Assembly (NCBI RefSeq): GCF_003687725.1
Contig: NZ_RDOJ01000013.1
Span: forward strand, 244 to 64,243
Reading direction: 5' to 3'
Length of the DNA: 64,000 bases
Source of the DNA: Faecalibacter macacae
GTDB taxonomy: Bacteria; Bacteroidota; Bacteroidia; Flavobacteriales; Weeksellaceae
The translations under genes were made by a program, and so were the position numbers. Shown here piece by piece: positions 1 to 64,000 of the stretch (position 1 is its first letter; every line of letters starts with the position of its first letter). The notes below the pieces were generated by a model. That model saw only the letters and a list, made by a program, of their open reading frames with translations, had not been told where the DNA came from and ran no database searches.

Positions 1-192
1 GTAAACTAAATGCTTCGTATTCGGTATTATGTTGTAATTGCTTTAGTAAAAATACCAAATTGAAAGGAATTCACAACGCTTATGGTGAAAGCGCTAATAC
101 TGCTTTAGTTGTAATTGCTTTAGTAAAAATACCAAATTGAAAGGAATTCACAACCAGTTGGAACATTAAAGTTTGTTGGAGTGGGTTGTAAT
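1..192. CRISPR. CRISPR array, left fragment (type II-C style)
   Basis: Two complete identical 47-bp repeats (31-77 and 108-154) start GTTGTAATTGC and end GGAATTCACAAC. The repeat ends form an imperfect inverted repeat. Spacers of exactly 30 bp lie at 1-30, 78-107 and 155-184. A third repeat starts at 185 but only its first 8 bases remain (185-192) before prophage sequence begins. The array continues left of the window. Repeats of about 47 bp with 30-bp spacers are typical of Bacteroidota type II-C (Cas9) loci. No cas gene is in the window, so the type is inferred. Confidence 0.96.
188..192. repeat. Left copy of 5-bp target-site duplication
   Basis: GTAAT is bases 4-8 of the CRISPR repeat and is repeated at 38951-38955. 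The left repeat fragment matches the consensus through base 8 and the right one from base 4, so five bases are present twice, as expected for Mu-type transposition. A 4-bp duplication (GTAA) with prophage ends both reading TATA is an alternative that shifts the left border by one base. Confidence 0.85.
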
Positions 193-216
193 ATAGGGGA
201 TAGAACGAAAAGTATA
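193..216 (+). other. Prophage left end with transposase-site-like copy L1
   Basis: The terminal bases are followed by AACGAAAAGTATA at 204-216, 11 bp inside the left border. The same motif recurs at 297-309 and 367-378, and in inverted orientation at the right end. By analogy with MuA end-binding sites these are probably transposase-binding sites. Confidence 0.6.
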
Positions 217-296
217 AAAGTATATTAAATAAAAAAAGCCTGAAAACCCCGATAAATAGAAGCTTTAAAGCAAAAAAAGCCTTTTCTCCAACTCTT

Positions 297-309
297 AACG
301 AAAAGTATA
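297..309 (+). other. Transposase-site-like copy L2
   Basis: AACGAAAAGTATA, identical to the L1 copy at 204-216. It is assigned as a putative end-binding site by its repetition near the prophage terminus. Confidence 0.55.
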
Positions 310-319
310 TTTATCTACA

Positions 320-378
320 TTTAACTACTATTTAATTACCTTTCTAAATGCCTTTAAATACCATTTAACGAAAGTATA
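320..378. repeat. Phased 11-bp TTTAA array at left end, ending in site L3
   Basis: Hexamers of TTTAAN type start at 320 (TTTAAC), 331 (TTTAAT), 353 (TTTAAA) and 364 (TTTAAC), with a degenerate TTCTAA at 342: exact 11-bp phasing over five units. The last unit overlaps the third end motif, AACGAAAGTATA (367-378). Similar phased arrays recur through the prophage (from 4262, 8473, 13643, 23590, 26021, 28593, 36409 and 38829). Function unknown. Confidence 0.7.
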
Positions 379-437
379 TACCAATATAACCTGAAATACT
401 GCTTAAAACTACTATTATAGCGGTATTATGAAATATT

Positions 438-475
438 AAAAGCCTTTTAGACGACTGTTTAAAGGGCTTTTTTAT
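438..475. terminator. Bidirectional hairpin terminator near left end
   Basis: AAAAGCC (438-444) pairs with GGCTTTT (465-471), extended by A/T and G-U pairs, and is followed by T-rich sequence. It probably ends leftward transcription from the repressor gene and shields the prophage end. The rest of 379-705 holds no gene that I can support. Confidence 0.6.
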
Positions 476-527
476 ATTTTTTTGCGTAGATCTGCTGATG
501 CTATATTTTATTTAAAAAAAAGATTTT

Positions 528-560
528 GGACATACAGTTGGGCATACAGTTGGACATACA
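528..560. repeat. 12-bp tandem repeat (2.75 copies)
   Basis: GGACATACAGTT (528-539), GGGCATACAGTT (540-551) and GGACATACA (552-560) lie in tandem in the non-coding segment downstream of the repressor gene. This could be a protein-binding array. An in-frame reading gives a GHTV-type repeat peptide, but it has no start codon. Confidence 0.7.
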
Positions 561-705
561 AAATAGGTTTTGAAATGTATTTTAAAAGTAGTTATAATAC
601 CTTTAAAGTGTGTAAAACGTTATTATATTAATGATAAGCATAGGGATAATACACTTAAAATTAAAATAATATATTAATTATCTCTTTTGTAGTCAATATG
701 TTATG

Positions 706-1371
706 TTATTCTAAGCGCAAAACGCCTATAACAATTGCAATTTTGTAAATAGAATCTTTATTTATAGGGAAAGGTGGATAGTCTTTGTTATCACTTCTAC
801 ATTCTAATACATTTTCTTTATCTGTAGGGAATAAACGTTTGACCATAGGACCTTGATCCGTGTCTAATACATATATTTTGCCCCATTGGAAAAATGAAGT
901 ATCATTAACTGTTTTACAACCCAACAAATCACCACTACTGTATTTTGGGTACATACTTGATCCACTAACACGTATGATATATTCTACACCACGTTGCGTA
1001 AATTCTGGAATTACATAACCTCCAATTATATCTTTTTGCAGAATTTGTACAGATCCGTTATTTCCTTTACCTGCCATTGCTTCTATCGGTATTAATGGTA
1101 TATAATCTGTTTTAGGTTCTTTATCGCAAATTAAATCTTGTTTTAACATATCTCCTTTCCCAGTAAGAAGCCATTCTGAATTTATATAAACATTTGTTGA
1201 TACAATGGCGTTTAAAACCTCATAACTTGGTTTACTCTTTCTACCTGAAACAATATTTGATATTACTTGCGCTGAAAAACCAATATTTTCAGCAAATTTT
1301 TTTTGATTACCATTATATTGATTATCAATTATATACGATATTCTTTCATTAATATTTAAAATTTCAATCAT
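706..1371 (-). CDS. LexA-like S24 family phage repressor
   Basis: Putative CI-type repressor that keeps the prophage silent. From the ATG at 1371 it is 221 aa. An N-terminal helix-turn-helix (about residues 25-50, QKKFAENIGFSAQVISNIVS) is followed by an S24 peptidase domain with catalytic Ser139 in SGSSMYPK and Lys178 in PMVKRL. An Ala-Gly pair in EAMAGKG (about 100-101) is the expected autocleavage site, which suggests RecA-stimulated inactivation after DNA damage. The frame opens 24 codons earlier (1443), but that start would overlap the divergent gene at 1436. Starting at 1371 leaves a 64-bp divergent control region. Confidence 0.9.
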   Translation of the reverse strand: MIEILNINERISYIIDNQYNGNQKKFAENIGFSAQVISNIVSGRKSKPSYEVLNAIVSTNVYINSEWLLTGKGDMLKQDLICDKEPKTDYIPLIPIEAMAGKGNNGSVQILQKDIIGGYVIPEFTQRGVEYIIRVSGSSMYPKYSSGDLLGCKTVNDTSFFQWGKIYVLDTDQGPMVKRLFPTDKENVLECRSDNKDYPPFPINKDSIYKIAIVIGVLRLE

Positions 1372-1435
1372 CTTTTGTTTATTTAATATCAATAATTGTT
1401 TATATATTTGTTTTGTAATAGAAACAAAATAAGCA
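1372..1435. promoter_or_regulatory. Divergent promoter/operator region
   Basis: This is the 64-bp gap between the repressor and the rightward early genes. It contains an inverted repeat TTTGTTT / AAACAAA with an 8-bp spacer near 1408-1429 and a Bacteroidota -7-like element TATATTTG at 1403-1410 on the plus strand. It is the logical operator for the repressor and the small HTH protein. Binding is inferred. Confidence 0.5.
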
Positions 1436-1648
1436 ATGGACAAATCTATAAAAAAAAGACTGAGTTATAATACAGAAGTCGTAAAAGCTTTATCAGAAGA
1501 GTTTGGAGTATCAACAACATTTGTAAGACAAGCCATTCGTAAAGATAAGCATAGCCTTACTGCACAAACGATAGAAAAGAAGTACAAAGAGCTTGCGGGT
1601 GCAAGTTTACGTGCTATAAAAGATTTTAAAAAAAATCCGATTATATGA
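1436..1648 (+). CDS. Small HTH protein (Cro/Ner-like position)
   Basis: A 70-aa basic protein with a likely helix-turn-helix around residues 15-36 (VKALSEEFGVSTTFVRQAIR). It is the first rightward gene after the divergent control region, the position of Ner in Mu or Cro in lambda. It probably turns the lytic/lysogenic switch by binding the same operators. The family is not recognised from sequence alone. The assignment rests on position and the HTH pattern. Confidence 0.7.
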   Translation: MDKSIKKRLSYNTEVVKALSEEFGVSTTFVRQAIRKDKHSLTAQTIEKKYKELAGASLRAIKDFKKNPII

Positions 1649-1722
1649 GAGATCTAACAAAAATACAAGTACAAGCCATTGAATTATGGCTTGCAGATAT
1701 AGTAGTTAACATAAATAAATAA
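1645..1722 (+). CDS. Possible 25-aa peptide
   Basis: ATG at 1645 overlaps the stop of the preceding gene (ATGA), then 25 codons starting MRDLTKIQVQ and ending in TAA at 1720. The tight coupling and placement 6 bp before the next gene suggest it is translated. Nothing about function can be said. Confidence 0.35.
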   Translation: MRDLTKIQVQAIELWLADIVVNINK

Positions 1723-1727
1723 TAGAA

Positions 1728-1937
1728 ATGAAAGATTTAAACAAAGCAAAAGAATTGCTACATGAGTTAGCAGAAAAAGCTAATCAAGCAATTATGGCAA
1801 TTGAAAATGATAAACCAATTAGCGAAATATGTGATTTGGCAGTAGAGGAGTTAGATGTGTTAATTGTTCAAATTTCTTCGACTATCCTCGGGGATAGTTC
1901 CCCTATCATCTATCCTAATATCGATGTCGAAATGTAA
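1728..1937 (+). CDS. Hypothetical early protein, 69 aa
   Basis: An acidic, helical protein (MKDLNKAKELLHELAEKANQ...) in the early operon. It is not recognised. Its last 26 codons overlap the 3' end of the opposite-strand gene at 1860-2198. The N-terminal half looks like a normal helical protein, so I keep it. Confidence 0.55.
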   Translation: MKDLNKAKELLHELAEKANQAIMAIENDKPISEICDLAVEELDVLIVQISSTILGDSSPIIYPNIDVEM

Positions 1938-2198
1938 ATTATAATGCCAGATTAGAGTTCTCAGCATTTCATTAAATATGATGATATCTTGTGGATAAGC
2001 AACGTGTCTAATATATAAATCTCTTCTTAGAACATCACCTTTTCTGGCAGATTTATGCTCGTTTTGATGAGTGATTTGAAAAAACCAAGGATCAATAGCA
2101 TTTTTAAGTTTTTTCATAAATCGAAGTGTGGTTTCGTGGGAATCGGACTTAACTATAATAAAAAAAGTATGCTCGTATTCTCCATTATAATAACTCAT
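1860..2198 (-). CDS. Hypothetical protein, 112 aa, opposite strand
   Basis: The reading frame is open from 2258 (GTG), but the first ATG is at 2198, giving MSYYNGEYEHTFF... The composition, with balanced charge and many aromatics (DPWFFQITHQNEH, LIWHYNLHFDI), looks like a real globular protein. It lies between the early plus-strand genes and the transposase and is transcribed in the opposite direction, so it may be a lysogenic or cargo gene. Function unknown. Confidence 0.5.
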   Translation of the reverse strand: MSYYNGEYEHTFFIIVKSDSHETTLRFMKKLKNAIDPWFFQITHQNEHKSARKGDVLRRDLYIRHVAYPQDIIIFNEMLRTLIWHYNLHFDIDIRIDDRGTIPEDSRRNLNN

Positions 2199-2240
2199 AA
2201 CATTATATTTTTTGATTAGAAGCTTAAATATAATGTTTTT

Positions 2241-2282
2241 TTCCCGATAGGAAAGCACTCACGTTCGAGCCGTGAGCGGGAA
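2241..2282. promoter_or_regulatory. Composite hairpin upstream of the transposase gene
   Basis: TTCCCG (2241-2246) and CTCACG (2258-2263) pair with CGTGAG (2271-2276) and CGGGAA (2277-2282). This makes a 12-bp stem with an 11-nt bulge on the 5' side and a 7-nt loop. It lies 20 bp before the transposase start and 43 bp before the divergent gene at 2198. It could be an operator dyad or an RNA control element. No T-run follows, so a simple terminator is unlikely. Confidence 0.6.
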
Positions 2283-2301
2283 CAAATAATAAAACAAAAC
2301 A

Positions 2302-4254
2302 ATGTTTGAATATTACCAGAATACATTATGTGTAGCTGCTGTTTGGCTTTATGATGATGCAAAGATCATAACTAAGTCAAATTATGATGCTATGATAAAT
2401 AGAGGGCAATTAAAAAAGCTGACGACTGGTGGTAACGGACGTCGTGCATTGGTTGCTTATGAAAGTATTCCTGATCGTTTTAAAACGAAGATTAAGGCTT
2501 TGGCTGGTGATCCATACGAACAAGTGCGATATGTAGTATTGGCGGATTATATCGAGTATGATATGGAAGCTGAAAAGTTCTACAAATCTTATTTGTTGGA
2601 AGATGGTTCTAATCTTCCAGAGGAAAAGCAAAAGGAATACACGCACCAAGCAACAATCTTTAATGCAGTTAATCATGTTGCCACTAATGTGGTTGTGCAA
2701 CGCAAGTTTGGAGGTAAAACCAAAATGTGGTCTAAAATGTTAGAAGCTATTCAAAATTTACCAACAACCTGGTTGCACACGAGATACAAGAATGAATTAT
2801 CGTTTAAAAGAGCCTTTAGAAAGTATTTAAACGATGGTTATGAGGCGAATGTCTCAGGGAAGTTCCTAAACACGAATACGGTTAAGATAACAGGAGATAT
2901 TGCAGACTTTCTGTTAGCGCAATATTGTTTGCCGATTAAATACTCGGTTCCTGAGGTGATGGATGTGTACAATGAAGTTCGTGAGAAAAATGGTTGGAAG
3001 TCGATTGCTGAAAAAACAGTGTTAACATGGCTAAATAAACCTGATCAAATGCGCAAATGGTATGCGGCACGTCACGGTAAAGATGCGTATATGAAAAAAT
3101 ATGGGCATTCACTTTCCAGAGATCGTGCGGAGTTTTTTCCAAACTCTTGGTGGTCGATTGATGGTACTAAACTGGATTGGGTGCATTATGAAGATAACAA
3201 ACAGAAAATGGCAGCCTCAATGAAAATTGATATTGTGTTTGATGTTTATTCAGAAAAGATTATCGGGTGGGATATCGCTTTCACCGAAAATCATGCGGCC
3301 CACTTTAGAGCGATTAAGATGGCAGTAAACGAAGCAGGTGCAAGGCCTTATTTATTTACATACGATAATCAATCGGGTCACAAATCGGCTAAAATGCAAG
3401 ATTTATATGATCGTTTGATGCCTGAAAAAGGAACGCATTATCCACACATGGTTGGTCGTAAAACAGGATCGCCTGCTGAGCAGATTTTTAACCGCCTACA
3501 ACAACAAGTAATTGGTAAGATGTGGTTCTCTGACAAACAATCAATAAAGGTTCGTAAAGAGGATAATAAACCAAATACTGATTTCTTAATCGAGTTTAAA
3601 GGTGCATTACCAACAAAAGAAGAGTTGTGGCAATGGTTTGAATTGGCTGTGATGCAATGGAATTCAAAATGTAGACGTGATATGACGATTTGTAGAAATG
3701 ATTTGTATGCGCAAGATGCTCCATTTAGAAGTGAGATTGATTGGTCAGATCAATTAAGCTTATTCTGGGTAGATGAATCGAAGCCTAAGAAGTATTACGG
3801 TCATGGAATGCCAATGACAGTTGAAGGTAAAGATTATTTATACGAAGTGTACGACGAGGAAGGACAGATTGATACAGAATTCCGTCGCAAGTATGTTGGT
3901 GAGAAGTTAATCGTACGCTATGATCCTGAACAATTAGATCAGTTCATTGCCTTATACGAAACAACTTCTACAGGTGAAAAAAGATTTGTGGCTTATGCCG
4001 AGAAAAAACGAGCCTACCAACAGATACCAGTGCTGATGAAAGAACATTCGCGCGATCAGATGTTAAAGGATATTGCAGTTCGTGAGGACGAATTCAAAAG
4101 AGATTTAGCAGAAGCAGAAGAAATCATGAAGCGTGCAGGTGTAACTGTAGAAGGATTGATTGCAGACCAAGAATTGAACATGAAATTCAAAGGGCAACTT
4201 CCGAAAGAAGAACAAATGCAAGCTGATATAGATGAGTATCATGGAAAGTGGTAA
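2302..4254 (+). CDS. MuA-type DDE transposase
   Basis: Catalyses end cleavage and strand transfer for integration and replicative transposition. At 650 aa it is close to Mu A (663 aa). The N-terminal region (about 1-260) has winged-helix-type DNA-binding character. The catalytic core carries the DDE triad: Asp287 (WWSIDGTK), Asp355 (FTYDNQSG) and Glu393 (GSPAEQIFNR). The D-D spacing of 68 resembles Mu A. The C-terminal part (about 590-650) is charged and helical, as expected for the MuB/ClpX contact region. The MuB-like gene follows 56 bp downstream. Confidence 0.95.
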   Translation: MFEYYQNTLCVAAVWLYDDAKIITKSNYDAMINRGQLKKLTTGGNGRRALVAYESIPDRFKTKIKALAGDPYEQVRYVVLADYIEYDMEAEKFYKSYLLEDGSNLPEEKQKEYTHQATIFNAVNHVATNVVVQRKFGGKTKMWSKMLEAIQNLPTTWLHTRYKNELSFKRAFRKYLNDGYEANVSGKFLNTNTVKITGDIADFLLAQYCLPIKYSVPEVMDVYNEVREKNGWKSIAEKTVLTWLNKPDQMRKWYAARHGKDAYMKKYGHSLSRDRAEFFPNSWWSIDGTKLDWVHYEDNKQKMAASMKIDIVFDVYSEKIIGWDIAFTENHAAHFRAIKMAVNEAGARPYLFTYDNQSGHKSAKMQDLYDRLMPEKGTHYPHMVGRKTGSPAEQIFNRLQQQVIGKMWFSDKQSIKVRKEDNKPNTDFLIEFKGALPTKEELWQWFELAVMQWNSKCRRDMTICRNDLYAQDAPFRSEIDWSDQLSLFWVDESKPKKYYGHGMPMTVEGKDYLYEVYDEEGQIDTEFRRKYVGEKLIVRYDPEQLDQFIALYETTSTGEKRFVAYAEKKRAYQQIPVLMKEHSRDQMLKDIAVREDEFKRDLAEAEEIMKRAGVTVEGLIADQELNMKFKGQLPKEEQMQADIDEYHGKW

Positions 4255-4261
4255 AGCCTTA

Positions 4262-4300
4262 TTTAATCAATGTTTAAACACTATTTAAAGAATAATTAAA
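4262..4300. repeat. Phased 11-bp TTTAAA array before the MuB-like gene
   Basis: Hexamers start at 4262 (TTTAAT), 4273 (TTTAAA), 4284 (TTTAAA) and 4295 (ATTAAA): four units at exactly 11 bp. They fill the gap between the transposase and MuB-like genes. One of nine such arrays in the prophage. Confidence 0.75.
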
Positions 4301-4310
4301 AGATAATAAA

Positions 4311-5162
4311 ATGACACAACAAGACAAGTTTGTAGTAGTAGAAGAGCTAGAAAGATATATAGCACAGAAGGGTTCACAAAACAAAGTGGCTAACGAAATG
4401 GTAGGTGTTTCTGCGGCAACATTAAGCCAAATGAGAAATCATAACTGGGAAAATATTGCCGACGAAATGTGGCGTAAAGTTTCTGCATTCTTAGGAATAG
4501 GCACTAACGAATGGAAATTTGCTGAAACTACAAATGCAAAAACATTATTGCGATTATTTGGCGATGCACAGGCGTTAAGTTTAGTAATGGCGGTAACAGC
4601 TAATGCAGGAAGTGGTAAAACATCAACTGCAAAACAATACGAAGCAGATAATATGAATGTTTTTCGATTAAGCTGTAGCGACTATTGGGATAAGAAATGG
4701 TTTTTGAAAGAATTGCTTTCAAAGATGGGGAAAGAAACTGATGGTATAACAATGCCAGAAATGATGCAAAAGGTAGTGCTTACTTTAAAAGCAATAGACA
4801 GACCGTTAGTTATTTTAGACGAAGCTGATAAACTTCAGGATAATGTATTACTATTCTTTATTACACTTTTTAACGAGTTGGAAGATCACGCAGGTATCAT
4901 GTTGATGGCCACTCACTTCCTAGAGCGTCGTATTGTAAGAGGTGTTGCGGCACAAAAGAAAGGTTATCGTGAAATTTATTCGAGAATTGGACTTCGATTT
5001 ATCGAATTAGAACAAACAAGTTTTGCAGATGTAAAAGTAGTTTGTGAAATGAACGGAGTCTCAGACGACAAGTCAATTAAAGCCATTGCAAAGGATTGTG
5101 ATGGTGATATCCGAAGAGTAAAAAGATTAGTAATAGCAAATAAACGAGCGAATAATGAATAA
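4311..5162 (+). CDS. MuB-like AAA+ target-selection ATPase
   Basis: Partner of MuA that binds target DNA and stimulates strand transfer. 283 aa. An N-terminal HTH (about 24-45, KVANEMVGVSAATLSQMRNH) precedes the ATPase core with Walker A at about 97-105 (ANAGSGKTS) and Walker B at 166-173 (LVILDEAD). Mu B has the same layout. The stop overlaps the start of the next gene by 8 bases. Confidence 0.93.
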   Translation: MTQQDKFVVVEELERYIAQKGSQNKVANEMVGVSAATLSQMRNHNWENIADEMWRKVSAFLGIGTNEWKFAETTNAKTLLRLFGDAQALSLVMAVTANAGSGKTSTAKQYEADNMNVFRLSCSDYWDKKWFLKELLSKMGKETDGITMPEMMQKVVLTLKAIDRPLVILDEADKLQDNVLLFFITLFNELEDHAGIMLMATHFLERRIVRGVAAQKKGYREIYSRIGLRFIELEQTSFADVKVVCEMNGVSDDKSIKAIAKDCDGDIRRVKRLVIANKRANNE

Positions 5163-5607
5163 GGAGTTTCGATATCATCCAGTTATAGATGGCTTGAAAG
5201 TTAATGAGGACGGCACTGAAGTTTTGTTAAACGGAAATAAACTGACGATAAAAGAGTTTTATGTCGCTGAAACAAAGAGAGTAAGACGGAATGTAAACTT
5301 TTTATCCAGAAATATTACAATAACTAGATTAGTGTGTGAATGTTTTCATGGCTTAGCAGAGAATAAGGGTTTATCCGCTACTTTAATAGATCCCACTAAA
5401 GGAGATCATTACACTAATATCTATTGGGCGAAGAGAGGAATGAAAATTAATCCCATTAGGCACAGAAAAGTAACAGAAGAAAATCATAAAGAAATTCAAG
5501 AAAGGTTAGCGAGCGGAGAGAAGATGAAAGATATTATAAAAGATTTTCCATTTACCAACGCAACCTATTGTATATACAAGCGATTATATGGCAAAAAAGA
5601 AAAGTAA
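5155..5607 (+). CDS. HNH-fold-like protein lacking catalytic His
   Basis: 150 aa. The segment ITRLVCECFHGL followed by LIDPTKGDHYTNIYWAKRG matches the layout of HNH endonucleases of the NUMOD/phage type (RLV..AFHG...VDHIDGN..NN...NLRW). The DH and the N of the active site are not conserved, so it is probably a DNA-binding remnant and not a nuclease. It is coupled to both neighbours by overlaps. The family assignment is tentative. Confidence 0.6.
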   Translation: MNKEFRYHPVIDGLKVNEDGTEVLLNGNKLTIKEFYVAETKRVRRNVNFLSRNITITRLVCECFHGLAENKGLSATLIDPTKGDHYTNIYWAKRGMKINPIRHRKVTEENHKEIQERLASGEKMKDIIKDFPFTNATYCIYKRLYGKKEK

Positions 5608-6229
5608 CAGAGCGTTTTCAATTTCAAATATTACCACAAAAAAGTTTTCGCCATTAGCATTTGAAAACGAGTTCTTTGATTCGCTCGGTAAACCAGATAA
5701 AGCATTCTCTGCAATCATTTGGGGTAATTCTAGCAACGGTAAAACATCTTTTGCAATGCAACTGGCAAAGTATCTTACCAAGTTCGGTAAAGTAGCTTAC
5801 AATTCACTAGAAGAAGGATTAAGCCATACGATGCAGATGACCATTAACCGAACTTTTATGGATGAATGCGAAAACTCATTTATTCTGTTAGATAGAGAAC
5901 CATTCGAAGATATGATTGAACGAATGAATAAACCAAAATCGCCACAATTCCTGATTATAGATTCTGTCCAATATACACGCATTACTAAAAATCAATACTA
6001 CCAATTAAAAGAGTTGATGCAGGACAAAGGCAAAGGAATTATTTGGGTTTCTCAAGCGAAAGGAAAAGAACCAAAAGGAGCATTAGCTGATGATATCCGT
6101 TACGACGTGGATTTGAAGCTTTGGATTGAAGGTTATAAAATGTTTCCGTCGGGCCGACTAAATGGAGGCGGTCAACCTTTTACGATTTGGCCTGAAAAGG
6201 CTGCAAAATACTGGAAAGAAATTATCTAA
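5588..6229 (+). CDS. RecA-like P-loop ATPase
   Basis: 213 aa with Walker A at about 46-53 (GNSSNGKTS) and a Walker B strand at 121-126 (FLIIDS), in the style of RecA/DnaB-fold phage ATPases. It probably acts on DNA during replicative transposition or recombination. The start at 5588 overlaps the previous gene by 20 bases, which suggests translational coupling. Its exact role is unknown. Confidence 0.75.
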   Translation: MAKKKSNRAFSISNITTKKFSPLAFENEFFDSLGKPDKAFSAIIWGNSSNGKTSFAMQLAKYLTKFGKVAYNSLEEGLSHTMQMTINRTFMDECENSFILLDREPFEDMIERMNKPKSPQFLIIDSVQYTRITKNQYYQLKELMQDKGKGIIWVSQAKGKEPKGALADDIRYDVDLKLWIEGYKMFPSGRLNGGGQPFTIWPEKAAKYWKEII

Positions 6230-6243
6230 AACAAAACAACACT

Positions 6244-6594
6244 ATGAATTACGAGGAGATTAAAATAACAATACAAGCGGCATTGCAATTATCAACTATA
6301 CAGTACCGCAATGAAACACGAGTAGCATTTGAAGTATGGGCTTTTAGAACAGCACAAATACAAAATGCATTACTTGAAGAAATAACAAGAAGCGAAGCAA
6401 TTTGGAACTGGTATCAGAACCAATACCGAAAAATAGAACAACGCTTCTACAAAGAAAATAGAGATTTTTTGACAGGTGGTTTTAATCCAATGGAAGTCTT
6501 TCAGGTTTTTAGATGGATGACCAAAGAAATAGAAGATTACTATCCAGCAACCTTAATTAACAAGCTAAACAATGGACAAACAGTATCTAAGTAA
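6244..6594 (+). CDS. Hypothetical early protein, 116 aa
   Basis: A helical protein rich in Gln, Glu and Trp (AIWNWYQNQYRKIEQRFYKEN). Not recognised. It overlaps the next gene by 23 bases within the tightly packed early operon. Confidence 0.65.
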   Translation: MNYEEIKITIQAALQLSTIQYRNETRVAFEVWAFRTAQIQNALLEEITRSEAIWNWYQNQYRKIEQRFYKENRDFLTGGFNPMEVFQVFRWMTKEIEDYYPATLINKLNNGQTVSK

Positions 6595-6790
6595 AAAGCA
6601 ACACGAAAAACGCATTGAAAGACTGAATGCGTGGATAGAGAAAAATCCAAACGATCCTATGAAAGGAACAGCAATTAAAGAAGCTGCATTATATGCCTTT
6701 CAGCTAAAGGAAATGAAAGATTTAGGTTTAAAAACCATCGATAATAAAGTACCAACTCAAATATATCAACAAATAGGCGTACTGATCTAA
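6572..6790 (+). CDS. Hypothetical early protein, 72 aa
   Basis: A basic, helical small protein (MDKQYLSKKQHEKRIERLNA...). Its stop abuts the next start (TAATG). Not recognised. Confidence 0.6.
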   Translation: MDKQYLSKKQHEKRIERLNAWIEKNPNDPMKGTAIKEAALYAFQLKEMKDLGLKTIDNKVPTQIYQQIGVLI

Positions 6791-7071
6791 TGAAAATAAA
6801 ATTTACAAATGAGCAACTATTACTAACGCTCAATTACGATACCAATGTAAGACAAGTGTTTAGCTTGTATGAACGATGCTTAATTCATAAAGTAATTCAT
6901 CGAGACCAAGTATTACCAACTGATTTGTTTACGAAGATAAAAGATCTTCTACTGAAGATTAAAATTCAGAATTATAAACCAAAGTATTTCACTTGGGTTG
7001 AGAATATAGACAAAGGTGGGTTTGTTCTTTTAGAAACCAAAATCAAAGAATCGTGGAATTATTTAAAATAG
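6790..7071 (+). CDS. Hypothetical early protein, 93 aa
   Basis: Starts at the ATG overlapping the previous stop. It is a mixed alpha/beta, basic protein (MKIKFTNEQLLLTLNYDTNV...). Not recognised. Confidence 0.6.
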   Translation: MKIKFTNEQLLLTLNYDTNVRQVFSLYERCLIHKVIHRDQVLPTDLFTKIKDLLLKIKIQNYKPKYFTWVENIDKGGFVLLETKIKESWNYLK

Positions 7072-7076
7072 TATAA

Positions 7077-7310
7077 ATGAAAAATTCAATCGAACTAAGT
7101 AATCGCAGGTTCATCAAACGAACTTTTAGAGTTTGTCGAAAATCAAACAAAATAAGAGGAATTATTCTGAAAAGAATCAAGCATAATTCTAATAAAGATT
7201 TACCATCACTTAATAGAAGGTATTTAAATGCAAGTGCGGAAGCACACTCACGCATGTCAGCAGTAGAAGCTGCGATAGATCAATTAAAATCAAACAAAAA
7301 CTCAATATAA
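7077..7310 (+). CDS. Hypothetical basic protein, 77 aa
   Basis: Arg/Lys-rich N-terminal half (RRFIKRTFRVCRKSNKIRG) and a short acidic helix at the C terminus. It may bind nucleic acid. It stands 5 bp after the previous gene and 1 bp before the next. Confidence 0.6.
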   Translation: MKNSIELSNRRFIKRTFRVCRKSNKIRGIILKRIKHNSNKDLPSLNRRYLNASAEAHSRMSAVEAAIDQLKSNKNSI

Positions 7311-7311
7311 T

Positions 7312-7977
7312 ATGACAGCAATAGACATCGAGAAGTTATCTCCAGAACAGTTAGCGGATTTAAACAAACAAATCAAAGAAAAGGATAAAGCGGAAAAAGC
7401 AAAAAAACAACAAGACAAAGATTTGCTTAAAAAATTAGAGAATGATGTGGTTCTATCTGAAGTGCCTTTTTTCATCGATAAACGTGATGATGTGGAGGAA
7501 CGTTTACTGAATCTTTTCAAACACATAGAACCAGCAATTGAACTACGAGCTGAAGTGTACGGAAATAAAAAGCGTGAGCAAGATTCGCACACTTTTACAC
7601 TTGATGATGGTTCTGCGTCGATAAAAGTTGGTTGGAATGTAAAACCAACATTCAACGGAACCGAGGGCGAAGGAATCGTAAAAATACGAGAGTATATGTC
7701 GAGCCTTGCAGGTGAAACAGAAAACGAAAAGATTTTGATGGAGTTCTTAGAAATCGCTCTTAAAACAGATGCGAATGGAAACTATGATCCTCGTAAGGTT
7801 AGAGAATTAAACAAAATGCGTGATCGTGCTAACAGCGAATTGTTCTCTGAAGGAATGGACATCATCGACAAGGCTTTGATTGATATTAGAACTTCACGTT
7901 TTGCACGAGGTTACAAAATGGTTGATTTTGGAGAAGGTAATATCAGACGTGTCAACTTTAATTTTTCAATTGACTAA
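7312..7977 (+). CDS. DUF3164-like Mu-phage protein
   Basis: 221 aa. The Lys/Glu-rich coiled N terminus (about 1-60) and the core (FTLDDGSASIKVG, then a run of charged helices ending SRFARGYKMVDFGEGNIR) resemble the DUF3164 family common in the early region of Mu-like phages. The function of that family is not established. The stop overlaps the next small gene (TAATG). Confidence 0.7.
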   Translation: MTAIDIEKLSPEQLADLNKQIKEKDKAEKAKKQQDKDLLKKLENDVVLSEVPFFIDKRDDVEERLLNLFKHIEPAIELRAEVYGNKKREQDSHTFTLDDGSASIKVGWNVKPTFNGTEGEGIVKIREYMSSLAGETENEKILMEFLEIALKTDANGNYDPRKVRELNKMRDRANSELFSEGMDIIDKALIDIRTSRFARGYKMVDFGEGNIRRVNFNFSID

Positions 7978-8087
7978 TGATAGAAATCTTAAAACCAATA
8001 GCCATCATCATAGGAACATGGTGGCTATTTATTGCAGTTCTTGTTGCGATAACGATTAGTAAAAGAAATAACCAAAATCACGATTAA
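7977..8087 (+). CDS. Small membrane protein, 36 aa
   Basis: The ATG overlaps the previous stop. MIEILKP is followed by one strongly hydrophobic segment (AIIIGTWWLFIAVLVAITI) and a basic tail (SKRNNQNHD). Single-pass inner-membrane topology is expected. It may be a superinfection-exclusion or regulatory micropeptide, which is inference. Confidence 0.6.
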   Translation: MIEILKPIAIIIGTWWLFIAVLVAITISKRNNQNHD

Positions 8088-8089
8088 TT

Positions 8090-8350
8090 ATGGATATAGA
8101 AGAAAAAAGATTACAAGCATCTTATAAGATTTTAGAAGCTTTAAATGAGTTGATTAATGAAGATGATAGTATCAATAAGATGATAAATGAAGACTTGACT
8201 TCATTTATCCATGTTGTGGCAAATCATGTTCCAACAATGGTTTTTAAAAAACTTACAGGTCAAGATAAAAACCTTTTAGAATTTAATTATATAGCTAACC
8301 AGCTTTGTTTTCAGTACATGAAGAAAAGCGAAGAAAATGAAAATTTATAA
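8090..8350 (+). CDS. Hypothetical early protein, 86 aa
   Basis: An acidic helical protein (MDIEEKRLQASYKILEALNE...). Its last base overlaps the next ATG. Not recognised. Confidence 0.6.
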   Translation: MDIEEKRLQASYKILEALNELINEDDSINKMINEDLTSFIHVVANHVPTMVFKKLTGQDKNLLEFNYIANQLCFQYMKKSEENENL

Positions 8351-8538
8351 TGCCAAACCAAATCACACAACTTTCCGAGCAAGGATATTTAGTAAACGGC
8401 AAGGCTGTTTATCAATCCGAATCAGGAAAATGGATTCCTGAAGTACAATTTGAATACTTCGAAATTGAACTGTTTAAAAAGCATTTAAAGGCTATTCAAA
8501 ACGGAGTTAAAGTTAAATTTAAAAATATACAAGAATGA
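8350..8538 (+). CDS. Hypothetical early protein, 62 aa
   Basis: A small protein (MPNQITQLSEQGYLVNGKAV...) with a basic C terminus encoded across a phased TTTAAA segment (8473-8511). It overlaps the next gene by 4 bases (ATGA). Function unknown. Confidence 0.6.
   Translation: MPNQITQLSEQGYLVNGKAVYQSESGKWIPEVQFEYFEIELFKKHLKAIQNGVKVKFKNIQE
8473..8511. repeat. Phased 11-bp TTTAAA-type array inside a gene
   Basis: TTTAAA at 8473 and 8484, TTCAAA at 8495 and GTTAAA at 8506, all 11 bp apart. It lies in the 3' part of the 62-aa gene, where the motif encodes Phe-Lys, Leu-Lys and similar pairs, so protein-level constraint could explain part of it. Confidence 0.5.
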
Positions 8539-8837
8539 GAAAAGAAGATTTTTATAAAAAAAATGATGCAACATTTTTACCGCTTGGTTTTGAAAAAGAA
8601 GGTATAGATCAAATGTTTTATTATTCAAAATGTTTAATTAAAGATGATATTAAACAAGAGGTGATGAATGAAAACGGTTTAGCTGAGGAAGATTTACCAG
8701 CTTTACTAATCGGCAGTACAGGAATTAATCAAGGATTTTGTGTTTATACAGGTTTTTGTTTTGTATGGTTAAATATTACTGATCCTGTAGAAGCTATTGA
8801 ATATGCTTCCAAAATTGTTTCATTCGAACCTATTTGA
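8535..8837 (+). CDS. Hypothetical early protein, 100 aa
   Basis: An acidic protein (MRKEDFYKKNDATFLPLGFE...) with an aromatic central strand (GFCVYTGFCFVWLNI). Not recognised. The start overlaps the previous stop. Confidence 0.6.
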   Translation: MRKEDFYKKNDATFLPLGFEKEGIDQMFYYSKCLIKDDIKQEVMNENGLAEEDLPALLIGSTGINQGFCVYTGFCFVWLNITDPVEAIEYASKIVSFEPI

Positions 8838-8844
8838 CTATACT

Positions 8845-9273
8845 ATGACAACAATTAACCCAAAACAAATCCAAATCATTCAAACGATTTGTAGTGGAAA
8901 ATTCTCTAACCGTGACGAGCGGTTGGAGTTCTTTTCCGAGTTTCTTTTTAGAGAGGTAAAATCTACAAAAGACCTTTCAAGAAATGAAGCTGACGACGTA
9001 ATAACTTACTTAACGACTGGTAGAGTTGCAGATTACACTTCTTATGCGCTCTTTGATAAAAACAATCCTCGACACATGAAAATATTATCCTTAGCCAAAG
9101 AATTAGATTGGATAGATGAAAAGACAGGATTTGCAAGTTTAGAACGCTTAGGCGGTTGGTTTCGTTCTGCAAGATGTCCTGTACAGGATAAGAAATTAAA
9201 GGATATGAATTACGAGGATATCTCGAAAGTCATTAAAGCATTAGAAAATATGGTGAAATCTAAATGGAAATAG
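8845..9273 (+). CDS. GemA-like (Mu gp16 / DUF1018-type) protein
   Basis: 142 aa from the ATG at 8845. An earlier in-frame ATG at 8797 would overlap the previous gene by 41 bases. The C-terminal part (LERLGGWFRSARCPVQDKKL followed by EDISKVIKALENM) has the pattern of the GemA/DUF1018 family: a W-x-R stretch, then a helix that ends at the C terminus. In Mu, GemA affects host gene expression and DNA topology. The assignment is moderate. Confidence 0.55.
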   Translation: MTTINPKQIQIIQTICSGKFSNRDERLEFFSEFLFREVKSTKDLSRNEADDVITYLTTGRVADYTSYALFDKNNPRHMKILSLAKELDWIDEKTGFASLERLGGWFRSARCPVQDKKLKDMNYEDISKVIKALENMVKSKWK

Positions 9274-9274
9274 G

Positions 9275-9943
9275 ATGAAAATAACTAATGAGGATAATAT
9301 GGAATTAATGAAACGTTATCCTGATAATTATTTTGAATTAGCTATTGTTGATCCTGAATATGGAATTAACATAGCTAATAGAAACGGTTCAATTGGTCAA
9401 AAAAAGGGTCAAGGAAAAATAACAAATTATTCAAAAAAGAATTGGGATTTAAAACCTGCAGGCAAAGAATATTTTGAAGAATTATTCAGAGTATCAAAAA
9501 ATCAAATCATTTGGGGAGCTAACTATTTTACTGAGCATATTCCTCCATCTAAAAATTGGGTTGTTTGGGATAAAGGACAGCCCGAAGGCGTAACTTTCTC
9601 GATGTATGAATTAGCTTATACTTCATTTACTAATAAACAAGCTATGATTTTTCGTAAAACATTTGCAAGTTCTTGTAATAAAGTGGCTAATAATATTCAA
9701 CTAGCTAAAGTTAACGCTAAGATTCATCCTGCTCAAAAGCCAGTAGATCTCTATAAATGGCTATCAGATAAATTCGCTAATGAAGGTGATAAAATACTTG
9801 ATACGCATTTAGGTTCAGGAAGTATTGCAATAGCGTGTCACGATTATGGCTTCGAGTTAACAGCTTGTGAGTTAGATAAAGAATATTTCAATAAAGCAAT
9901 AGAACGAATCAGTAATCATACATCGCAACTAAAAGTATTTTAA
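9275..9943 (+). CDS. DNA methyltransferase (N6-A/N4-C type)
   Basis: 222 aa. Catalytic motif IV is DPEY (residues 26-29, AIVDPEYGI), a variant of DPPY. The AdoMet-binding motif I comes late (LDTHLGSGSIAIAC, about 172-184), so the motif order is that of beta-class methylases. It probably modifies phage DNA against host restriction. No restriction nuclease gene is adjacent, so it is a solitary methylase. Confidence 0.88.
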   Translation: MKITNEDNMELMKRYPDNYFELAIVDPEYGINIANRNGSIGQKKGQGKITNYSKKNWDLKPAGKEYFEELFRVSKNQIIWGANYFTEHIPPSKNWVVWDKGQPEGVTFSMYELAYTSFTNKQAMIFRKTFASSCNKVANNIQLAKVNAKIHPAQKPVDLYKWLSDKFANEGDKILDTHLGSGSIAIACHDYGFELTACELDKEYFNKAIERISNHTSQLKVF

Positions 9944-9944
9944 T

Positions 9945-10265
9945 ATGCAAAAAGTAAAATTAAACCTAAAAAACGAGGAGTTGAATGTGGTTAATCAAAT
10001 CATAGAAAGCCGTATCAATCAACAGCATTTACCAACTCCAGAAACTAAATTGGTGGAATCTATCATTATCGAATTGGCTGATAAGATGCTCAAAAAGTTT
10101 ATTACTGAAAGAATGAATTCCAAAGTCTTTAAAATTGGATTAAAATATCATCAAGCGTATGCCTTACATTTTATCCTTAGAGATTTTCAGACAATTGGGA
10201 GTGACGACGGATATATAAATATGGTTGTTTTAAAAATTGCAGATCAAATACACATTCAGTTATGA
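9945..10265 (+). CDS. Hypothetical early protein, 106 aa
   Basis: A helical protein (MQKVKLNLKNEELNVVNQII...). It overlaps the next small gene by 4 bases (ATGA). Not recognised. Confidence 0.6.
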   Translation: MQKVKLNLKNEELNVVNQIIESRINQQHLPTPETKLVESIIIELADKMLKKFITERMNSKVFKIGLKYHQAYALHFILRDFQTIGSDDGYINMVVLKIADQIHIQL

Positions 10266-10399
10266 TACCGGGACCAATATTAGAAGGAGTATTATTAGGG
10301 ATTTCAATAGCCTATTTTACAGAAAAGATAAAAGATTTAATAATCACCATTAGACTAATTAATAAAAATGAAAGGAAAGAAGTACATCGTGACGAGTGA
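10262..10399 (+). CDS. Small membrane protein, 45 aa
   Basis: ATG at 10262 overlaps the previous stop. MIPGPILEGVLLGISIAYF forms one hydrophobic segment, followed by a basic, charged tail (KNERKEVHRDE). The stop at 10397 lies within the next gene. The overlaps on both sides support translation. Confidence 0.5.
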   Translation: MIPGPILEGVLLGISIAYFTEKIKDLIITIRLINKNERKEVHRDE

Positions 10400-10787
10400 G
10401 CAATTTACAGGTGAAGTGGTTTATGAATATAATTTAAACGGTTTTCTAATTAATTTCTCGCTTAACATTTCTAATACAAGCCGTGCTGTAGCTAATTTCT
10501 TTTATACGAATTTACCTTCAACCTTAGATATGATGCAAACATGGATAGATAAGGCAGGTAATTTTAAAGTAGAAGAAGTTCCAGCTGATTTAAGTTTTGA
10601 CCGCTTTTGGGAAGAATACGGCAAACACGGAACCAAATCTATGGCGAAGAAAAAATACGAAAAGTTAAAGCCATTAGAACAGTTAGCCGCTTTACTTCAT
10701 CTACCAGTGGAACGTGATAAAAAGAAAAAAGATGGTACAGCAATGCCGTATGCCGAAACTTATTTAAATCAAAAGAGATGGGAGTAG
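10368..10787 (+). CDS. Phage protein with replication-protein-like C terminus
   Basis: 139 aa. The C-terminal half (SFDRFWEEYGKHGTKSMAKK ... AMPYAETYLNQKRWE) resembles the conserved C-terminal domain of many phage replisome organiser or helicase-loader proteins (F..FW..YPKK.GK..A...W ... P.A.TYLN..RWED). The N-terminal half is not recognised. A role in replication is inferred from this tail. Confidence 0.6.
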   Translation: MKGKKYIVTSEQFTGEVVYEYNLNGFLINFSLNISNTSRAVANFFYTNLPSTLDMMQTWIDKAGNFKVEEVPADLSFDRFWEEYGKHGTKSMAKKKYEKLKPLEQLAALLHLPVERDKKKKDGTAMPYAETYLNQKRWE

Positions 10788-11029
10788 ATTATGATTTATA
10801 TTGTGATAATGTTCAAATAGAGGTTAGAAATTTCATTGTGAATTATCATATAAAACCAAAAGGAATAATGATGAATATTGATACAGTTCGTCAATTTGAA
10901 AGAATTTCAAGAAATAGGTTTCCTGATCGATTTAATGCTTTTGACTTTATTAACTTTACTTTATTTGGGATGAAAGTATATAGAACTATTGATTTGGATG
11001 ATGATAAATTTAAATTTTTAATTGATTAA
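10778..11029 (+). CDS. Hypothetical early protein, 83 aa
   Basis: MGVDYDLYCDNVQIEVRNFI..., mixed alpha/beta. It overlaps the previous gene by 10 bases and stands 1 bp before the exonuclease start. Not recognised. Confidence 0.6.
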   Translation: MGVDYDLYCDNVQIEVRNFIVNYHIKPKGIMMNIDTVRQFERISRNRFPDRFNAFDFINFTLFGMKVYRTIDLDDDKFKFLID

Positions 11030-11030
11030 T

Positions 11031-11564
11031 ATGAACCACGTGATGATAGATATAGAAACATTGGCAACATCAAATGATGCTGCCTTAGTTTCGATTGCCG
11101 CTGTAAGATTTGATTTAGAAACAGGAATTGTTGGCGATTCGGTTTATTTCAAGATAGACAAACAAAGCTGTATAGATTACGGTTTGCGAGTAGATGCAGA
11201 TACTGTAGATTGGTGGATGAAACAAGGCAAAGAAGCACAGGAACAATTCCTAACAACAGAAGATCGTGTGGAACTATTACAAGCTTTGCAAGATTTTTAT
11301 CTTTTCTTTGAGTTTGAGACCGATTATGTTTGGGCAAATGGAATCAACTTTGATTGTGAAATACTTCGAAACGCCTACAAAGCCATAGATTTTCCATTGC
11401 CTTGGAATCATTTTAATGAGAGAGATGTTCGTACCTTAGTTCATTTTGCGCCTGAAATCAAAAAGGCTGAGCCTTTTGTTGGTACAAAACATCATCCTAT
11501 TTCGGACTGTATGCACCAAATAAAGTATTGTTGTAAGATTTATAAGAAATTGAAGTTTGATTAA
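11031..11564 (+). CDS. DEDD-family 3'-5' exonuclease
   Basis: 177 aa from the ATG at 11031. Exo I motif is MIDIETL, Exo II is ANGINFDCEIL, and the C-terminal HHPISDCMHQI matches Exo III with its His and Asp. This is the DEDDh nuclease fold, close to phage and plasmid exonucleases of the RNase T/epsilon superfamily. Last gene of the early operon; a strong terminator follows at once. Confidence 0.85.
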   Translation: MNHVMIDIETLATSNDAALVSIAAVRFDLETGIVGDSVYFKIDKQSCIDYGLRVDADTVDWWMKQGKEAQEQFLTTEDRVELLQALQDFYLFFEFETDYVWANGINFDCEILRNAYKAIDFPLPWNHFNERDVRTLVHFAPEIKKAEPFVGTKHHPISDCMHQIKYCCKIYKKLKFD

Positions 11565-11567
11565 TAG

Positions 11568-11612
11568 AAAAAGCTACAGAGTATCATAGTTGATGCTTTG
11601 TGGCTTTTTGTT
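11568..11612 (+). terminator. Early-operon terminator
   Basis: AAAAAGCTACAGAGTATCA (11568-11586) pairs with TGATGCTTTGTGGCTTTTT (11591-11609) across a 4-nt loop with a few wobble or mismatched pairs. The 3' arm ends in a T-run. Confidence 0.85.
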
Positions 11613-11630
11613 GTTTTACGGAAAACCGTA

Positions 11631-11659
11631 TTGTTATTAATTAGAATAATGTAAATTTG
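11631..11659 (+). promoter_or_regulatory. Bacteroidota-type promoter for the cargo gene
   Basis: TTG at 11631-11633 and TAAATTTG (TAnnTTTG, -7 element) at 11652-11659, spaced 18 bp apart, lie 15 bp before the ATG of the secreted-protein gene. An own promoter just after a terminator suggests expression from the silent prophage. Confidence 0.6.
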
Positions 11660-11673
11660 TAAAAATCAAACAA

Positions 11674-12147
11674 ATGAAATCACTTTTATTATTTATCTGT
11701 TTATCCGTTTTTAGTTTTGGGCAAGATTTAAATCAATTAGATTCGGTTCAAGCCTCACAGATTGCAAATGATTTTAATAATTTGAATCAAAAAGACTATA
11801 AATTTTATAAAGCAATAAAATCAAAACAACGTCCGATTTTAGGATTTATTTTTGTTGATCCAACGCTATCTGAAGCAGATGTGAAAGATGATTTACGTGA
11901 TATTAGAAATTGTGATAAATGTTTTTTTGTAGAGTTTTGGTTTAAAGATAATATTTACCGATATCAGAGTACAACACTTTTATCTTTAGAACAAATTTAT
12001 CCTATTTGGAAAAAATATTTTGATCCTTCAGCTGAAGTAACAAAAATTGAACAATCTTCTGAAAATCGAAAATCGACAACACCAAACACTAAGTTTGTGT
12101 TATATGACCGTTTAGATGGTTGGCAAATAGAAAATTTAAAAATGTAA
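11674..12147 (+). CDS. Secreted cargo (moron) protein, 157 aa
   Basis: The N terminus MKSLLLFICLSVFSFGQ is a signal peptide, with cleavage likely after FGQ. The mature part is about 140 aa and contains a CDKC pair (NCDKCFFVEFW). It is set off by a terminator and promoter upstream and a hairpin downstream, the usual layout of a moron expressed during lysogeny. The function is unknown. Modification of the host envelope is a guess. Confidence 0.75.
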   Translation: MKSLLLFICLSVFSFGQDLNQLDSVQASQIANDFNNLNQKDYKFYKAIKSKQRPILGFIFVDPTLSEADVKDDLRDIRNCDKCFFVEFWFKDNIYRYQSTTLLSLEQIYPIWKKYFDPSAEVTKIEQSSENRKSTTPNTKFVLYDRLDGWQIENLKM

Positions 12148-12153
12148 AATATA

Positions 12154-12184
12154 AAACCACTCAAATTTGAGTGGTTTATTTTTT
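12154..12184. terminator. Bidirectional terminator
   Basis: AAACCACTCAAA / TTTGAGTGGTTT (12154-12177) is a perfect 24-bp palindrome with T-rich sequence on both sides. It lies between the secreted-protein gene and the convergent gene ending at 12176. Confidence 0.8.
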
Positions 12185-12361
12185 GAATAAACGTTTTAAC
12201 CATGAAGCTTTTTTAGTTTTAGTAAATGTGAAATTTTCTTTACTTACACCATTTTTAGCTTGTTCCATAACCTCTCGTATTTGTTCTTCAGTTAATGTTA
12301 TTCCTTTGAATTTTTGTTCAAAAACAAATTCCATAGCTTTTTCAGCGTAACTTATATCCAT
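12176..12361 (-). CDS. Small hypothetical protein, 61 aa
   Basis: Starts at the ATG at 12361 (MDISYAEKAMEFVFEQKFKG). A longer in-frame extension to 12445 overlaps the divergent gene at 12433 and is rejected. The C terminus is very basic (KKASWLKRLFKK). Not recognised. Confidence 0.6.
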   Translation of the reverse strand: MDISYAEKAMEFVFEQKFKGITLTEEQIREVMEQAKNGVSKENFTFTKTKKASWLKRLFKK

Positions 12362-12396
12362 AACTTTTATATTTAGATAAATGTACAAAAACAACT

Positions 12397-12428
12397 TTTG
12401 TAAATTAAAGAAAGTCTTATTATTTTTG
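12397..12428 (+). promoter_or_regulatory. Promoter placing the start codon at the mRNA 5' end
   Basis: TTTG at 12397-12400 and TATTTTTG at 12421-12428 (20-bp spacer) match the Bacteroidota consensus. The ATG at 12433 is 4 bases after the -7 element, so the transcript is probably leaderless. Confidence 0.55.
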
Positions 12429-12432
12429 TGAT

Positions 12433-12624
12433 ATGTCAAAGCCAATTAAACAAGTTACTATAGAATTACATAGCGATATCCGTAAGGATTACGAGCGTAT
12501 GAGTATGCCTTGTTCTAAATATGGAGTGCAAAAATTAACAGATAAATTTATCTTTTGTGAGTTGGCTGCTCGATATTATAAAGCACCAACAACTATAGAG
12601 AAAATAATATACAACCGCTATTAA
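12433..12624 (+). CDS. Small hypothetical protein, 63 aa
   Basis: MSKPIKQVTIELHSDIRKDY... is a basic, probably DNA-binding small protein, judged by its length, charge and own promoter. It lies between the early region and the convergent head operon and could be a late-gene regulator (position of Mu Mor/C), but no family is recognised. It may be translated from a leaderless mRNA. Its stop overlaps the convergent gene at 12621. Confidence 0.55.
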   Translation: MSKPIKQVTIELHSDIRKDYERMSMPCSKYGVQKLTDKFIFCELAARYYKAPTTIEKIIYNRY

Positions 12625-12640
12625 ATAATGTAGCGGTTGT
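12611..12640. terminator. Bidirectional terminator over two stop codons
   Basis: ACAACCGCTA (12611-12620) and TAGCGGTTGT (12631-12640) form a perfect 10-bp stem with a 10-nt loop. The loop contains the stop codons of both convergent genes. T-rich sequence follows on the plus strand. Confidence 0.75.
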
Positions 12641-13130
12641 TTTGTTTATCTATTATAAGTTCTGTTGCTGTAGTGTCATCATAAATTTTACAAGCCGCAT
12701 AATCCATCAACACACATTCGAAAACTTGTCGGTAAAGATTACCAGCATTTCCTGTATCAACTGGATGTATGTCTGTTCGTCTCATGTTGCTGTAATTTTC
12801 TCCGCTTGATCCTTGTAACAACGCATAGATGTCGTTTAAATTCGTTAAGAAATCCAAGGCGCTTTCTTGGTTGTGACTTCCACGAAAAGTATCAGAAAAT
12901 GTTTCAAAATACAAATACACATCTACTTGCAAGGTTAGATTTTGCACATTATTTCCTACATCATCAATTGCTTTTGAACGAAAGGCTAAGAATACTGCAG
13001 GAGTAGGAAATGGATGTTCGGTTTCCAAAAAGTTTACTTGGTTGTGCCATAAATCAATCCAACGGATATCGCTTAAATTCTCGTTGATTTTGTCACTTAA
13101 TTCGAGGTATAAATCTTTCCAATTTTGCAT
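12621..13130 (-). CDS. Head-tail / tail-completion protein (putative)
   Basis: 169 aa from the ATG at 13130, which overlaps the stop of the gpG-like gene (TAATG). The open frame extends 14 codons further upstream, but the overlap favours this start. Position after the gpG-like gene and size suggest a tail terminator or head-tail joining protein, like Mu gp37. No motif proves it. Last gene of the minus-strand head operon. Confidence 0.5.
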   Translation of the reverse strand: MQNWKDLYLELSDKINENLSDIRWIDLWHNQVNFLETEHPFPTPAVFLAFRSKAIDDVGNNVQNLTLQVDVYLYFETFSDTFRGSHNQESALDFLTNLNDIYALLQGSSGENYSNMRRTDIHPVDTGNAGNLYRQVFECVLMDYAACKIYDDTTATELIIDKQNNRYII

Positions 13131-13654
13131 TACTTCGGTAATATTTGTTGTTGTACATTTTGAATTTTCCAAATAATCATCTCGTCAATGTCTTGCGACA
13201 AAGTTGCTGATTCGCCTATGTATTGGCGCTGTGGTATATTTATGAGAAATGATTCTTTTTTAGTCAAAGCCATTGCTTTCCACTTCCCTTGTCCTGTACT
13301 CGAATACATATACCAAAAGAATTTGCGCATCTTGGCTGTCACTTTAACCTGTATCGTTCCGCCTGTATTATGAATGCTGGCGTAGGGCAAACCTTCGCCA
13401 GCGGTTATCTCAATTTTTGTTTTGGTTGCTTCCGTTATTTTTATCGAATCTTCCAACGCGCCAGACTTCATCAGAATTAAATGCGGTTCGCTATCCATAC
13501 GCTTCACCCAAGGGATAAATGATAAATCCGTAAATCCTTGGTCCTTGAACGAATTCTTAAAAAAACGTTGTGCATAGTCTGCTACTTCCACGGCTAATTC
13601 ATCCATTACCATTGCGGCCATTTTCGCAAAATCAGGTGTTTGATTAACTGCCAT
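13130..13654 (-). CDS. Phage virion morphogenesis protein (Mu gpG-like)
   Basis: 174 aa. MAAMVMDELAVEVADYAQRF ... DLSFIPWVKRM ... LMKSGALEDSIKI ... GEGLPYASIHNTGGTIQVKV. The 'G.L..SI' and 'YA.IHN.GG' motifs are those of the Mu gpG/phage virion morphogenesis family, needed for head or tail joining. The MuF gene lies upstream in the same direction, as in Mu. Confidence 0.85.
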   Translation of the reverse strand: MAVNQTPDFAKMAAMVMDELAVEVADYAQRFFKNSFKDQGFTDLSFIPWVKRMDSEPHLILMKSGALEDSIKITEATKTKIEITAGEGLPYASIHNTGGTIQVKVTAKMRKFFWYMYSSTGQGKWKAMALTKKESFLINIPQRQYIGESATLSQDIDEMIIWKIQNVQQQILPK

Positions 13655-13681
13655 TTAAAAGGTTTTTAAATTGTGTTTAAA
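13643..13681. repeat. Phased 11-bp TTTAAA array at the gpG start
   Basis: ATTAAC at 13643, then TTTAAA at 13654, 13665 and 13676, all exactly 11 bp apart. It straddles the gpG-like start codon and the intergenic gap to MuF. Confidence 0.75.
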
Positions 13682-13688
13682 TAATTTG

Positions 13689-13768
13689 TATATTTGTCTT
13701 GTAATGAAACTTCTCGGCTTTCCTTGGAGTGGCTATTATAAGAAGCAGGCTCTTAGTCTGCTTTTTTT
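13689..13768 (+). ncRNA. Candidate small RNA antisense to the MuF 3' end
   Basis: On the plus strand, a -7-like element TATATTTG (13689-13696) is followed about 45 bp later by a terminator hairpin: AAGCAG (13743-13748) pairs with CTGCTT (13758-13763), then a T-run. A transcript of about 65 nt starting near 13703 would overlap the last MuF codons in antisense. The -33 element is weak (TTG at 13671). The only ORF is a poor 27-codon one. Candidate only. Confidence 0.35.
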
Positions 13769-15084
13769 CTTAAGTAATGTTTTATAATTTTTCTATCAGA
13801 TGAAATAATATAAACCTCTTTAATATTTGGATGTACAGGTTTATTATTTTGTATCATTGATAATATATTCTCAATAGAATTTAATGCATTTTCAACGGAA
13901 TCATTATTTTTTGATAAGTCAAAAACAACTACTTCACATCCTTGGTCATTCGCCTTTTTTAATGTTTTCTTATAATTTTTGCTTTCTGGACTTTTTCTAT
14001 CTGCCAATTTACCTTCAATTAAATATTCTGGGTTAGAAATTCCAGTAATAATTTTTCCATTAATTTGTGGTCTAAGTTCAATGTTAACTCCTTGTTTATT
14101 TGCTAGTAAAACGGCTGTTCTATAATTTCCTAGTAATTCATCAGGTCGAGTGTCAGTAAATGGATTAACTTTAACAGTAGCATAATTATCTGCCTTAAAT
14201 CTTAGTTGTGATGGAGTTTTTAACTTCATTAATTCAAAGGCTTTTTTTGTCTCGTTATCGGCTTGATTTGCTAAAGAAAAGAAAGTATGGGGTTTACCTC
14301 TGTTAGAATCAGTTTCTTTGTAAATCTCGCCTGAAATCGCAATGTTGTTTCTGAATTCAGGTTTTACATCTCGTGGATCTACCTCTGGTAAATCTTCCTC
14401 TTTGGTTGTGTCTTCGGCAGTTTGTACAACGTAACATCTGCATCGCCATCCATTAGGTGGATAATAAATCTTCCAAAACTTAGAATCGATTGGAGCGACA
14501 ACATTCTTTAATTTATCATGCTCATCACGTACACGATCATCTTCCTGAGTCTTGTATTTAAGATTTGGATAAAGATGTTTTCGTTTTTGATATTGTTCCC
14601 AATTGGCTGCATGATTACCTGCTTGTCGTGCAGTTTGCCATTCAGCTTGTAAATAGTTAATGTTGTAGATTTTATTCAGTTTTAAAACTTCAGTTTTAAA
14701 TTCTTCCCAACCCGTTTTCTTCCCATTTTTAGTCAACAAATTATTAATCTCTAAAAGCATCGCATGGTCTTTCGCCATCGAAAACTTAAAGATGTTTTGT
14801 TGTAAATGCAAAGTTGTAGGTTCAATGGTATCAGGATTCATTTTATTCCAATCTTTACCATAACCTTCGCCTGTACCTTTGTTTAATTCGTTGTAGGTTT
14901 CACGGATATGCGTTGCTGATAACTTACCAGGTTTTAATTTACCTTCGTACGTATCGCGCATAATTTGCTCCATAACTTTTTCCCAATCCGAAATATCAAT
15001 AGCGTGTGGCTCACATTCGCCACAACTACAACCTATGTTATGCTCGGCCTCGTTGCTATAGAAGGCTTCAACTTCTTTTAACAA
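13753..15084 (-). CDS. MuF-type head protein with C-terminal nuclease-like domain
   Basis: 443 aa. The central region (about 140-225: YLQAEWQTARQAGNHAANW ... RVRDEHDKLKNVVAPID ... NGWRCRCYV) is the conserved SPP1 gp7/Mu F head-morphogenesis domain. N-terminal CSCGEC (19-24) may bind metal. The C terminus (about 295-443) is an added domain whose core NPEYLIEGKLADRKSP (351-366) with VVVFDL (385-390) resembles CdiA-CT/BECR tRNase-type toxin domains. It could be a toxin delivered with the virion. Toxin activity is inference, and no immunity gene is evident. Confidence 0.8.
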   Translation of the reverse strand: MLKEVEAFYSNEAEHNIGCSCGECEPHAIDISDWEKVMEQIMRDTYEGKLKPGKLSATHIRETYNELNKGTGEGYGKDWNKMNPDTIEPTTLHLQQNIFKFSMAKDHAMLLEINNLLTKNGKKTGWEEFKTEVLKLNKIYNINYLQAEWQTARQAGNHAANWEQYQKRKHLYPNLKYKTQEDDRVRDEHDKLKNVVAPIDSKFWKIYYPPNGWRCRCYVVQTAEDTTKEEDLPEVDPRDVKPEFRNNIAISGEIYKETDSNRGKPHTFFSLANQADNETKKAFELMKLKTPSQLRFKADNYATVKVNPFTDTRPDELLGNYRTAVLLANKQGVNIELRPQINGKIITGISNPEYLIEGKLADRKSPESKNYKKTLKKANDQGCEVVVFDLSKNNDSVENALNSIENILSMIQNNKPVHPNIKEVYIISSDRKIIKHYLRKKAD

Positions 15085-15095
15085 CTTAGCCGATA

Positions 15096-16373
15096 TTACT
15101 TTTTTTTTACGTCAGCAGGATTTTGGTTTGATTGTTCTTGATTAGTTGAGGTCATCATTTGTTCACGCACACCAATAATTGGCACACCTGTTTGTTGCTC
15201 CGCCCATTCAGGATCAATGATGTAATTCTGACTCATTTTATTAATTAAATCCGCCATGTCTGCTTTGCTCATTGCTTCCTGATTATCCCATTCGAAATAA
15301 TGATTTTGCATTGGTGCATAAATAGGCGAAAGTTTAATTAGCTTCTGACGGAACTCGCCATTGATGATATTTTTTACCAATAATTTGTCAGATTCGAATC
15401 GGTCATTTGCCAACTTCATTTGCGCTTCTGTAGAACCGACAAAACTTTTCTCATCCGTTAATCCTGCACCACCTAAAACACGTTTAGATACTTCCGAATT
15501 CACACGTTCAACCAACAAGTCAAACGTATCGGAACTACTTACACCGCCTGTGTTTCCAACTTCAAATTTCTCGTTACCTTGCCCAATCATAAAGTTGTTT
15601 CGCTTGTAATTGATTGCAGCGTTGTAAAGTTCTTTTAATCGATTATTATCAATACGGTCAGTTGTGATGAATAAAGGTGGAACGCCAAATTTATCCACGT
15701 AATCTTGCCACGCGCCCATGCCTAACTTTTTAGCTAAAATAGCTGGAGCCATTTGTGCTAACATTCCCAAGTCGTAATCTTTCCCAACTTGTAAATAATA
15801 TGGTTGCAGATTTCCTTCACGATAGGGCCAACCTTTGGTATCGCCAATTTCTTTGGTAATGATTCCTTTTTTAACGTTGAAATAACCTTGTTTAATTTCG
15901 TTGACTTCTTTCAGTTCGCCTTCCTCATTCAGGTCAAATGCTTCAATCAAAGTACGACCTTGAAAGCGGCTCATTAATACCAATCGAACGAAATCATCAA
16001 ACCACGTACGCTCGAATAGATAAGACAATTCCTCATTCTCATTTCCTTTTTCGTCCACGATTTTAAAAGGCGAACGTTGACAGAATAAAATACGAGTGTC
16101 TATCACAGAGCTAAGGTGATTGTCTAATAAAAGATTATTGTACAATGAACTTAAATCAGCGAAGTTTGGCTCTTCACGATCAGTCGCTAACATAATTGCA
16201 GTTTGCCAATCTTTCAATGATTTTGACATCATATTTTCAGCCTCGTAATTGATTTGAGAACTTGTCGAAATTCCTCCACCTTTACTTACGGCTGCCACAC
16301 GAAGTGCGCTTTCATCAGCACGACCAAGAAAATAACTTTCGGCTTTTTGATAAATATTTTTAAAGAATTCCAT
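15096..16373 (-). CDS. Portal protein (DUF935, Mu gp29-like)
   Basis: 425 aa. Forms the DNA-entry ring of the head. DUF935 features include MLATDREEPNFADLSSLYNN early, FQGRTLIEAFDL in the middle and VLGGAGLTDEKSFVGSTEAQ near residue 310. It lies between the gp36-like and MuF genes as in Mu. Stop and start of the neighbours overlap at 16373. Confidence 0.92.
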   Translation of the reverse strand: MEFFKNIYQKAESYFLGRADESALRVAAVSKGGGISTSSQINYEAENMMSKSLKDWQTAIMLATDREEPNFADLSSLYNNLLLDNHLSSVIDTRILFCQRSPFKIVDEKGNENEELSYLFERTWFDDFVRLVLMSRFQGRTLIEAFDLNEEGELKEVNEIKQGYFNVKKGIITKEIGDTKGWPYREGNLQPYYLQVGKDYDLGMLAQMAPAILAKKLGMGAWQDYVDKFGVPPLFITTDRIDNNRLKELYNAAINYKRNNFMIGQGNEKFEVGNTGGVSSSDTFDLLVERVNSEVSKRVLGGAGLTDEKSFVGSTEAQMKLANDRFESDKLLVKNIINGEFRQKLIKLSPIYAPMQNHYFEWDNQEAMSKADMADLINKMSQNYIIDPEWAEQQTGVPIIGVREQMMTSTNQEQSNQNPADVKKK

Positions 16374-16789
16374 TAGATGTAAAAGTTTTCGTTACTTAAA
16401 TTTCCACTCATAAACTGCCCAGGATCTGTGTTGTCTTGTGGTTTTGGCAAATCGTCCAAGGTCAATTTTCCAATCGCTATTTTCTCCAGCATTTCCTCTG
16501 CCCATTTCTTTTCGTTCTCGTAGTCTGTTGGTACTTTACGTGCGGCATTTCTGCGTACTGCATCGTAAATAATCAATTTGCTAAGAATACGCTTAATCAA
16601 TTCATTTTGGATAGGAGTTTCAGTGTTGAAAATAGCTTCCACATCATAACGACTGGAAAGCATGGATTTAAAAACATCAATCCATTCAACTTCTAAGTTG
16701 TCAAGCATTTGTTCAAAATCAGTTGTGATTTCAGTTAACAGCTTATCGTAAATGTGTGTCTGTAAATATTCTTGTGATAAGTAAATCAT
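16373..16789 (-). CDS. DUF1320-like head protein (Mu gp36-like)
   Basis: 138 aa. MIYLSQEYLQTHIYDKLLTE is the typical start of this family ('fl...dl...i...el..lT'), followed by YDVEAIFN and a helical domain (IIYDAVRRNAARKVPTDYE). In Mu-like phages this gene stands between terminase and portal. Probably an adaptor or connector. It overlaps both neighbours by a few bases. Confidence 0.8.
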   Translation of the reverse strand: MIYLSQEYLQTHIYDKLLTEITTDFEQMLDNLEVEWIDVFKSMLSSRYDVEAIFNTETPIQNELIKRILSKLIIYDAVRRNAARKVPTDYENEKKWAEEMLEKIAIGKLTLDDLPKPQDNTDPGQFMSGNLSNENFYI

Positions 16790-18306
16790 ATTCGTTCGTG
16801 ATTTGGATTCATGCGACCTTGTAAAATATCTGTGCTTCGACCATAGTCGTAAGTTACATACGGTTCTAAATCTTCGATTCCACCTTGATGTGCATCAGGC
16901 CAATCGTCGTGGGTTTTGTAACCAGGTTCAATTCCTAACAACTGTGCAATTCCGACCTGTGCGTCTTGATGAGGTTTTAATTTTTCGTTGTAAAAAATTC
17001 GCCCATTTTGGTAATAAGGTTGAAGTTTTAAGATTCGGTCGTATTTATTTTGCTTCGGATTATTTACTTTAATAATATTTAAAGTTATTTTAAAAGCTTG
17101 TTCAACTTCCGAAATAGTACGTTCAACTTCATCATTCCAAAATTGCGCTTCAAATTTCCAATGCACGACAACAGTCTTAGGTAAATTCAGTTGATAATTC
17201 GCCATCCATTCTACCGCTTGGCGCATTTTACTTTGCTTGCAGTAGGTGTCGATTACCCAGAAATCTTTATCCTTTACACCTTGCACCACAACTGCATTAT
17301 AATCGGCAGTTGCTGTACCTGCGTACGCAACATCCCAACGACCAATAATGATTTTAAATTGATTCAATTTCGGCATTGGTGCGTATTGAATTTGCTCTTC
17401 CTTGAAGATTTCACCTTCAATATGTGGTTTGTTGTTGTATTCGGAATAAGCAGCTAATTGACCGATATCTTCCTCAACTTCTTTGTAATACGTATTACTG
17501 TATTTTTCTGGCCATGCAGGTTCGTAAGTCACGGGATCGTAAGCATCGACCTGATACCATTTCCAGTTGGGATGTTTATCACGTAGAATCGTCATCATCA
17601 TCACAGCAGCCGAACGGTTATTAACATGCACATAACGACGAATTACACCGTCCATAGTTGGGATTAGATCTCTTTCAATCCAACGGACCATCTCATTCAT
17701 CCGCTTCGGATTCTTAAGTAAATCCTTCGTTTCACAATCATCGGCAACCAAATGCGTAGGACGTTGATTCTTTACACGCAAACCTCTCACAGATTGCCCC
17801 ATACCTAATGCTTGACCAATAAAACCGCCTTTTGTTACAAAGAAACCTTCTTCCCAGTTTCCTGGATTATGTTGTATTCCAAAGTCGTGAATAATCTGTG
17901 GATTGGCTTCGAATTCAGCACGTAAATCTTCCAATAATTGCGAAGCTCTATCCGAATTATTACCAATAATTACTAAGTAAACTGGCTCTTCTCTGATCCA
18001 AAACCAAAACGGTAATAAAATATCATTTAAAACAGACTTCGCCATGGCGCGACCAAATACACACATCCCTTTGAAGGTTGGATTTTTAGCGACCATGTTC
18101 GCAAAATCAATATGAAAATAAGGTGTTGCAGCATCGGCAAAATGTGGAAAATAACGTTGTACGCAAAAAGCAAAATCTTTCTTGGCACGTTCAATTGCTG
18201 CTTTCGTTTCCTCTTTCGTTTCAAAAGGGTTACGAACGCCAGCCGAGCGTGCGAGGTCTAATTTCTTTTGATAGCGTTCAAGCGCCTTTTTATCCTTTAT
18301 TCTCAT
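16786..18306 (-). CDS. Terminase large subunit (Mu gp28-like)
   Basis: 506 aa. Packages DNA into heads. The ATPase has a deviant Walker A (GRAMAKS, about 87-93) and a Walker B (HLVADDCE). The nuclease domain begins with GRWDVAYAGTATADYNAVVV, carrying the first acidic metal ligand. Length fits Mu-like large terminases (about 500-550 aa). It overlaps the neighbouring genes on both sides. Confidence 0.93.
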   Translation of the reverse strand: MRIKDKKALERYQKKLDLARSAGVRNPFETKEETKAAIERAKKDFAFCVQRYFPHFADAATPYFHIDFANMVAKNPTFKGMCVFGRAMAKSVLNDILLPFWFWIREEPVYLVIIGNNSDRASQLLEDLRAEFEANPQIIHDFGIQHNPGNWEEGFFVTKGGFIGQALGMGQSVRGLRVKNQRPTHLVADDCETKDLLKNPKRMNEMVRWIERDLIPTMDGVIRRYVHVNNRSAAVMMMTILRDKHPNWKWYQVDAYDPVTYEPAWPEKYSNTYYKEVEEDIGQLAAYSEYNNKPHIEGEIFKEEQIQYAPMPKLNQFKIIIGRWDVAYAGTATADYNAVVVQGVKDKDFWVIDTYCKQSKMRQAVEWMANYQLNLPKTVVVHWKFEAQFWNDEVERTISEVEQAFKITLNIIKVNNPKQNKYDRILKLQPYYQNGRIFYNEKLKPHQDAQVGIAQLLGIEPGYKTHDDWPDAHQGGIEDLEPYVTYDYGRSTDILQGRMNPNHERI

Positions 18307-18553
18307 TTAGAGGATTTTTAGTTGTGAATTGGTGCGTGATTTTATTCTTTGCGAAATCAAAAAATAAGTTGGCAATCCATACTTTCTTAGTTGCTGGCTT
18401 TCCTTTCTTTGTTATTGGCAAATCGAAAGCGTCGCCAACTTGATAACCTGTACCTTTGCGCAGAAGCATTGTACCGATTTCTAAATAGTATTGTTCTTTA
18501 GAAGCTTTCCCTTTGTAAAGGCTTCTTACGATGATGTAAAGTTCTTTGATCAT
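18290..18553 (-). CDS. Hypothetical packaging-region protein, 87 aa
   Basis: MIKELYIIVRSLYKGKASKE... is a basic protein between the small and large terminase genes, overlapping both (4 and 17 bases). Not recognised. Confidence 0.65.
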   Translation of the reverse strand: MIKELYIIVRSLYKGKASKEQYYLEIGTMLLRKGTGYQVGDAFDLPITKKGKPATKKVWIANLFFDFAKNKITHQFTTKNPLNENKG

Positions 18554-19044
18554 AATCTGTTGGAAATAGTGTTGATGTGTTCTTCTTGAAAATCGATGGT
18601 TTTAAGGAATAATTCAGAGTTGTGCATTTGCAAATGATTGAAAATATCTTCCATCACTTCCAAGTACACAGATAATGAAATGCGATTTTCTTTGTCTACA
18701 TTTTCGGCGCGTTTGTTCCATTTAGAAATTGAGTCATCAATTTGAACAGCTTGACGTTGCAAGTCCATTGCTAACTTTTGATCACCTTTTTCTTTCGCTT
18801 CTTCAATCTCTTTAAAAAGTTGTAGGCGTTGTTCTGCTAACTGATCTGTTACTTCGTTGATACGATCTAATCTATTTGACGTAGAATTCATTTTCGCATC
18901 GCGTAACTTTTTCCAGTTGCCTTTTTTTATCCAATTCCCAATGGTCTTTTCCGTTGCCAATCCTTTTTCGGCAATTTGCTTCGCCGACAAGCCTTGATTC
19001 ACGAAATAGTCCTGTGCTATTTGTCTCTCTTTATCCTTTGCCAT
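18550..19044 (-). CDS. Terminase small subunit (putative)
   Basis: 164 aa. The N-terminal HTH (SAKQIAEKGLATEKTIGNWI, about 20-40) is followed by a long helical region and a short C-terminal tail, the usual small-terminase layout (DNA recognition plus oligomerisation). First gene of the minus-strand packaging operon, directly before the large terminase. Confidence 0.78.
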   Translation of the reverse strand: MAKDKERQIAQDYFVNQGLSAKQIAEKGLATEKTIGNWIKKGNWKKLRDAKMNSTSNRLDRINEVTDQLAEQRLQLFKEIEEAKEKGDQKLAMDLQRQAVQIDDSISKWNKRAENVDKENRISLSVYLEVMEDIFNHLQMHNSELFLKTIDFQEEHINTISNRL

Positions 19045-19179
19045 AGTACAAAGGTGCTATCTAATAGAGGCTTTCCGTGAATAGCCGTTACAAATTGTCT
19101 GTGAATTACGGATGAATTATCCGTTGTAACTACCTGATTTGTAACTGCTTTTTTTAATCCGCTTGATTCTGCCCCAACT
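19045..19179. promoter_or_regulatory. Divergent late-gene control region
   Basis: A 135-bp gap between the two structural operons. A composite dyad is visible. GTTACA (19087-19092) and ACGGAT (19108-19113) pair with ATCCGT (19119-19124) and TGTAAC (19125-19130): a 12-bp stem with a 15-nt 5'-side bulge, the same architecture as the element at 2241-2282. It is the likely site for late activator binding and both late promoters. No clear TAnnTTTG element was found. Confidence 0.55.
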
Positions 19180-20325
19180 TTGTTTTCGAAATCAGTCAAA
19201 ACGAAAAAATTGAAACGTGAAAAAATAAATATAGTAGCCGCTGCTTCTCAACAATCAAAATTGGTTGTTGAAGCGTCATCAAGTGAAGGTTTAGCGACAA
19301 TTCGCATTATTGATCGTATATCAGAATACAGCGATAATTCAGCAAACAGCATACGTGCATTAATCGATGGCTTTGTTTCTCGAGGGGTAAATAAGGCTAC
19401 TATTTATATCAACTCGCGTGGTGGCTCTGTGTTCGAAGCATCGGAGATCATCAACGAGTTAAATAAGATTGAAGTACAGGAAATTGTGGTTGGAGCAATT
19501 GCGGCTTCGGCAGCAACTCGAATTTTAGTTGAATATCCTGGCAAAGTGAAAGCTTATGCAACTTCACAATTCATGATCCACAAGCCAATGATGGGTACTT
19601 ACGGAAACGAGGACCAGATTGAAGGTGAATTGAAGATGTTGAAAAATTCGACGGTTGATTATCGTCAAGCGTATGCCAAGGCATTTAATATGACAGAAGA
19701 TGAGATTGACGAGTTATGGAAATCTGATTATTGGATGAATGCAACTGAGGCAAAATCGAAAGGTCTGATTGCAGAAGTGATTCAGACTGATCAAGAAATT
19801 AAAGCAGAAGATGTGGCATTGTTAGAAGCGTGTGGCGCACCTGTTATTCCCGAAGTATCAAATTCGAAATCAAATTATATGGACAGAGATAAGTTAATTT
19901 CTAAGCTAGGCTTGTCGGCAGATGCGACAGATGAGCAAATCGAAGCGGCGTTAGATGCTGCACAAACAAAAGCCCAAACAGCAGATACTTTAGCTGCTGA
20001 GGCACAACAATCGAAAGAAACAATTGCCGAAGCATTAGTGAATGAAAATTTTGCGAAAAAGAAATTCACGGCTGATGCCAAAGCGCATTGGAAAGCTTTA
20101 GCGGTTGCAGACTACAACGGAACAAAAGCGGTGTTAGATGCAATGCCAGCGGTTGAGAAACCAAATCCTGGTGTAGATGCTAATGCTGGGAATGGTCAAG
20201 TTAACGCGCATAAAGATTGGACGTTGGATGATTATTTATCGAAAGATCCACAAGCGTACGAGCAGTTAAAAATCGACAATCCTGCAAGAGCAGAAGAGTT
20301 AGAGCGTCAATATTTTAATTCATAA
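19180..20325 (+). CDS. ClpP-like prohead protease with scaffold-like C terminus
   Basis: 381 aa. The N-terminal ClpP-fold protease (about 35-200) has catalytic Ser110 in GAIAASAAT and His134 in FMIHKPMMG, as in phage head-maturation proteases. The C terminus (about 230-381) is Ala/Gln/Glu-rich and helical, like a scaffold. Mu gpI/Z has the same fused design. There is no ATG before residue 130. The start is probably TTG at 19180, which is unusual here. Confidence 0.85.
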   Translation: MFSKSVKTKKLKREKINIVAAASQQSKLVVEASSSEGLATIRIIDRISEYSDNSANSIRALIDGFVSRGVNKATIYINSRGGSVFEASEIINELNKIEVQEIVVGAIAASAATRILVEYPGKVKAYATSQFMIHKPMMGTYGNEDQIEGELKMLKNSTVDYRQAYAKAFNMTEDEIDELWKSDYWMNATEAKSKGLIAEVIQTDQEIKAEDVALLEACGAPVIPEVSNSKSNYMDRDKLISKLGLSADATDEQIEAALDAAQTKAQTADTLAAEAQQSKETIAEALVNENFAKKKFTADAKAHWKALAVADYNGTKAVLDAMPAVEKPNPGVDANAGNGQVNAHKDWTLDDYLSKDPQAYEQLKIDNPARAEELERQYFNS

Positions 20326-20334
20326 TTATTTCAC

Positions 20335-21345
20335 ATGAAATTCAAATTAAATAAATCAATTTTATTGTCAGCAATCATGTTGATTGCGGCATTCTCATCA
20401 TTTGTTTTTGGAAAAGATACAGGTGTTATCATGGGTTCAATCGCAACGGTTGCATTGCCTGTTAAAAATCAGCTTGCTGAAAAAGAAATGATTAAACAGT
20501 TACGCCACGAGCATACGTGGGTTTCTGAGATTAGATCTAAACAGCAATGGGTAAATAACGATACAATCAAAATTCCTAAGCGTGGTGCTGCACCAGCTGT
20601 GTTAATTGATAATACCAATTATCCAATTGTATCTAACCGTCGTGAAGATAGCCATGTTGTTATTTCATTACACAAATTCGATACTGAAAATACTACAGTT
20701 ACAGCTGACGAATTATATGCATTGCCTTACGAGAAGGTTTCTGATGTGCAAGAACAACATCGTGAGACTTTAGAAGATGTTACGTTAGAGTACGGATTAT
20801 GGGGATTAGCGCCACAAGCTAATGACGAGTCTAAAAACTTATTCGTAATGGAAACTACTGGAGAAAACGATGGTACTGGTCGCAAGAAATTAACGACTAA
20901 AGACTTACGTAAGCTTCAGGAGAAAATGAATAAGAAAGGTATCAATAAAAATGGTCGTGTCTTATTATTATGTGACGAGCATGTATCTGACTTGTTAGAG
21001 GAAGATCGTAAGTTCTACACACAATACCATAACCATACAGAGGGTGCGATTTCTAAGAAGTATTACGGCTTCATCATCTACGAAGAGTCTAAAACTCCTG
21101 AGTATAACGATACAACTTTAGCGAAGTTGGCTTATGGTTCGCAAACGACAGGACGCAAATCGTCTGTCGTTTTCCACAAAGGAACAACAGCGAAAGCAGT
21201 AGGTTCAGTAGAACGTTTTGCACGTTCGGCTGCTGAAAATCCAGAACGTAGAGAAAACACAATTGGTTTCCGAGTTTGGCATATTATCGTGACTTACGGT
21301 GTTGAAGGTTCGGCTGCAATTATATCTGGAAAAGTATCAGGATAA
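20335..21345 (+). CDS. Major capsid protein
   Basis: 336 aa. Identified by position (directly after the protease/scaffold), size and composition. It includes KIPKRGAAPAVLIDN, an alpha-helical KDLRKLQEKMNKKGINKNGR region and a C-terminal GFRVWHIIVTYGVEG, as in Mu-like gpT-type capsids of Bacteroidota. Residues 9-26 (ILLSAIMLIAAFSSFVFG) form a signal-like hydrophobic segment, which is odd for a capsid protein. It may be a cleaved delta domain. A terminator follows. Confidence 0.75.
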   Translation: MKFKLNKSILLSAIMLIAAFSSFVFGKDTGVIMGSIATVALPVKNQLAEKEMIKQLRHEHTWVSEIRSKQQWVNNDTIKIPKRGAAPAVLIDNTNYPIVSNRREDSHVVISLHKFDTENTTVTADELYALPYEKVSDVQEQHRETLEDVTLEYGLWGLAPQANDESKNLFVMETTGENDGTGRKKLTTKDLRKLQEKMNKKGINKNGRVLLLCDEHVSDLLEEDRKFYTQYHNHTEGAISKKYYGFIIYEESKTPEYNDTTLAKLAYGSQTTGRKSSVVFHKGTTAKAVGSVERFARSAAENPERRENTIGFRVWHIIVTYGVEGSAAIISGKVSG

Positions 21346-21373
21346 TCTTCATTTTTTTAATATTAATTCTTTA

Positions 21374-21411
21374 AAAAAGCTCATTTAGCTTCGAGCGGTG
21401 AGCTTTTTTTT
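21374..21411 (+). terminator. Terminator after capsid gene
   Basis: AAAAAGCTCA (21374-21383) pairs with TGAGCTTTTT (21399-21408) across a 15-nt loop, followed by T residues. It may reduce expression of the tail genes relative to the capsid. Confidence 0.8.
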
Positions 21412-21425
21412 AACAACGAAAATTC

Positions 21426-21875
21426 ATGCAAAAAAAATATTCAAAATCAGAATTAGAGAAACAAGCTAATGTTTATTTCTCTGAAAATGAAGATGTGGCT
21501 AAAGTGTTTTGCACTACGGATGGTCAAATCTTTTTAGAAGAAAATCGTGCTGATTTACATGCGAAATCAGAGGAGAAAATGGCAGTGTTTGCTTTTCAGA
21601 ATCCTCGCGCTAATGAGGAAGTTGTAGAAGCTGAAACTGAAATCTCATTAAAAGAATCTGCAGGATACTTAATTGGAGCTTTTCAACTAGTAACTGATGT
21701 GGAGCTGTTAAAGAAATTCTTAGCTGAAGAGCAAGAAGGAAAAAAACGTAAAACAGTTCTTGAAGTTCTTGAATCTCGAATCGCTGAATTGGCAACAGAA
21801 GGAATAGAAGGAACAGAAGATGTTGAAGGTTCAGAAGACGAAGGTGCTGAAGAAGGTAAGGACGAAACTAAATAA
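21426..21875 (+). CDS. Hypothetical protein with acidic repeat tail, 149 aa
   Basis: MQKKYSKSELEKQANVYFSE... The N-terminal 45 residues resemble short phage proteins between capsid and sheath. The last 25 residues are almost all Glu, Asp and Gly in loose repeats (EGIEGTEDVEGSEDEGAEEG). Position suggests a head-completion or head-tail connector protein. Not recognised. Confidence 0.6.
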   Translation: MQKKYSKSELEKQANVYFSENEDVAKVFCTTDGQIFLEENRADLHAKSEEKMAVFAFQNPRANEEVVEAETEISLKESAGYLIGAFQLVTDVELLKKFLAEEQEGKKRKTVLEVLESRIAELATEGIEGTEDVEGSEDEGAEEGKDETK

Positions 21876-21883
21876 TAGATCTA

Positions 21884-23134
21884 ATGGCACAGACTACAGG
21901 TGTAAATATTAATCGTTTAGAAGGTGGTTTAGGTCGTAGAGCAGATTCTACAGACAACTACTTTGCTCTTGTGATGGCTATGCCATTGGAAGATTTAAAC
22001 TTAACAGCTAATACTGCAACTAAATTACTACAAGTAGAAGATGCAATAGCGTTAGGTATTGATGCGTCTTACGATGCGAATGAGAAAGTGTTGGCTTACC
22101 ATCACATCTCGGAAGTATTTCGATTAGATCCGTCAGCAACTTTATTTTTAATCGGTGTGGAGCGTCCAGTGACTGAGGAGTCAACTCCGTTTTATGTCAA
22201 AGATTGTATTGCAACAGTGTTGCCTACGATTAGAGCAAATAAAGAAATCAAAGGTTTTGGATTTGCTGGATTTGATGATACAGTAACAACTTTAGGAACT
22301 GACATCGAAACGATACAAGCTAATTTGGCAGATGCATTATTTGCAGAATCTCGCTATGTTGATTTTATCTTATTAGAAGGTAAATCGCCAACAGCAATTA
22401 ATCCAACAACAGCAGTTGATTTCCGTGCTAAAAATGCAAAGCAATGTTCTGTGGTAATTGCACAGGATAAGTTTATTGCAGATCAAGACGTAGCTTATAA
22501 AAATTACGCAGCAATTGGTTCAGCTTTAGGGATGCTTTCAGTTCGTAGAATCAACGAGAATTTAGGTTCTGTCGATGTGGTTTCAAAACCAAACTATGCC
22601 AAAGGGCAAATGGATTATCCATTAACAAATGCTTTCAAAAATCTTTGGTTAACGTCTTACATGTCTGATGGTGTATTGACTGAAACATTATCAAAAGTAT
22701 CTTTAGATACCTTAGATAGTAAAGGTTACATCTATGCTGTGACTTATGAAGGTTATAGCGGTGTATATTTTTCAAGTTCACCAACGGCAATCGAGCGTCA
22801 ATCTGATTATGCGTTCATCGAAAATAATCGTGTGTGGAACAAAGCGGCTCGCATTATTCGCAACACGTTAATTCCTCGTATCAAATCTACATTTAAAAAA
22901 GATCCTGTAACTGGTTATGTAAAGCAATCAACTGTGGCTTATTGGACATCATTAGTAAATGCAGCTTTAGAGCAGATGATGAAAGCTGACGAAATCAGTG
23001 GGTATGATTTCTACATCAATCCAAAACAGTATGTAGATGATCAAAATCCGATTGTGGCTAAAGCACAAATCGTGATGGACGGAATTGTTCACGAGTTTGA
23101 CATCGACTTAGGTTTAACGAATCAATTAGGATAA
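21884..23134 (+). CDS. Contractile tail sheath protein (DUF2586-like)
   Basis: 416 aa. GVNINRLEGGLGRRADSTDN at the N terminus and the domain that follows match DUF2586-type sheath proteins of Bacteroidota phages and contractile systems. The tail-tube gene lies 1 bp downstream, the standard order. Shows that the phage is a myovirus. Confidence 0.85.
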   Translation: MAQTTGVNINRLEGGLGRRADSTDNYFALVMAMPLEDLNLTANTATKLLQVEDAIALGIDASYDANEKVLAYHHISEVFRLDPSATLFLIGVERPVTEESTPFYVKDCIATVLPTIRANKEIKGFGFAGFDDTVTTLGTDIETIQANLADALFAESRYVDFILLEGKSPTAINPTTAVDFRAKNAKQCSVVIAQDKFIADQDVAYKNYAAIGSALGMLSVRRINENLGSVDVVSKPNYAKGQMDYPLTNAFKNLWLTSYMSDGVLTETLSKVSLDTLDSKGYIYAVTYEGYSGVYFSSSPTAIERQSDYAFIENNRVWNKAARIIRNTLIPRIKSTFKKDPVTGYVKQSTVAYWTSLVNAALEQMMKADEISGYDFYINPKQYVDDQNPIVAKAQIVMDGIVHEFDIDLGLTNQLG

Positions 23135-23135
23135 A

Positions 23136-23573
23136 ATGGCAGATACTATAATTAACAAGTTCGGTAAGATGCAAGGATGGAACGCAATCACGTTCAATAT
23201 CCTTGGTCGTGATGTTGAGGGGATCACATCATTTAGCTACACGGATGCCGAAGAAAAAGAAAACGTGTACGGTGCTGGTAAATATCCAATTGGGCGTGGT
23301 AGTGGAAACTACACGGCAGAGGTGTCGGCAACATTTTATAAAGAGGAATACGATGCGATTCAAGCAGTGTTACCTACAGGAAAAAGAATTCAAGATATCG
23401 AGCCTTTTGATGTAATCGTCATGTACGAAGATCAAAGTGGTGCGATTAAAAAAGATATCGTGCGCAATGTGGAGTTTACAGGACGTGGAGTGGAAGCTTC
23501 GCAGAATGATAAAACTTTGGCTTACGAAGCAGAGTTGGTGTGTTCGCACATCGACTGGAATGTTGTCATTTAG
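23136..23573 (+). CDS. Tail tube protein
   Basis: 145 aa. MADTIINKFGKMQGWNAITF ... VEGITSFSYTDAEEKENVYG ... YTAEVSATFYKEEYDAI. A beta-rich protein of tube size with the typical 'G.G.YTAE.S' strand. Immediately after the sheath. Confidence 0.85.
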   Translation: MADTIINKFGKMQGWNAITFNILGRDVEGITSFSYTDAEEKENVYGAGKYPIGRGSGNYTAEVSATFYKEEYDAIQAVLPTGKRIQDIEPFDVIVMYEDQSGAIKKDIVRNVEFTGRGVEASQNDKTLAYEAELVCSHIDWNVVI

Positions 23574-23589
23574 TGTTTTTTAGGTTTAG

Positions 23590-23639
23590 TTGAAAGGGTG
23601 TTTAAACACTGTTTAAATGCCCTTTTTATAACCTTTAAA
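23590..23639. repeat. Phased 11-bp TTTAAA array after tail tube, with terminator hairpin
   Basis: TTGAAA at 23590, TTTAAA at 23601 and 23612, TTTTTA at 23623 and TTTAAA at 23634: five units at 11 bp. Part of it folds as a hairpin (AAAGGG at 23593 to CCCTTTTT near 23620-23627), so it may also end sheath/tube transcription. Confidence 0.75.
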
Positions 23640-23689
23640 TAAGTGTCCCGTTGTTCATTGCTTCAACGCTGCACTATAAAATAATTATT

Positions 23690-23762
23690 AGGGAATTAGC
23701 TCAGTGGTTAGAGCGTTTGCCTTGTTGGTAAAAGGTCATCGGTTCGACTCCGATATTCTCCA
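23690..23762 (+). tRNA. tRNA-like gene, putative tRNA-Thr(UGU)
   Basis: Folds as a 73-nt cloverleaf. The acceptor is AGGGAAT/ATTCTCC (one A-C at the first pair, one G-U). The D-arm is GCTC/GAGC, the anticodon stem is TTTGC/GTAAA with loop CTTGTTG, so the anticodon is TGT at 23723-23725. The T-arm is ATCGG-TTCGACT-CCGAT. CCA is not encoded. U at position 37, next to the anticodon, and the A1-C72 mismatch are unusual. It may be a real phage tRNA or a degenerate one. Confidence 0.75.
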
Positions 23763-23785
23763 CAAATTTTAAAAACCTAAAAATA

Positions 23786-24091
23786 ATGTCATACGATTTA
23801 CAAGCGTTAAAAGCGCAACACGGAAATAAGTTGAGCGAATTAAAATTTACAACTTCAGAAGATCAAGAGTTAACATTTGTTTTAAAAAAACCAACGCGTT
23901 CAGTTATTGAGGCGATTGCGTTACTTAAAAGTGACAGTTCTAAAACGTCCAAAGCTTCTAAAATTATGTTGGCAAATTGTGTTGTTGCTGGCCCAATGGA
24001 AGAGTTGGAAGATGGCGAAGTTTATGCAACAGTTCTTGAGGTTGTAGGTAAATTATTTACCAAAGCTTCTTTCGAAGTAAAAAAGCTTTAA
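23786..24091 (+). CDS. Tail assembly chaperone (short form)
   Basis: 101 aa ending in EVKKL. A small acidic/helical protein between tube and tape measure, as lambda gpG or Mu gp41. The last codons read GTA AAA AAG CTT TAA and contain the slippery heptamer A AAA AAG (24079-24085). A -1 shift there gives the long form into the next frame. Confidence 0.85.
   Translation: MSYDLQALKAQHGNKLSELKFTTSEDQELTFVLKKPTRSVIEAIALLKSDSSKTSKASKIMLANCVVAGPMEELEDGEVYATVLEVVGKLFTKASFEVKKL
24079..24085 (+). promoter_or_regulatory. Programmed -1 frameshift site
   Basis: The heptamer A AAA AAG lies in the correct phase (X XXY YYZ) two codons before the stop of the short chaperone. After slippage, reading continues GCT TTA ACC ... 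in the frame of the ORF that ends at 24327. The position matches conserved frameshift sites in dsDNA phage tail genes. Confidence 0.85.
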
Positions 24092-24327
24092 CCTCGTCGG
24101 TTCTTAACCCAAAAGACGAGGAAGATGATCCGCAATGGATGCAAAAAGTCTCCGCAATTATTCGTGTAGAATTAGGAATTAATCCTGATACATTATCGGA
24201 TGAAGAGTGGGCAAAATATTTCAATGAGTGGGTTTACACTCAACAAATCAAATCAAAATTAGAAGCTGAGGTGATGGAAACCGCAGTTTTAAAAGCATTA
24301 GCAAAAGCCTTCGGTAAAAATGAGTAA
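24085..24327 (+). CDS. Tail chaperone -1 frame extension (gpGT-like)
   Basis: The second part of the frameshift product, read ALTSSVLNPKDEEDDPQWMQ... to FGKNE. The fusion with the upstream part is about 180 aa. An internal ATG at 24139 exists, but the frame is open back to the slippery site with no stop, so it is better read as the extension than as a separate gene. It overlaps the tape-measure start by 8 bases. Confidence 0.85.
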   Translation, partial: ALTSSVLNPKDEEDDPQWMQKVSAIIRVELGINPDTLSDEEWAKYFNEWVYTQQIKSKLEAEVMETAVLKALAKAFGKNE

Positions 24328-26533
24328 TACATCAACAAAATGGATAATCGAATTAATTGACAAAATTACGTCGCCTGCTAAGAAGGTGACGGAATCGGTT
24401 GATGAAATTACTCAGGCAGTTGAGGAAGTAACAGAGGCGGTGCATTTTAACGAAAAAGAAACCAAAGAAGCCTTAGTTAATTCCAAGAAGTATTACGATG
24501 AGTTAGCTAATAAAGTAAAGGAAGCCGAAAAAGAAGTTGCTGAATTAGGTCGTGAAGCTAAGAAAGCTGCGCCAGGTGAAGCAGGCGAAAAAATAAAGCA
24601 AGAATTTGAACAAGCTAAGCAAAAGGTAGAGCGTTTGCGTGAAGCCTTGCAAGGTGCCGAAGATGATATTGAACATTTAACGGAACGTTCGAAGCAATTT
24701 GCAGAATCACAAGAGAATTGGTCAACTGTTTCAACAGGTATTAATCAGACGATTGATATGATTGATCGTTTGTCAAACTCGCTTCAATTTTCAAATGATA
24801 TCGTTTCGCTTCGTGCTGAAATTCAACGATTGACAGATGCATCGGGAAAAGAACTTGATGCGTTAACTTCTAAGGCTTATAAATATGGGAAGATTTTCCA
24901 AGAAGAACCTTACAAGATAGCGCAGTCAGTTAATGCGATGACCAAAGCGAATGGAGGTTCTTATGAAGAGAACTTCGCTTTGATTGAAAAAGGATTTGAA
25001 AAAGGAGCTGATGCAAATAAGGATATGTTGGATCAGTTGCGCGAATATCCAAGTTTCTTTCACGAGTTAGGTTTATCCAATGCTGAAGCTATTGCGGTAA
25101 TGGCAAAAGCTGGAAAGTCTGGAATATTTTCTGACAAAGCAATGGACTCTTTAAAAGAGGCTCAAATGTCGGTTACTGAAATGACGAAAGCGCAGATTGA
25201 CGCAATCAATGCAGTTAATTTAAAAGTTTCAGATTTCGAAGGTAAAAGTGCGTTTGATGCAATTCGTATGGTTTCAGATGCAATGAAAGGTTCATCGGCG
25301 CAAGCGAAGCAACAAGTTTTAGCCGATATTTTCAAAGGTGCAGGTGAAGACGCTTCACGTGCATGGGTTGAAGGTTATGCATCAATTGATTTAGATCTTG
25401 ACAAAATTAAATCAGTTGAAACTGCCAACAAAGGATTAAAATCTTTCATAGCTGATGTGCAAATGTCTATTGCAAATGTGATAGGTGGTGCTGGCGAATA
25501 TGTGCAAGTTATTGGTCAAGTTGGACAAGGTGCTTTAGGTTTAGTTGGAGTTTACAACACGTTAAACGGAATTTTAGCAGCTAATCGTGCGGCAATGGCG
25601 TTAACTGCTGTAAGTACAACAGGTGTTGCAGCAGCACAAGGCGCGGCAACCGTTTCGGCTTTTTCATTATCAGGTGCCATTAGAGCAATTGGTGTATCAA
25701 TCATGAGTATTCCAGTAATCGGTTGGATTTTGGCATTAGTTGCAGCACTTACTGCATTATTTGCTTACTTCTGGAATACTTCCGAAGAGTTCCGTGGATT
25801 CTTTTACGGTGTTTGGGAAGTGATCAAATTAGTCTTCACAAAAATTGTTGCCTTCATTCGTCCAATCCTTCAATTTATTTGGGTAATCATCAAAACGGTA
25901 GTTTCTAATATTTGGAATTTCTGGTCGATGACTTTCGGTTATATCTATGATAAAGTGGTCCAAGTGTTTACTGGTGTTTACAATGTAATATCAACTATCA
26001 TTACATCGGTGTATAACTTTATTAAAGGGGCTTTAAACAGTATTTTAAACATCTTTAAAAATATTTTCGGAGGTCTTTACAATTGGATTGCACAGATTTT
26101 CGATGCGATTTACAACCGAATAAAAGTAGTCTTGGATAAGATTACTGGAGCTGTTAAAATCGTAAAATTGTTATGGAATGATTTCAAAGGTGAAGCTAGT
26201 GATGCGTATGCGAAAGGGCAAGCGAAAGCGAAAGATTCTAAAAAAGAATCAAGTACGACACCATCTATCAACGACTTTACAACAGGCAAAACGCCAACTT
26301 TATCTTACTACAATGACGGTAGTGAAGATCCAAAATCTAAAAAGAAAGGTAATAAAGCTGGCGACAAGGAAGGAAATATGAGTATTTCTGGAAGTAAAGG
26401 TTCTACATCTATCACGATGACGATTAACAACTACTTTAATTCGAAAGGAAATACGGATGTAAGATATTTAGCTGAAGCAGTTGCTTCAAAAATTGGCGAT
26501 CGTTTAGAAGATGCCGTAATATCAATAGGATAA
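24320..26533 (+). CDS. Tail tape measure protein
   Basis: 737 aa. Sets tail length and takes part in DNA ejection. Long helical/coiled-coil N terminus (about 1-130, Glu/Lys-rich), a central region of tape-measure type with 'F.GAGEDASRAW', and hydrophobic segments (about 450-545: IGVSIMSIPVIGWILALVAA, then FIRPILQFIWVIIKTVV). C terminus is basic and Ser/Gly-rich. A phased TTTAAA segment lies at 26021-26059. Confidence 0.92.
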   Translation: MSNTSTKWIIELIDKITSPAKKVTESVDEITQAVEEVTEAVHFNEKETKEALVNSKKYYDELANKVKEAEKEVAELGREAKKAAPGEAGEKIKQEFEQAKQKVERLREALQGAEDDIEHLTERSKQFAESQENWSTVSTGINQTIDMIDRLSNSLQFSNDIVSLRAEIQRLTDASGKELDALTSKAYKYGKIFQEEPYKIAQSVNAMTKANGGSYEENFALIEKGFEKGADANKDMLDQLREYPSFFHELGLSNAEAIAVMAKAGKSGIFSDKAMDSLKEAQMSVTEMTKAQIDAINAVNLKVSDFEGKSAFDAIRMVSDAMKGSSAQAKQQVLADIFKGAGEDASRAWVEGYASIDLDLDKIKSVETANKGLKSFIADVQMSIANVIGGAGEYVQVIGQVGQGALGLVGVYNTLNGILAANRAAMALTAVSTTGVAAAQGAATVSAFSLSGAIRAIGVSIMSIPVIGWILALVAALTALFAYFWNTSEEFRGFFYGVWEVIKLVFTKIVAFIRPILQFIWVIIKTVVSNIWNFWSMTFGYIYDKVVQVFTGVYNVISTIITSVYNFIKGALNSILNIFKNIFGGLYNWIAQIFDAIYNRIKVVLDKITGAVKIVKLLWNDFKGEASDAYAKGQAKAKDSKKESSTTPSINDFTTGKTPTLSYYNDGSEDPKSKKKGNKAGDKEGNMSISGSKGSTSITMTINNYFNSKGNTDVRYLAEAVASKIGDRLEDAVISIG
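26021..26059. repeat. Phased TTTAAA array inside the tape measure gene
   Basis: ATTAAA at 26021, TTTAAA at 26032, TTTTAA at 26043 and TTTAAA at 26054, in 11-bp phase. It encodes an amphipathic Ile/Phe/Lys/Asn stretch, so codon choice could produce part of the pattern. Confidence 0.45.
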
Positions 26534-27156
26534 TGAGTTACAAGTTACCATCAATATTTAGAACTGCATTCGGAATCAACGCACCAATCTATGTGGCAGA
26601 TGTGTATTCTAATCAGCAATCGCCTGCATTAAATTATTCAGATGTAAAGTTTGTTGATGATCAGCAATCACGCGAGTTAAGTTGGTTGGGAACTCCAATT
26701 ATGTTTCCTATCAAAATTCACGGAGGTTCTTATCAATTTTATAATCCGAAAGGTGAATTGATTTCTGAAACAATAGCAGATTTTCAAATGCCAGCGTCTT
26801 CGTTGGTCGATTTTTCGAGAGCAAAAAATATTACGCGTACTGATGTTCTTGGGAACAATGGAACCGTAAAAGAAATATATGGATTTGACGATTGGTCAAT
26901 CCGAATTCGTGGCCTGTGTTTAAACGAACCAGGAGTGCGAACTGCTGAGGAGCAAAAACAAGCCTTGTTACGAATTGAACAAATTGCAGGTGCAGTGGAT
27001 GTGTTGGGAAGTTTATTTACAGAGAAAAATATTCATGCAATAACAATCGAATCAATCGATTTTCAGCAAGTGCAAGGAAAGCCAGATGTGATACCGTTCG
27101 AAATCCGAGCAATTTCAGACGAGCCTTTATTACTAACCTTAGATGAGTTTGAATAA
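26533..27156 (+). CDS. Tail/baseplate protein (DUF6046-like)
   Basis: 207 aa. SWLGTPIMFPIKIHGGSYQFYNPKGEL ... FDDWSIRIRGLCLNEPG ... VPFEIRAISDE. The pattern fits DUF6046-type proteins found after the tape measure in Bacteroidota contractile tails. Position corresponds to Mu gpN (DNA circulation protein). It joins its neighbours by overlapping stop/start codons. Confidence 0.65.
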   Translation: MSYKLPSIFRTAFGINAPIYVADVYSNQQSPALNYSDVKFVDDQQSRELSWLGTPIMFPIKIHGGSYQFYNPKGELISETIADFQMPASSLVDFSRAKNITRTDVLGNNGTVKEIYGFDDWSIRIRGLCLNEPGVRTAEEQKQALLRIEQIAGAVDVLGSLFTEKNIHAITIESIDFQQVQGKPDVIPFEIRAISDEPLLLTLDEFE

Positions 27157-28139
27157 TGACGTTGGCAATGTGTGCGCGAATTACGTTTTCGCGAGAAGGA
27201 AGAAAAGATATTGTTATTCTGAAACCTTCGGAAGTTGAGATCGAGACAAGTTGGAAAATCTTAACCGATACCGCAATTATTCGATTGCCACGTAACGTGA
27301 AGTACTTTGATAAGTTCAAGGTGCGAGAAGTGTTTAAACGTGGTGACGGAGTTAAGATTGAGTTAGGTTATGATGGTGTTTTAACAACTGAGTTTACTGG
27401 TTACATTACCGAAGTTTCAGCTTCAATTCCGATTGAAATCAAATGCCAAGATGAGATGTTTAAGGTGAAACAAATCCCTGTTAATTTTTCGGCAAAATCA
27501 ATTCAGTTAGGAAAGTTGTTGAAGCAAATTATACCAGGATATCAAATCGATGCAATGGTAGGTTTGGAACTTGGAACCGTACGCTTTTCAAAGACAACCG
27601 TTGGTGAAGTGTTAGATAAGTTGAATTCAGAATTAAAGATTTATACCTATATCGAACCTAATACCAAAACTATAGTATCAGGCAAAATATACGCAGATAA
27701 TTCAGATCAAAATATTGTCAATTTCAATTTAGAACGCAATGCGGTTAGTAACGATTTACAATATCGCAATCGTGAGGATATCACGGTTAAAGTAAATGGA
27801 AGTTGTATTTCTAAAGGTGTAAAAATCGAATACAGTTATGGAGATAACAATGCGGATAAAAATATTGAATGGCAATTTAGTGTTCGTACTAAACCTGAAT
27901 TAGAAATACAAGTAAAACGATTTTACGAAGCAAATAAACGTGATGGTTTTGATGGATCATTTACCGCTTTCGGAATTCCGAGAGTTCAACATGGTTGGAA
28001 GGTGAATTTAAAATCATACATCTACCCAGATCGTGACGGAATTTATTACGTAGAATCTGTGACCAAAACATTTAAGAAGGCTGAATATCGTCAGCAAATC
28101 AAATTAGGCAATCGCTATGGACAGAACGCAACACGATAG
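27156..28139 (+). CDS. Baseplate hub protein (gpD/Mu gpP-like)
   Basis: 327 aa. The beta-rich N terminus (FTGYITEVSASIPIEIKCQDEM) and the later YYVESVTKTFKKAEYRQQIKLGN strand are typical of hub proteins of the late-control-D/gp27 type. Placed between the DUF6046-like gene and the spike gene. Confidence 0.75.
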   Translation: MTLAMCARITFSREGRKDIVILKPSEVEIETSWKILTDTAIIRLPRNVKYFDKFKVREVFKRGDGVKIELGYDGVLTTEFTGYITEVSASIPIEIKCQDEMFKVKQIPVNFSAKSIQLGKLLKQIIPGYQIDAMVGLELGTVRFSKTTVGEVLDKLNSELKIYTYIEPNTKTIVSGKIYADNSDQNIVNFNLERNAVSNDLQYRNREDITVKVNGSCISKGVKIEYSYGDNNADKNIEWQFSVRTKPELEIQVKRFYEANKRDGFDGSFTAFGIPRVQHGWKVNLKSYIYPDRDGIYYVESVTKTFKKAEYRQQIKLGNRYGQNATR

Positions 28140-28611
28140 ACTTTATAATTTGCTGAAAGAGCAATCGAAAAAGCAAATTCCCATTCAGACCGCTTGGGGA
28201 ATCGTGAAGCAAGTGAACTGGGAAGAAAAGACTGCAACGGTTGTCGGTGTGGTAGATGGTTTGGAATACTACGATGTCGCGTTGGGAATTGGTCATAAAA
28301 TTTTAAAACCAAAACTTAATACGAAATGTATTATTGGTGCAATTGGTAATCAAGAAGTAGATGCTTTTATGATGGATTGCGATGAGGTTGACGAAATCAT
28401 TTTCACGGCTGATGATGCCGAAATTAAAGTGACAAAAGACGGATTAATCCTTCAACACGAAAATGAATCTTTAAAAGAAATTTTAAAGGAATTGTTGGAG
28501 GAATTGAATGGAGCAATTATTAAGACACCTTCGGGGCCAGGTAAGTTTGCTGAGACAAGTAAGTTGAAGTTTACCAACTTAAAAGACAAAGTTTTAAAAC
28601 TGTTTAAATAG
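28117..28611 (+). CDS. Baseplate assembly/spike protein (gpV/Mu gp45-like)
   Basis: 164 aa. An OB-like strand region (QTAWGIVKQVNWEEKTATVVGV) leads to a short beta segment (ADDAEIKVTKDGLILQHENE) and a helical C terminus. This is the arrangement of small tail-spike/baseplate V proteins. It overlaps the hub gene by 23 bases. Confidence 0.65.
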   Translation: MDRTQHDRLYNLLKEQSKKQIPIQTAWGIVKQVNWEEKTATVVGVVDGLEYYDVALGIGHKILKPKLNTKCIIGAIGNQEVDAFMMDCDEVDEIIFTADDAEIKVTKDGLILQHENESLKEILKELLEELNGAIIKTPSGPGKFAETSKLKFTNLKDKVLKLFK

Positions 28612-28629
28612 TGTTTAAATGCCATTAAA
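28593..28629. repeat. Phased TTTAAA array between spike gene and next gene
   Basis: TTTAAA at 28593, 28603 and 28614, then ATTAAA at 28624. The spacing is 10-11-10 bp, close to one DNA turn. It spans the end of the spike gene and the start codon of the 68-aa gene. Confidence 0.65.
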
Positions 28630-28825
28630 TCAAGCACAATTAATTACACGAATCATTGCCATTCAAGACGAAATGGTGCAAGCTGAGGATTACGAGGCAA
28701 CAAAAGAAATTTATGCTGCACGATTAACTGCTGCATTTTATGAATTTCTGATGAGTGGCACTTTAGTGATAACAGGTACGTCGTCGGCAGGGCCAATTAC
28801 AGGAACAGCAACATTTGAAGGATAA
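28619..28825 (+). CDS. Hypothetical baseplate-region protein, 68 aa
   Basis: A helical N terminus and a Gly/Thr/Ser-rich C terminus (TGTSSAGPITGTATFEG), which suggests a beta or membrane-penetrating tip. Not recognised. The stop abuts the next ATG. Confidence 0.6.
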   Translation: MPLNQAQLITRIIAIQDEMVQAEDYEATKEIYAARLTAAFYEFLMSGTLVITGTSSAGPITGTATFEG

Positions 28826-29103
28826 TGGAAGATATAGTATTAGACAATAACGATGATTTGACTTTTTTAAGTGGCGACTTTCAATTGGGTGAAAGTACAC
28901 TTCAAGAAGTAGGTATCATCTTACGATTGACACAAGGAAATTTAAAAGAGTTTCCAACGCTAGGTCCTAATCTCTTCCAGTTACTCAATAGTAATGCATC
29001 GCAAGAAGAGGTCACACAACGAGTAATGATACACCTCGCAAAGGACAACAAAAACTATAATGAAATGAAGAGCCTTATAGAAATAAACATGAAGAAATTA
29101 TGA
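28825..29103 (+). CDS. Baseplate wedge protein (gpW/gp25, Mu gp46-like)
   Basis: 92 aa. DNNDDLTFLSGDFQLGESTLQEVGIILRL ... FPTLGPNLFQLLNS matches the short gp25/W family (..G.D......G.....Q.....L......E....P..G). Directly before the J-type genes. Confidence 0.8.
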   Translation: MEDIVLDNNDDLTFLSGDFQLGESTLQEVGIILRLTQGNLKEFPTLGPNLFQLLNSNASQEEVTQRVMIHLAKDNKNYNEMKSLIEINMKKL

Positions 29104-29444
29104 AAGAATTTTTTGCGCCTTATATATCAGAATTATTAACAGGTGTTGTAGCTGCGATTATCGCTTGGGTGTCTAAATCCAAAGTAACAAGAAAAGTTGA
29201 GGACGCTGAGTTAACAAAACATATTCAGGCGATTTATAAGGATATGATTGCTGATACTGATCGTTTAATTGACCAGAATACAAAGGAAATATCTGAATTG
29301 AAATTAAAATTAGTAGAAAAAGATTTGTATTGGGAGAAAAAAATCCAAGAAGTAGAATCGAAGTGGTCAAATAAATACAATGGTTTACAGCGTGAAAATA
29401 ATACGTTGAAAAAGCGAATTTCTGAATTAGAAAAACATCCATAA
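29100..29444 (+). CDS. Membrane-anchored coiled-coil protein, 114 aa
   Basis: One hydrophobic segment near the N terminus (LLTGVVAAIIAWV) followed by about 90 residues of charged coiled coil (IQEVESKWSNKYNGLQRENN). Could be a holin-like or superinfection protein misplaced within the baseplate genes. Not recognised. Confidence 0.6.
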   Translation: MKEFFAPYISELLTGVVAAIIAWVSKSKVTRKVEDAELTKHIQAIYKDMIADTDRLIDQNTKEISELKLKLVEKDLYWEKKIQEVESKWSNKYNGLQRENNTLKKRISELEKHP

Positions 29445-29752
29445 TGACAATAACAATCCTACATAATCAAAGTCTTTTAGACATCTCTATTCGTCTATTT
29501 GGGACTGCCATTGGTGTTCTACCATTGGCTATTGAAAATAACATTTCAATGACAGATGATTTGGAGGTTGGAAAGGTTTTAAAAGTTCCTGAAGGTTCTG
29601 ATTTTGGACAAAAGTTGGTGGCCGATTATTTCCAAAATAGAAATATCAATCCAGCAACTGCAATTGATAAAATTCGACTTACAGAAGAGTTTGTAGATAG
29701 CAATGGAGGAATTGAATATTGGGGAATTGAAATCGATTTTGAAGTAAAGTAA
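29444..29752 (+). CDS. LysM-like tail protein (gpX-type)
   Basis: 102 aa. MTITILHNQSLLDISIRLFG ... ALPLAIENNISMTDDLEVGKVL..P resembles a LysM module, as in gpX-type tail proteins that stabilise the tube-baseplate junction. The ending is not recognised. Confidence 0.6.
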   Translation: MTITILHNQSLLDISIRLFGTAIGVLPLAIENNISMTDDLEVGKVLKVPEGSDFGQKLVADYFQNRNINPATAIDKIRLTEEFVDSNGGIEYWGIEIDFEVK

Positions 29753-29753
29753 T

Positions 29754-30596
29754 ATGAGCGTAGAACAATATCAAAATACAATGATAGCAGCGAAAGAAAG
29801 AAATGCTGCATTAAGTGGATTAACTTCTACTTCTAAAACTTCTATTTGGCGTTTAATGTTCTATTGCGTGGCATTTGCTATCGAGCAATTGGCGCAATTA
29901 TTCTCCCAACATCGTAAGGAAATCGATGAGAAAATTGCAAAACAGAAAACACATCGTTTGGCTTGGATTCAGCAAATGTATTTGAATTTTCAGTATGGTT
30001 TTGATTTGATACCTGAAACGGATCAGTTCGATAACTCAGATGCAACTGAGGATCAAATTTCTGAATCGAAAATAATAAAATATTGTGCCGTAAACGAATC
30101 CGATACACAGCGAGAAGTTATCATTAAGATAGCTACAGAAGTTGATGAGGAATTATCTCCATTACCTCAAGAAGTGATGGAAACAATTGATCGTTATACC
30201 TCAGAGATTAAAGGTACTGGTGTACCGTATCGAATTATCAATTATGTGCCTGATTTATTACGTTTAAAAATTCGAGTATTCCGAGATCCATTATTGATTG
30301 ATGAGCAAGGAAGGCATAGACGAAATGCCAACTTTCCTGTAGAAGATGCTTTGAAAGAATTTATGAAAGAATTGCCTTTTGATGGAGCTCTACAAATTCA
30401 AGACTTATCTAATAAGTTAGAAAGTGTTACAGGTGTTGAGTTGGTATCGGTTGATTTGGTTCAATCATGCTGGGTAAATCCTGCTACTTCAGGCTATGGC
30501 GATTGGCGTTCAGTTGATGTGAGAAAAGTGCCTGAGAGTGGCTATTTCAAGATTGAGAACTTTAACGGAATTACTTATGAAGTATTACAATCTTAA
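29754..30596 (+). CDS. Baseplate J-like protein (Mu gp47-like)
   Basis: 280 aa. Identified by order (after the W-type gene) and by the pattern of baseplate J proteins of Bacteroidota: helical N terminus, RIINYVPDLLRLKIRVFRDP, DALKEFMKELPFDGALQIQDLSNKLESVTG. It forms the baseplate wedge. It overlaps the next gene. Confidence 0.7.
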   Translation: MSVEQYQNTMIAAKERNAALSGLTSTSKTSIWRLMFYCVAFAIEQLAQLFSQHRKEIDEKIAKQKTHRLAWIQQMYLNFQYGFDLIPETDQFDNSDATEDQISESKIIKYCAVNESDTQREVIIKIATEVDEELSPLPQEVMETIDRYTSEIKGTGVPYRIINYVPDLLRLKIRVFRDPLLIDEQGRHRRNANFPVEDALKEFMKELPFDGALQIQDLSNKLESVTGVELVSVDLVQSCWVNPATSGYGDWRSVDVRKVPESGYFKIENFNGITYEVLQS

Positions 30597-31074
30597 TTTC
30601 AATAAGCTTGTTCAGTTGCTTTTGCCGACGTTTCTACGCAAATCAAAAATCATAGCTTTTCTACAATCAGCAATTGCTCCAGTTGTACATATTCATGATG
30701 AATTTAATCAACTCCGATTAGATGATCATTATAAGTTAGATCATACTTGGCAAAAGTGCTACATGGAAGCGGCTTTGAATGATATGTTTGATTTGGATGA
30801 GCGTAAAATCAGAATTATTGAAGGAGATCGATATGAGCGTAATTACATCTATACGCACGCAGAACAAAAGCCTAAGTATTTAGGGACTTTATTTCTTAGA
30901 CGAGCTGAGGATTACTCCGATACAGGTTATGACTTTACAGTCGATATGGCTAATGTAACGGCAAATCAATACGATGTGGTGGCATTGGTCAATTTTTACA
31001 AGTTAGAAGGCACACGTTTCAATATTATCAATCTTAGAATAATTCAAAAGTTAACATTAACAGATACATTATGA
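30580..31074 (+). CDS. Baseplate/fibre connector protein, 164 aa
   Basis: Start chosen at the ATG at 30580 (MKYYNLNFNKLVQLLLPTFL). The frame is open to 30538. By position it corresponds to Mu gp48, which links baseplate and fibre. No family is recognised from the sequence. Confidence 0.55.
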   Translation, partial: KYYNLNFNKLVQLLLPTFLRKSKIIAFLQSAIAPVVHIHDEFNQLRLDDHYKLDHTWQKCYMEAALNDMFDLDERKIRIIEGDRYERNYIYTHAEQKPKYLGTLFLRRAEDYSDTGYDFTVDMANVTANQYDVVALVNFYKLEGTRFNIINLRIIQKLTLTDTL

Positions 31075-31904
31075 ATCATATAGATATACAACAGGCAGGA
31101 GGTTTCCCGATGGAAACTAATACGTTGGATGCAATGCAAAAATCGTATGAAGTCTTCAATGTTTTTGGTGGTACAATTGCATCGTTAGCAATTGTTTCTG
31201 GTTGCGTAATTACAGGTAATCAAGTATCAAATGGCTATGTCAACATTGATAATATTTTATACGAATTTCGAGGAGGACAAGCTTCTCAATATGTGATTAT
31301 TCAGCAAGAAGAGGAGTCAAGAAATTTTGAAAGTGGTGAAACTAAAATAGTTTATATCAAACGATGGGCAACATTCGGAGAATCTTCTAGTCCTGAAAAT
31401 AATTATCCTTGGGCAGATTTTCATCGTTCAATAACCAATAAAGAGTTGTCTAAACGTGCAAATCATGTAGGTTTTATTCAAGATTATTACGGTCCATTGG
31501 ATAATATTCCAACAGGTTGGTTTTTGTGCGATGGATCAAACGGAACACCTGATTTAAGAGGCCGTTTTGTGGTTGGATATAAAGGGAATGATGCTGATTA
31601 CAACGAGCTTGGAAAAGTTGGTGGAGCAAAAGAAGTTGCTTTAACGGCTAATCAGAACGGAAGGCATACGCATGGTGGTTCAGTATCAATTCCAGATCAT
31701 ACACACACGTATCTCAAAGCAATTAAGGCTCGCGGTTATCGTACTCAGGCCGATGATAATCCTTTTGGAAACCACGAGTCTGCACAAACATCTTCAGCAG
31801 GTGGTGGGACGTTTACCGTATCAGTTGGCGAGTCGGGCGCCGGTGAAGCGCACGAGAATAGACCACCATATTATGTGCTAGCAAAAATAATGTATAAAGG
31901 ATAG
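31071..31904 (+). CDS. Tail fibre protein with collar-like domain
   Basis: 277 aa. GPLDNIPTGWFLCDGSNGTPDLRGRFVVGY is the phage tail-collar signature, followed by His-rich turns (GRHTHGGSVSIPDHTHTY) of the H-x-H type that bind metal in fibre tips. C terminus ENRPPYYVLAKIMYKG is typical of collar proteins. It may be the receptor-binding or adaptor part. Confidence 0.85.
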   Translation: MNHIDIQQAGGFPMETNTLDAMQKSYEVFNVFGGTIASLAIVSGCVITGNQVSNGYVNIDNILYEFRGGQASQYVIIQQEEESRNFESGETKIVYIKRWATFGESSSPENNYPWADFHRSITNKELSKRANHVGFIQDYYGPLDNIPTGWFLCDGSNGTPDLRGRFVVGYKGNDADYNELGKVGGAKEVALTANQNGRHTHGGSVSIPDHTHTYLKAIKARGYRTQADDNPFGNHESAQTSSAGGGTFTVSVGESGAGEAHENRPPYYVLAKIMYKG

Positions 31905-31906
31905 TT

Positions 31907-33454
31907 ATGGCATTAGAACCACAACAAGATCAGTTAAGAATTACTGATAAAAATAGTTTGAAGCAATGGTTTAAACGAGGTTTAAAACCATTAGAGGCAC
32001 ATTTTTGGGCGTGGCTAGATTCTTTTTGGCACAAGAATGATTTAATTCCTATTACATCCGTTCAAAATTTGCGAAAAACATTAGATTCAAAGTCTAATGT
32101 AGAACATATTCATGTTCAATATACAACACCAGCTATTGTTCAGTCGATGATTGATAATCAAATTACGTCAATCTATCGATTAATGTCTCCAGTTGCTACC
32201 TATGCAGATTTACCAATGGATGGAAATCTTAACGGAGATGTTCGAAATGTCTCAGATACAGGTATGAATTACGTTTGGGATGGAACCGAATGGGATGCGT
32301 TGGGAGGTTTGTTGGATTTGACTAATTACGTTACTCAAATCCAATTTACAACTGCATTATCTGATATGGCAACCCAAACGTGGGTGAATCAACAGCTTGC
32401 TAACGTTTCTATTGATTTATCTAATTACTACACCGCTGAGGAAGTGAGAGGTAAATTGATTCCGTATGCTACTCAAGAATGGGTAAATCAACAAATAGCC
32501 AATAGTTCAGGTGGTGGCGGTGGTGGTATGGATTTGTCATTATATGCCTTAAAAAATGCGACAGGATTAAGCTCCGAGCATATAGCTGCATGGCGTACAC
32601 AGTTAGGAGTTACTGAAGGTGGAGGAACTGTTGAAGACATTGTGTCTGATTATAACATTGGTTCTGTAAAAGTTGGCGATTTAATACCTGCTGGTACAAC
32701 TACACAAGGGTTGGCGTCTGTATTATTTACAGGAACTTTTACTCCAGATTTAATTGCTCCAAGTTTATCATTGTCTCATAATGCAGGTAGTGTTAGAGAG
32801 ATTGGTGAGAGTGTTCAAATTATTTTGACTGCTAATTTTAACCGTGGTGATATTAGAGGAGCTGTTGTTAATGGTGTTTGGAGTGTGAATGCCTCTCAAG
32901 GCGCACGTGCTGGTGTTGCAATTAGTTATGAATTTAATGGTCTTGTAAATGGAGTTAACACGTCTAAAACAATTACCCATGTTGTAGCATCAGGTAATAA
33001 TAATTTCTCTGCTAAAGTAAATTATGCAGCATCTACTGTGCAACCAAAAAATAATAAAGGTGAGAATTTTAGTTCACCATTAGCGGCTGGTAGTTTAACT
33101 GCTTCAGTTAGTTTTCTAGGCCGCTACCAAACATTCTTTGGTAATAGTAATGGCTCGACACCTGCAAGATCTCTTCCACAAAAGGCATGGGCAAATGTTA
33201 ACACAATGGACTTAACTGCCACGATGGGTATCAATTACTATGATATTTATGTTGTTGCAACCAAACAATTAGTTTCAGTTGTGGATGTAGAAATTGGTAA
33301 TGTTGACATTACGAATGCCTATACAGATAAAGGATTAGTAACAGTTAATGATGCTGGAGGAAATGCAGTTTCGTACAGAAAGTATCAGCTATATAATGCA
33401 CAACCTTACAGCGATAAAAATCATACGCATAAAATAACATTAAAAGACTTATAA
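31907..33454 (+). CDS. Large tail fibre protein, 515 aa
   Basis: Repeated QxWVNQQ(L/I)AN segments (TWVNQQLANVS, EWVNQQIANSS) with Gly-rich linker, then a beta-rich C terminus from about residue 250. It ends in DKNHTHKITLKDL. Probably the main host-range fibre. A TTTAAA pair (31970, 31981) is present near the start. Confidence 0.8.
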   Translation: MALEPQQDQLRITDKNSLKQWFKRGLKPLEAHFWAWLDSFWHKNDLIPITSVQNLRKTLDSKSNVEHIHVQYTTPAIVQSMIDNQITSIYRLMSPVATYADLPMDGNLNGDVRNVSDTGMNYVWDGTEWDALGGLLDLTNYVTQIQFTTALSDMATQTWVNQQLANVSIDLSNYYTAEEVRGKLIPYATQEWVNQQIANSSGGGGGGMDLSLYALKNATGLSSEHIAAWRTQLGVTEGGGTVEDIVSDYNIGSVKVGDLIPAGTTTQGLASVLFTGTFTPDLIAPSLSLSHNAGSVREIGESVQIILTANFNRGDIRGAVVNGVWSVNASQGARAGVAISYEFNGLVNGVNTSKTITHVVASGNNNFSAKVNYAASTVQPKNNKGENFSSPLAAGSLTASVSFLGRYQTFFGNSNGSTPARSLPQKAWANVNTMDLTATMGINYYDIYVVATKQLVSVVDVEIGNVDITNAYTDKGLVTVNDAGGNAVSYRKYQLYNAQPYSDKNHTHKITLKDL

Positions 33455-33455
33455 C

Positions 33456-34355
33456 ATGGCTACAGAGATAAAATATGGTGCACCTTTCCCTTTTGGTATA
33501 GATTGTACAAATCCTATATATGATATTGACCCAAATAAAGGTCCTTATGAATCTGAGGCTGATGCTATGGCTGTATTTCCAGTTGCATTACGAGAAGTTG
33601 GACGTGCAATTGGAATTTATACAGACGCAACAAAAAAGGCTGTAAAAGTTTATAACTGGGAAAAGAATGCTAGTGATGCTTGGGTTTTAAAACCACAAGC
33701 GGGTGAATATGAATTAACTTATGCTAAACTTATAGCTGCTTTAGGTTATACGCCAATGGCAACTACTCATGCTGCAAATGGAGTTACAACAACTTTAATT
33801 GGTGATTGGAATACTGCTTTTACAAACAACCATACGCATAGTAATAAGACTGTGTTAGACGCAACAACAGCATCTTATACGACAGCAGATAAAGCAAAGT
33901 TAGATAGTTTAGTAAACTATGAATTAACTTCTGCTAAGGTTATTTCTGCACTTGGTTATACACCAATAGCGAATACACATGCAGCTAATGGGGTTACAAC
34001 TGCTTTAATTACTAATTGGAATACTGCATTTACTAATAACCATACACATGGTAACAAATCAACCTTAGATACAATCACTGCTCAAAGGATGTTGGGATGG
34101 GACGCTAAGATGGATAAAGTTACTGAAAACGGAAATATCGTCAGAGTTCTAGGTTTAGACGCTGAGAATAATGCGAAAAATGCTGAAGTTGTTGATATTA
34201 TTGGTATATGGGATTCGAATACTGCTCCAACAGAACAACAACTTATAGAAAGCTTTCCTGATGCATTGTTTGTGTATGCCGTAGCAATAACACCTAGAGT
34301 GATGTATTTGAAAGCTGGTGTAGAATGGAAGAAAGTTAACTTAACTGACATATAA
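33456..34355 (+). CDS. Tail fibre protein with internal duplication, 299 aa
   Basis: A unit of about 70 residues is repeated: E-L-T-x-A-K-x-I-x-ALGYTP ... HAANGVTT ... NWNTAFTNNHTH at about residues 89-137 and again at about 152-200. Both copies end in the metal-binding H-T-H. Fibre shaft of trimeric type expected. Confidence 0.8.
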   Translation: MATEIKYGAPFPFGIDCTNPIYDIDPNKGPYESEADAMAVFPVALREVGRAIGIYTDATKKAVKVYNWEKNASDAWVLKPQAGEYELTYAKLIAALGYTPMATTHAANGVTTTLIGDWNTAFTNNHTHSNKTVLDATTASYTTADKAKLDSLVNYELTSAKVISALGYTPIANTHAANGVTTALITNWNTAFTNNHTHGNKSTLDTITAQRMLGWDAKMDKVTENGNIVRVLGLDAENNAKNAEVVDIIGIWDSNTAPTEQQLIESFPDALFVYAVAITPRVMYLKAGVEWKKVNLTDI

Positions 34356-35650
34356 TGGATATAGTAAAGTTTTTCGGAAACATAGGAAGGTCAGGTCAAA
34401 TTTTATGGAAGTACCCTGATTTATCTACAATACACTTAGAAGTTTCAGGGACAAGTTTCCCTGATTTACAAGTACAATCAGCTGGGACATCTAATGCTAC
34501 TAATGTTATCTTCGAGGTTATATCTAGTAATTCTAATAATGAGATGTATATTGATTTTTCAGACGGTACAGGTATACATACGTATCAACCAAATGCATCA
34601 GGTGTATTTAAATATGAAGCTACACCATTACACTATTTTCAAGATGTCCCAGCTGAATATAAGGATACTTATAATGTAGATTATCTTATTAAGAGAACAA
34701 TAAAGATAAGTTTTAAATACCCTTCTAGTACCACTTACATGAAACTAGACTACGTAGGTTTCTATGGAGATTTCCCTAGATCATTAGGAGCATACAATTT
34801 TACGAATGGTATATATATTAGGAGTGCTGATACTCTTAGAAGATGGGAAACTTTCCCAACAGCACTAAGAGGTCTTAGAAGTAACTCGTTTATATTGTAT
34901 GGTTGTTTCTTAGAAAGATTTACAACTATACCTTTATGGTTGATTAATTCAGAACTTAAATCACTTACTCTTGCTTCAGTATTTGATGGTTCTGCTGTAA
35001 ACACAGTAAATGGTATGGATAGGATACATAATATCAAAGGTTTAGAAACTATTAATATGGTAAGTTCTAGTTTAGGAAATAATTCTTTCGCTAACAATCT
35101 AAAAGATATACCAACTTTGAGAAATGTGTTCTTCCAATACAATACATTTACAACAGTTCCTGACGCTATATATAATGCGTTACAGTTAATATATATAACT
35201 TTAGGTAGCTCATCCCTTACGAGTTGGGGAACAGGATTCAAAGCAGGTACACAAATTAACAGATTAGGGTATGGACCTTCAAACAATGCTTCATTCCCTA
35301 CAACTGTTCCTACAGGAGTAGTTAACTGTATTCTATTAAAGATAGTTGAGTTAACAGGTACGTACAGAACTCAATCTAGAGTAGATGCTCACGTAGGAGC
35401 GTGGTACGATTTTGTAGTGGCTAATGCTTCTACATCAGCAGGGAATACTCAGTTTAGACAAATGTCTATAACTATGGGTTATACGAACTCTACTGCTACA
35501 GGAATAAACACTAGACCTTCAGGAGTATATCAAGATAGTAGTACACCTACTACAGCCATGGAAAAGATTTATAAATTGGTTAATGTATACGGACATACAT
35601 GGACAATAGTTAATACAGCAGGTACTGGTAATCAAATTTTTACACCATAA
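34355..35650 (+). CDS. LRR-like tail-tip protein with foreign codon use, 431 aa
   Basis: The middle (about 170-310) has leucine-rich-repeat-like strands (IPLWLINSELKSLTLASVF, LKDIPTLRNVFFQYNTFTTV, IYNALQLIYITLG). The C terminus (NVYGHTWTIVNT) recalls BspA-type surface proteins. Every Arg codon I checked is AGA or AGG, unlike the neighbours, which use CGT. This suggests recent acquisition of the gene as a host-range module. Confidence 0.6.
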   Translation: MDIVKFFGNIGRSGQILWKYPDLSTIHLEVSGTSFPDLQVQSAGTSNATNVIFEVISSNSNNEMYIDFSDGTGIHTYQPNASGVFKYEATPLHYFQDVPAEYKDTYNVDYLIKRTIKISFKYPSSTTYMKLDYVGFYGDFPRSLGAYNFTNGIYIRSADTLRRWETFPTALRGLRSNSFILYGCFLERFTTIPLWLINSELKSLTLASVFDGSAVNTVNGMDRIHNIKGLETINMVSSSLGNNSFANNLKDIPTLRNVFFQYNTFTTVPDAIYNALQLIYITLGSSSLTSWGTGFKAGTQINRLGYGPSNNASFPTTVPTGVVNCILLKIVELTGTYRTQSRVDAHVGAWYDFVVANASTSAGNTQFRQMSITMGYTNSTATGINTRPSGVYQDSSTPTTAMEKIYKLVNVYGHTWTIVNTAGTGNQIFTP

Positions 35651-35655
35651 TTACA

Positions 35656-35847
35656 ATGAGATACATAATAACAATCGCTTTTAATCGAATCACTTCAATT
35701 AATCAAGCAGAGTCCGATTTAACAATAGAACAAGGCGAAAGTTCAACTGTAAAAGTAGGTACTTACGAGAATTTAGTTCAAGAACTTTCTGATGTTGTTG
35801 AAAATATTGAATTTTTAACCCAAACTCACGAGCAAAATTTATTATAA
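35656..35847 (+). CDS. Hypothetical protein, 63 aa
   Basis: MRYIITIAFNRITSINQAES..., acidic. Between the fibre genes and the lysis module. Not recognised. Confidence 0.5.
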   Translation: MRYIITIAFNRITSINQAESDLTIEQGESSTVKVGTYENLVQELSDVVENIEFLTQTHEQNLL

Positions 35848-35848
35848 T

Positions 35849-36166
35849 ATGTTAAAAAAATTAGGGAACTTCTACATGAAGTATTACGCTACTACAGGGA
35901 TAGTAAGTAGTGTTTTGGCTACTAAGCTAATAGGTGGTGGTTTATTATTTATGCTAATCCTGTCATTGATGGGAGAGCATAACGCAAGAAATATAGCATT
36001 GTCTGTATTCTTGGCAAATATAACAATTACACTTATTGCAATTGGAATTAATAAAGCATTTCCGAAGGTTTATAATAAACCAGAGAAAGCGGTAATTATT
36101 GCTATGCTTGCACCTCTAGGAGTGTTAGGTTTTATATTCGGTAAAGATGATGGAGTGGCTAAATAG
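35849..36166 (+). CDS. Holin-like membrane protein, 105 aa
   Basis: Three hydrophobic segments: TTGIVSSVLATKLIGGGLLF with FMLILSL, NIALSVFLANITITLIAIGI and AVIIAMLAPLGVLGFIFG. Small, polytopic and directly before an amidase. Putative holin or antiholin. Confidence 0.6.
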   Translation: MLKKLGNFYMKYYATTGIVSSVLATKLIGGGLLFMLILSLMGEHNARNIALSVFLANITITLIAIGINKAFPKVYNKPEKAVIIAMLAPLGVLGFIFGKDDGVAK

Positions 36167-36413
36167 ATACGTAGACAAAATTGCTCACGAAAGCCTGAGT
36201 AATTTGATTTGTTGGATCATCTTTATTCCAAGCTTTTTCATTATTCAATTTTGGTCAATCCTTCCAGCTATAATTATCTCATTCATAGTTGGGTTAAAAA
36301 AGGAAAAGAAAGATCTAAAATTTGATCAAAAAGATATGCTAGCAAATGGAATTGGTATTTTGCGTTTTTGCATTCAAATAGGCGTGGTAAGCTTACTATT
36401 CAGTAGGTTTTAA
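36147..36413 (+). CDS. Second holin-like membrane protein, 88 aa
   Basis: Two hydrophobic segments (LICWIIFIPSFFIIQFWSIL, AIIISFIVGL) and a C-terminal one (ILRFCIQIGVVSLLFSRF). It overlaps the previous gene by 20 bases. Together they could form a holin/antiholin pair. Confidence 0.6.
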   Translation: MMEWLNRYVDKIAHESLSNLICWIIFIPSFFIIQFWSILPAIIISFIVGLKKEKKDLKFDQKDMLANGIGILRFCIQIGVVSLLFSRF

Positions 36414-36458
36414 AATTCATTTAAACAGTATTTAAAAATCAATTAAAGGTTGTGTAAA
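36409..36458. repeat. Phased 11-bp TTTAAA array before the amidase gene
   Basis: TTTAAA at 36409, 36420 and 36431, ATTAAA at 36442 and TGTAAA at 36453: five units at exactly 11 bp. It lies in the gap between the holin-like and amidase genes. Confidence 0.75.
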
Positions 36459-36492
36459 ACTACACGATCAGGATAAACTCATTTTAAAAATT

Positions 36493-36906
36493 ATGGCAAG
36501 AAATATCAAATACATTGTAATTCATTGCACGGCTGGTCCGCAAGATCAAACAACTGCTGCAATTAAAAATTGGTGGAAAACTGGCTTAGGTTGGAAATCT
36601 CCAGGATATCATTTATTAATTTCTGCTGATGGAAGTTATGAGCGTCTAGCTAAGGATGAAGAAATCTGTAATGGTGTAGCAGGTCAAAATAAGCATTCAA
36701 TTCATATCTCTTATAAAGGTGGTGTTGATGCTAAGGGTAAAGCATTAGATAATCGTACAGATGCGCAAAAAAAGACTTTAATTACATTGATTAAAACAAT
36801 GAAATCGAAATATCCAAATGCTCGTGTAGTAGGCCATAGAGATTTTCAGGGCGTTAAAAAGGATTGTCCGTCATTTAATGCGATAAAAGAGTATGCAGGT
36901 CTTTAA
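36493..36906 (+). CDS. N-acetylmuramoyl-L-alanine amidase (endolysin)
   Basis: 137 aa amidase_2 (T7 lysozyme-type). First zinc ligand His11 (VIHCTAG). VVGHRDFQGVKKDCPSFN near the C terminus carries the second His, the acidic residue and the Cys ligand. It cleaves the peptide side chain from the glycan at lysis. No signal peptide, so export depends on the holin. Confidence 0.95.
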   Translation: MARNIKYIVIHCTAGPQDQTTAAIKNWWKTGLGWKSPGYHLLISADGSYERLAKDEEICNGVAGQNKHSIHISYKGGVDAKGKALDNRTDAQKKTLITLIKTMKSKYPNARVVGHRDFQGVKKDCPSFNAIKEYAGL

Positions 36907-37459
36907 GTTGTTAATGGTAGCGACATTGATGTCGTTACCATTTAGTTGTGCTACCAAGCGCAAAGTAAAGGAAGTGGAACGTATTGAAATTAAAACCGAA
37001 AATCAAATCCGAAATGATTCTTCTGCAGATATAAAAATAGAGCGTTCATCGCATGACTTTTTAAGTAACTATTCATCCAATGAAAGTTTGCTTTCAAAGC
37101 TTGGATTAGTATTTAACGGTAAATCTAATGAAGATAAAGGCTCGTTTTCTATTCATGAAACTGATAAAGGGTTGCAGGTTGATATACAAGGAGCCTTGCA
37201 AATGGCTTTAGATAAAACCCATTCAAAGGATGAAACCTTTACAAAAGCTGAAGCAATTAAATTGTTTGATAGTATTATAAAGGCTAATCTTCAGCAAAAT
37301 AAAACGGAACGATCCGAGCAGTTATTGGATAGCTTCAAAAGTGATACAACCAAAGAAAAAACAGATATAAGCTTTTGGATATATGCAGTTATAGGATCAG
37401 TCCTCGTTGTTGGGACAGCAATTTATGTTGCAATTAAACAACTAAAAGGAGGTAAATAA
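36893..37459 (+). CDS. Spanin-like lipoprotein with C-terminal membrane segment
   Basis: 188 aa. The N terminus MQVFKLLMVATLMSLPFSC has a lipobox with Cys19, so it is lipid-modified. The middle is charged and coiled. The C terminus has one membrane segment (FWIYAVIGSVLVVGTAIYVA) and a basic tail. Lipid anchor plus inner-membrane helix is the layout of a unimolecular spanin (phage T1 gp11 type), which fuses inner and outer membrane at lysis. It overlaps the amidase stop by 14 bases. Confidence 0.65.
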   Translation: MQVFKLLMVATLMSLPFSCATKRKVKEVERIEIKTENQIRNDSSADIKIERSSHDFLSNYSSNESLLSKLGLVFNGKSNEDKGSFSIHETDKGLQVDIQGALQMALDKTHSKDETFTKAEAIKLFDSIIKANLQQNKTERSEQLLDSFKSDTTKEKTDISFWIYAVIGSVLVVGTAIYVAIKQLKGGK

Positions 37460-37460
37460 A

Positions 37461-37574
37461 GTCCTCCAACAAATTAAAATACTTCCTACGGTAATTTTAA
37501 AATAGCACAAAGCCCACAGTTGGAGGACAGAAATGTCTTCTAGTTGTGGGTTTTTTGCGTTCATTACCGTAGGA
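37461..37574 (+). terminator. Late terminator with nested and competing pairings
   Basis: Main hairpin: CCCACA (37513-37518) with TGTGGG (37545-37550) and GAGGACA with TGTCTTC around a GAAA tetraloop (37530-37533), then six T. Outer arms TCCTACGGTAAT (37484-37495) and ATTACCGTAGGA (37563-37574) are perfectly complementary. GTCCTCCAAC (37461-37470) is fully complementary to GTTGGAGGAC (37519-37528) and would disrupt the hairpin. It ends the lysis operon and may also control the downstream methylase. Confidence 0.75.
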
Positions 37575-37607
37575 GCAACAAATATAAATAATATATAAAT
37601 AAAACAA

Positions 37608-38447
37608 ATGAAAAATTACACACAAAGTCCTTTACCATTTCAAGGGCAAAAAAGAAAATTCTTAAAATCTGTAAAATAAGTGATTCACAATTATCCTGAT
37701 CAAATGATTTATGTTGACTTGTTTGGGGGTTCAGGAATCTTAAGCCATACGGTAAAACAACTAAAACCAAATTCTAAGGTAATTTATAATGATTATGACA
37801 ATTTTAATCATCGAATAGCTGCAGTTGCTAATACTAATGAATTATTGAATAAAATAAGAATTATAACTAATGATTTGCCTAAGGATAAGCTAATTCCAGA
37901 GGTTTATAAAAATGAGATTTTAAAAATTATTAAAGATGAGGAAACAAAGGTTGGATTTGTGGATTATATCACTTTATCCAGTTCATTATTATTTAGTGCA
38001 AAGTATGTTACTTGTTATGATGAGTTAGAAAAACAAACATTCTATAACAATGTAAGACAGAGCAATTATACCACTGAAGGGTATTTGTATGGTATTGAAG
38101 TAGTTTCAAAGGATTATAAAATATTATTCGAGCAATACAAAGGTTTTGATAATGTTGTATTCTTGGTAGATCCACCTTATTTAAGTACTGATTGTTCAAC
38201 CTATTCAAGTAATAACTACTGGAAATTGAAGGATTATTTAAACGTGTTGGATGTTTTAGTAGGAACGAACTATTTGTATTTCACGTCGAATAAAAGCCAA
38301 ATCGTGGAATTATGCGAATGGATGGAGACACGAACTTCTCAGGGAGATGTAAATCCATTTAAAGGAGCTACAACTGTAAGTATAAATACAACATTAAATC
38401 ATTCAGCTAAATACACTGATATGATGTTGTATAAGTTTAAATTGTAA
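37608..38447 (+). pseudogene. Dam-like D12 adenine methylase broken by a stop codon
   Basis: ATG at 37608 reads MKNYTQSPLPFQGQKRKFLK SVK and then TAA (37677-37679). The same frame continues VIHNYPDQMIYVDLFGGSGI ... to 38447 without further stops. The family needs the N-terminal PFQGQKR (AdoMet contact) and has LFGGSG and DPPY (FLVDPPYLST), all present. One nonsense codon thus splits a whole gene of about 279 codons. GTG right after the stop could restart, but would drop the PFQGQKR motif. Either a pseudogene or reversible. Confidence 0.8.
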
Positions 38448-38523
38448 AATCCCAATTACTATATAAAGGTAGTGATTATTAGCGGGTTTACAAAAAATTT
38501 ACACTTCAAAATGCATATATTTT

Positions 38524-38838
38524 ATGTATTATTGTGTTAAAATTAATGATATGGAATTGAAACGTTATGATTTTAAAATTTTTTGGGAATACGAGTTGAG
38601 TGATTATTGGAATTTGAATGATCATCCATTGTATATTAAATTAATTAGTAAGCGTGAAGCACCATATTTTAAGATAAGTGAACAGGATTTTGAAGGATCT
38701 ACAAAAATAACAAGCTTAACTGCTTTTGTAAGGTATTACTCAGCCTTTGATTGGTTATTGGTTTCTAAAACAAAAACTGAAAAAGTCATTAAATTAACTC
38801 AGTCTATGATTAATATACCTTGGTCACCATTAAAGTAA
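38524..38838 (+). CDS. Hypothetical right-end protein, 104 aa
   Basis: MYYCVKINDMELKRYDFKIF... Basic/aromatic, not recognised. A second ATG at 38551 is equally possible. Last gene before the prophage end. Right-end genes of Mu-like phages are often accessory, for example DNA modification or anti-restriction. Confidence 0.55.
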   Translation: MYYCVKINDMELKRYDFKIFWEYELSDYWNLNDHPLYIKLISKREAPYFKISEQDFEGSTKITSLTAFVRYYSAFDWLLVSKTKTEKVIKLTQSMINIPWSPLK

Positions 38839-38878
38839 TATTAAAAGCCGTTTAAAGATGATTTAAACGGCTTTTATA
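38829..38878. repeat. Phased 11-bp TTTAAA array at right end, with terminator
   Basis: ATTAAA at 38829 and 38840, TTTAAA at 38851 and 38862 and TTTATA at 38873, exact 11-bp phase. AAAAGCCGTTTAAA (38843-38856) pairs with TTTAAACGGCTTTT (38862-38875), a perfect 14-bp stem, so it also serves as the terminator of the last gene. Confidence 0.8.
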
Positions 38879-38903
38879 TTTAGGATAAGTTTTGTGATTT
38901 TAT

Positions 38904-38950
38904 TGTACATTTCGTTTTGAAAAACTGTACATTTCGTTTTGCGGATTATA
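38904..38950 (-). other. Prophage right end with two transposase-site-like copies
   Basis: TGTACATTTCGTTTT occurs at 38904-38918 and 38926-38940. In reverse complement it reads AAAACGAAATGTACA, matching the left-end copies AACGAAAAGTATA. Its orientation is inverted relative to the left end, and the outermost copy is 10 bp from the border, as with MuA sites. Confidence 0.65.
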
Positions 38951-39456
38951 GTAATTGCTTTAGTAAAAATACCAAATTGAAAGGAATTCACAACGTTTAC
39001 AAGGATTTTTGATTTGTTTGCTAAGTTGTAATTGCTTTAGTAAAAATACCAAATTGAAAGGAATTCACAACATTGATCCTATGTTGGCAACGGGCCATTC
39101 AGTTGTAATTGCTTTAGTAAAAATACCAAATTGAAAGGAATTCACAACAAGAATCCGAACCAATTGAAGGCAGCATAAGTTGTAATTGCTTTAGTAAAAA
39201 TACCAAATTGAAAGGAATTCACAACAATAACACTATAAAGAAAAAACACTATACAGTTGTAATTGCTTTAGTAAAAATACCAAATTGAAAGGAATTCACA
39301 ACTAAAGTAACACTTATTTAATTATAACATTAGTTGTAATTGCTTTAGTAAAAATACCAAATTGAAAGGAATTCACAACGAGAAGCATTTTTATATGCTT
39401 TAGGTTTTAGTTGTAATTGCTTTAGTAAAAATACCAAATTGAAAGGAATTCACAAT
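38951..39456. CRISPR. CRISPR array, right fragment
   Basis: A truncated repeat of 44 bp (bases 4-47; 38951-38994) is followed by six repeats starting at 39025, 39102, 39179, 39256, 39333 and 39410. The spacers are each 30 bp: 38995-39024, 39072-39101, 39149-39178, 39226-39255, 39303-39332 and 39380-39409. The last repeat ends CACAAT instead of CACAAC, marking the distal end of the array. The GTAAT duplication is 38951-38955. By eye no spacer matches this prophage. Confidence 0.97.
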
Positions 39457-39490
39457 TGGCGCAGTCGAACAATATTTAAGTAGTAAACAT

Positions 39491-39519
39491 AAAAAAGCTG
39501 CAGAAAACATTCTGCAGCT
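39491..39519 (-). terminator. asnB terminator
   Basis: AGCTGCAGAA / TTCTGCAGCT (39496-39505 and 39510-39519), a perfect 10-bp stem with a 4-nt loop. Six A residues on the plus strand give a U-run for the leftward asnB transcript. Confidence 0.85.
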
Positions 39520-39526
39520 AATATAT

Positions 39527-41140
39527 TTAATGAATTTCAACAACTTCGGTTGTTTGTTCGTGTATTGTTGATGCACGACCTGATGGATCTTCATTCTCTT
39601 GCCATTTCGGAATCCATTTTTTTACAGTTTTCGCAGCAGCTTCACTTGGGAAATGTTTATGAAAAATCTTTCGCATATACATCGCTTCTTTCGTCGTAGG
39701 AGTATTGATTGGGAATAATGTTTCGGCTTGTTCCATTTCCTGATCAGAAATTTGTGTAGCACAATAATCTACTAACTGATCAATCCAAGAATATCCAACT
39801 CCATCAGAAAATTGTTCTTTCTGTCTCCATAATACATGTTCAGGTAACCATGGTTGTTCTTTATCATCAAATGCTTTTCTAATGATGTGTTTTTCCATTT
39901 TACCTTCGGCTCTGTTTGGTCTTTTATACGATGGATCAATTTTCATGGCAACATCTAAAAAATGTCTGTCTAAAAAAGGAACACGAGCTTCTAATGCCCA
40001 AGCCATGGTAGATTTGTCGGCTCTTAAACAATCTGCTGTGCTTAATAATTGAACTCGTCGAATTGTCTCTTTCTGAAACTCTTGATCACTTGGTGCGTTA
40101 TGGAAGTATAAATAACCACCAAAAATTTCATCAGAACCTTCACCAGATAAAACAACTTTAATTCCTAAATCTGTAATATATTTAGACATTATGTACATAG
40201 GAGTAGAAGCTCTAATAGATGTAATATCATAGGTTTCTAAATGCCAAACTAATTTATCAATAATAGCTAAACCTTCATCAAAAGTAAAATGTATCGCGTG
40301 ATGTTCTGTCCCTATAAAATCTGCAACTTCTTTAGCTGCAATAATATCTGGAGATGTTTCATCTAAACCGATTGAAAAAGAATGTAATGTTTTGCCTTCA
40401 TCTTTCATTAATCGTGCAGTGATTGATGATATTAACGAGCTGTCTAAACCACCCGAAAGTAAGACACCAACAGGAACGTCGCTCATTAATCTTTTACGAG
40501 TTGCTTCAATTAAGCTATCTTTTAGTTTAACATAATCTAATTCCTCTGTGCAAACTTTATCATCAGCCCATTCTGGTTGATAATATTGTACAAAACCAGT
40601 TTCTTTTGTAAAGTAATGTCCAGGAGGGAAGGCGGATAAATCTTCAACTTGGTCTTCAATAACTTTCATTTCTGACGAAAAGTAATATGCACCTTCTTTG
40701 TCTTGTCCATAGTAAAGTGGTTTAATCCCGATTGGATCCCGAGCTATCATAAATCGATCGCTATCCATTACAATAAATCCGAAAACACCATCTAATAAAT
40801 TGCAAAAATCAGTTCCATATTTTTCGTATAATTTTACAATTACTTCACTGTCGCTTGATGTTCTAAAAGTATAATCTGTTAATTCTGTTTCTTTAAGTTT
40901 TACGTGGTTGTATATTTCTCCATTATGTACAACATAGGCAGTATTTGTACCTTGTATAGGTTGTTTTCCTGTATATAAATCGATAATTGCAAGTCTTTCG
41001 TGAGTGATAATTCCTGTTTTAGAATTATTTACCTGATAATCTTGCATATCTGGTCCACGATGTCTCATACGTTGACTTAGCATTTGTACATGTTGTACAT
41101 CTAAATCTTTTTTATCAAAAATGCCTAATATTCCACACAT
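39527..41140 (-). CDS. asnB: Asparagine synthase (glutamine-hydrolysing)
   Basis: Makes asparagine from aspartate, glutamine and ATP. 537 aa, near the usual 550. N-terminal glutaminase with nucleophile Cys2 (MCGILGIF) and MRHRGPD. C-terminal synthetase with the PP-loop SGGLDSSL and LSGEGSDEIFGGY. It is transcribed toward the CRISPR array and ends in its own terminator. Confidence 0.97.
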   Translation of the reverse strand: MCGILGIFDKKDLDVQHVQMLSQRMRHRGPDMQDYQVNNSKTGIITHERLAIIDLYTGKQPIQGTNTAYVVHNGEIYNHVKLKETELTDYTFRTSSDSEVIVKLYEKYGTDFCNLLDGVFGFIVMDSDRFMIARDPIGIKPLYYGQDKEGAYYFSSEMKVIEDQVEDLSAFPPGHYFTKETGFVQYYQPEWADDKVCTEELDYVKLKDSLIEATRKRLMSDVPVGVLLSGGLDSSLISSITARLMKDEGKTLHSFSIGLDETSPDIIAAKEVADFIGTEHHAIHFTFDEGLAIIDKLVWHLETYDITSIRASTPMYIMSKYITDLGIKVVLSGEGSDEIFGGYLYFHNAPSDQEFQKETIRRVQLLSTADCLRADKSTMAWALEARVPFLDRHFLDVAMKIDPSYKRPNRAEGKMEKHIIRKAFDDKEQPWLPEHVLWRQKEQFSDGVGYSWIDQLVDYCATQISDQEMEQAETLFPINTPTTKEAMYMRKIFHKHFPSEAAAKTVKKWIPKWQENEDPSGRASTIHEQTTEVVEIH

Positions 41141-41352
41141 AAGTTTTTAGTTTAATTCATTATTTGATGCAAATATTAGAATAAGGTTTATAAAGTGAAA
41201 TTTATAATACAATATTGATTTATATATTAAATATTAAATAGATTATTAAGATAATATTTAAACTTTATGACAATATTTCATTCATTTTTTGTTGAAAAAG
41301 TAAATATGGGCTGTTGGCATAAAATATGCATTAACTAAGAAAACAAAGTATT

Positions 41353-41679
41353 ATGAGCGATATCAATATTAATTTTCAGAATATAAAAGACAGTGATGGA
41401 TTAAACAAAGAAGATTTCTATGTTAAATTCAAAGAAAGATTAGATGATGTAACTTCTTTTCCTGCTGATTATACATATAAATTTATTTATCCTACAAGTG
41501 AGGAAACAATGGGTAAGGTAAAAGAGATTTTTAAAAATGCTAACCCTAAGTTTGATTATAAAGCATCAAAAAATAGAAAATATACATCTATAACAGTAGT
41601 AATCTATGCATTAGATTCGGATCAAGTGATTAATTTCTATCAAGAAGTTTCTCAGATACCTGGTGTAATGATGTTATAA
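41353..41679 (+). CDS. DUF493/YbeD-family protein
   Basis: 108 aa. The fold is recognised by FPADYTYKFI near the start and by KYTSITVVIYALDSDQVINF at the end, the YbeD/DUF493 pattern with ferredoxin-like fold. Role unknown. It stands alone, with a bidirectional terminator at its 3' end. Confidence 0.85.
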   Translation: MSDININFQNIKDSDGLNKEDFYVKFKERLDDVTSFPADYTYKFIYPTSEETMGKVKEIFKNANPKFDYKASKNRKYTSITVVIYALDSDQVINFYQEVSQIPGVMML

Positions 41680-41682
41680 TAC

Positions 41683-41712
41683 AAAAAGAGTTCAGTTTCC
41701 TGAACTCTTTTT
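41683..41712. terminator. Bidirectional terminator
   Basis: AAAAAGAGTTCAG and CTGAACTCTTTTT form a perfect 13-bp stem with TTTC loop between the convergent DUF493 and tyrS genes. Confidence 0.9.
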
Positions 41713-41714
41713 AT

Positions 41715-42914
41715 TTAAATTATTTCAAAAAATAATCTTTTTCCTATTTTTATTTTAGTTCCAGCTTCTATAGTTATGTTAATATATGGATCTAAAATTT
41801 TCTCTTGATTTACTTGTACAGCGCCGCTTTCGATTAATCTTCTAATGGCTGACTTTGTGTCAGATTCTTTTAAAACTTGACATAACTCTACTAACGTCAT
41901 TAATTCAGATTCGAATTTTTCTTTTGAAATAGGCAAGAATGATTTGTCTTCAAATTTTTTATTCTGAAATTGATTTACAAAAAACAATTCCGATTCTTTA
42001 GCATCCTCTTTATTATGGTATTGTGTAATAATATTTTTAGCAATAAGTTTTTTTACGTCCATAGGATGTTTTCCATCTTTTAATTCTTGAATTAACTCTT
42101 GTTTTTTATCCGATGTAAAATCCGTAACAAGTTCAATGTATTCTTCAATTAATGAATCAGGAATAGACATAGTTTTACCAAACATTTCATTCGGTTCATC
42201 CGTCAATCCAATAATATTATTCAACGATTTACTCATCTTTTCTTTACCATCTAATCCTTTCAATAGCGGCATACACATTACAATTTGTGGATTTTGATTA
42301 AAATGTTCTTGTAATTGCCTTCCCATTGTACAATTAAATAATTGATCTGTTCCACCCATTTCAATATCAGCTTCAATCTCTACCGAATCATAACCTTGTA
42401 AAATAGGGTAAACCAATTCGTGCATTGCAATTGGTGTATTTTCTGTAAATCTTTTATTAAAATCATTACGATGCATTAATTGCGCAACTGTAACTTTAGA
42501 AAGTAAACTGATAATTTCGCTAAAGTTTTTATTATCTAACCAATCCGAATTAAATACGATTTTAGTTTTATCAATTGCTAAGATTTTAGATAATTGATTA
42601 ATGTAAGTTTTTGCGTTGCTGTTAACTTCTTCAACGCTTAAAGGTTTTCTGCTTTTATTTTTTCCTGTTGGATCACCAATACGAGCAGTAAAACTCCCTA
42701 CCAAAATGATGACTTGATGTCCTAAATCCTGAAATTGTTTTAATTTTTTCAAAACAACAGCATGTCCAAGATGTAAATCTGGAGCAGTTGGATCAAAACC
42801 TAATTTAATTTTTAAAGGTCTATTTTCGTTTTTGCTTAAGATTAGTTTTTCTTCCAAACCGTTTTGTGGTAGAATGATTTCTACGTTTTCTTTTAAAATT
42901 TGAATGTTATTCAT
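41715..42914 (-). CDS. tyrS: Tyrosyl-tRNA synthetase
   Basis: Class I synthetase of 399 aa from the ATG at 42914. HIGH-type signature HLGH (48-51) and KMSKS (226-230). C-terminal S4-like RNA-binding part (LIESGAVQVNQEKI). The reading frame is open 35 codons further up to 43019, but this extension reads through the terminator hairpin at 42928-42960 and is not part of the protein. Expression is probably controlled by the leader upstream. Confidence 0.96.
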   Translation of the reverse strand: MNNIQILKENVEIILPQNGLEEKLILSKNENRPLKIKLGFDPTAPDLHLGHAVVLKKLKQFQDLGHQVIILVGSFTARIGDPTGKNKSRKPLSVEEVNSNAKTYINQLSKILAIDKTKIVFNSDWLDNKNFSEIISLLSKVTVAQLMHRNDFNKRFTENTPIAMHELVYPILQGYDSVEIEADIEMGGTDQLFNCTMGRQLQEHFNQNPQIVMCMPLLKGLDGKEKMSKSLNNIIGLTDEPNEMFGKTMSIPDSLIEEYIELVTDFTSDKKQELIQELKDGKHPMDVKKLIAKNIITQYHNKEDAKESELFFVNQFQNKKFEDKSFLPISKEKFESELMTLVELCQVLKESDTKSAIRRLIESGAVQVNQEKILDPYINITIEAGTKIKIGKRLFFEII

Positions 42915-42927
42915 GATTGTATTGCAT

Positions 42928-42960
42928 AAAAAAACCCGAACAGAATAGATACTGTTCGGG
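42928..42960 (-). terminator. Attenuator terminator in the tyrS leader
   Basis: On the minus strand CCCGAACAG (42960-42952) pairs with CTGTTCGGG (42943-42935), 9 perfect pairs with an 8-nt loop, followed by seven U (42934-42928) only 14 bases before the tyrS ATG. A second GTTCGGG in the leader ORF (plus-strand complement at 43026-43032) can pair with CCCGAAC and prevent the terminator. Confidence 0.85.
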
Positions 42961-42990
42961 TGATAAAAATTATAATTTATATAAAATATA

Positions 42991-43095
42991 CTACGAAAAA
43001 TGATTTCGTAAATAGGCATAATCTTCCCGAACTATTATTGGCAAATAATAGTCGTTGAAAAATGGTAGACGTAATATGCTATTTAAAAATTTCAT
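42991..43095 (-). CDS. tyrS leader peptide, 34 aa
   Basis: ATG at 43095, stop TAG at 42993-42991. The peptide contains Tyr at codons 16, 17, 26 and 28 (NDYYLPIIVREDYAYLRN). The segment GTTCGGG that can act as antiterminator lies at codons 22-24, between the two Tyr pairs. The start codon is at or very near the expected transcription start. A ribosome stalled at Tyr16-17 would leave GTTCGGG free to pair with the terminator's 5' arm. Confidence 0.7.
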   Translation of the reverse strand: MKFLNSILRLPFFNDYYLPIIVREDYAYLRNHFS

Positions 43096-43101
43096 GTGAT
43101 G

Positions 43102-43134
43102 CAAAGATATAAAGAACTTTTTAAGTTCTCAAAA
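43102..43134 (-). promoter_or_regulatory. Promoter of the tyrS leader transcript
   Basis: On the minus strand TTTTG (43134-43130), 20 bp, then TATCTTTG (43109-43102), an exact match to the Bacteroidota TTTG / TAnnTTTG consensus. The expected start is about 43095, the A of the leader ATG, so the leader may be translated from a leaderless mRNA. Confidence 0.75.
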
Positions 43135-43145
43135 TTTAAAATTGA

Positions 43146-43271
43146 TTAAGATTTTGCATTATTTCTTCTTCGCTTTTTTTCTCTGTTAGTAGATTTTAAT
43201 AATTTGTATGTAGGATCTTTTAGTTTATTAATTAATACTTCTAAGTGATTTTCTTGTTTCTTTTTTGACAT
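43146..43271 (-). CDS. Possible 41-aa basic peptide
   Basis: ATG at 43271, TAA at 43148-43146. MSKKKQENHLEVLINKLKDP ... NREKKRRRNNAKS. Very basic, like a ribosome- or nucleic-acid-associated peptide. Between tyrS and the divergent DUF3748 gene, same direction as tyrS. The remainder of 43096-43401 holds only promoters. Confidence 0.45.
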   Translation of the reverse strand: MSKKKQENHLEVLINKLKDPTYKLLKSTNREKKRRRNNAKS

Positions 43272-43373
43272 AATAATAGATTTTTTGTTTGATAGTTTTA
43301 AAGTTAATTCATTGATTTTAAATATAGTCTAAAACTATGTTAAAGTTATTATTTAATTCAATTCAAAATCCAA

Positions 43374-43381
43374 TAAATTTG
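43374..43381 (+). promoter_or_regulatory. -7 element of the DUF3748 gene
   Basis: TAAATTTG fits TAnnTTTG, 21 bp before the ATG at 43402. No clear -33 element was found. Confidence 0.45.
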
Positions 43382-43401
43382 TAGGTATAAGTAATAGATA
43401 G

Positions 43402-44640
43402 ATGGAACAACCAATTCAATTAACTTTCGGTAACTATGGGCATACACTGCATCATTGTCAAGTTTTTTCACCAGATAATCAGTGGATAGTTTATGATACG
43501 CGAAATGATGATACGCAGATAGGAACAACAACTCGTATAGAACGTGTAAATGTTGTTACGAAAGAGATTGAAGTTTTGTATGAAGTTGAGAATCCTAATG
43601 AATTTGGTCCTGGAGTCGGAGCTGTTACGTATTCGCCAACTGAAGACAAAGTTATCTTTATTCATGGATTAGATAATGCAACTAAGGATAAACCATACGG
43701 TATTGCGCGACGTTCTGCGGTAGCAATTGATGTATCTTTTCCAAATGTTCCAATTCATCTTGATGCAAGAAATGTAATAGAACCTTATACAAAAGGAGCT
43801 TTACGTGGAGGTACGCATTCACATTCCTGGCATCCTAACGGAGAATTAATAAGTTTTACATATAATGACGAGGTTTTAGCAGATCAGAATTTACCTAATG
43901 AACGTGCAGTTGGTGTAATGTTCCCACAAAAGGTTATAGTTTCCTCGAATAATTCAAAAGAGAATTTTTCTGGAGAAATGTTTAGTGTTATTATTTCTAA
44001 ACTTGTTGAACGAGCTAAAAATGGATCAGATGAAATTGAAAAAGCGTTTGATGAATGTTGGTTAGGTAATAAACGTGAGTTAATTTTTCAAGGTTGGGTT
44101 AGAGATGATGATGGTAATCGTAAGACTGAAATTTTTCATGCTCTTTTACCTGAAGACTTAACAAAATCAGATAATGTAATATTAGAAGGAACAAAAACAC
44201 AATTTCCAAGTGTTCCTAAAGGTGTTGTGATAAAGAGAGTAACTTATACACCAAAAGGGATTTCTACATTTAGGCATTGGTTAAGATCAGATTCAACCGG
44301 TGAGAATATCTATTTTTTGATGGAAGATGATAATTTATGCACTAATATTTTTGAATTAAACCTCAATTCCTATCAAATTCGTCAAGTTACATTTCATACT
44401 TCTTCTATATATTCACCAATTAATCTATCACCAGATGGACAATATTTAGTTTATTTCTGTGAAGATTTTCTATGTTATTCATCTATTAGTGATTCAAGTA
44501 ATATAAAGGTTTTAGATGTTGATATTGCTTTAAGTGGAATCCCAAATTTTGATAAAAACGGTCAATTTATTTATTATAATAAATATGTTGAAGAAAAATC
44601 AGCTTCAAAATTTCTTCAAATTTTCAAAATTAAGGTATAA
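43402..44640 (+). CDS. DUF3748 (YidR-type) beta-propeller protein
   Basis: 412 aa. LTFGNYGHTLHHCQVFSPDNQWIVYDTRN is the diagnostic start of this family, with RGGTHSHSWHPNGELISFTYND in the middle. TolB-like repeats (FSPDNQWIVY, LSPDGQYLVYFC) show a beta-propeller. No signal peptide is seen. The role is unknown. It may bind or act on sugars. Confidence 0.85.
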   Translation: MEQPIQLTFGNYGHTLHHCQVFSPDNQWIVYDTRNDDTQIGTTTRIERVNVVTKEIEVLYEVENPNEFGPGVGAVTYSPTEDKVIFIHGLDNATKDKPYGIARRSAVAIDVSFPNVPIHLDARNVIEPYTKGALRGGTHSHSWHPNGELISFTYNDEVLADQNLPNERAVGVMFPQKVIVSSNNSKENFSGEMFSVIISKLVERAKNGSDEIEKAFDECWLGNKRELIFQGWVRDDDGNRKTEIFHALLPEDLTKSDNVILEGTKTQFPSVPKGVVIKRVTYTPKGISTFRHWLRSDSTGENIYFLMEDDNLCTNIFELNLNSYQIRQVTFHTSSIYSPINLSPDGQYLVYFCEDFLCYSSISDSSNIKVLDVDIALSGIPNFDKNGQFIYYNKYVEEKSASKFLQIFKIKV

Positions 44641-44652
44641 ATATTCGATTTA

Positions 44653-44679
44653 AATGCGTTTTCTGAACGCATTTTTTTT
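44653..44679 (+). terminator. Terminator after DUF3748 gene
   Basis: AATGCGTT (44653-44660) and AACGCATT (44666-44673), 5-nt loop, then T-run. Confidence 0.85.
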
Positions 44680-44793
44680 GTCTTATTTAGATAAACTAAC
44701 AAAAAAGGTTTTTTAAAGGCTTGAAGATGCTATAAATATTGCTTTAATTAATAATATTATACTTTTTTAATCAATAGTGTACAAAAAACACTT

Positions 44794-44809
44794 ACTAACA
44801 TTTGTAAGT
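44794..44809. promoter_or_regulatory. PaaR-like operator before the porin gene
   Basis: ACTAACATTTGTAAGT: half-sites ACTAACA and TGTAAGT are inverted repeats with one mismatch, 2-bp spacer. A half-site ACTAAC also occurs at 44695. It lies 43 bp before the porin ATG and matches the boxes at 47622 and 51047. Confidence 0.6.
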
Positions 44810-44851
44810 TTCATTTTTTTGTATAATTTTAACACATTATCACAAATAAAA

Positions 44852-46168
44852 ATGAGGAAAACACTAATTAATTTTTCACTGATAACTATGTTATTCAGTG
44901 GGCTAGAAGCTTATGCTCAAAATTTAACGACTTCCAATAACGATTCAATTGTTAAAATTGAAAAACCAGATTTAACAATTGGTAAAGATCAAAAAGTTGA
45001 GGTCAATTTTTACGGTTTTATTCGTAATGATATTTTCGCAGATTCAAGACAAAATATTGGAGCCGGTGAGAATGTTGTAATGCTTTATCCGAAAGATCGT
45101 CAATTGGATGCTAATGGACAGGATATTAATGCAACGGGTAAATTTCATATGTTATCAGTTATTTCTAGAGCTGGAGTTAATTTAAAAGGTCCTGAAATTA
45201 TGGGAGCTAAATCTTCAGGTATCTTAGAAGGTGAATTTTTTGGTGCTACCGAAGGTGGTATTAACGAATTTCGTTTACGTCATGCGTATATCATGTTAGA
45301 TTGGGAAAAAACGCAATTAGGAGTTGGTCAATATTGGCATCCATTTGTAGTTTTAGAAGCTTTACCTAATGTTGTTAATTACGGAACTGGAGCTCCAGTT
45401 TATGGTTTAAATAGAAATCCTCAAATTCGTTTAACACATAAGTTCACAGATAATGTAAAGGTTATTGCTGCAATTCATTCTCAAAGAGATTTTACACCAA
45501 ATACAGATCCTTATCGTAACGGTGGTCCTGCAGCGCATTTACAACTGCAATATAAATCTGATAAGTTTGTTTTTGGTGGAGGTGTACAATATGAATCACT
45601 TAAACCAAAATTAGCAAGCGAAGGTTTAAAATCTACAGAAAGAGCAGAGAGTTTTTCTGCAACTGCTTACGCTAAAGTTATCACAAAACCAGTTACAATT
45701 ACAGCTACAGGATACTTAATGCAAAACGCTTCAACATTTGTGCAATTAGGTGGATACGTAGGATATCAATTACCAGGACAGGTTGAAACGTATAAGCCAA
45801 TTGATACTGAATCAGTTTGGTTAGATGTTCAACAAAATACGAAAGGAAAATGGGCTTTAGGTGCATTTGCAGGAGCAGTTTATAATCGCGGTGTAGATAA
45901 TCCTGTGGAAGGAGCAGTGGCTACTTCTTATGGGGTTACAACTAATTGGGGTGCTTTATCTGCAACTCAAGGTGGTAGAACAGTAAATTACTTATATAAG
46001 GTTGCTCCACGTTTAGATTTTACTCCAAATAAGGCTTTAAAGCTACGTTTAGAGTTAGAACGTTCTTCTGCTCGTTGGGCTGATGCAACTAACAAAGCAA
46101 TTGGATATGATAATAAGTTTTTAGCAACAAATTATCGTTTTCATTTAACAACAACATATAGTTTCTAA
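44852..46168 (+). CDS. Outer-membrane porin (DcaP-like)
   Basis: 438 aa from the ATG at 44852. Signal peptide MRKTLINFSLITMLFSGLEA with AYA-Q cleavage. The mature part is a beta-barrel with alternating strands and ends in F (TTYSF), the OMP signature. EVNFYGFIRNDIFADSRQN and FEGEFFGATEGGINEFRLRHAY-type features match the DcaP porins for aromatic or dicarboxylic acids. It is followed by a transporter, and probably imports aromatic acids through the outer membrane. An upstream GTG at 44777 overlaps the operator and is rejected. Confidence 0.8.
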   Translation: MRKTLINFSLITMLFSGLEAYAQNLTTSNNDSIVKIEKPDLTIGKDQKVEVNFYGFIRNDIFADSRQNIGAGENVVMLYPKDRQLDANGQDINATGKFHMLSVISRAGVNLKGPEIMGAKSSGILEGEFFGATEGGINEFRLRHAYIMLDWEKTQLGVGQYWHPFVVLEALPNVVNYGTGAPVYGLNRNPQIRLTHKFTDNVKVIAAIHSQRDFTPNTDPYRNGGPAAHLQLQYKSDKFVFGGGVQYESLKPKLASEGLKSTERAESFSATAYAKVITKPVTITATGYLMQNASTFVQLGGYVGYQLPGQVETYKPIDTESVWLDVQQNTKGKWALGAFAGAVYNRGVDNPVEGAVATSYGVTTNWGALSATQGGRTVNYLYKVAPRLDFTPNKALKLRLELERSSARWADATNKAIGYDNKFLATNYRFHLTTTYSF

Positions 46169-46201
46169 TAATATTAAATCATTTAAAATATAATTACACA
46201 C

Positions 46202-47578
46202 ATGGAAGTATCTGCAAATTCTTCACAAATTGAAAAAAAGGAAAATAACATTTTACAGGTTATTATCGCTTCTTCAGTTGGTACACTTATCGAGTGGTAC
46301 GATATGTTCTTAGCTATTATTTTAGCAGGAGTTTTATCTACACAATTATTTCCTAACGACGGATCTTCTCACTTTTTAGAGACTTTGGCTGTTGTTGTTT
46401 CATCATTTATGTTTCGCCCTATTGGATCATTAGTTTTTGGTAGTATTGGGGATAGAATTGGTCGTAAATATTCGTTCTTAGTTTCATTAATTATGATGGG
46501 GATTGCGACTTTTGGTATCGGTTTAATTCCAACTTTCGAATCTGTAGGTTGGTTTGCACCAGTTCTTTTATTAATCTGTCGTATTTTCCAAGGTTTAGCA
46601 ATTTCTGGTGAGTATGCAGGTGCAGTTATTTACGTAGCTGAACACGCACCACAAGAAAAACGTGGACATTACACAGGTTTTATTCAAGCAACAGTTCCAT
46701 TAGGTTTATTAATTTGTTTATTAGTAGTATATTTTACAAAAGCTGCTATGACAGAAGAAGCATTTAATTCTTTTGGATGGCGTATTCCTTTCTTATTTTC
46801 AGGGGTATTAGTTTTAATCAGCTACTTTATCCGTAAGAAGTTACACGAATCACCAGTTTTTGAACAGTTAAAGAAAGAAGGTAAAACGTCTAAGTCTCCA
46901 GTAAAAGATACTTTCACAACTCCAGGTAATATTAAAGTGATGTTAAAAGCTATCTTCGGTGGAAACGCAGCGCAATCTACAATTATGCAAACAACATTAT
47001 TTGTTACGTTATTCTTTTTACAACGTGCTGTAATGTTACCTTATGAAACTGTATTAATAATTGTATTAATTGCAACATTATTCAGTTCATTCTTTTACCA
47101 ATATTTCGGGTCTTTATCAGATAAAATTGGTCGTAAACCTGTAATGTTAGGGGGTATGATTTCTTCATTAATCTTAATACCTTTTTCATTCTACATGTAC
47201 ATGACTATTGGAAATCCAGAAGGGTTAAAAGAAATTCATGAAATTGGTACTCCAGCTATTTTAGCTATTGCAGGTATTAGTTTAATAACTTCTATCGCAG
47301 GAGCTGCTACTTACGGTCCACTTGGAGCATTTATGTTAGAAATTTTCCCAACAAAAATTCGTTATACAAGTATGGGATTTGCTCAGAATATGGGTAACGG
47401 ATTTATCGGTGGTGCAACTACATTTGTAACAGAATTATTAAAAAGCACATTAATTGTATCGGCAGCAATGTCGCCTTATATTGGTTTAACGTATCCATTA
47501 ATACTAATATTCATAGCAATTCTTGTTAACTATTTTACAGTTCCAGAAACTTATAAAACAGATTTAACAAAGGATTAA
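46202..47578 (+). CDS. MHS-family MFS transporter
   Basis: 458 aa with 12 predicted membrane segments. Signature of the metabolite:H+ symporters: SSVGTLIEWYDMFLA, FGSIGDRIGRKYSF, LAISGEYAGAVIYVAEHAP. Located between the porin and the 2-oxoacid dehydrogenase/paa genes, so it probably takes up phenylacetate or a related acid across the inner membrane. Confidence 0.92.
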   Translation: MEVSANSSQIEKKENNILQVIIASSVGTLIEWYDMFLAIILAGVLSTQLFPNDGSSHFLETLAVVVSSFMFRPIGSLVFGSIGDRIGRKYSFLVSLIMMGIATFGIGLIPTFESVGWFAPVLLLICRIFQGLAISGEYAGAVIYVAEHAPQEKRGHYTGFIQATVPLGLLICLLVVYFTKAAMTEEAFNSFGWRIPFLFSGVLVLISYFIRKKLHESPVFEQLKKEGKTSKSPVKDTFTTPGNIKVMLKAIFGGNAAQSTIMQTTLFVTLFFLQRAVMLPYETVLIIVLIATLFSSFFYQYFGSLSDKIGRKPVMLGGMISSLILIPFSFYMYMTIGNPEGLKEIHEIGTPAILAIAGISLITSIAGAATYGPLGAFMLEIFPTKIRYTSMGFAQNMGNGFIGGATTFVTELLKSTLIVSAAMSPYIGLTYPLILIFIAILVNYFTVPETYKTDLTKD

Positions 47579-47587
47579 AAGATTCTT

Positions 47588-47615
47588 AAAGGCTCAAATT
47601 ATTGAGCCTTTTTTT
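47588..47615 (+). terminator. Terminator after transporter gene
   Basis: AAAGGCTCAA and TTGAGCCTTT, 10-bp stem with ATTA loop, then T-run. Confidence 0.9.
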
Positions 47616-47621
47616 ATTTGA

Positions 47622-47637
47622 ACTAACAATCGTTTGT
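47622..47637. promoter_or_regulatory. PaaR-like operator before the E2 gene
   Basis: ACTAACAATCGTTTGT, an imperfect form of ACTAACA-NN-TGTTAGT (second half-site degenerate). 53 bp before the E2 ATG and 6 bp after the terminator. Confidence 0.5.
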
Positions 47638-47690
47638 CTTAAAAAGAAAAATATTTAATATCTTCATCACCCAAACTGCAAACTACAAAA

Positions 47691-48926
47691 ATGAATATAA
47701 TCGAACTTACTATTCCTAAATTAGGGGAAAGTGTTTCAGAGGTTACTTTGTCTAAATGGCTAAAACAAGTTGGTGACTTTGTTAATTTAGATGAAATTAT
47801 TGCTGAAGTTTCTACAGATAAAGTTGATTCTGATGTACCGTCAACTCACGCTGGTAAACTAATAGAGTTAAAATATGAAGAAGGAGATACAATTGCTATT
47901 GGCGAAGTCTTCGCTGTAATTGATATTTCTGATTCTAATTCAACAAATCAAATAAAAGAAGACGTACTTGTAGATATACCAGTGTCTGATATTCAAGTTA
48001 CATCAACTCCTGTAAAAACTGATAAATTTCTTTCGCCTTTAGTTAAGCGAATCATTAAAGAAGAAAATCTTAATCTTGATGAGGTTTTACAAATTCAAGG
48101 TTCTGGTCATAATGGTCGTATTTCTAAAAATGATGTATTAAATTATATCAGTAATCCTTCAAAATCTAACGTAGCTCATCAACAAGTTATAGCATCTTCA
48201 TCGCTTGGTGGAAATTCTGAAATCATTGAAATGGATAAGATGCGTCTGATGATTGCAAAGCACATGAAGAATAGTAAACAAACTTCTCCTCATGTCACTG
48301 CTTATGTAGAACCAGATGTTACTAATTTGGTAAAATGGCGCGAAGCGAATAAAGATAAATTTGAAGCGAAGTATAAACAAAAACTAACGTTTACACCAAT
48401 CCTTGTAGATTGTGTTGTTCGTGCAATTAAAGATTTCCCTATGATTAATGTTTCTGTTGATGATACAGAGACCAAGATTATCAAACATAATGATATCAAT
48501 ATCGGAATTGCAACAGCATTACCAAATAATAATTTAATTGTTCCTGTCATTAAAAATGCTAATACTTTAAATCTTGAAGGTTTAGCAAAAGGCGTAAATA
48601 CAATTGTAGATAAAGCACGTACAAATAAATTATCTCCTGATGATATTTCTGGTGGAACATTTACAATTTCCAATGTTGGTGTTTTTGGAAACTTAATGGG
48701 AACTCCAATTATTAATCAGCCTGAAGTTGCTATACTTGCGACTGGTGTAATTAAGAAAAAACCTGCTGTTTTAGAAACTGAATATGGTGATATAGTTGTT
48801 GTAAGACAATTTATGTATTTATCACTTTCTTTTGATCATCGTGTTGTTGATGGATCTCTTGGCGGTGTTTTCTTAAAACGCATCTCAGATTATATGGAAA
48901 ATTGGGATATTAATCAATCCATTTAA
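47691..48926 (+). CDS. 2-oxoacid dehydrogenase E2 (lipoyl acyltransferase)
   Basis: 411 aa. One lipoyl domain (1-80, lipoylated Lys44 in STDKVDSD), a peripheral subunit-binding domain (about 115-150, SPLVKRIIKEENL ... GRISKNDV) and the acyltransferase with His383 in SFDHRVVDG. It transfers an acyl group to CoA. The E1 gene follows by 21 bp. Substrate not determined. Linkage to paa suggests phenylpyruvate or a branched-chain oxoacid. Confidence 0.95.
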   Translation: MNIIELTIPKLGESVSEVTLSKWLKQVGDFVNLDEIIAEVSTDKVDSDVPSTHAGKLIELKYEEGDTIAIGEVFAVIDISDSNSTNQIKEDVLVDIPVSDIQVTSTPVKTDKFLSPLVKRIIKEENLNLDEVLQIQGSGHNGRISKNDVLNYISNPSKSNVAHQQVIASSSLGGNSEIIEMDKMRLMIAKHMKNSKQTSPHVTAYVEPDVTNLVKWREANKDKFEAKYKQKLTFTPILVDCVVRAIKDFPMINVSVDDTETKIIKHNDINIGIATALPNNNLIVPVIKNANTLNLEGLAKGVNTIVDKARTNKLSPDDISGGTFTISNVGVFGNLMGTPIINQPEVAILATGVIKKKPAVLETEYGDIVVVRQFMYLSLSFDHRVVDGSLGGVFLKRISDYMENWDINQSI

Positions 48927-48947
48927 AAACCACAAAATCATTAAAAA

Positions 48948-51005
48948 ATGGAACTTCAAAAAAATAAAATTCATATTGATACAGTAAAAAAAGCTTTTAG
49001 ATATTTAGTAACTGCTAAAACATTGGCTGAACTTTACGAAGATCAAAAACATATTACAGGTAAATACGTTCATGCAACTTCACGTGGACATGAAGTGATT
49101 CAGATAGCAACTGGACTTCATTTAACTGCGCAAGATTATTTAAGTGCATATTATCGTGATGATGCAATGCTTTTATCAATAGGAATTACACCTTACGAAT
49201 TAATGCTTCAGTTATTAGCTAAGCGTGATGATATTTTTTCTGGTGGACGTACATATTATTCTCATCCAAGTTTAAAGCGAGAGGGTTTTCCTAAAATTCC
49301 TCATCAAAGTAGTGCAACGGGTATGCAAGCGATTCCGACAACTGGTATTGCGATGGGAATTCAGTATGCACAACAAACTGGACTTTTAGCAAATGAGAAA
49401 CCTTTGGCTGTTTGTTCACTAGGAGATGCAAGTTGTACAGAAGGGGAAGTGTCTGAAGCTTTACAAATGGCTGTCCTTAAAAAATTGCCTATTTTATATT
49501 TGGTTCAAGATAATGAATGGGATATTTCTGCTTCCGCTGATGAAATTCGTGCTCAAGACATGACTCATTTTGCTAAAGGATTTAAAGGTCTTGAAACTTT
49601 TACTATAGATGGTACAGATTTCATTGAATCATATACTACTATTGAAAAAGCGTTTGATATCATTCGAAATGAAAATCGTCCAGTTTTAGTTCATGCAAAA
49701 GTTCCATTATTAAATCACCATACATCAGGTGTACGTAAAGAATGGTATCGTGATGATTTAGAAGAAGCACAATCTCGTGATCCTTACAATAAATTGAAAG
49801 AACTTTTATATGCGTATGATGTTGAGGTTACTGAAATTGATCAAATTGAAAAAGAGATTTATGATTTAGTTCAATCTGATTTTGAAAAAGCGTGTGCAGC
49901 TGAAGATCCAAAACCTGAAGATTTGTATTCGCATGTATTTGCTCCAACTCCTATAACAGAAGAAAAAGGAAATCGTACACCTGAAGGTAAAGATAAAACT
50001 GTTATGGTTGATTCAGCTCTTTTTGCTATTCGTGAATTAATGGCTAAACATCCAGAGGCCTTATTGTACGGACAAGATGTTGGATTACGTCTTGGTGGTG
50101 TATTTAGAGAAGCTGCAACATTAGCCAAACAATTTGGTCAAGAACGTGTGTTTAATACGCCAATTCAAGAAGCGTTTATTATTGGTTCTACAGTTGGTAT
50201 GTCTGCTGTTGGTCTTAAACCAATTGTTGAGGTTCAGTTTGCAGATTATATTTGGCCAGGACTTAATCAATTGTTTACTGAAGTTGCTCGTTCTAATTAT
50301 TTATCAAATGGACAATGGCCGGTTTCTATGATTCTTCGTGTACCTATTGGGGCTTATGGTAGTGGAGGACCTTATCATTCAAGTTCTGTCGAAAGTGTTT
50401 TAACTTCTATTAAAGGAATTAAAATTGCTTATCCATCAACAGGTGCTGATTTGAAAGGTTTGATGAAAGCTGCTTATTATGATCCGAATCCTGTAGTGAT
50501 GCTTGAGCATAAAGGTTTGTATTGGTCTAAAATGAAAGGGACAGAGGATGCTGCAACTGTAGAACCAGATGAAGATTATGTACTTCCTTTTGGTAAAGCG
50601 CGTGTTGTTGATGAGGTTTCTCCATGTCAAGATAAAAACACGGTAACTATTATTACATATGGTATGGGTGTGTATTGGGCGAAAGAAGCAGCTAAGAATT
50701 TTGATAATCAAGTTGAAATTATTGATTTAAGAACTCTTGTTCCTTTAGATGAAACTTCTATTTATGATAGTGTAAAAAAACATAATCGTTGTATTGTTTT
50801 AACTGAAGAACAAGTATCTGGATCTTATGCTGAATCAATTGCTGGCCGAATTTCGAAAGAATGTTTTCAATTTTTAGATGCTCCCGTTGAGGTTTTAGGT
50901 GCTAAAGACATGCCTGCTATACCTTTAAATAGTGTTTTAGAGGCTGAAATGTTACCAAATTCGGAAAAATTAATCAGTGTAATTGATTCAATATTAAGGT
51001 ATTAG
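48948..51005 (+). CDS. 2-oxoacid dehydrogenase E1, fused alpha-beta
   Basis: 685 aa. The alpha part (about 1-340) has the TPP motif GDASCTEGEVSEAL ... N. The beta part (about 350-685) has YGQDVGLRLGGVFREA and HSSSVESV. Both are in one chain, as in many Bacteroidota branched-chain/oxoisovalerate E1 proteins. It decarboxylates a 2-oxoacid and acylates E2. No E3 gene is adjacent. It probably uses the general one. Confidence 0.93.
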   Translation: MELQKNKIHIDTVKKAFRYLVTAKTLAELYEDQKHITGKYVHATSRGHEVIQIATGLHLTAQDYLSAYYRDDAMLLSIGITPYELMLQLLAKRDDIFSGGRTYYSHPSLKREGFPKIPHQSSATGMQAIPTTGIAMGIQYAQQTGLLANEKPLAVCSLGDASCTEGEVSEALQMAVLKKLPILYLVQDNEWDISASADEIRAQDMTHFAKGFKGLETFTIDGTDFIESYTTIEKAFDIIRNENRPVLVHAKVPLLNHHTSGVRKEWYRDDLEEAQSRDPYNKLKELLYAYDVEVTEIDQIEKEIYDLVQSDFEKACAAEDPKPEDLYSHVFAPTPITEEKGNRTPEGKDKTVMVDSALFAIRELMAKHPEALLYGQDVGLRLGGVFREAATLAKQFGQERVFNTPIQEAFIIGSTVGMSAVGLKPIVEVQFADYIWPGLNQLFTEVARSNYLSNGQWPVSMILRVPIGAYGSGGPYHSSSVESVLTSIKGIKIAYPSTGADLKGLMKAAYYDPNPVVMLEHKGLYWSKMKGTEDAATVEPDEDYVLPFGKARVVDEVSPCQDKNTVTIITYGMGVYWAKEAAKNFDNQVEIIDLRTLVPLDETSIYDSVKKHNRCIVLTEEQVSGSYAESIAGRISKECFQFLDAPVEVLGAKDMPAIPLNSVLEAEMLPNSEKLISVIDSILRY

Positions 51006-51046
51006 CATATTTATTTGGTTGAGGTGTAAAAAAAAAATCAATTTTT

Positions 51047-51062
51047 ACTAACAAATGTTAGT
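51047..51062. promoter_or_regulatory. PaaR operator before paaK
   Basis: ACTAACAAATGTTAGT: perfect 7-2-7 inverted repeat, 58 bp before the paaK ATG. This is the best copy of the motif also seen at 44794 and 47622. The TetR gene lies just downstream of paaK and probably recognises it. Confidence 0.75.
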
Positions 51063-51120
51063 TTGTTTAATTTTTTTATTTAAATTTGGAATAACGTATT
51101 TTAAACACCACAACCAAAAT

Positions 51121-52452
51121 ATGATCTTTAACACAGAGATGGAATTGATGCCAATCGATAAATTGCGCACAGTTCAAAATGAAAGATTAGTAAGTACGCT
51201 GCAACGTGCTTATAATAACATTCCTTTTTACAAGGACTTATATGATCAAGCAGGAGTTAATCTTAGCGAGATTAAATCGGTAAACGATTTACATAAACTT
51301 CCATTTACGAAGAAAAATCATTTACGTGAAAACTACCCATTCGGGATGTTAGCTGTACCACAGACAGAGTTGTCACGTGTACACTGTTCTTCTGGTACTA
51401 CAGGTAAACCTACAGTTGTAGCCTACACAAAGAATGATATTGAAGTTTTCTCTGAAGTTGTAGCTCGTTCATTAGCTGCAGCAGGTTGTAAGCCAGGTAT
51501 GAAATTGCAAAATGCTTACGGGTATGGTCTTTTTACAGGAGGTATTGGTATCCACTACGGTGCTGAAAAATTAGGAATGGCTGTCGTTCCAATTTCAGGA
51601 GGTGGAACTGAGAAACAAATCATGTTACTAAAAGACTTTCAAGCGGAAGCTTTAACAGCAACTCCATCTTATGCTTTAACAATCGCAGAAGAGTTAAAGA
51701 AAAGAGGTGAAGATATTAGAGATTTTAATTTAAAAGTAGCTGTTTTAGGTGCTGAGCCATGGTCTGAAGCTTTACGTTCAGAAGTAGAGCAAGGATTAAA
51801 TTTAAAAGCATCTAATATTTACGGTTTAAGTGAAATCATTGGGCCTGGAGTTTCAAATGAAGATTTTGAAGAGCAAGGAACAGGAAGTTACATTTGGGAA
51901 GACCACTTTTTCCCAGAAATCGTTGATAAAGTTACAGGTGAACCATTACCTTACGGTGAGCCAGGAGTTTTAGTTTTAACTTCATTAACAAAAGAAGCTA
52001 TGCCAATGGTACGTTATTGGACTGGTGATATTACTACATTAACGTACGAACATTCAGAAAAAAGAACACATATCAAAATGGGTCCAATCATTGGTCGTGC
52101 AGATGATATGATGATTATTAGAGGTGTAAACTTCTTCCATACACAAGTTGCGGATATCTTACCAGATTTCCCTCAATTATCAGCAAATTATCAAGTTGTA
52201 TTAACTCGTCCTAAAAATATGGATGCAGTTGAAGTTGGTATCGAAATTAATCCAAGCTACTTTAATCACTATGGTATTCCATTTGATGATTTAAACGGTG
52301 GAGCACCTGATGAGGTTAAGAAATTAATCTCTAACATTCAAAAGAAAATCAAAGACAATATTGGTTTAGGAATGGCGGTGAAATTATACCAAAATGGTTC
52401 ATTACCTCAAAGTGATGGTGGTAAACTAAACCGTATTCTTGATAATCGATAG
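51121..52452 (+). CDS. paaK: Phenylacetate-CoA ligase
   Basis: Activates phenylacetate to phenylacetyl-CoA with ATP. 443 aa from the ATG at 51121, the usual length. The AMP-binding signature CSSGTTGKPTV, NIYGLSEIIGPG and GRADDMMIIRG are all present. The frame is open from 51055, but that start lies inside the operator. The TetR gene follows by 10 bp. Confidence 0.95.
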   Translation: MIFNTEMELMPIDKLRTVQNERLVSTLQRAYNNIPFYKDLYDQAGVNLSEIKSVNDLHKLPFTKKNHLRENYPFGMLAVPQTELSRVHCSSGTTGKPTVVAYTKNDIEVFSEVVARSLAAAGCKPGMKLQNAYGYGLFTGGIGIHYGAEKLGMAVVPISGGGTEKQIMLLKDFQAEALTATPSYALTIAEELKKRGEDIRDFNLKVAVLGAEPWSEALRSEVEQGLNLKASNIYGLSEIIGPGVSNEDFEEQGTGSYIWEDHFFPEIVDKVTGEPLPYGEPGVLVLTSLTKEAMPMVRYWTGDITTLTYEHSEKRTHIKMGPIIGRADDMMIIRGVNFFHTQVADILPDFPQLSANYQVVLTRPKNMDAVEVGIEINPSYFNHYGIPFDDLNGGAPDEVKKLISNIQKKIKDNIGLGMAVKLYQNGSLPQSDGGKLNRILDNR

Positions 52453-52462
52453 TTGAAAATTT

Positions 52463-53035
52463 ATGGCGAAAAAGAGTAGGAAAGAACTAATTATTAACGA
52501 AGCTGCCATTATTTTTAAACAAAAAGGTTATTCTGCAACATCAATGCGAGAGTTAGCTGAAAAAGTTGGAATAGAAGCAGCCAGTCTTTATAATCATATT
52601 CGTTCTAAAGATGAAATTTTAGAAGAAATTTGTTTCAGTGTAGCTCACGAATACTTGTCTTTTATCACTGAAATTGAAGAAAGAGAATGTTCTTATACTG
52701 ATAAACTTAAAGGGTTGATCGAATTACATATCAAATTGATTATCGAAAAACCAAACGAAGTGTCAGTTGCAAATAATGATTGGAAAAATCTTTCAGATCC
52801 TAAAAAGAAATTATACAAAGAAGTTCGTAAAGGATATGAAAACCGTATTGCAAATATTTTAACAAAAGGTATGCAAACGGGTGAGTTTAAACAATTACAT
52901 GTTTCAGTTGCTCTTTTCACCTTATTATCATCTTTACGTTGGATTGAATTATGGTATCGTCCTGGACGTGATGTTACGGCAGACGAATTAAAACATGATT
53001 TAACAACGTTTTTAGTACACGGATTAAAAAATTAA
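52463..53035 (+). CDS. paaR: TetR-family regulator of the paa genes
   Basis: 190 aa. N-terminal HTH (about 25-46: TSMRELAEKVGIEAASLYNHI), C-terminal ligand and dimer domain. In other bacteria PaaR is released by phenylacetyl-CoA. The gene lies between paaK and paaE. The inverted repeats at 44794, 47622 and 51047 are its likely targets. Confidence 0.85.
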   Translation: MAKKSRKELIINEAAIIFKQKGYSATSMRELAEKVGIEAASLYNHIRSKDEILEEICFSVAHEYLSFITEIEERECSYTDKLKGLIELHIKLIIEKPNEVSVANNDWKNLSDPKKKLYKEVRKGYENRIANILTKGMQTGEFKQLHVSVALFTLLSSLRWIELWYRPGRDVTADELKHDLTTFLVHGLKN

Positions 53036-53045
53036 GCTTAAAGTA

Positions 53046-54128
53046 ATGGCAATCAATTTTCATAAATTAACAGTAAAGCAAGTCGTACGCGAAACTCCAG
53101 AATGTGTTTCTGTTGTATTAGATGTGCCTACTGAATTACAAAACGAATTTAAATTTAAACAAGGTCAATACCTTACGTTTAAAGACATTAAAAACGACGA
53201 AGAAATTAGACGTTCTTACTCAATTTGTTCTTGCCCAACTGAAGGCGAATTAAGAGTAGCAGTTAAAAAGATTCAAAATGGAGTTTTTTCAACTTATGTA
53301 AATGATACTTTACAGCCAGGAGATACATTAGATGTAATGACTCCTCAAGGTACTTTTTATACAGAAGTTGAAGATTCAAACGAAAAATTATATGTAGGAA
53401 TTGTAGCAGGATCAGGGATTACACCAGTAATGTCTATCATGAAAGCAGTTCTTAACACAGAGCCTAATAGCAAATTTGTGCTATTATATGGTAACCGTAA
53501 CAAAGGTAACATCATCTTTAAAGAAGAGATTGAAGCGTTAAAAAACAAGCACATGGAGCGTTTAAGTGTATACAACATCTTAAGTCGTGAAATTGCTGAT
53601 GCTGAAATTTTAAGTGGACGTATCGATCGTGAGAAAATTGATTATTTCTTACAAAACATTATCGATCCTAAACAAGTAGATGAAGTATTCTTATGCGGTC
53701 CAGAAGAAATGATTTTAAGCGGTCGTGATTCTTTTGTTGAAGCAGGTGTAGATAAAAAGAAAGTTCATTTCGAATTATTCTACAGTGCAGCAGCAGAAGC
53801 GAAAAAGGTTGAACACCAAAATGCAGTAACAGATTCTGATGATACGATGAGTAAGTTAACAATCAAATTAGATGCTTCGGCTTTAATGATTGATTTAGGT
53901 TACCACGGTGAGACAATCTTAGATGCAGCTTTAAAAAATGGTGCCGATTTACCTTATGCTTGTAAAGGTGGTGTTTGTGCCACTTGTAAGTGTAAAGTAG
54001 AAAAAGGTGAGGTACACATGGATATCAATTACTCATTAGAACCAGACGAAGTAGAAGCAGGATTTGTATTATCATGTCAAGCGCATCCACGTTCTGAAGA
54101 AGTAGTAGTAAATTTTGATATCAAGTAA
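53046..54128 (+). CDS. paaE: Phenylacetyl-CoA epoxygenase reductase subunit
   Basis: 360 aa. FAD/NAD(P)H reductase part (RRSYSICSCPTEG, GIVAGSGITPVMSI) and C-terminal 2Fe-2S ferredoxin (YACKGGVCATCKCKV ... CQAHP). Supplies electrons to PaaAC. The start is 10 bp after the paaR stop. Confidence 0.95.
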   Translation: MAINFHKLTVKQVVRETPECVSVVLDVPTELQNEFKFKQGQYLTFKDIKNDEEIRRSYSICSCPTEGELRVAVKKIQNGVFSTYVNDTLQPGDTLDVMTPQGTFYTEVEDSNEKLYVGIVAGSGITPVMSIMKAVLNTEPNSKFVLLYGNRNKGNIIFKEEIEALKNKHMERLSVYNILSREIADAEILSGRIDREKIDYFLQNIIDPKQVDEVFLCGPEEMILSGRDSFVEAGVDKKKVHFELFYSAAAEAKKVEHQNAVTDSDDTMSKLTIKLDASALMIDLGYHGETILDAALKNGADLPYACKGGVCATCKCKVEKGEVHMDINYSLEPDEVEAGFVLSCQAHPRSEEVVVNFDIK

Positions 54129-54156
54129 TTTATTCAACTGAAAAAAAGAAAAAGCT

Positions 54157-55122
54157 ATGAGCGCTAAAGAAATTGACTTACAACAAGTTTTCGATAATAA
54201 AATCGAAAACGAGGTTCGTATCGAACCAAAAGATTGGATGCCAGAAGCATACCGTAAAACATTAATTAGACAAATCTCTCAACATGCTCACTCAGAAATT
54301 GTAGGGATGTTACCAGAAGCGAACTGGATCACAAGAGCTCCTTCTTTAAATAGAAAGAAAATCTTGTTAGCTAAAGTTCAAGACGAAGCTGGTCACGGAT
54401 TATACTTATACTGCGCAGCAGAAACGTTAGGAGTTTCACGTATTCAAACGTTAAATGACTTACATTCTGGTAAAGCAAAATACTCTTCAATCTTCAATTA
54501 TCCTGTTCTTACTTGGGCAGATATAGGTATGATTGGATGGTTAGTTGACGGAGCAGCGATTTTAAATCAAGTTCCATTATGTCGTACTTCTTACGGACCT
54601 TACGCTCGTGCAATGGTTCGTGTTTGTAAAGAAGAATCTTTCCACCAAAGACAAGGGTACGAATCTTTAGTGGTGTTATCTCGTGGTTCTGAAGAGCAAA
54701 AAGCTATGATGCAAGATGCAATGAACCGTTGGTGGTGGCCTACATTAATGATGTTTGGACCAAAAGATGAAGAATCTTCTAACTCTGAACTATCAATGAA
54801 ATGGAGAATTAAACGTTTCTCTAATGACGAATTACGTCAACGTTTCGTAGATATCACAGTTCATCAAGCTGAATATTTAGGATTAACTATTCCTGATCCA
54901 GATTTAAAATGGAACGAAGAAAGAGGACATTACGATTTCGGAGAAATTGATTGGGAAGAATTCTGGAATGTGGTAAAAGGAAACGGAAAATGTAACAAAC
55001 AACGTTTAGATGCTCGTCGTAAAGCACATGAAAATGGTGCTTGGGTACGTGATGCTGCAACAGCATACCAAGAAAAGAGAAAACAAAGAGAATTAAATCA
55101 AGAACAACGCAAAAACGCATAA
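54157..55122 (+). CDS. paaA: Phenylacetyl-CoA epoxygenase catalytic subunit
   Basis: 321 aa. Di-iron oxygenase with metal-ligand motifs ([26 protein letters not shown]). It forms the ring-1,2-epoxide of phenylacetyl-CoA. The length is typical. It is followed closely by paaB, C and D. Confidence 0.97.
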
Positions 55123-55128
55123 AATAAA

Positions 55129-55416
55129 ATGGAAAATAGAGATTGGCCTTTATGGGAAGTATTCATTAGAAGTAGACAAGGATTAGATCACAAACACGTA
55201 GGTAGTTTACATGCTGCTGACGAGAAAATGGCATTAGAAAATGCTCGTGACGTTTATACTCGTCGTATGGAAGGTGTTAGTATTTGGGTTGTTGAATCTT
55301 CTAATATTCATGCTTCTAATCCAGACGAAGCTGATCAATTCTTTGATCCAGCTGAAGATAAAGTTTACCGTCATCCAACTTTTTATGACGTACCAGAAGA
55401 AATTAAAAACATGTAA
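55129..55416 (+). CDS. paaB: Phenylacetyl-CoA epoxygenase subunit B
   Basis: 95 aa, typical length. NRDWPLWEVFIRSRQGLDHKHVG is the family signature. Structural bridge in the PaaABC complex. Confidence 0.95.
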   Translation: MENRDWPLWEVFIRSRQGLDHKHVGSLHAADEKMALENARDVYTRRMEGVSIWVVESSNIHASNPDEADQFFDPAEDKVYRHPTFYDVPEEIKNM

Positions 55417-55419
55417 TTT

Positions 55420-56196
55420 ATGACTGCAACAGTTTATCAAAACAATCAAAATTACATAGATTTTATCTTGCATTTAGCAGATACAAATTTAATTTTAGGA
55501 CAGCGTCTTGGAGAATTATGTGGGCATGGACCAATTTTAGAACAAGATATTGCGGTAACTAATATAGCTTTAGATTTATTAGGGCAAACATCTAATTATT
55601 ATGAGTATGCGGCTGAAATGATTGGAAATGGTGCTACAGAAGATACGTTAGCGATGTTACGTGAAGAGCGTGAGTACAAAAACTTATTGTTAGTAGAGCA
55701 ACCAAACGGTCACTTCGGAAATACAGTTGCACGCCAGTTCTTCTACGATACGTACCATGTAATGTTATTAGAGCAGTTGTTAAAAGTTAAAGATTTAAAA
55801 TTACAATCTATTGCTGAAAAATCATTGAAAGAAGTAAAATACCACGCAAAATGGTCTTCTGAATGGATGATTCGTTTAGGTGATGGAACACAAGAATCTC
55901 ACGATAAAATCCAAGAAGCTGTGAATGATATTTTACCTTATGTTAATGAGGCTTTCATTCCTGCATCTTACCAAAAAGTATTAATCGAAGAAGGTTTAAT
56001 TGCTGATGTTGCTGAATTTAAAGCAGCATGGTTAGCTAAAGTAAACGAAATCTTAGAAGAAGCTACTTTAACTGCTGATGTAGAAAATGCATTCGCACAA
56101 AAAGGAGGTAAAGAAGGTGTTCATACAGAGCACTTAGGATATATATTAACAGATTTGCAATACATGCAAAGAACTTATCCAAACTTACAATGGTAA
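55420..56196 (+). CDS. paaC: Phenylacetyl-CoA epoxygenase subunit C
   Basis: 258 aa. Structural paralogue of PaaA (LADTNLILGQRLGELCGHGP, EVKYHAKWSSEWMIRLGDGT) that stabilises the catalytic subunit. It overlaps paaD by 7 bases. Confidence 0.95.
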   Translation: MTATVYQNNQNYIDFILHLADTNLILGQRLGELCGHGPILEQDIAVTNIALDLLGQTSNYYEYAAEMIGNGATEDTLAMLREEREYKNLLLVEQPNGHFGNTVARQFFYDTYHVMLLEQLLKVKDLKLQSIAEKSLKEVKYHAKWSSEWMIRLGDGTQESHDKIQEAVNDILPYVNEAFIPASYQKVLIEEGLIADVAEFKAAWLAKVNEILEEATLTADVENAFAQKGGKEGVHTEHLGYILTDLQYMQRTYPNLQW

Positions 56197-56678
56197 CAGA
56201 AAAAGAAATTTGGCAATGGTTGGAGGAAGTTCCTGATCCTGAAATTCCAGTGATTAGTGTTCTTGATTTAGGAGTCGTTCGTAAAATTGAAATTTTAGAA
56301 GACCAAAAGGTGAATGTTACCATTACACCAACCTATTCAGGATGTCCTGCAATGAGTGCAATTTCAATTTCAATCCGTCTAAAGTTAATAGAAAAAGGAT
56401 TAAAAAATATCAATGTCATCAATCAGTTAAGTCCTTCTTGGACGACTGATTGGATGACTGAAGAAGGAAAACAAAAAATGAAGGCGTACGGAATTGCGCC
56501 TCCCACAAAAAATCCTTCTACAGACGCACTTTTCTCTGATGAGCAAAATATCGAATGTCCACAATGTGGTTCACAAGACACGCGTCTAATCAGTCAATTC
56601 GGTTCGACTGCCTGCAAAGCGATGTATCAATGTAATGATTGTCACGAACCGTTTGATTATTTCAAATGTCATCACTAA
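56190..56678 (+). CDS. paaD: PaaD iron-sulphur assembly protein
   Basis: 162 aa. N-terminal DUF59/MIP18 domain (VPDPEIPVISVLDLGVVR, YSGCPAM) and C-terminal Cys4 zinc/Fe-S site (CPQCGSQDT ... CNDCHEPF). Needed for maturation of the oxygenase or reductase. Confidence 0.94.
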   Translation: MVTEKEIWQWLEEVPDPEIPVISVLDLGVVRKIEILEDQKVNVTITPTYSGCPAMSAISISIRLKLIEKGLKNINVINQLSPSWTTDWMTEEGKQKMKAYGIAPPTKNPSTDALFSDEQNIECPQCGSQDTRLISQFGSTACKAMYQCNDCHEPFDYFKCHH

Positions 56679-56685
56679 AATAATT

Positions 56686-57471
56686 ATGGAAAATTCAACA
56701 TCAATCCTATACACACAAGAGGGAGGAATTGCTACGATTACGTTGAATCGTCCTTCTGTTTTTAATAGTTTTAATCACGAAATGATTAAATCACTTCAAC
56801 ATCATTTAGATGTTGCAGCCCAAGATGCCTCAGTACGTGCAGTTGTTTTAACTGCCTCTGGAAAAGCATTCTGCGCTGGTCAAGATTTAGGCGAAGTTTT
56901 AGAAGAAAAAGATATCGACTTCAATAAAATCGTAAACGAAAACTACAATCCATTAGTTCTAAAAATTAGAAATATGGAGAAACCAGTTATTGCTGCTGTT
57001 AACGGTGTTGCTGCTGGTGCTGGAGCAAATTTAGCTTTAGCTTGTGATATTGTTGTAGCAAAAGAATCTGCAAATTTTATTCAAGCATTCTCTAAAATTG
57101 GTTTAATCCCAGATTGTGGAGGAACTTATTTTTTACCTCGTTTAATTGGTTTTCAAAGAGCTTCTGCATTAATGATGTTAGCGGACAAAGTTCCAGCTTC
57201 TCAAGCAAAAGAAATCGGAATGATTTACGATTATTTTGCTGATGATGAATTTGATGCAAACGTTGCAAAATTGGCTGATAAACTAGCAAATTTACCAACG
57301 AAAGGTTTGGCTTACACAAAGAAATTATTGAACCAAACGTTTCAAAATTCAATTGAAGAACAATTAATACAAGAAGGATTTTTTCAGGATAAATCAGGAA
57401 ACACTGCCGATTACAAAGAAGGTGTTGATGCATTCTTAGAAAAAAGAAATCCAGTTTTCAAAGGCGAGTAA
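56686..57471 (+). CDS. paaG: Enoyl-CoA hydratase/isomerase family (PaaG-like)
   Basis: 261 aa from the ATG at 56686. Crotonase fold with oxyanion-hole segments FCAGQDL and VNGVAAGAGANLALA, and Asp in GLIPDCGGTYFL. PaaG isomerises the epoxide to the oxepin, and it is placed directly after paaD. PaaF-type function cannot be fully excluded, but a second crotonase gene starts at 63407. Confidence 0.85.
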   Translation: MENSTSILYTQEGGIATITLNRPSVFNSFNHEMIKSLQHHLDVAAQDASVRAVVLTASGKAFCAGQDLGEVLEEKDIDFNKIVNENYNPLVLKIRNMEKPVIAAVNGVAAGAGANLALACDIVVAKESANFIQAFSKIGLIPDCGGTYFLPRLIGFQRASALMMLADKVPASQAKEIGMIYDYFADDEFDANVAKLADKLANLPTKGLAYTKKLLNQTFQNSIEEQLIQEGFFQDKSGNTADYKEGVDAFLEKRNPVFKGE

Positions 57472-57474
57472 AAA

Positions 57475-58632
57475 ATGAAAAAAATAGGAATTATTGGTGG
57501 TGGAGCAATGGGATCCGGAATTGCGCAAGTTTTTGCACAAGCAGGTCATCCAGTTGTTTTATATGACACAAATCAAGACGCTTTAGATCGTTCAAAACAA
57601 AACTTAGCGAAGACTTTTGAGAAGTTAGTAGCGAAAGAAAAATATACAGCTGAAAAAGCACAAGAAATTCAAGATGCTATAGAATATGCATCAAATTTAG
57701 AAGCTTTTGCTTCAATTGATTTAATGATCGAAGCAATTATTGAAAACTTAGATATTAAAAAATCTGTTTTCAAACAAGTGGGAGAAATCGTTTCTGAAAA
57801 CTGTATTTTAGCTTCAAACACTTCATCTTTATCAATCGCATCAATTGCATCAGCTTGTACTAATCCAGAACGTGTTATTGGAATTCACTTTTTCAATCCT
57901 GCGCCATTAATGGCTTTGGTAGAAATTATTCCAGCAGTGCAAACACGCGAAGGTTTAGCTGAAGAAATTAAAGCATTAATACAATCTGTTGGTAAATTAC
58001 CTGTAATCACAAAAGATACACCTGGATTTATTGTAAACCGCGTGGCTCGTCCATTTTACAGTGAATCTATTCGTATTTTAGAAGAAGGTGTTGCAGATGC
58101 AGAAACAATTGATTTTGCGATGACTTCTTTAGGAGGTTTCCGTATGGGACCATTTGAGTTAATGGATTTTATTGGACATGATGTAAATTATCGTGTAACA
58201 GAATCGGTTTTTGAATCATTCTTTTATGATCCTCGTTTTAAACCATCTTTCTCTCAAAAACGTTTATTTGAAGCAGGATATTACGGACGTAAATCTGGTC
58301 GTGGATTTTATAACTACGCTGAAGGTGTAGAGAAAAAAGCACCGAATCAAGATCAAGCTTTATTAGAAAAAATCTATAAACGTGTTTTAGTAATGTTAAT
58401 TAACGAAGCTGCAGATGCTTTATTCTTGAACATTGCCAATCGCGAGGATTTAGATACAGCGATGACGAAAGGTGTTAACTATCCGAAAGGATTATTAAAA
58501 TGGGCAGATGAATACGGAATTGAAAACGTACAAAATGATTTAGATGAATTATATAATCATTACCACGAAGATCGTTACCGTTTGAGCCCTATTATCCGTA
58601 ATATGGTGAAAGAAAACAAAACATTCTACTAA
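57475..58632 (+). CDS. paaH: 3-hydroxyacyl-CoA dehydrogenase
   Basis: 385 aa. NAD-binding GGGAMGSGIAQVFAQAG, the catalytic His motif IGIHFFNPAPLMALVEI and the C-terminal domain with PGFIVNRVARPFY. Oxidises 3-hydroxyadipyl-CoA in the pathway. The start is 3 bp after the previous gene. Confidence 0.93.
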   Translation: MKKIGIIGGGAMGSGIAQVFAQAGHPVVLYDTNQDALDRSKQNLAKTFEKLVAKEKYTAEKAQEIQDAIEYASNLEAFASIDLMIEAIIENLDIKKSVFKQVGEIVSENCILASNTSSLSIASIASACTNPERVIGIHFFNPAPLMALVEIIPAVQTREGLAEEIKALIQSVGKLPVITKDTPGFIVNRVARPFYSESIRILEEGVADAETIDFAMTSLGGFRMGPFELMDFIGHDVNYRVTESVFESFFYDPRFKPSFSQKRLFEAGYYGRKSGRGFYNYAEGVEKKAPNQDQALLEKIYKRVLVMLINEAADALFLNIANREDLDTAMTKGVNYPKGLLKWADEYGIENVQNDLDELYNHYHEDRYRLSPIIRNMVKENKTFY

Positions 58633-58667
58633 ATATTATCAAAACCAGAACTTAAAATCACACAAAA

Positions 58668-59081
58668 ATGGAACCACAAAGATTATTACATGCAATGACA
58701 GCTAACGATAAATTTAGCGAATGGTTAGGTTTAGAAGTTCTTGAAGTAAGAGAAGGATACGCAAAATTACAAGCTAAAATTCGTCCAGAAATGATGAATG
58801 GCGTTGGCTCAGTTCACGGAGGTGTAACTTTTTCAATGGCTGATTCTGCTTTTGCTTTTTCTTGTAATATGTACAATAATATTTCTGTAGCCTTAGATGT
58901 TCATATTTCTTTTACGAAAGCTGGACGCGATGGAGATGTATTTACTATTGAATCTCAAGAAGTTTCTACAACTAAAAAAACAGGTATTTACGATATCAAA
59001 GTTACAAATCAAAACAACGAGTTAATTGCTTTATTTAAAGGAACTTGCTTTAGAACAGGTAAACCTTTGATTGAAGAATAA
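58668..59081 (+). CDS. paaI: Acyl-CoA thioesterase
   Basis: 137 aa hotdog fold, with NGVGSVHGGVTFSMADSAFA containing the catalytic HGG and Asp. PaaI relieves dead-end thioesters. The following gap 59082-59161 holds a repetitive AAAACTC sequence. Confidence 0.93.
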   Translation: MEPQRLLHAMTANDKFSEWLGLEVLEVREGYAKLQAKIRPEMMNGVGSVHGGVTFSMADSAFAFSCNMYNNISVALDVHISFTKAGRDGDVFTIESQEVSTTKKTGIYDIKVTNQNNELIALFKGTCFRTGKPLIEE

Positions 59082-59161
59082 TTTTCAGTTAAATGTTATG
59101 GGTTTTGAGTTCTGAGAATCAACTCAAAACTTAAAACTCAAAACTCAAAACTAAGTATAAA

Positions 59162-60367
59162 ATGAACCAAACATATATTATTGATGGAGTTAGAACTCCA
59201 ATCGGAAAATTAAAAGGAGGATTATCAGCTGTTCGTCCAGATGATATGGGAGCTATGGTAATTGCAGAATTATTAAAGAGAAATCCATCAATCGATCCAG
59301 CTGTATTTTATGATGTAATCTTCGGAAATGCAAACCAAGCAGGTGAGGATAACCGTAACATTGCACGTATGTCGGCTTTATTATCTGGTTTACCATACAC
59401 TGTGCCAGGTGAAACAGTAAACCGTTTATGTGCTTCTGGTTTATCTGCTGCAATTGCTGCTTCAAGAGCAATTCAGGTTGGTGATGCTCAATTAATGATT
59501 TCTGGTGGAGCTGAATCGATGACTCGAGCGCCTTTGGTAGTTTCAAAATCGGCTTCTCCTTTTGGTGGTGATGCACAGATTTACGATTCAACTTTCGGTT
59601 GGCGTTTTATCAATCCAAAAATGAAAGAAATGTGGGGCGTTGATGGAATGGGAAATACAGCAGAAAACTTAGCGGAACGTGATAATATTTCACGTGAAGA
59701 TCAAGATTTATTCGCTGTTTGGTCTCAACAAAAAACGGCAGCTGCTCAAGCAAATGGTCGTTTAGCAAAAGAAATTGTTGCAGTTGAAATTCCACAACGT
59801 AAAGGAAATCCAATCATTTTTGATACTGATGAATTTCCTAAAAACGATACAACATTAGAAATTTTATCAAAATTACGTCCAGCATTTAAAGCAGATGGAA
59901 CTGTTACTGCAGGTAATGCTTCAGGTTTAAATGATGGTGCGTCAGCAAATATCTTAGCTTCAGAACAAGCAATTAAAGATTTTGGATTAACGCCAATGGC
60001 AAGAATTGTTTCTTCTGGTGTTGCAGGTGTTGAGCCTCGTGTCATGGGAATCGGACCAGTTAATGCTTCTAAAATTGCTTTAGAAAAAGCTGGTTTAACA
60101 ATGAATGATATTGATGTGATTGAATTAAACGAAGCTTTTGCGGCTCAAGCTTTGGCTTGTACTCGTGCTTTTGGTTTAGCTGATAATGATCCTCGTATTA
60201 ATCCAAATGGTGGAGCGATTGCTTTAGGTCATCCACTTGGAATGTCAGGTTCTCGTATCTTAAATTCTGCAGCTTACGAATTACAAGCTACAGGAAAACG
60301 TTATGCATTAGTAACAATGTGTATTGGTTTAGGACAAGGATACGCAGTAGTAATTGAAAGAGCATAA
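59162..60367 (+). CDS. paaJ: 3-oxoadipyl-CoA thiolase
   Basis: 401 aa. Nucleophile Cys in VNRLCASGLSAA, GHPLGMSGSR with the base His, and the second Cys in TMCIGLGQGYA. Cleaves 3-oxoadipyl-CoA and the dehydro form to acetyl-CoA and succinyl-CoA. The N terminus TPIGKLKGGLSAVRPDDMGA is typical. Confidence 0.95.
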   Translation: MNQTYIIDGVRTPIGKLKGGLSAVRPDDMGAMVIAELLKRNPSIDPAVFYDVIFGNANQAGEDNRNIARMSALLSGLPYTVPGETVNRLCASGLSAAIAASRAIQVGDAQLMISGGAESMTRAPLVVSKSASPFGGDAQIYDSTFGWRFINPKMKEMWGVDGMGNTAENLAERDNISREDQDLFAVWSQQKTAAAQANGRLAKEIVAVEIPQRKGNPIIFDTDEFPKNDTTLEILSKLRPAFKADGTVTAGNASGLNDGASANILASEQAIKDFGLTPMARIVSSGVAGVEPRVMGIGPVNASKIALEKAGLTMNDIDVIELNEAFAAQALACTRAFGLADNDPRINPNGGAIALGHPLGMSGSRILNSAAYELQATGKRYALVTMCIGLGQGYAVVIERA

Positions 60368-60404
60368 AATTGATGTTAGTATTGAGAGGTTAGATTTTAG
60401 AGTC

Positions 60405-60480
60405 TAATGTCATCCAGAATTTATTTCAGGATCTCATAAACTTGATGTGATGATGAAACAAGTTCAACATGACTTTTAGA
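60405..60480. repeat. Intergenic REP-like repeat, copy 1
   Basis: The segment runs from TGTCATCCAGAATTTATTTC to AAGTTCAACATGACT. Its ends TGTCAT and ATGAC are inverted. It resembles the copy at 61147-61215, but is degenerate. The 154-bp gap 60368-60521 holds nothing else. Confidence 0.5.
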
Positions 60481-60521
60481 ATTCCTCAAATCTCAATACT
60501 AATTTCTCAAATTTAAAGAAT

Positions 60522-61115
60522 ATGATTTACGAATTTAAAGGTTATAAACCAGTAGTTCATCCAACCGCTTTTATTCATCCACAAGCAGTTGTTACAGGAA
60601 ATGTGATTATCGGTAAAGATGTTTACATCGGACCTGGATGTGCTTTACGTGGTGATTGGGGACAAATCATAATTGAAGATAATTGTAATGTACAAGAAAA
60701 TTGTACCATTCATATGTTTCCAGGAACGACGGTTCGTTTAAAAGAAAAAGCGCATATTGGTCACGGAGCAATTATTCATGGAGCTACAATTGGTCGCAAT
60801 TGCATGGTCGGAATGAATGCTGTTGTAATGGATAATGTAATTATTGAGGACGAATGTATAGTAGGTGCTTTGGCTTTTGTAAAAGCAGATACACATATTC
60901 CAACTCGTAGCGTTGTCGTTGGTAATCCTGCAAAAATCGTAAAACAAGTATCAGATCAAATGATCGAATGGAAGGATCAAGGAACACAACAATATATGCA
61001 ATTGCCAAGCGATTGCCATGATAGTTTAAAACCTTGTGAACCATTAACTGAAGTTCCGGATTATTATTACGAGTCGATGGCGAATAACTATAAGACTTGG
61101 AACGAAACGAAATAA
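60522..61115 (+). CDS. paaY: PaaY hexapeptide-repeat protein
   Basis: 197 aa. Left-handed beta-helix of gamma-carbonic-anhydrase type (NCTIHMFPGTTV, IGHGAIIHGATIGRNCMVG). PaaY is reported as a thioesterase for the pathway. Position between paaJ and paaZ is consistent. Confidence 0.92.
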   Translation: MIYEFKGYKPVVHPTAFIHPQAVVTGNVIIGKDVYIGPGCALRGDWGQIIIEDNCNVQENCTIHMFPGTTVRLKEKAHIGHGAIIHGATIGRNCMVGMNAVVMDNVIIEDECIVGALAFVKADTHIPTRSVVVGNPAKIVKQVSDQMIEWKDQGTQQYMQLPSDCHDSLKPCEPLTEVPDYYYESMANNYKTWNETK

Positions 61116-61146
61116 ACGTATTACGTTGTAGGTTTTAATTAGTACA

Positions 61147-61215
61147 TCATCCTGAACTTGTTTCAGGATCACATCAATAGAGTGAGATTCTGAGATAAAC
61201 TCAGAATGACAAAAA
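61147..61215. repeat. Intergenic REP-like repeat, copy 2
   Basis: Contains CATCCTGAACTTGTTTCAGG, which is self-complementary, and ATTCTGAG / CTCAGAAT with a 5-nt loop, ending in GAATGACA. The two stem-loops resemble dispersed repeats seen in flavobacterial genomes. The gap between paaY and paaZ (61116-61270) holds nothing else. Confidence 0.6.
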
Positions 61216-61270
61216 CTAATAACTTACTACTTATAACATAAAACTTTAAAAAACACAAACAACATAAAAA

Positions 61271-63322
61271 ATGGCTAAACAATTAGGAAATTATGCTTTA
61301 GGACAATGGACTAACGGTTCGTCTGAAGGGCAAATGTTATATAACGCGATTACGGGTGACGAAATTGCAACTGCATCATCAGCTGGTTTAGACTTTGGCG
61401 CGATGATGGATTATGCACGTACAGTTGGAGGTCCAACTTTACGTAAAATGACTTTCCAAGAAAGAGGATTAATGTTGAAAAAATTAGCATTATATTTAAT
61501 GGAAAGAAAAGAAGAATTCTACACAGTTTCTTGGGCAACTGGAGCAACACGTGCAGATTCATGGGTTGATATCGAAGGAGGAATTGGTAACTTATTTGCA
61601 AATGCATCGTTACGTCGTCAGTTCGGAGATCAACCATATTACGTTGAAGGAGAAACACACAAAATCTCTAAAAACGGAACATTCTTAGGAACACATATTT
61701 TAACACCAAAACGTGGTGTTGCTATTCATATCAATGCATTTAACTTCCCAGTTTGGGGAATGTTAGAAAAAATTGCAGTTAACTTTTTAGCGGGAGTTCC
61801 TGCAATTGTTAAACCTGCAACAATCACATCTTTCTTAACTGAAACAGTTGTTCGTGCGATTATCGAATCAGGTATTTTACCAGAAGGAGCATTACAATTG
61901 ATTTCAGGTTCAGCAAACGGAATCTTAGATTATGTAGAATCTGAAGATGTTGTAACATTTACAGGTTCAGCTTCAACAGGACAAATGTTAAAATCTCATC
62001 CAAGAATTGCTTCCGAAGGAGTTCCATTTAACTTGGAAGCAGATTCATTAAATGCTTGTGTATTAGGTGAAGATGTACAAGTTGGTTCTCCAGAATTTGA
62101 TATTTTTATCAAAGAGGTTACACGTGAGATGACGACTAAAGCGGGTCAGAAATGTACTGCAGTACGTCGTGCATTAGTTCCTTCTCATTTAGTAGAAGAT
62201 GTTCAAATTGCTTTAGGACAGCGTTTAGCTACAACTACAATTGGAGATCCAAATGTAGAAGGTGTTCGAATGGGAGCTTTAGCTGGTGCAGCACAAGTAA
62301 AAGAAGTGCGTGAGAAAGTTGAAGAATTAGCTAAATCGCAAGAAATCATTTTCGGAAACTTAGATAATTTCGAAGTAAAAGGTGCGGATAAAAACAAAGG
62401 TTCTTTCATTTCTCCAATTTTATTCTTAAACAACGATCCATTCAATAAAACGGATGTTCATAACATCGAAGCATTTGGACCAGTTTCTACAATTATTCCT
62501 TACAACGGAACGGCAGAAGCGGTTGAATTAGTTCGTATGGGTAAAGGATCTTTAGTTTGTTCTATCGTAACAGCAGATAATGATGTAGCGACAGAATTCG
62601 TATTAAACGCAGGTTCATTACACGGACGTATCGTAATTTTAGATGCAGAGTGTATTAAAGAATCTACAGGACACGGTTCACCATTACCATTATTAGTTCA
62701 CGGTGGTCCAGGTCGTGCCGGAGGTGGAGAAGAAATGGGAGGTAAACGAGGTGTATTACACTATATGCAACGTACAGCTTTACAAGGTTCGCCAAATAAA
62801 TTAACAGCTGTTACTCAACAATATCAATACGGTGCAGATTACATTGAAGAAGATAAACATCCATTCGCAAAACACTTCGAAGAAGTAAAAATTGGTGATA
62901 CGTTAATTACAGCGAAACATACAATTCAACAATCAGATATCAATGCTTTTGCGGCTTTATCTGGAGATAATTTCTATGCTCACGTTGATGCAACTTCATT
63001 AGAAGGAACAATTTTCGAAAGAAACGTTGCACACGGATATTATTTATTATCAAAAGCTGCAGGATTATTCGTTTTAGCGAAAAAAGGACCTGTTTTATTA
63101 AACTACGGTTTAGATGAATGTCGTTTCGTTAAACCAGTTTATCCAGGTTCTACAATTGGAGTTCGTTTTACTTGTAAAGAGAAAATCGATCAAGAGAAAA
63201 AAGACGAAAACGATATCGCAAAAGGTATTGTTCGTTGGTTAGTAGATATCTACGATGAAACTGGAGAAACAGTTGGTATTGCAACAATTTTAACAATGGT
63301 TAAAAAATTAAATCAAGACTAA
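61271..63322 (+). CDS. paaZ: Bifunctional oxepin-CoA hydrolase / semialdehyde dehydrogenase
   Basis: 683 aa (E. coli 681). The N-terminal aldehyde dehydrogenase (about 1-520) has active-site Cys in AGQKCTAVRRAL. The C-terminal MaoC hydratase (about 540-683) has the catalytic pair in FAALSGDNFYAH. It opens the oxepin ring and oxidises the resulting aldehyde. Confidence 0.95.
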   Translation: MAKQLGNYALGQWTNGSSEGQMLYNAITGDEIATASSAGLDFGAMMDYARTVGGPTLRKMTFQERGLMLKKLALYLMERKEEFYTVSWATGATRADSWVDIEGGIGNLFANASLRRQFGDQPYYVEGETHKISKNGTFLGTHILTPKRGVAIHINAFNFPVWGMLEKIAVNFLAGVPAIVKPATITSFLTETVVRAIIESGILPEGALQLISGSANGILDYVESEDVVTFTGSASTGQMLKSHPRIASEGVPFNLEADSLNACVLGEDVQVGSPEFDIFIKEVTREMTTKAGQKCTAVRRALVPSHLVEDVQIALGQRLATTTIGDPNVEGVRMGALAGAAQVKEVREKVEELAKSQEIIFGNLDNFEVKGADKNKGSFISPILFLNNDPFNKTDVHNIEAFGPVSTIIPYNGTAEAVELVRMGKGSLVCSIVTADNDVATEFVLNAGSLHGRIVILDAECIKESTGHGSPLPLLVHGGPGRAGGGEEMGGKRGVLHYMQRTALQGSPNKLTAVTQQYQYGADYIEEDKHPFAKHFEEVKIGDTLITAKHTIQQSDINAFAALSGDNFYAHVDATSLEGTIFERNVAHGYYLLSKAAGLFVLAKKGPVLLNYGLDECRFVKPVYPGSTIGVRFTCKEKIDQEKKDENDIAKGIVRWLVDIYDETGETVGIATILTMVKKLNQD

Positions 63323-63337
63323 TTTTATTAATTATTT

Positions 63338-63385
63338 AATGTGATAATTCGTTAATTAGCTAATTAATTATCAAATTATCACATT
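63338..63385. repeat. Large intergenic inverted repeat before paaF
   Basis: AATGTGATAATT (63338-63349) and AATTATCACATT (63374-63385) are perfect inverted arms around the palindrome TTAATTAGCTAATTAA (63352-63367). It lies between paaZ and paaF. It could be an mRNA-stabilising structure, a regulator site or a MITE-like repeat. Confidence 0.7.
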
Positions 63386-63406
63386 GTCACATTAACAAAT
63401 TATATA

Positions 63407-64000
63407 ATGGAAGCTTACGTAAAATCAGATATAGTAAACGGAATTGGTACAATTGAATTTTACCACTATCAAAGTAATTCAATGCCAGGTTCTCAATTAA
63501 GAAATTTAGCTACTGAAATTGAAAAATTAGGTAATAATGATGATGTTAAAGTTATCGTTTTAAAAAGTGCTGGTGATAGAACATTTTGTGCTGGTGCATC
63601 TTTTGACGAATTAATTTCAATCAAAGATCGTGAAACCGGATTAGAATTCTTTTCAGGATTTGCACATGTAATCAATGCAATCCGTAAAGCACCAAAATTT
63701 GTTTTAGCTCGTATTCAAGGTAGAGCAGTTGGAGGTGGAGTTGGAATTGCTTCTGCCGCAGATTATACTTTTGCAACAGAGTTTGCAGCAGTAAAATTAT
63801 CTGAATTAGCTGTAGGTATCGGACCATTTGTTGTTGGACCAGCAGTAGAGCGTAAAGTTGGAACTTCTGCTTTTACACATATGGCAATTAATGCAACAGA
63901 ATTCCAGTCTGCACAATGGGCGAAAGAAAAAGGTTTATATGCTGAAGTATTTGCTACTGCAGAAGAAATGGATGCATCTATTGCAACATTAGCAGGAAAA
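63407..64000 (+). CDS. paaF: Enoyl-CoA hydratase, partial (PaaF-like)
   Basis: ATG at 63407, at least 198 codons, running off the window. Crotonase signature TFCAGASFDEL and IQGRAVGGGVGIASAADYTF. ELAVGIGPFVVGP follows, where other hydratases have Glu/Asp-Gly-Gly. Hydrates 2,3-dehydroadipyl-CoA by position. Its open frame continues past 64000. Confidence 0.85.
   Translation, partial: MEAYVKSDIVNGIGTIEFYHYQSNSMPGSQLRNLATEIEKLGNNDDVKVIVLKSAGDRTFCAGASFDELISIKDRETGLEFFSGFAHVINAIRKAPKFVLARIQGRAVGGGVGIASAADYTFATEFAAVKLSELAVGIGPFVVGPAVERKVGTSAFTHMAINATEFQSAQWAKEKGLYAEVFATAEEMDASIATLAGK

What the first reader, a model, noticed from the sequence alone, without database searches (positions are those of the whole stretch)
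320..38878. Nine arrays of TTTAAA-type hexamers phased at 11 bp across the prophage
Arrays start at 320, 4262, 8473, 13643, 23590, 26021, 28593, 36409 and 38829. Each has 4-5 hexamers (mostly TTTAAA, with TTTAAC/T or ATTAAA) spaced 10-12 bp, mostly exactly 11. Seven are intergenic or at gene borders, at module boundaries and both ends. I saw no comparable array in the 24 kb of host DNA. They could be sites for a phage or host protein binding one DNA face repeatedly (silencing, packaging, target immunity or late control). The two within genes may reflect codons.
Basis: seen in the sequence. Interest (0 to 1): 0.8.

Follow-up and report, generated by a model that had tools for sequence, protein, structure and literature searches.

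The report
Phased TTTAAA arrays in Mu-like phages
A prophage carries about nine short runs of TTTAAA repeated once per turn of the DNA helix; the same kind of run occurs in many Mu-like (transposable) phages and looks like a place where the cell's DNA-twisting enzyme, gyrase, could wrap the phage DNA.

Summary
TTTAAA pairs 11 bp apart: 11 in the prophage (about 0.2 expected), 17 in the other 2.86 Mb of the genome. Related Flavobacterium phages share them, with phased units at the MuA/MuB junction in 20 of 26 loci. Several Mu-like phages with 29-45% identical transposases, and Mannheimia, Pasteurella and Vibrio Mu-like phages, have them; coliphage Mu has one degenerate array in its MuA/MuB gap. 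In IMG/VR a four-unit 11-bp pattern reached the 120-locus limit; four control patterns gave 11-31. Best explanation: each array is a DNA-gyrase wrapping arm, like the right arm of Mu's strong gyrase site (SGS). Period, length and GC-enriched spacers fit, and the SGS position holds such units in five phage groups, though in Mu at 21 and 12 bp. Binding is not shown; GC-rich Pseudomonas phages lack arrays; a second arm is not evident; some array contigs are not Mu-like; MuB or another protein is not excluded. New variant of a known kind: many dispersed arms instead of one central site.

The parts
193..38950 (.). Mu-like prophage, inserted in a CRISPR repeat, 5-bp duplication GTAAT at 188-192 and 38951-38955
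   Evidence: Repeat interrupted at 192 and resumed at 38951; MuA- and MuB-type genes
320..369 (.). Left-end array, five degenerate units at 11-bp steps, 127-177 bp from the left end
   Evidence: (below my score threshold)
4262..4300 (+). Array of four units in the MuA/MuB gap
   Evidence: phased units at the same junction in 20 of 26 other loci, in Vibrio phage martha and, degenerate, in Mu
8473..8523 (+). Array inside the 62-aa reading frame 8350-8538, just before the gene at 8535
   Evidence: may be partly codon-driven
13643..13681 (-). Array overlapping the start of the neck-protein gene 13130-13654 (minus strand)
23590..23639 (+). Array in the gap after the gene ending at 23573 and before a predicted tRNA-Thr at 23690
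26021..26059 (+). Array inside the tape-measure-type gene 24320-26533
   Evidence: may be codon-driven
28593..28629 (+). Array at the end of gene 28117-28611, overlapping the likely start of a short reading frame near 28620
   Evidence: similar array-plus-ATG contexts in G157 and G337
36409..36447 (+). Array in the gap before the amidase gene 36493-36906
38829..38878 (.). Right-end array, 72-121 bp from the right end, also a hairpin with a T-run
2302..4254 (+). MuA-type transposase gene
   Evidence: phrog_310, E 7e-56; Pfam rve below its cut-off
4311..5162 (+). MuB-type AAA+ ATPase gene
   Evidence: phrog_296, E 4e-55

Best explanation
Each array is a high-affinity wrapping arm for the host's DNA gyrase, of the kind that forms the right arm of phage Mu's strong gyrase site (SGS). 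Shown: TTTAAA-type units once per helical turn, mostly four or five turns, with GC-enriched DNA half a turn away. [quoted passage not shown] several such arms along the element load gyrase locally, keep it negatively supercoiled, help fold it into a domain and bring its ends together for replicative transposition.
For: Length: 121 of 164 called arrays have 4 or 5 units, 38-50 bp; the gyrase motif has two 47-bp arms with 10.75-bp GC periodicity, AT where the minor groove faces the protein, and 35-52 bp wrapped per GyrA C-terminal domain (PMC6379681, passages). Phase: 87 spacers between phased units have GC 0.46 against 0.33 non-coding background, highest at the middle base (0.66); DNA after 428 isolated TTTAAA is at background (p 4e-5). 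Mu's SGS: TTTAAA at +14 and +35 and TTTAAC at +47 from the annotated cut; its right arm is essential and has repeated bending motifs (PMC10052514, passage). The gap before the protease gene, where the SGS lies in Mu, holds phased units in E. coli Mu-like prophages, Mannheimia, Pasteurella and Vibrio phages. Gyrases of three distant species show 10-11-bp GC periodicity (PMC12324340 preprint, passages), which would explain one motif in hosts of different phyla. Spacing and hexamer are specific in IMG/VR: at least 120 loci against 31, 16, 13 and 11. Sporadic arrays outside Mu-like phages also suit a host protein.
Against: No binding data. No clear second arm: of 8 flank windows, downstream 6-50, 50-94 and 70-114 bp give p 0.002, 0.020, 0.028 uncorrected, upstream none below 0.05. 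A generic AT/GC periodicity score does not single out the window arrays. AAATTT arrays are not enriched, stricter than a degenerate GC motif would suggest. Mu's own SGS units are 21 and 12 bp apart, not 11. D3112 has no TTTAAA and its central gap and that of Ab30 show no strong phasing; Porphyromonas and Bacteroides regions have none; Kordia regions none. The window has no array at its exact centre.
Confidence: 0.5

Rival explanations
1. The arrays are loading sites for the phage's MuB filament (or MuA) and mark phage DNA so that the phage does not insert into itself.
For: 27 of 50 tested array records carry a MuA-type transposase against 0 of 16 control records. In Mu, MuB binds strongly throughout the phage genome, and A/T-only DNA bound by MuB is shielded (PMC2837660, abstract and sections 8 and 15).
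Against: MuB is described as non-specific and as holding fairly straight DNA; most Mu genome immunity does not need MuB; some array records are not Mu-like; Kordia phages with 46% identical MuA lack arrays in the part seen.
Confidence: 0.15
2. The arrays bind another protein that controls transcription or nucleoid structure: a phage repressor acting at many sites like stoperators, or a host nucleoid protein such as HU.
For: Arrays are more non-coding than random (0.55 against 0.12) and often near gene starts (0.48 against 0.15); spacer asymmetry follows transcription direction in raw counts.
Against: One motif in phages of different phyla argues against a phage-specific repressor (inference; repressors were compared only by annotation). 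Asymmetry may reflect strand composition and related phages. No candidate binder was tested.
Confidence: 0.2
3. Chance, codon usage (Phe-Lys, Leu-Asn) or terminator stems.
For: Two window arrays are inside reading frames; end arrays form hairpins; some relatives' arrays are conserved coding stretches.
Against: Simulated, host, spacing and hexamer controls.
Confidence: 0.03

Closest known systems
Phage Mu strong gyrase site (SGS), right arm
   Same: TTTAAA-type units on one helical face over about four turns; in Mu-like phages; arrays occur in the same gap in Mannheimia, Pasteurella and Vibrio phages
   Different: One site near the centre of Mu, units 21 and 12 bp apart; here about nine more regular arrays spread over the prophage, none exactly central; cleavage not shown
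E. coli gyrase Topo-Seq motif (PMC6379681)
   Same: 10-11-bp AT/GC periodicity over about 47 bp
   Different: That motif has two arms and a centre and is degenerate; here one arm is evident, with a near-fixed hexamer
Mycobacteriophage L5 stoperators (recalled, no call)
   Same: Many copies in short gene gaps across a temperate phage
   Different: Single asymmetric repressor sites without helical phasing
Mu genome immunity / MuB coating (PMC2837660, PMC7350765)
   Same: A genome-wide property of a transposable phage
   Different: No defined sequence element is named in the parts I read

Membership tests
Strong gyrase site (SGS) | Bound and cleaved by DNA gyrase | not testable with these tools
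   No binding or cleavage data
Strong gyrase site (SGS) | Arm of about 47 bp with AT/GC phased at 10-11 bp | tested here: met
Strong gyrase site (SGS) | Second arm and cleavage centre (130-bp motif) | tested here: inconclusive
   Weak flank periodicity
Strong gyrase site (SGS) | Located at the centre of the transposable phage | tested here: not met
   In the window the nearest arrays are 13643 and 23590, centre about 19570; met in Mannheimia, Pasteurella and Vibrio phages
MuB self-marking sites | Found only in elements with a MuA/MuB system | tested here: not met
   L103 (phrog_91) and L133 (integrase) contigs carry arrays without phrog_310; records may be incomplete
MuB self-marking sites | Array-specific MuB binding | not testable with these tools
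   No protein data
Repressor stoperators | Site sequence goes with the repressor | not tested
   Repressors not compared in detail
Intrinsic terminators | GC-rich hairpin plus T-run at every copy | tested here: not met
   By eye such hairpins are seen at end arrays only; the other window arrays print without one

The most novel reading that the evidence does not exclude
Transposable phages share an ancient, dispersed scaffold of gyrase-wrapping arrays that folds the prophage into supercoiled loops and underlies both end synapsis and the unexplained immunity of the phage genome to its own insertions.
Probability: 0.22. Interest if true: 0.92.

Novelty: new variant of a known kind. Interest (0 to 1): 0.75.

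Why it matters
[quoted passage not shown] A simple sequence signature seen from Bacteroidota to Proteobacteria phages would make both questions directly testable, supply candidate gyrase sites in many phages, and suggest that Mu, with one central site, is the reduced case.

Tried and rejected
MuB nucleation and repressor or nucleoid-protein binding: kept as rivals. Terminator stems: account for end arrays only. Generic cosine periodicity score: ranks Mu's SGS arm at the 99.95th percentile of Mu but does not isolate the window arrays, so I relied on hexamer-based tests. Second-arm search: inconclusive. Central gaps of Ab30 and D3112: no strong phasing. Spacer orientation with transcription: significant in raw counts but related phages are counted together; not used as support. 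Scan of 395 Bacteroidota genomes for perfect four-unit arrays: 1 genome; too strict to serve as a survey. CRISPR spacers against the prophage: the two left-side spacers match nothing better than 22 of 30; for the other six the two best hits shown were copies of the CRISPR array itself, so they were not resolved. Literature: searches listed no paper whose title, abstract start or passages seen describe these arrays; only open-licence papers are held, and the two closest papers (Oram and Pato 2004; Oram et al. 2006) are not held, so what I say of them is recalled or second-hand.

Limits of counts: the 11-bp IMG/VR scan stopped at 120 loci, so its numbers are lower bounds, while the four control scans were complete. 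One contig hit by the 10-bp control (L268) is the record of L017, a phage of this set; one hit by the 12/11/12 control (L292) is the record of L156; L145, a tandem repeat, appears in both the 11-bp and the AAATTT scan. Spacer identity was measured for the 11-, 13- and 10-bp sets only. Eight simple-repeat loci were left out. For phrog_310 I gave 50 of the 120 loci, picked by hand among those without a MuA or MuB hit shown; the 23 misses are 14 records under 20 kb, 4 simple repeats and 5 others. Array sets contain related phages and, for the 39-kb genome stretches, some flanking host DNA.
Full report
What was checked. A chain score for TTTAAA-like units at 10-12-bp steps finds 8 of the 9 at a score of 8 or more, none in simulated DNA (10 runs each at Markov orders 1, 3 and 5) and none in 24.6 kb of flanking host DNA. 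Among exact TTTAAA, lag 11 stands out with 11 pairs where 0.22 are expected, with an echo at 22. The whole 2.9-Mb genome has 28 such pairs, 11 of them in the prophage; the backwards control pattern has 19 (test).

What it sits in. The prophage is Mu-like: MuA-type transposase 2302-4254, MuB-type ATPase 4311-5162, S24 repressor 706-1443 on the minus strand, and head, portal, neck and tail genes. It interrupts a CRISPR repeat with a 5-bp duplication, which puts its ends at about 193 and 38950.

Relatives. Eleven genome loci and 13 viral loci carry a related transposase; L012 is the same phage. In an unbiased k-mer lag scan of these 24 loci and two window segments, TTTAAA at lag 11 is the best hit in L004, L010, L012, L017, L020 and the window phage; L002, L008 and L015 gave other repeats, and the remaining loci and the host flank gave nothing. 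Twelve viral records have 49 pairs against 1 for the control; without the window's own phage, 38 in 11 records, one of them with none. In six host genomes of relatives the counts, prophages included, are 42, 29, 33, 25, 12 and 26 against controls of 22, 9, 20, 11, 15 and 13; the one below its control is the Kordia genome. At the MuA/MuB junction 20 of 26 other loci have phased units; several are near-duplicates (L006/L013, L004/L020, L007/L015/L019), and the misses are Kordia L009 and L021, L024, Peternella, Porphyromonas and Bacteroides. Of 320 genomes of the host's family 14, the own one included, carry a MuA relative. Lag-11 pairs in those regions are 5, 6, 3, 5, 4 and 3 in G252, G255, G157, G324, G337 and G319 (0.05-0.23 expected), 1-3 in G333, G327, G277, G297 and G331, 1 in G039 (0.46 expected) and 0 in G036; among further prophages G013b has 2, G015c 1, and G015b and the Kordia region 0.

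Beyond Bacteroidota. Mannheimia phage 3927AP2 has 6 lag-11 pairs (0.11 expected). Pasteurella phage AFS-2018a has 7 at lag 11 and 5 at lag 10 (0.11 expected); Vibrio phage martha 12B12 has 4 (0.03 expected). Coliphage Mu has no exact TTTAAA pair at lag 11, but a TTTAAT/TTTAAA/TTTAAT chain in its MuA/MuB gap (3 looser pairs, 0.14 expected). Bacillus BalMu-1 has 3 (0.04 expected); D3112 has no TTTAAA; the Porphyromonas and Bacteroides regions have no pair. A four-unit pattern at 11 bp hit the 120-locus limit of the IMG/VR scan. Controls, complete, gave 31 (10 bp), 16 (13 bp), 13 (12/11/12 bp) and 11 (AAATTT). In the 11-bp set 82% of arrays have spacers less than half identical to each other; in the 13- and 10-bp sets 6% do, and 62% and 48% are near-identical repeats. 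Away from the matched array, 58 loci with homologues of window phage proteins still hold 47 further lag-11 pairs (2.6 expected), and the 62 others 20 (2.5 expected). A MuA-type transposase (phrog_310) is in 27 of 50 array records tested and 0 of 16 control records (p 4e-5). Some array contigs look non-Mu: phrog_91 replication protein (L103), integrase (L133), DNA primase (L187), helicase/polymerase (L142).

How it most likely works. Three properties point to DNA wrapping: helical phasing, a fixed hexamer with a flexible TpA step (recalled), and GC enrichment half a turn away. Spacer GC is 0.46 against 0.33 background, highest at the middle base (0.66), while DNA after isolated TTTAAA is at background. 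Most arrays have four or five units (121 of 164), about the length that wraps one GyrA C-terminal domain (PMC6379681, passages). Mu's strong gyrase site has its essential right arm (PMC10052514, passage) built of the same units, though 21 and 12 bp apart, and the gap before the protease gene holds phased units in E. coli Mu-like prophages (TTTAAC/TTTAAA, 10 bp) and in Mannheimia, Pasteurella and Vibrio phages. Gyrases of three distant species share a 10-11-bp GC periodicity (PMC12324340, passages). I therefore take the arrays as gyrase-wrapping arms. Binding, and any role in supercoiling, synapsis or genome immunity, is inferred.

What speaks against. There is no protein evidence. A partner arm is not evident. 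AAATTT arrays are not enriched. A generic periodicity score does not single out the window arrays. The window's centre has no array. GC-rich transposable phages lack arrays, and the central segments of Ab30 and D3112 are not strongly phased. MuB remains a rival, though the papers seen describe it as non-specific and as holding fairly straight DNA (passages).

Novelty. A central gyrase site is known in Mu, and candidate sites of a few Mu-like prophages were studied (Oram and Pato 2004, seen only as a reference and in one sentence of a review; details recalled). For the P. aeruginosa phage Ab30, one central candidate and four fixed crossing points were proposed (PMC5977238, passages). I found no report of dispersed phased TTTAAA arrays as a shared feature of transposable phages in searches. 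A 2021 paper says conservation of gyrase sites in these phages is unclear. I rate this a new variant of a known kind, interest 0.75.

Noticed in passing
window 1-192 and 38951-39456: The prophage is inserted inside a CRISPR array (47-bp repeats, 30-bp spacers), splitting one repeat; more copies of the repeat lie on contig C16 of the same genome.
   Followed up: partly
L103, array at about 426-464: A 57% GC phage contig with a replication-nicking protein (phrog_91) carries a perfect four-unit TTTAAA array, so such arrays are not limited to transposable phages.
   Followed up: partly
window 23690-23763: ARAGORN predicts a tRNA-Thr (TGT) in the gap right after the array at 23590; tRNA-like features are also annotated between head genes of three E. 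coli Mu-like prophages.
   Followed up: no
window 9275-9943: The prophage encodes a DNA methyltransferase-type protein (phrog_67).
   Followed up: no
G014, G015a, G003, G005, G006, L008 left-end arrays: The left-end arrays of relatives double as terminator-like hairpins (CCGTTTAAA...TTTAAACGG followed by T-runs) made of array units.
   Followed up: no
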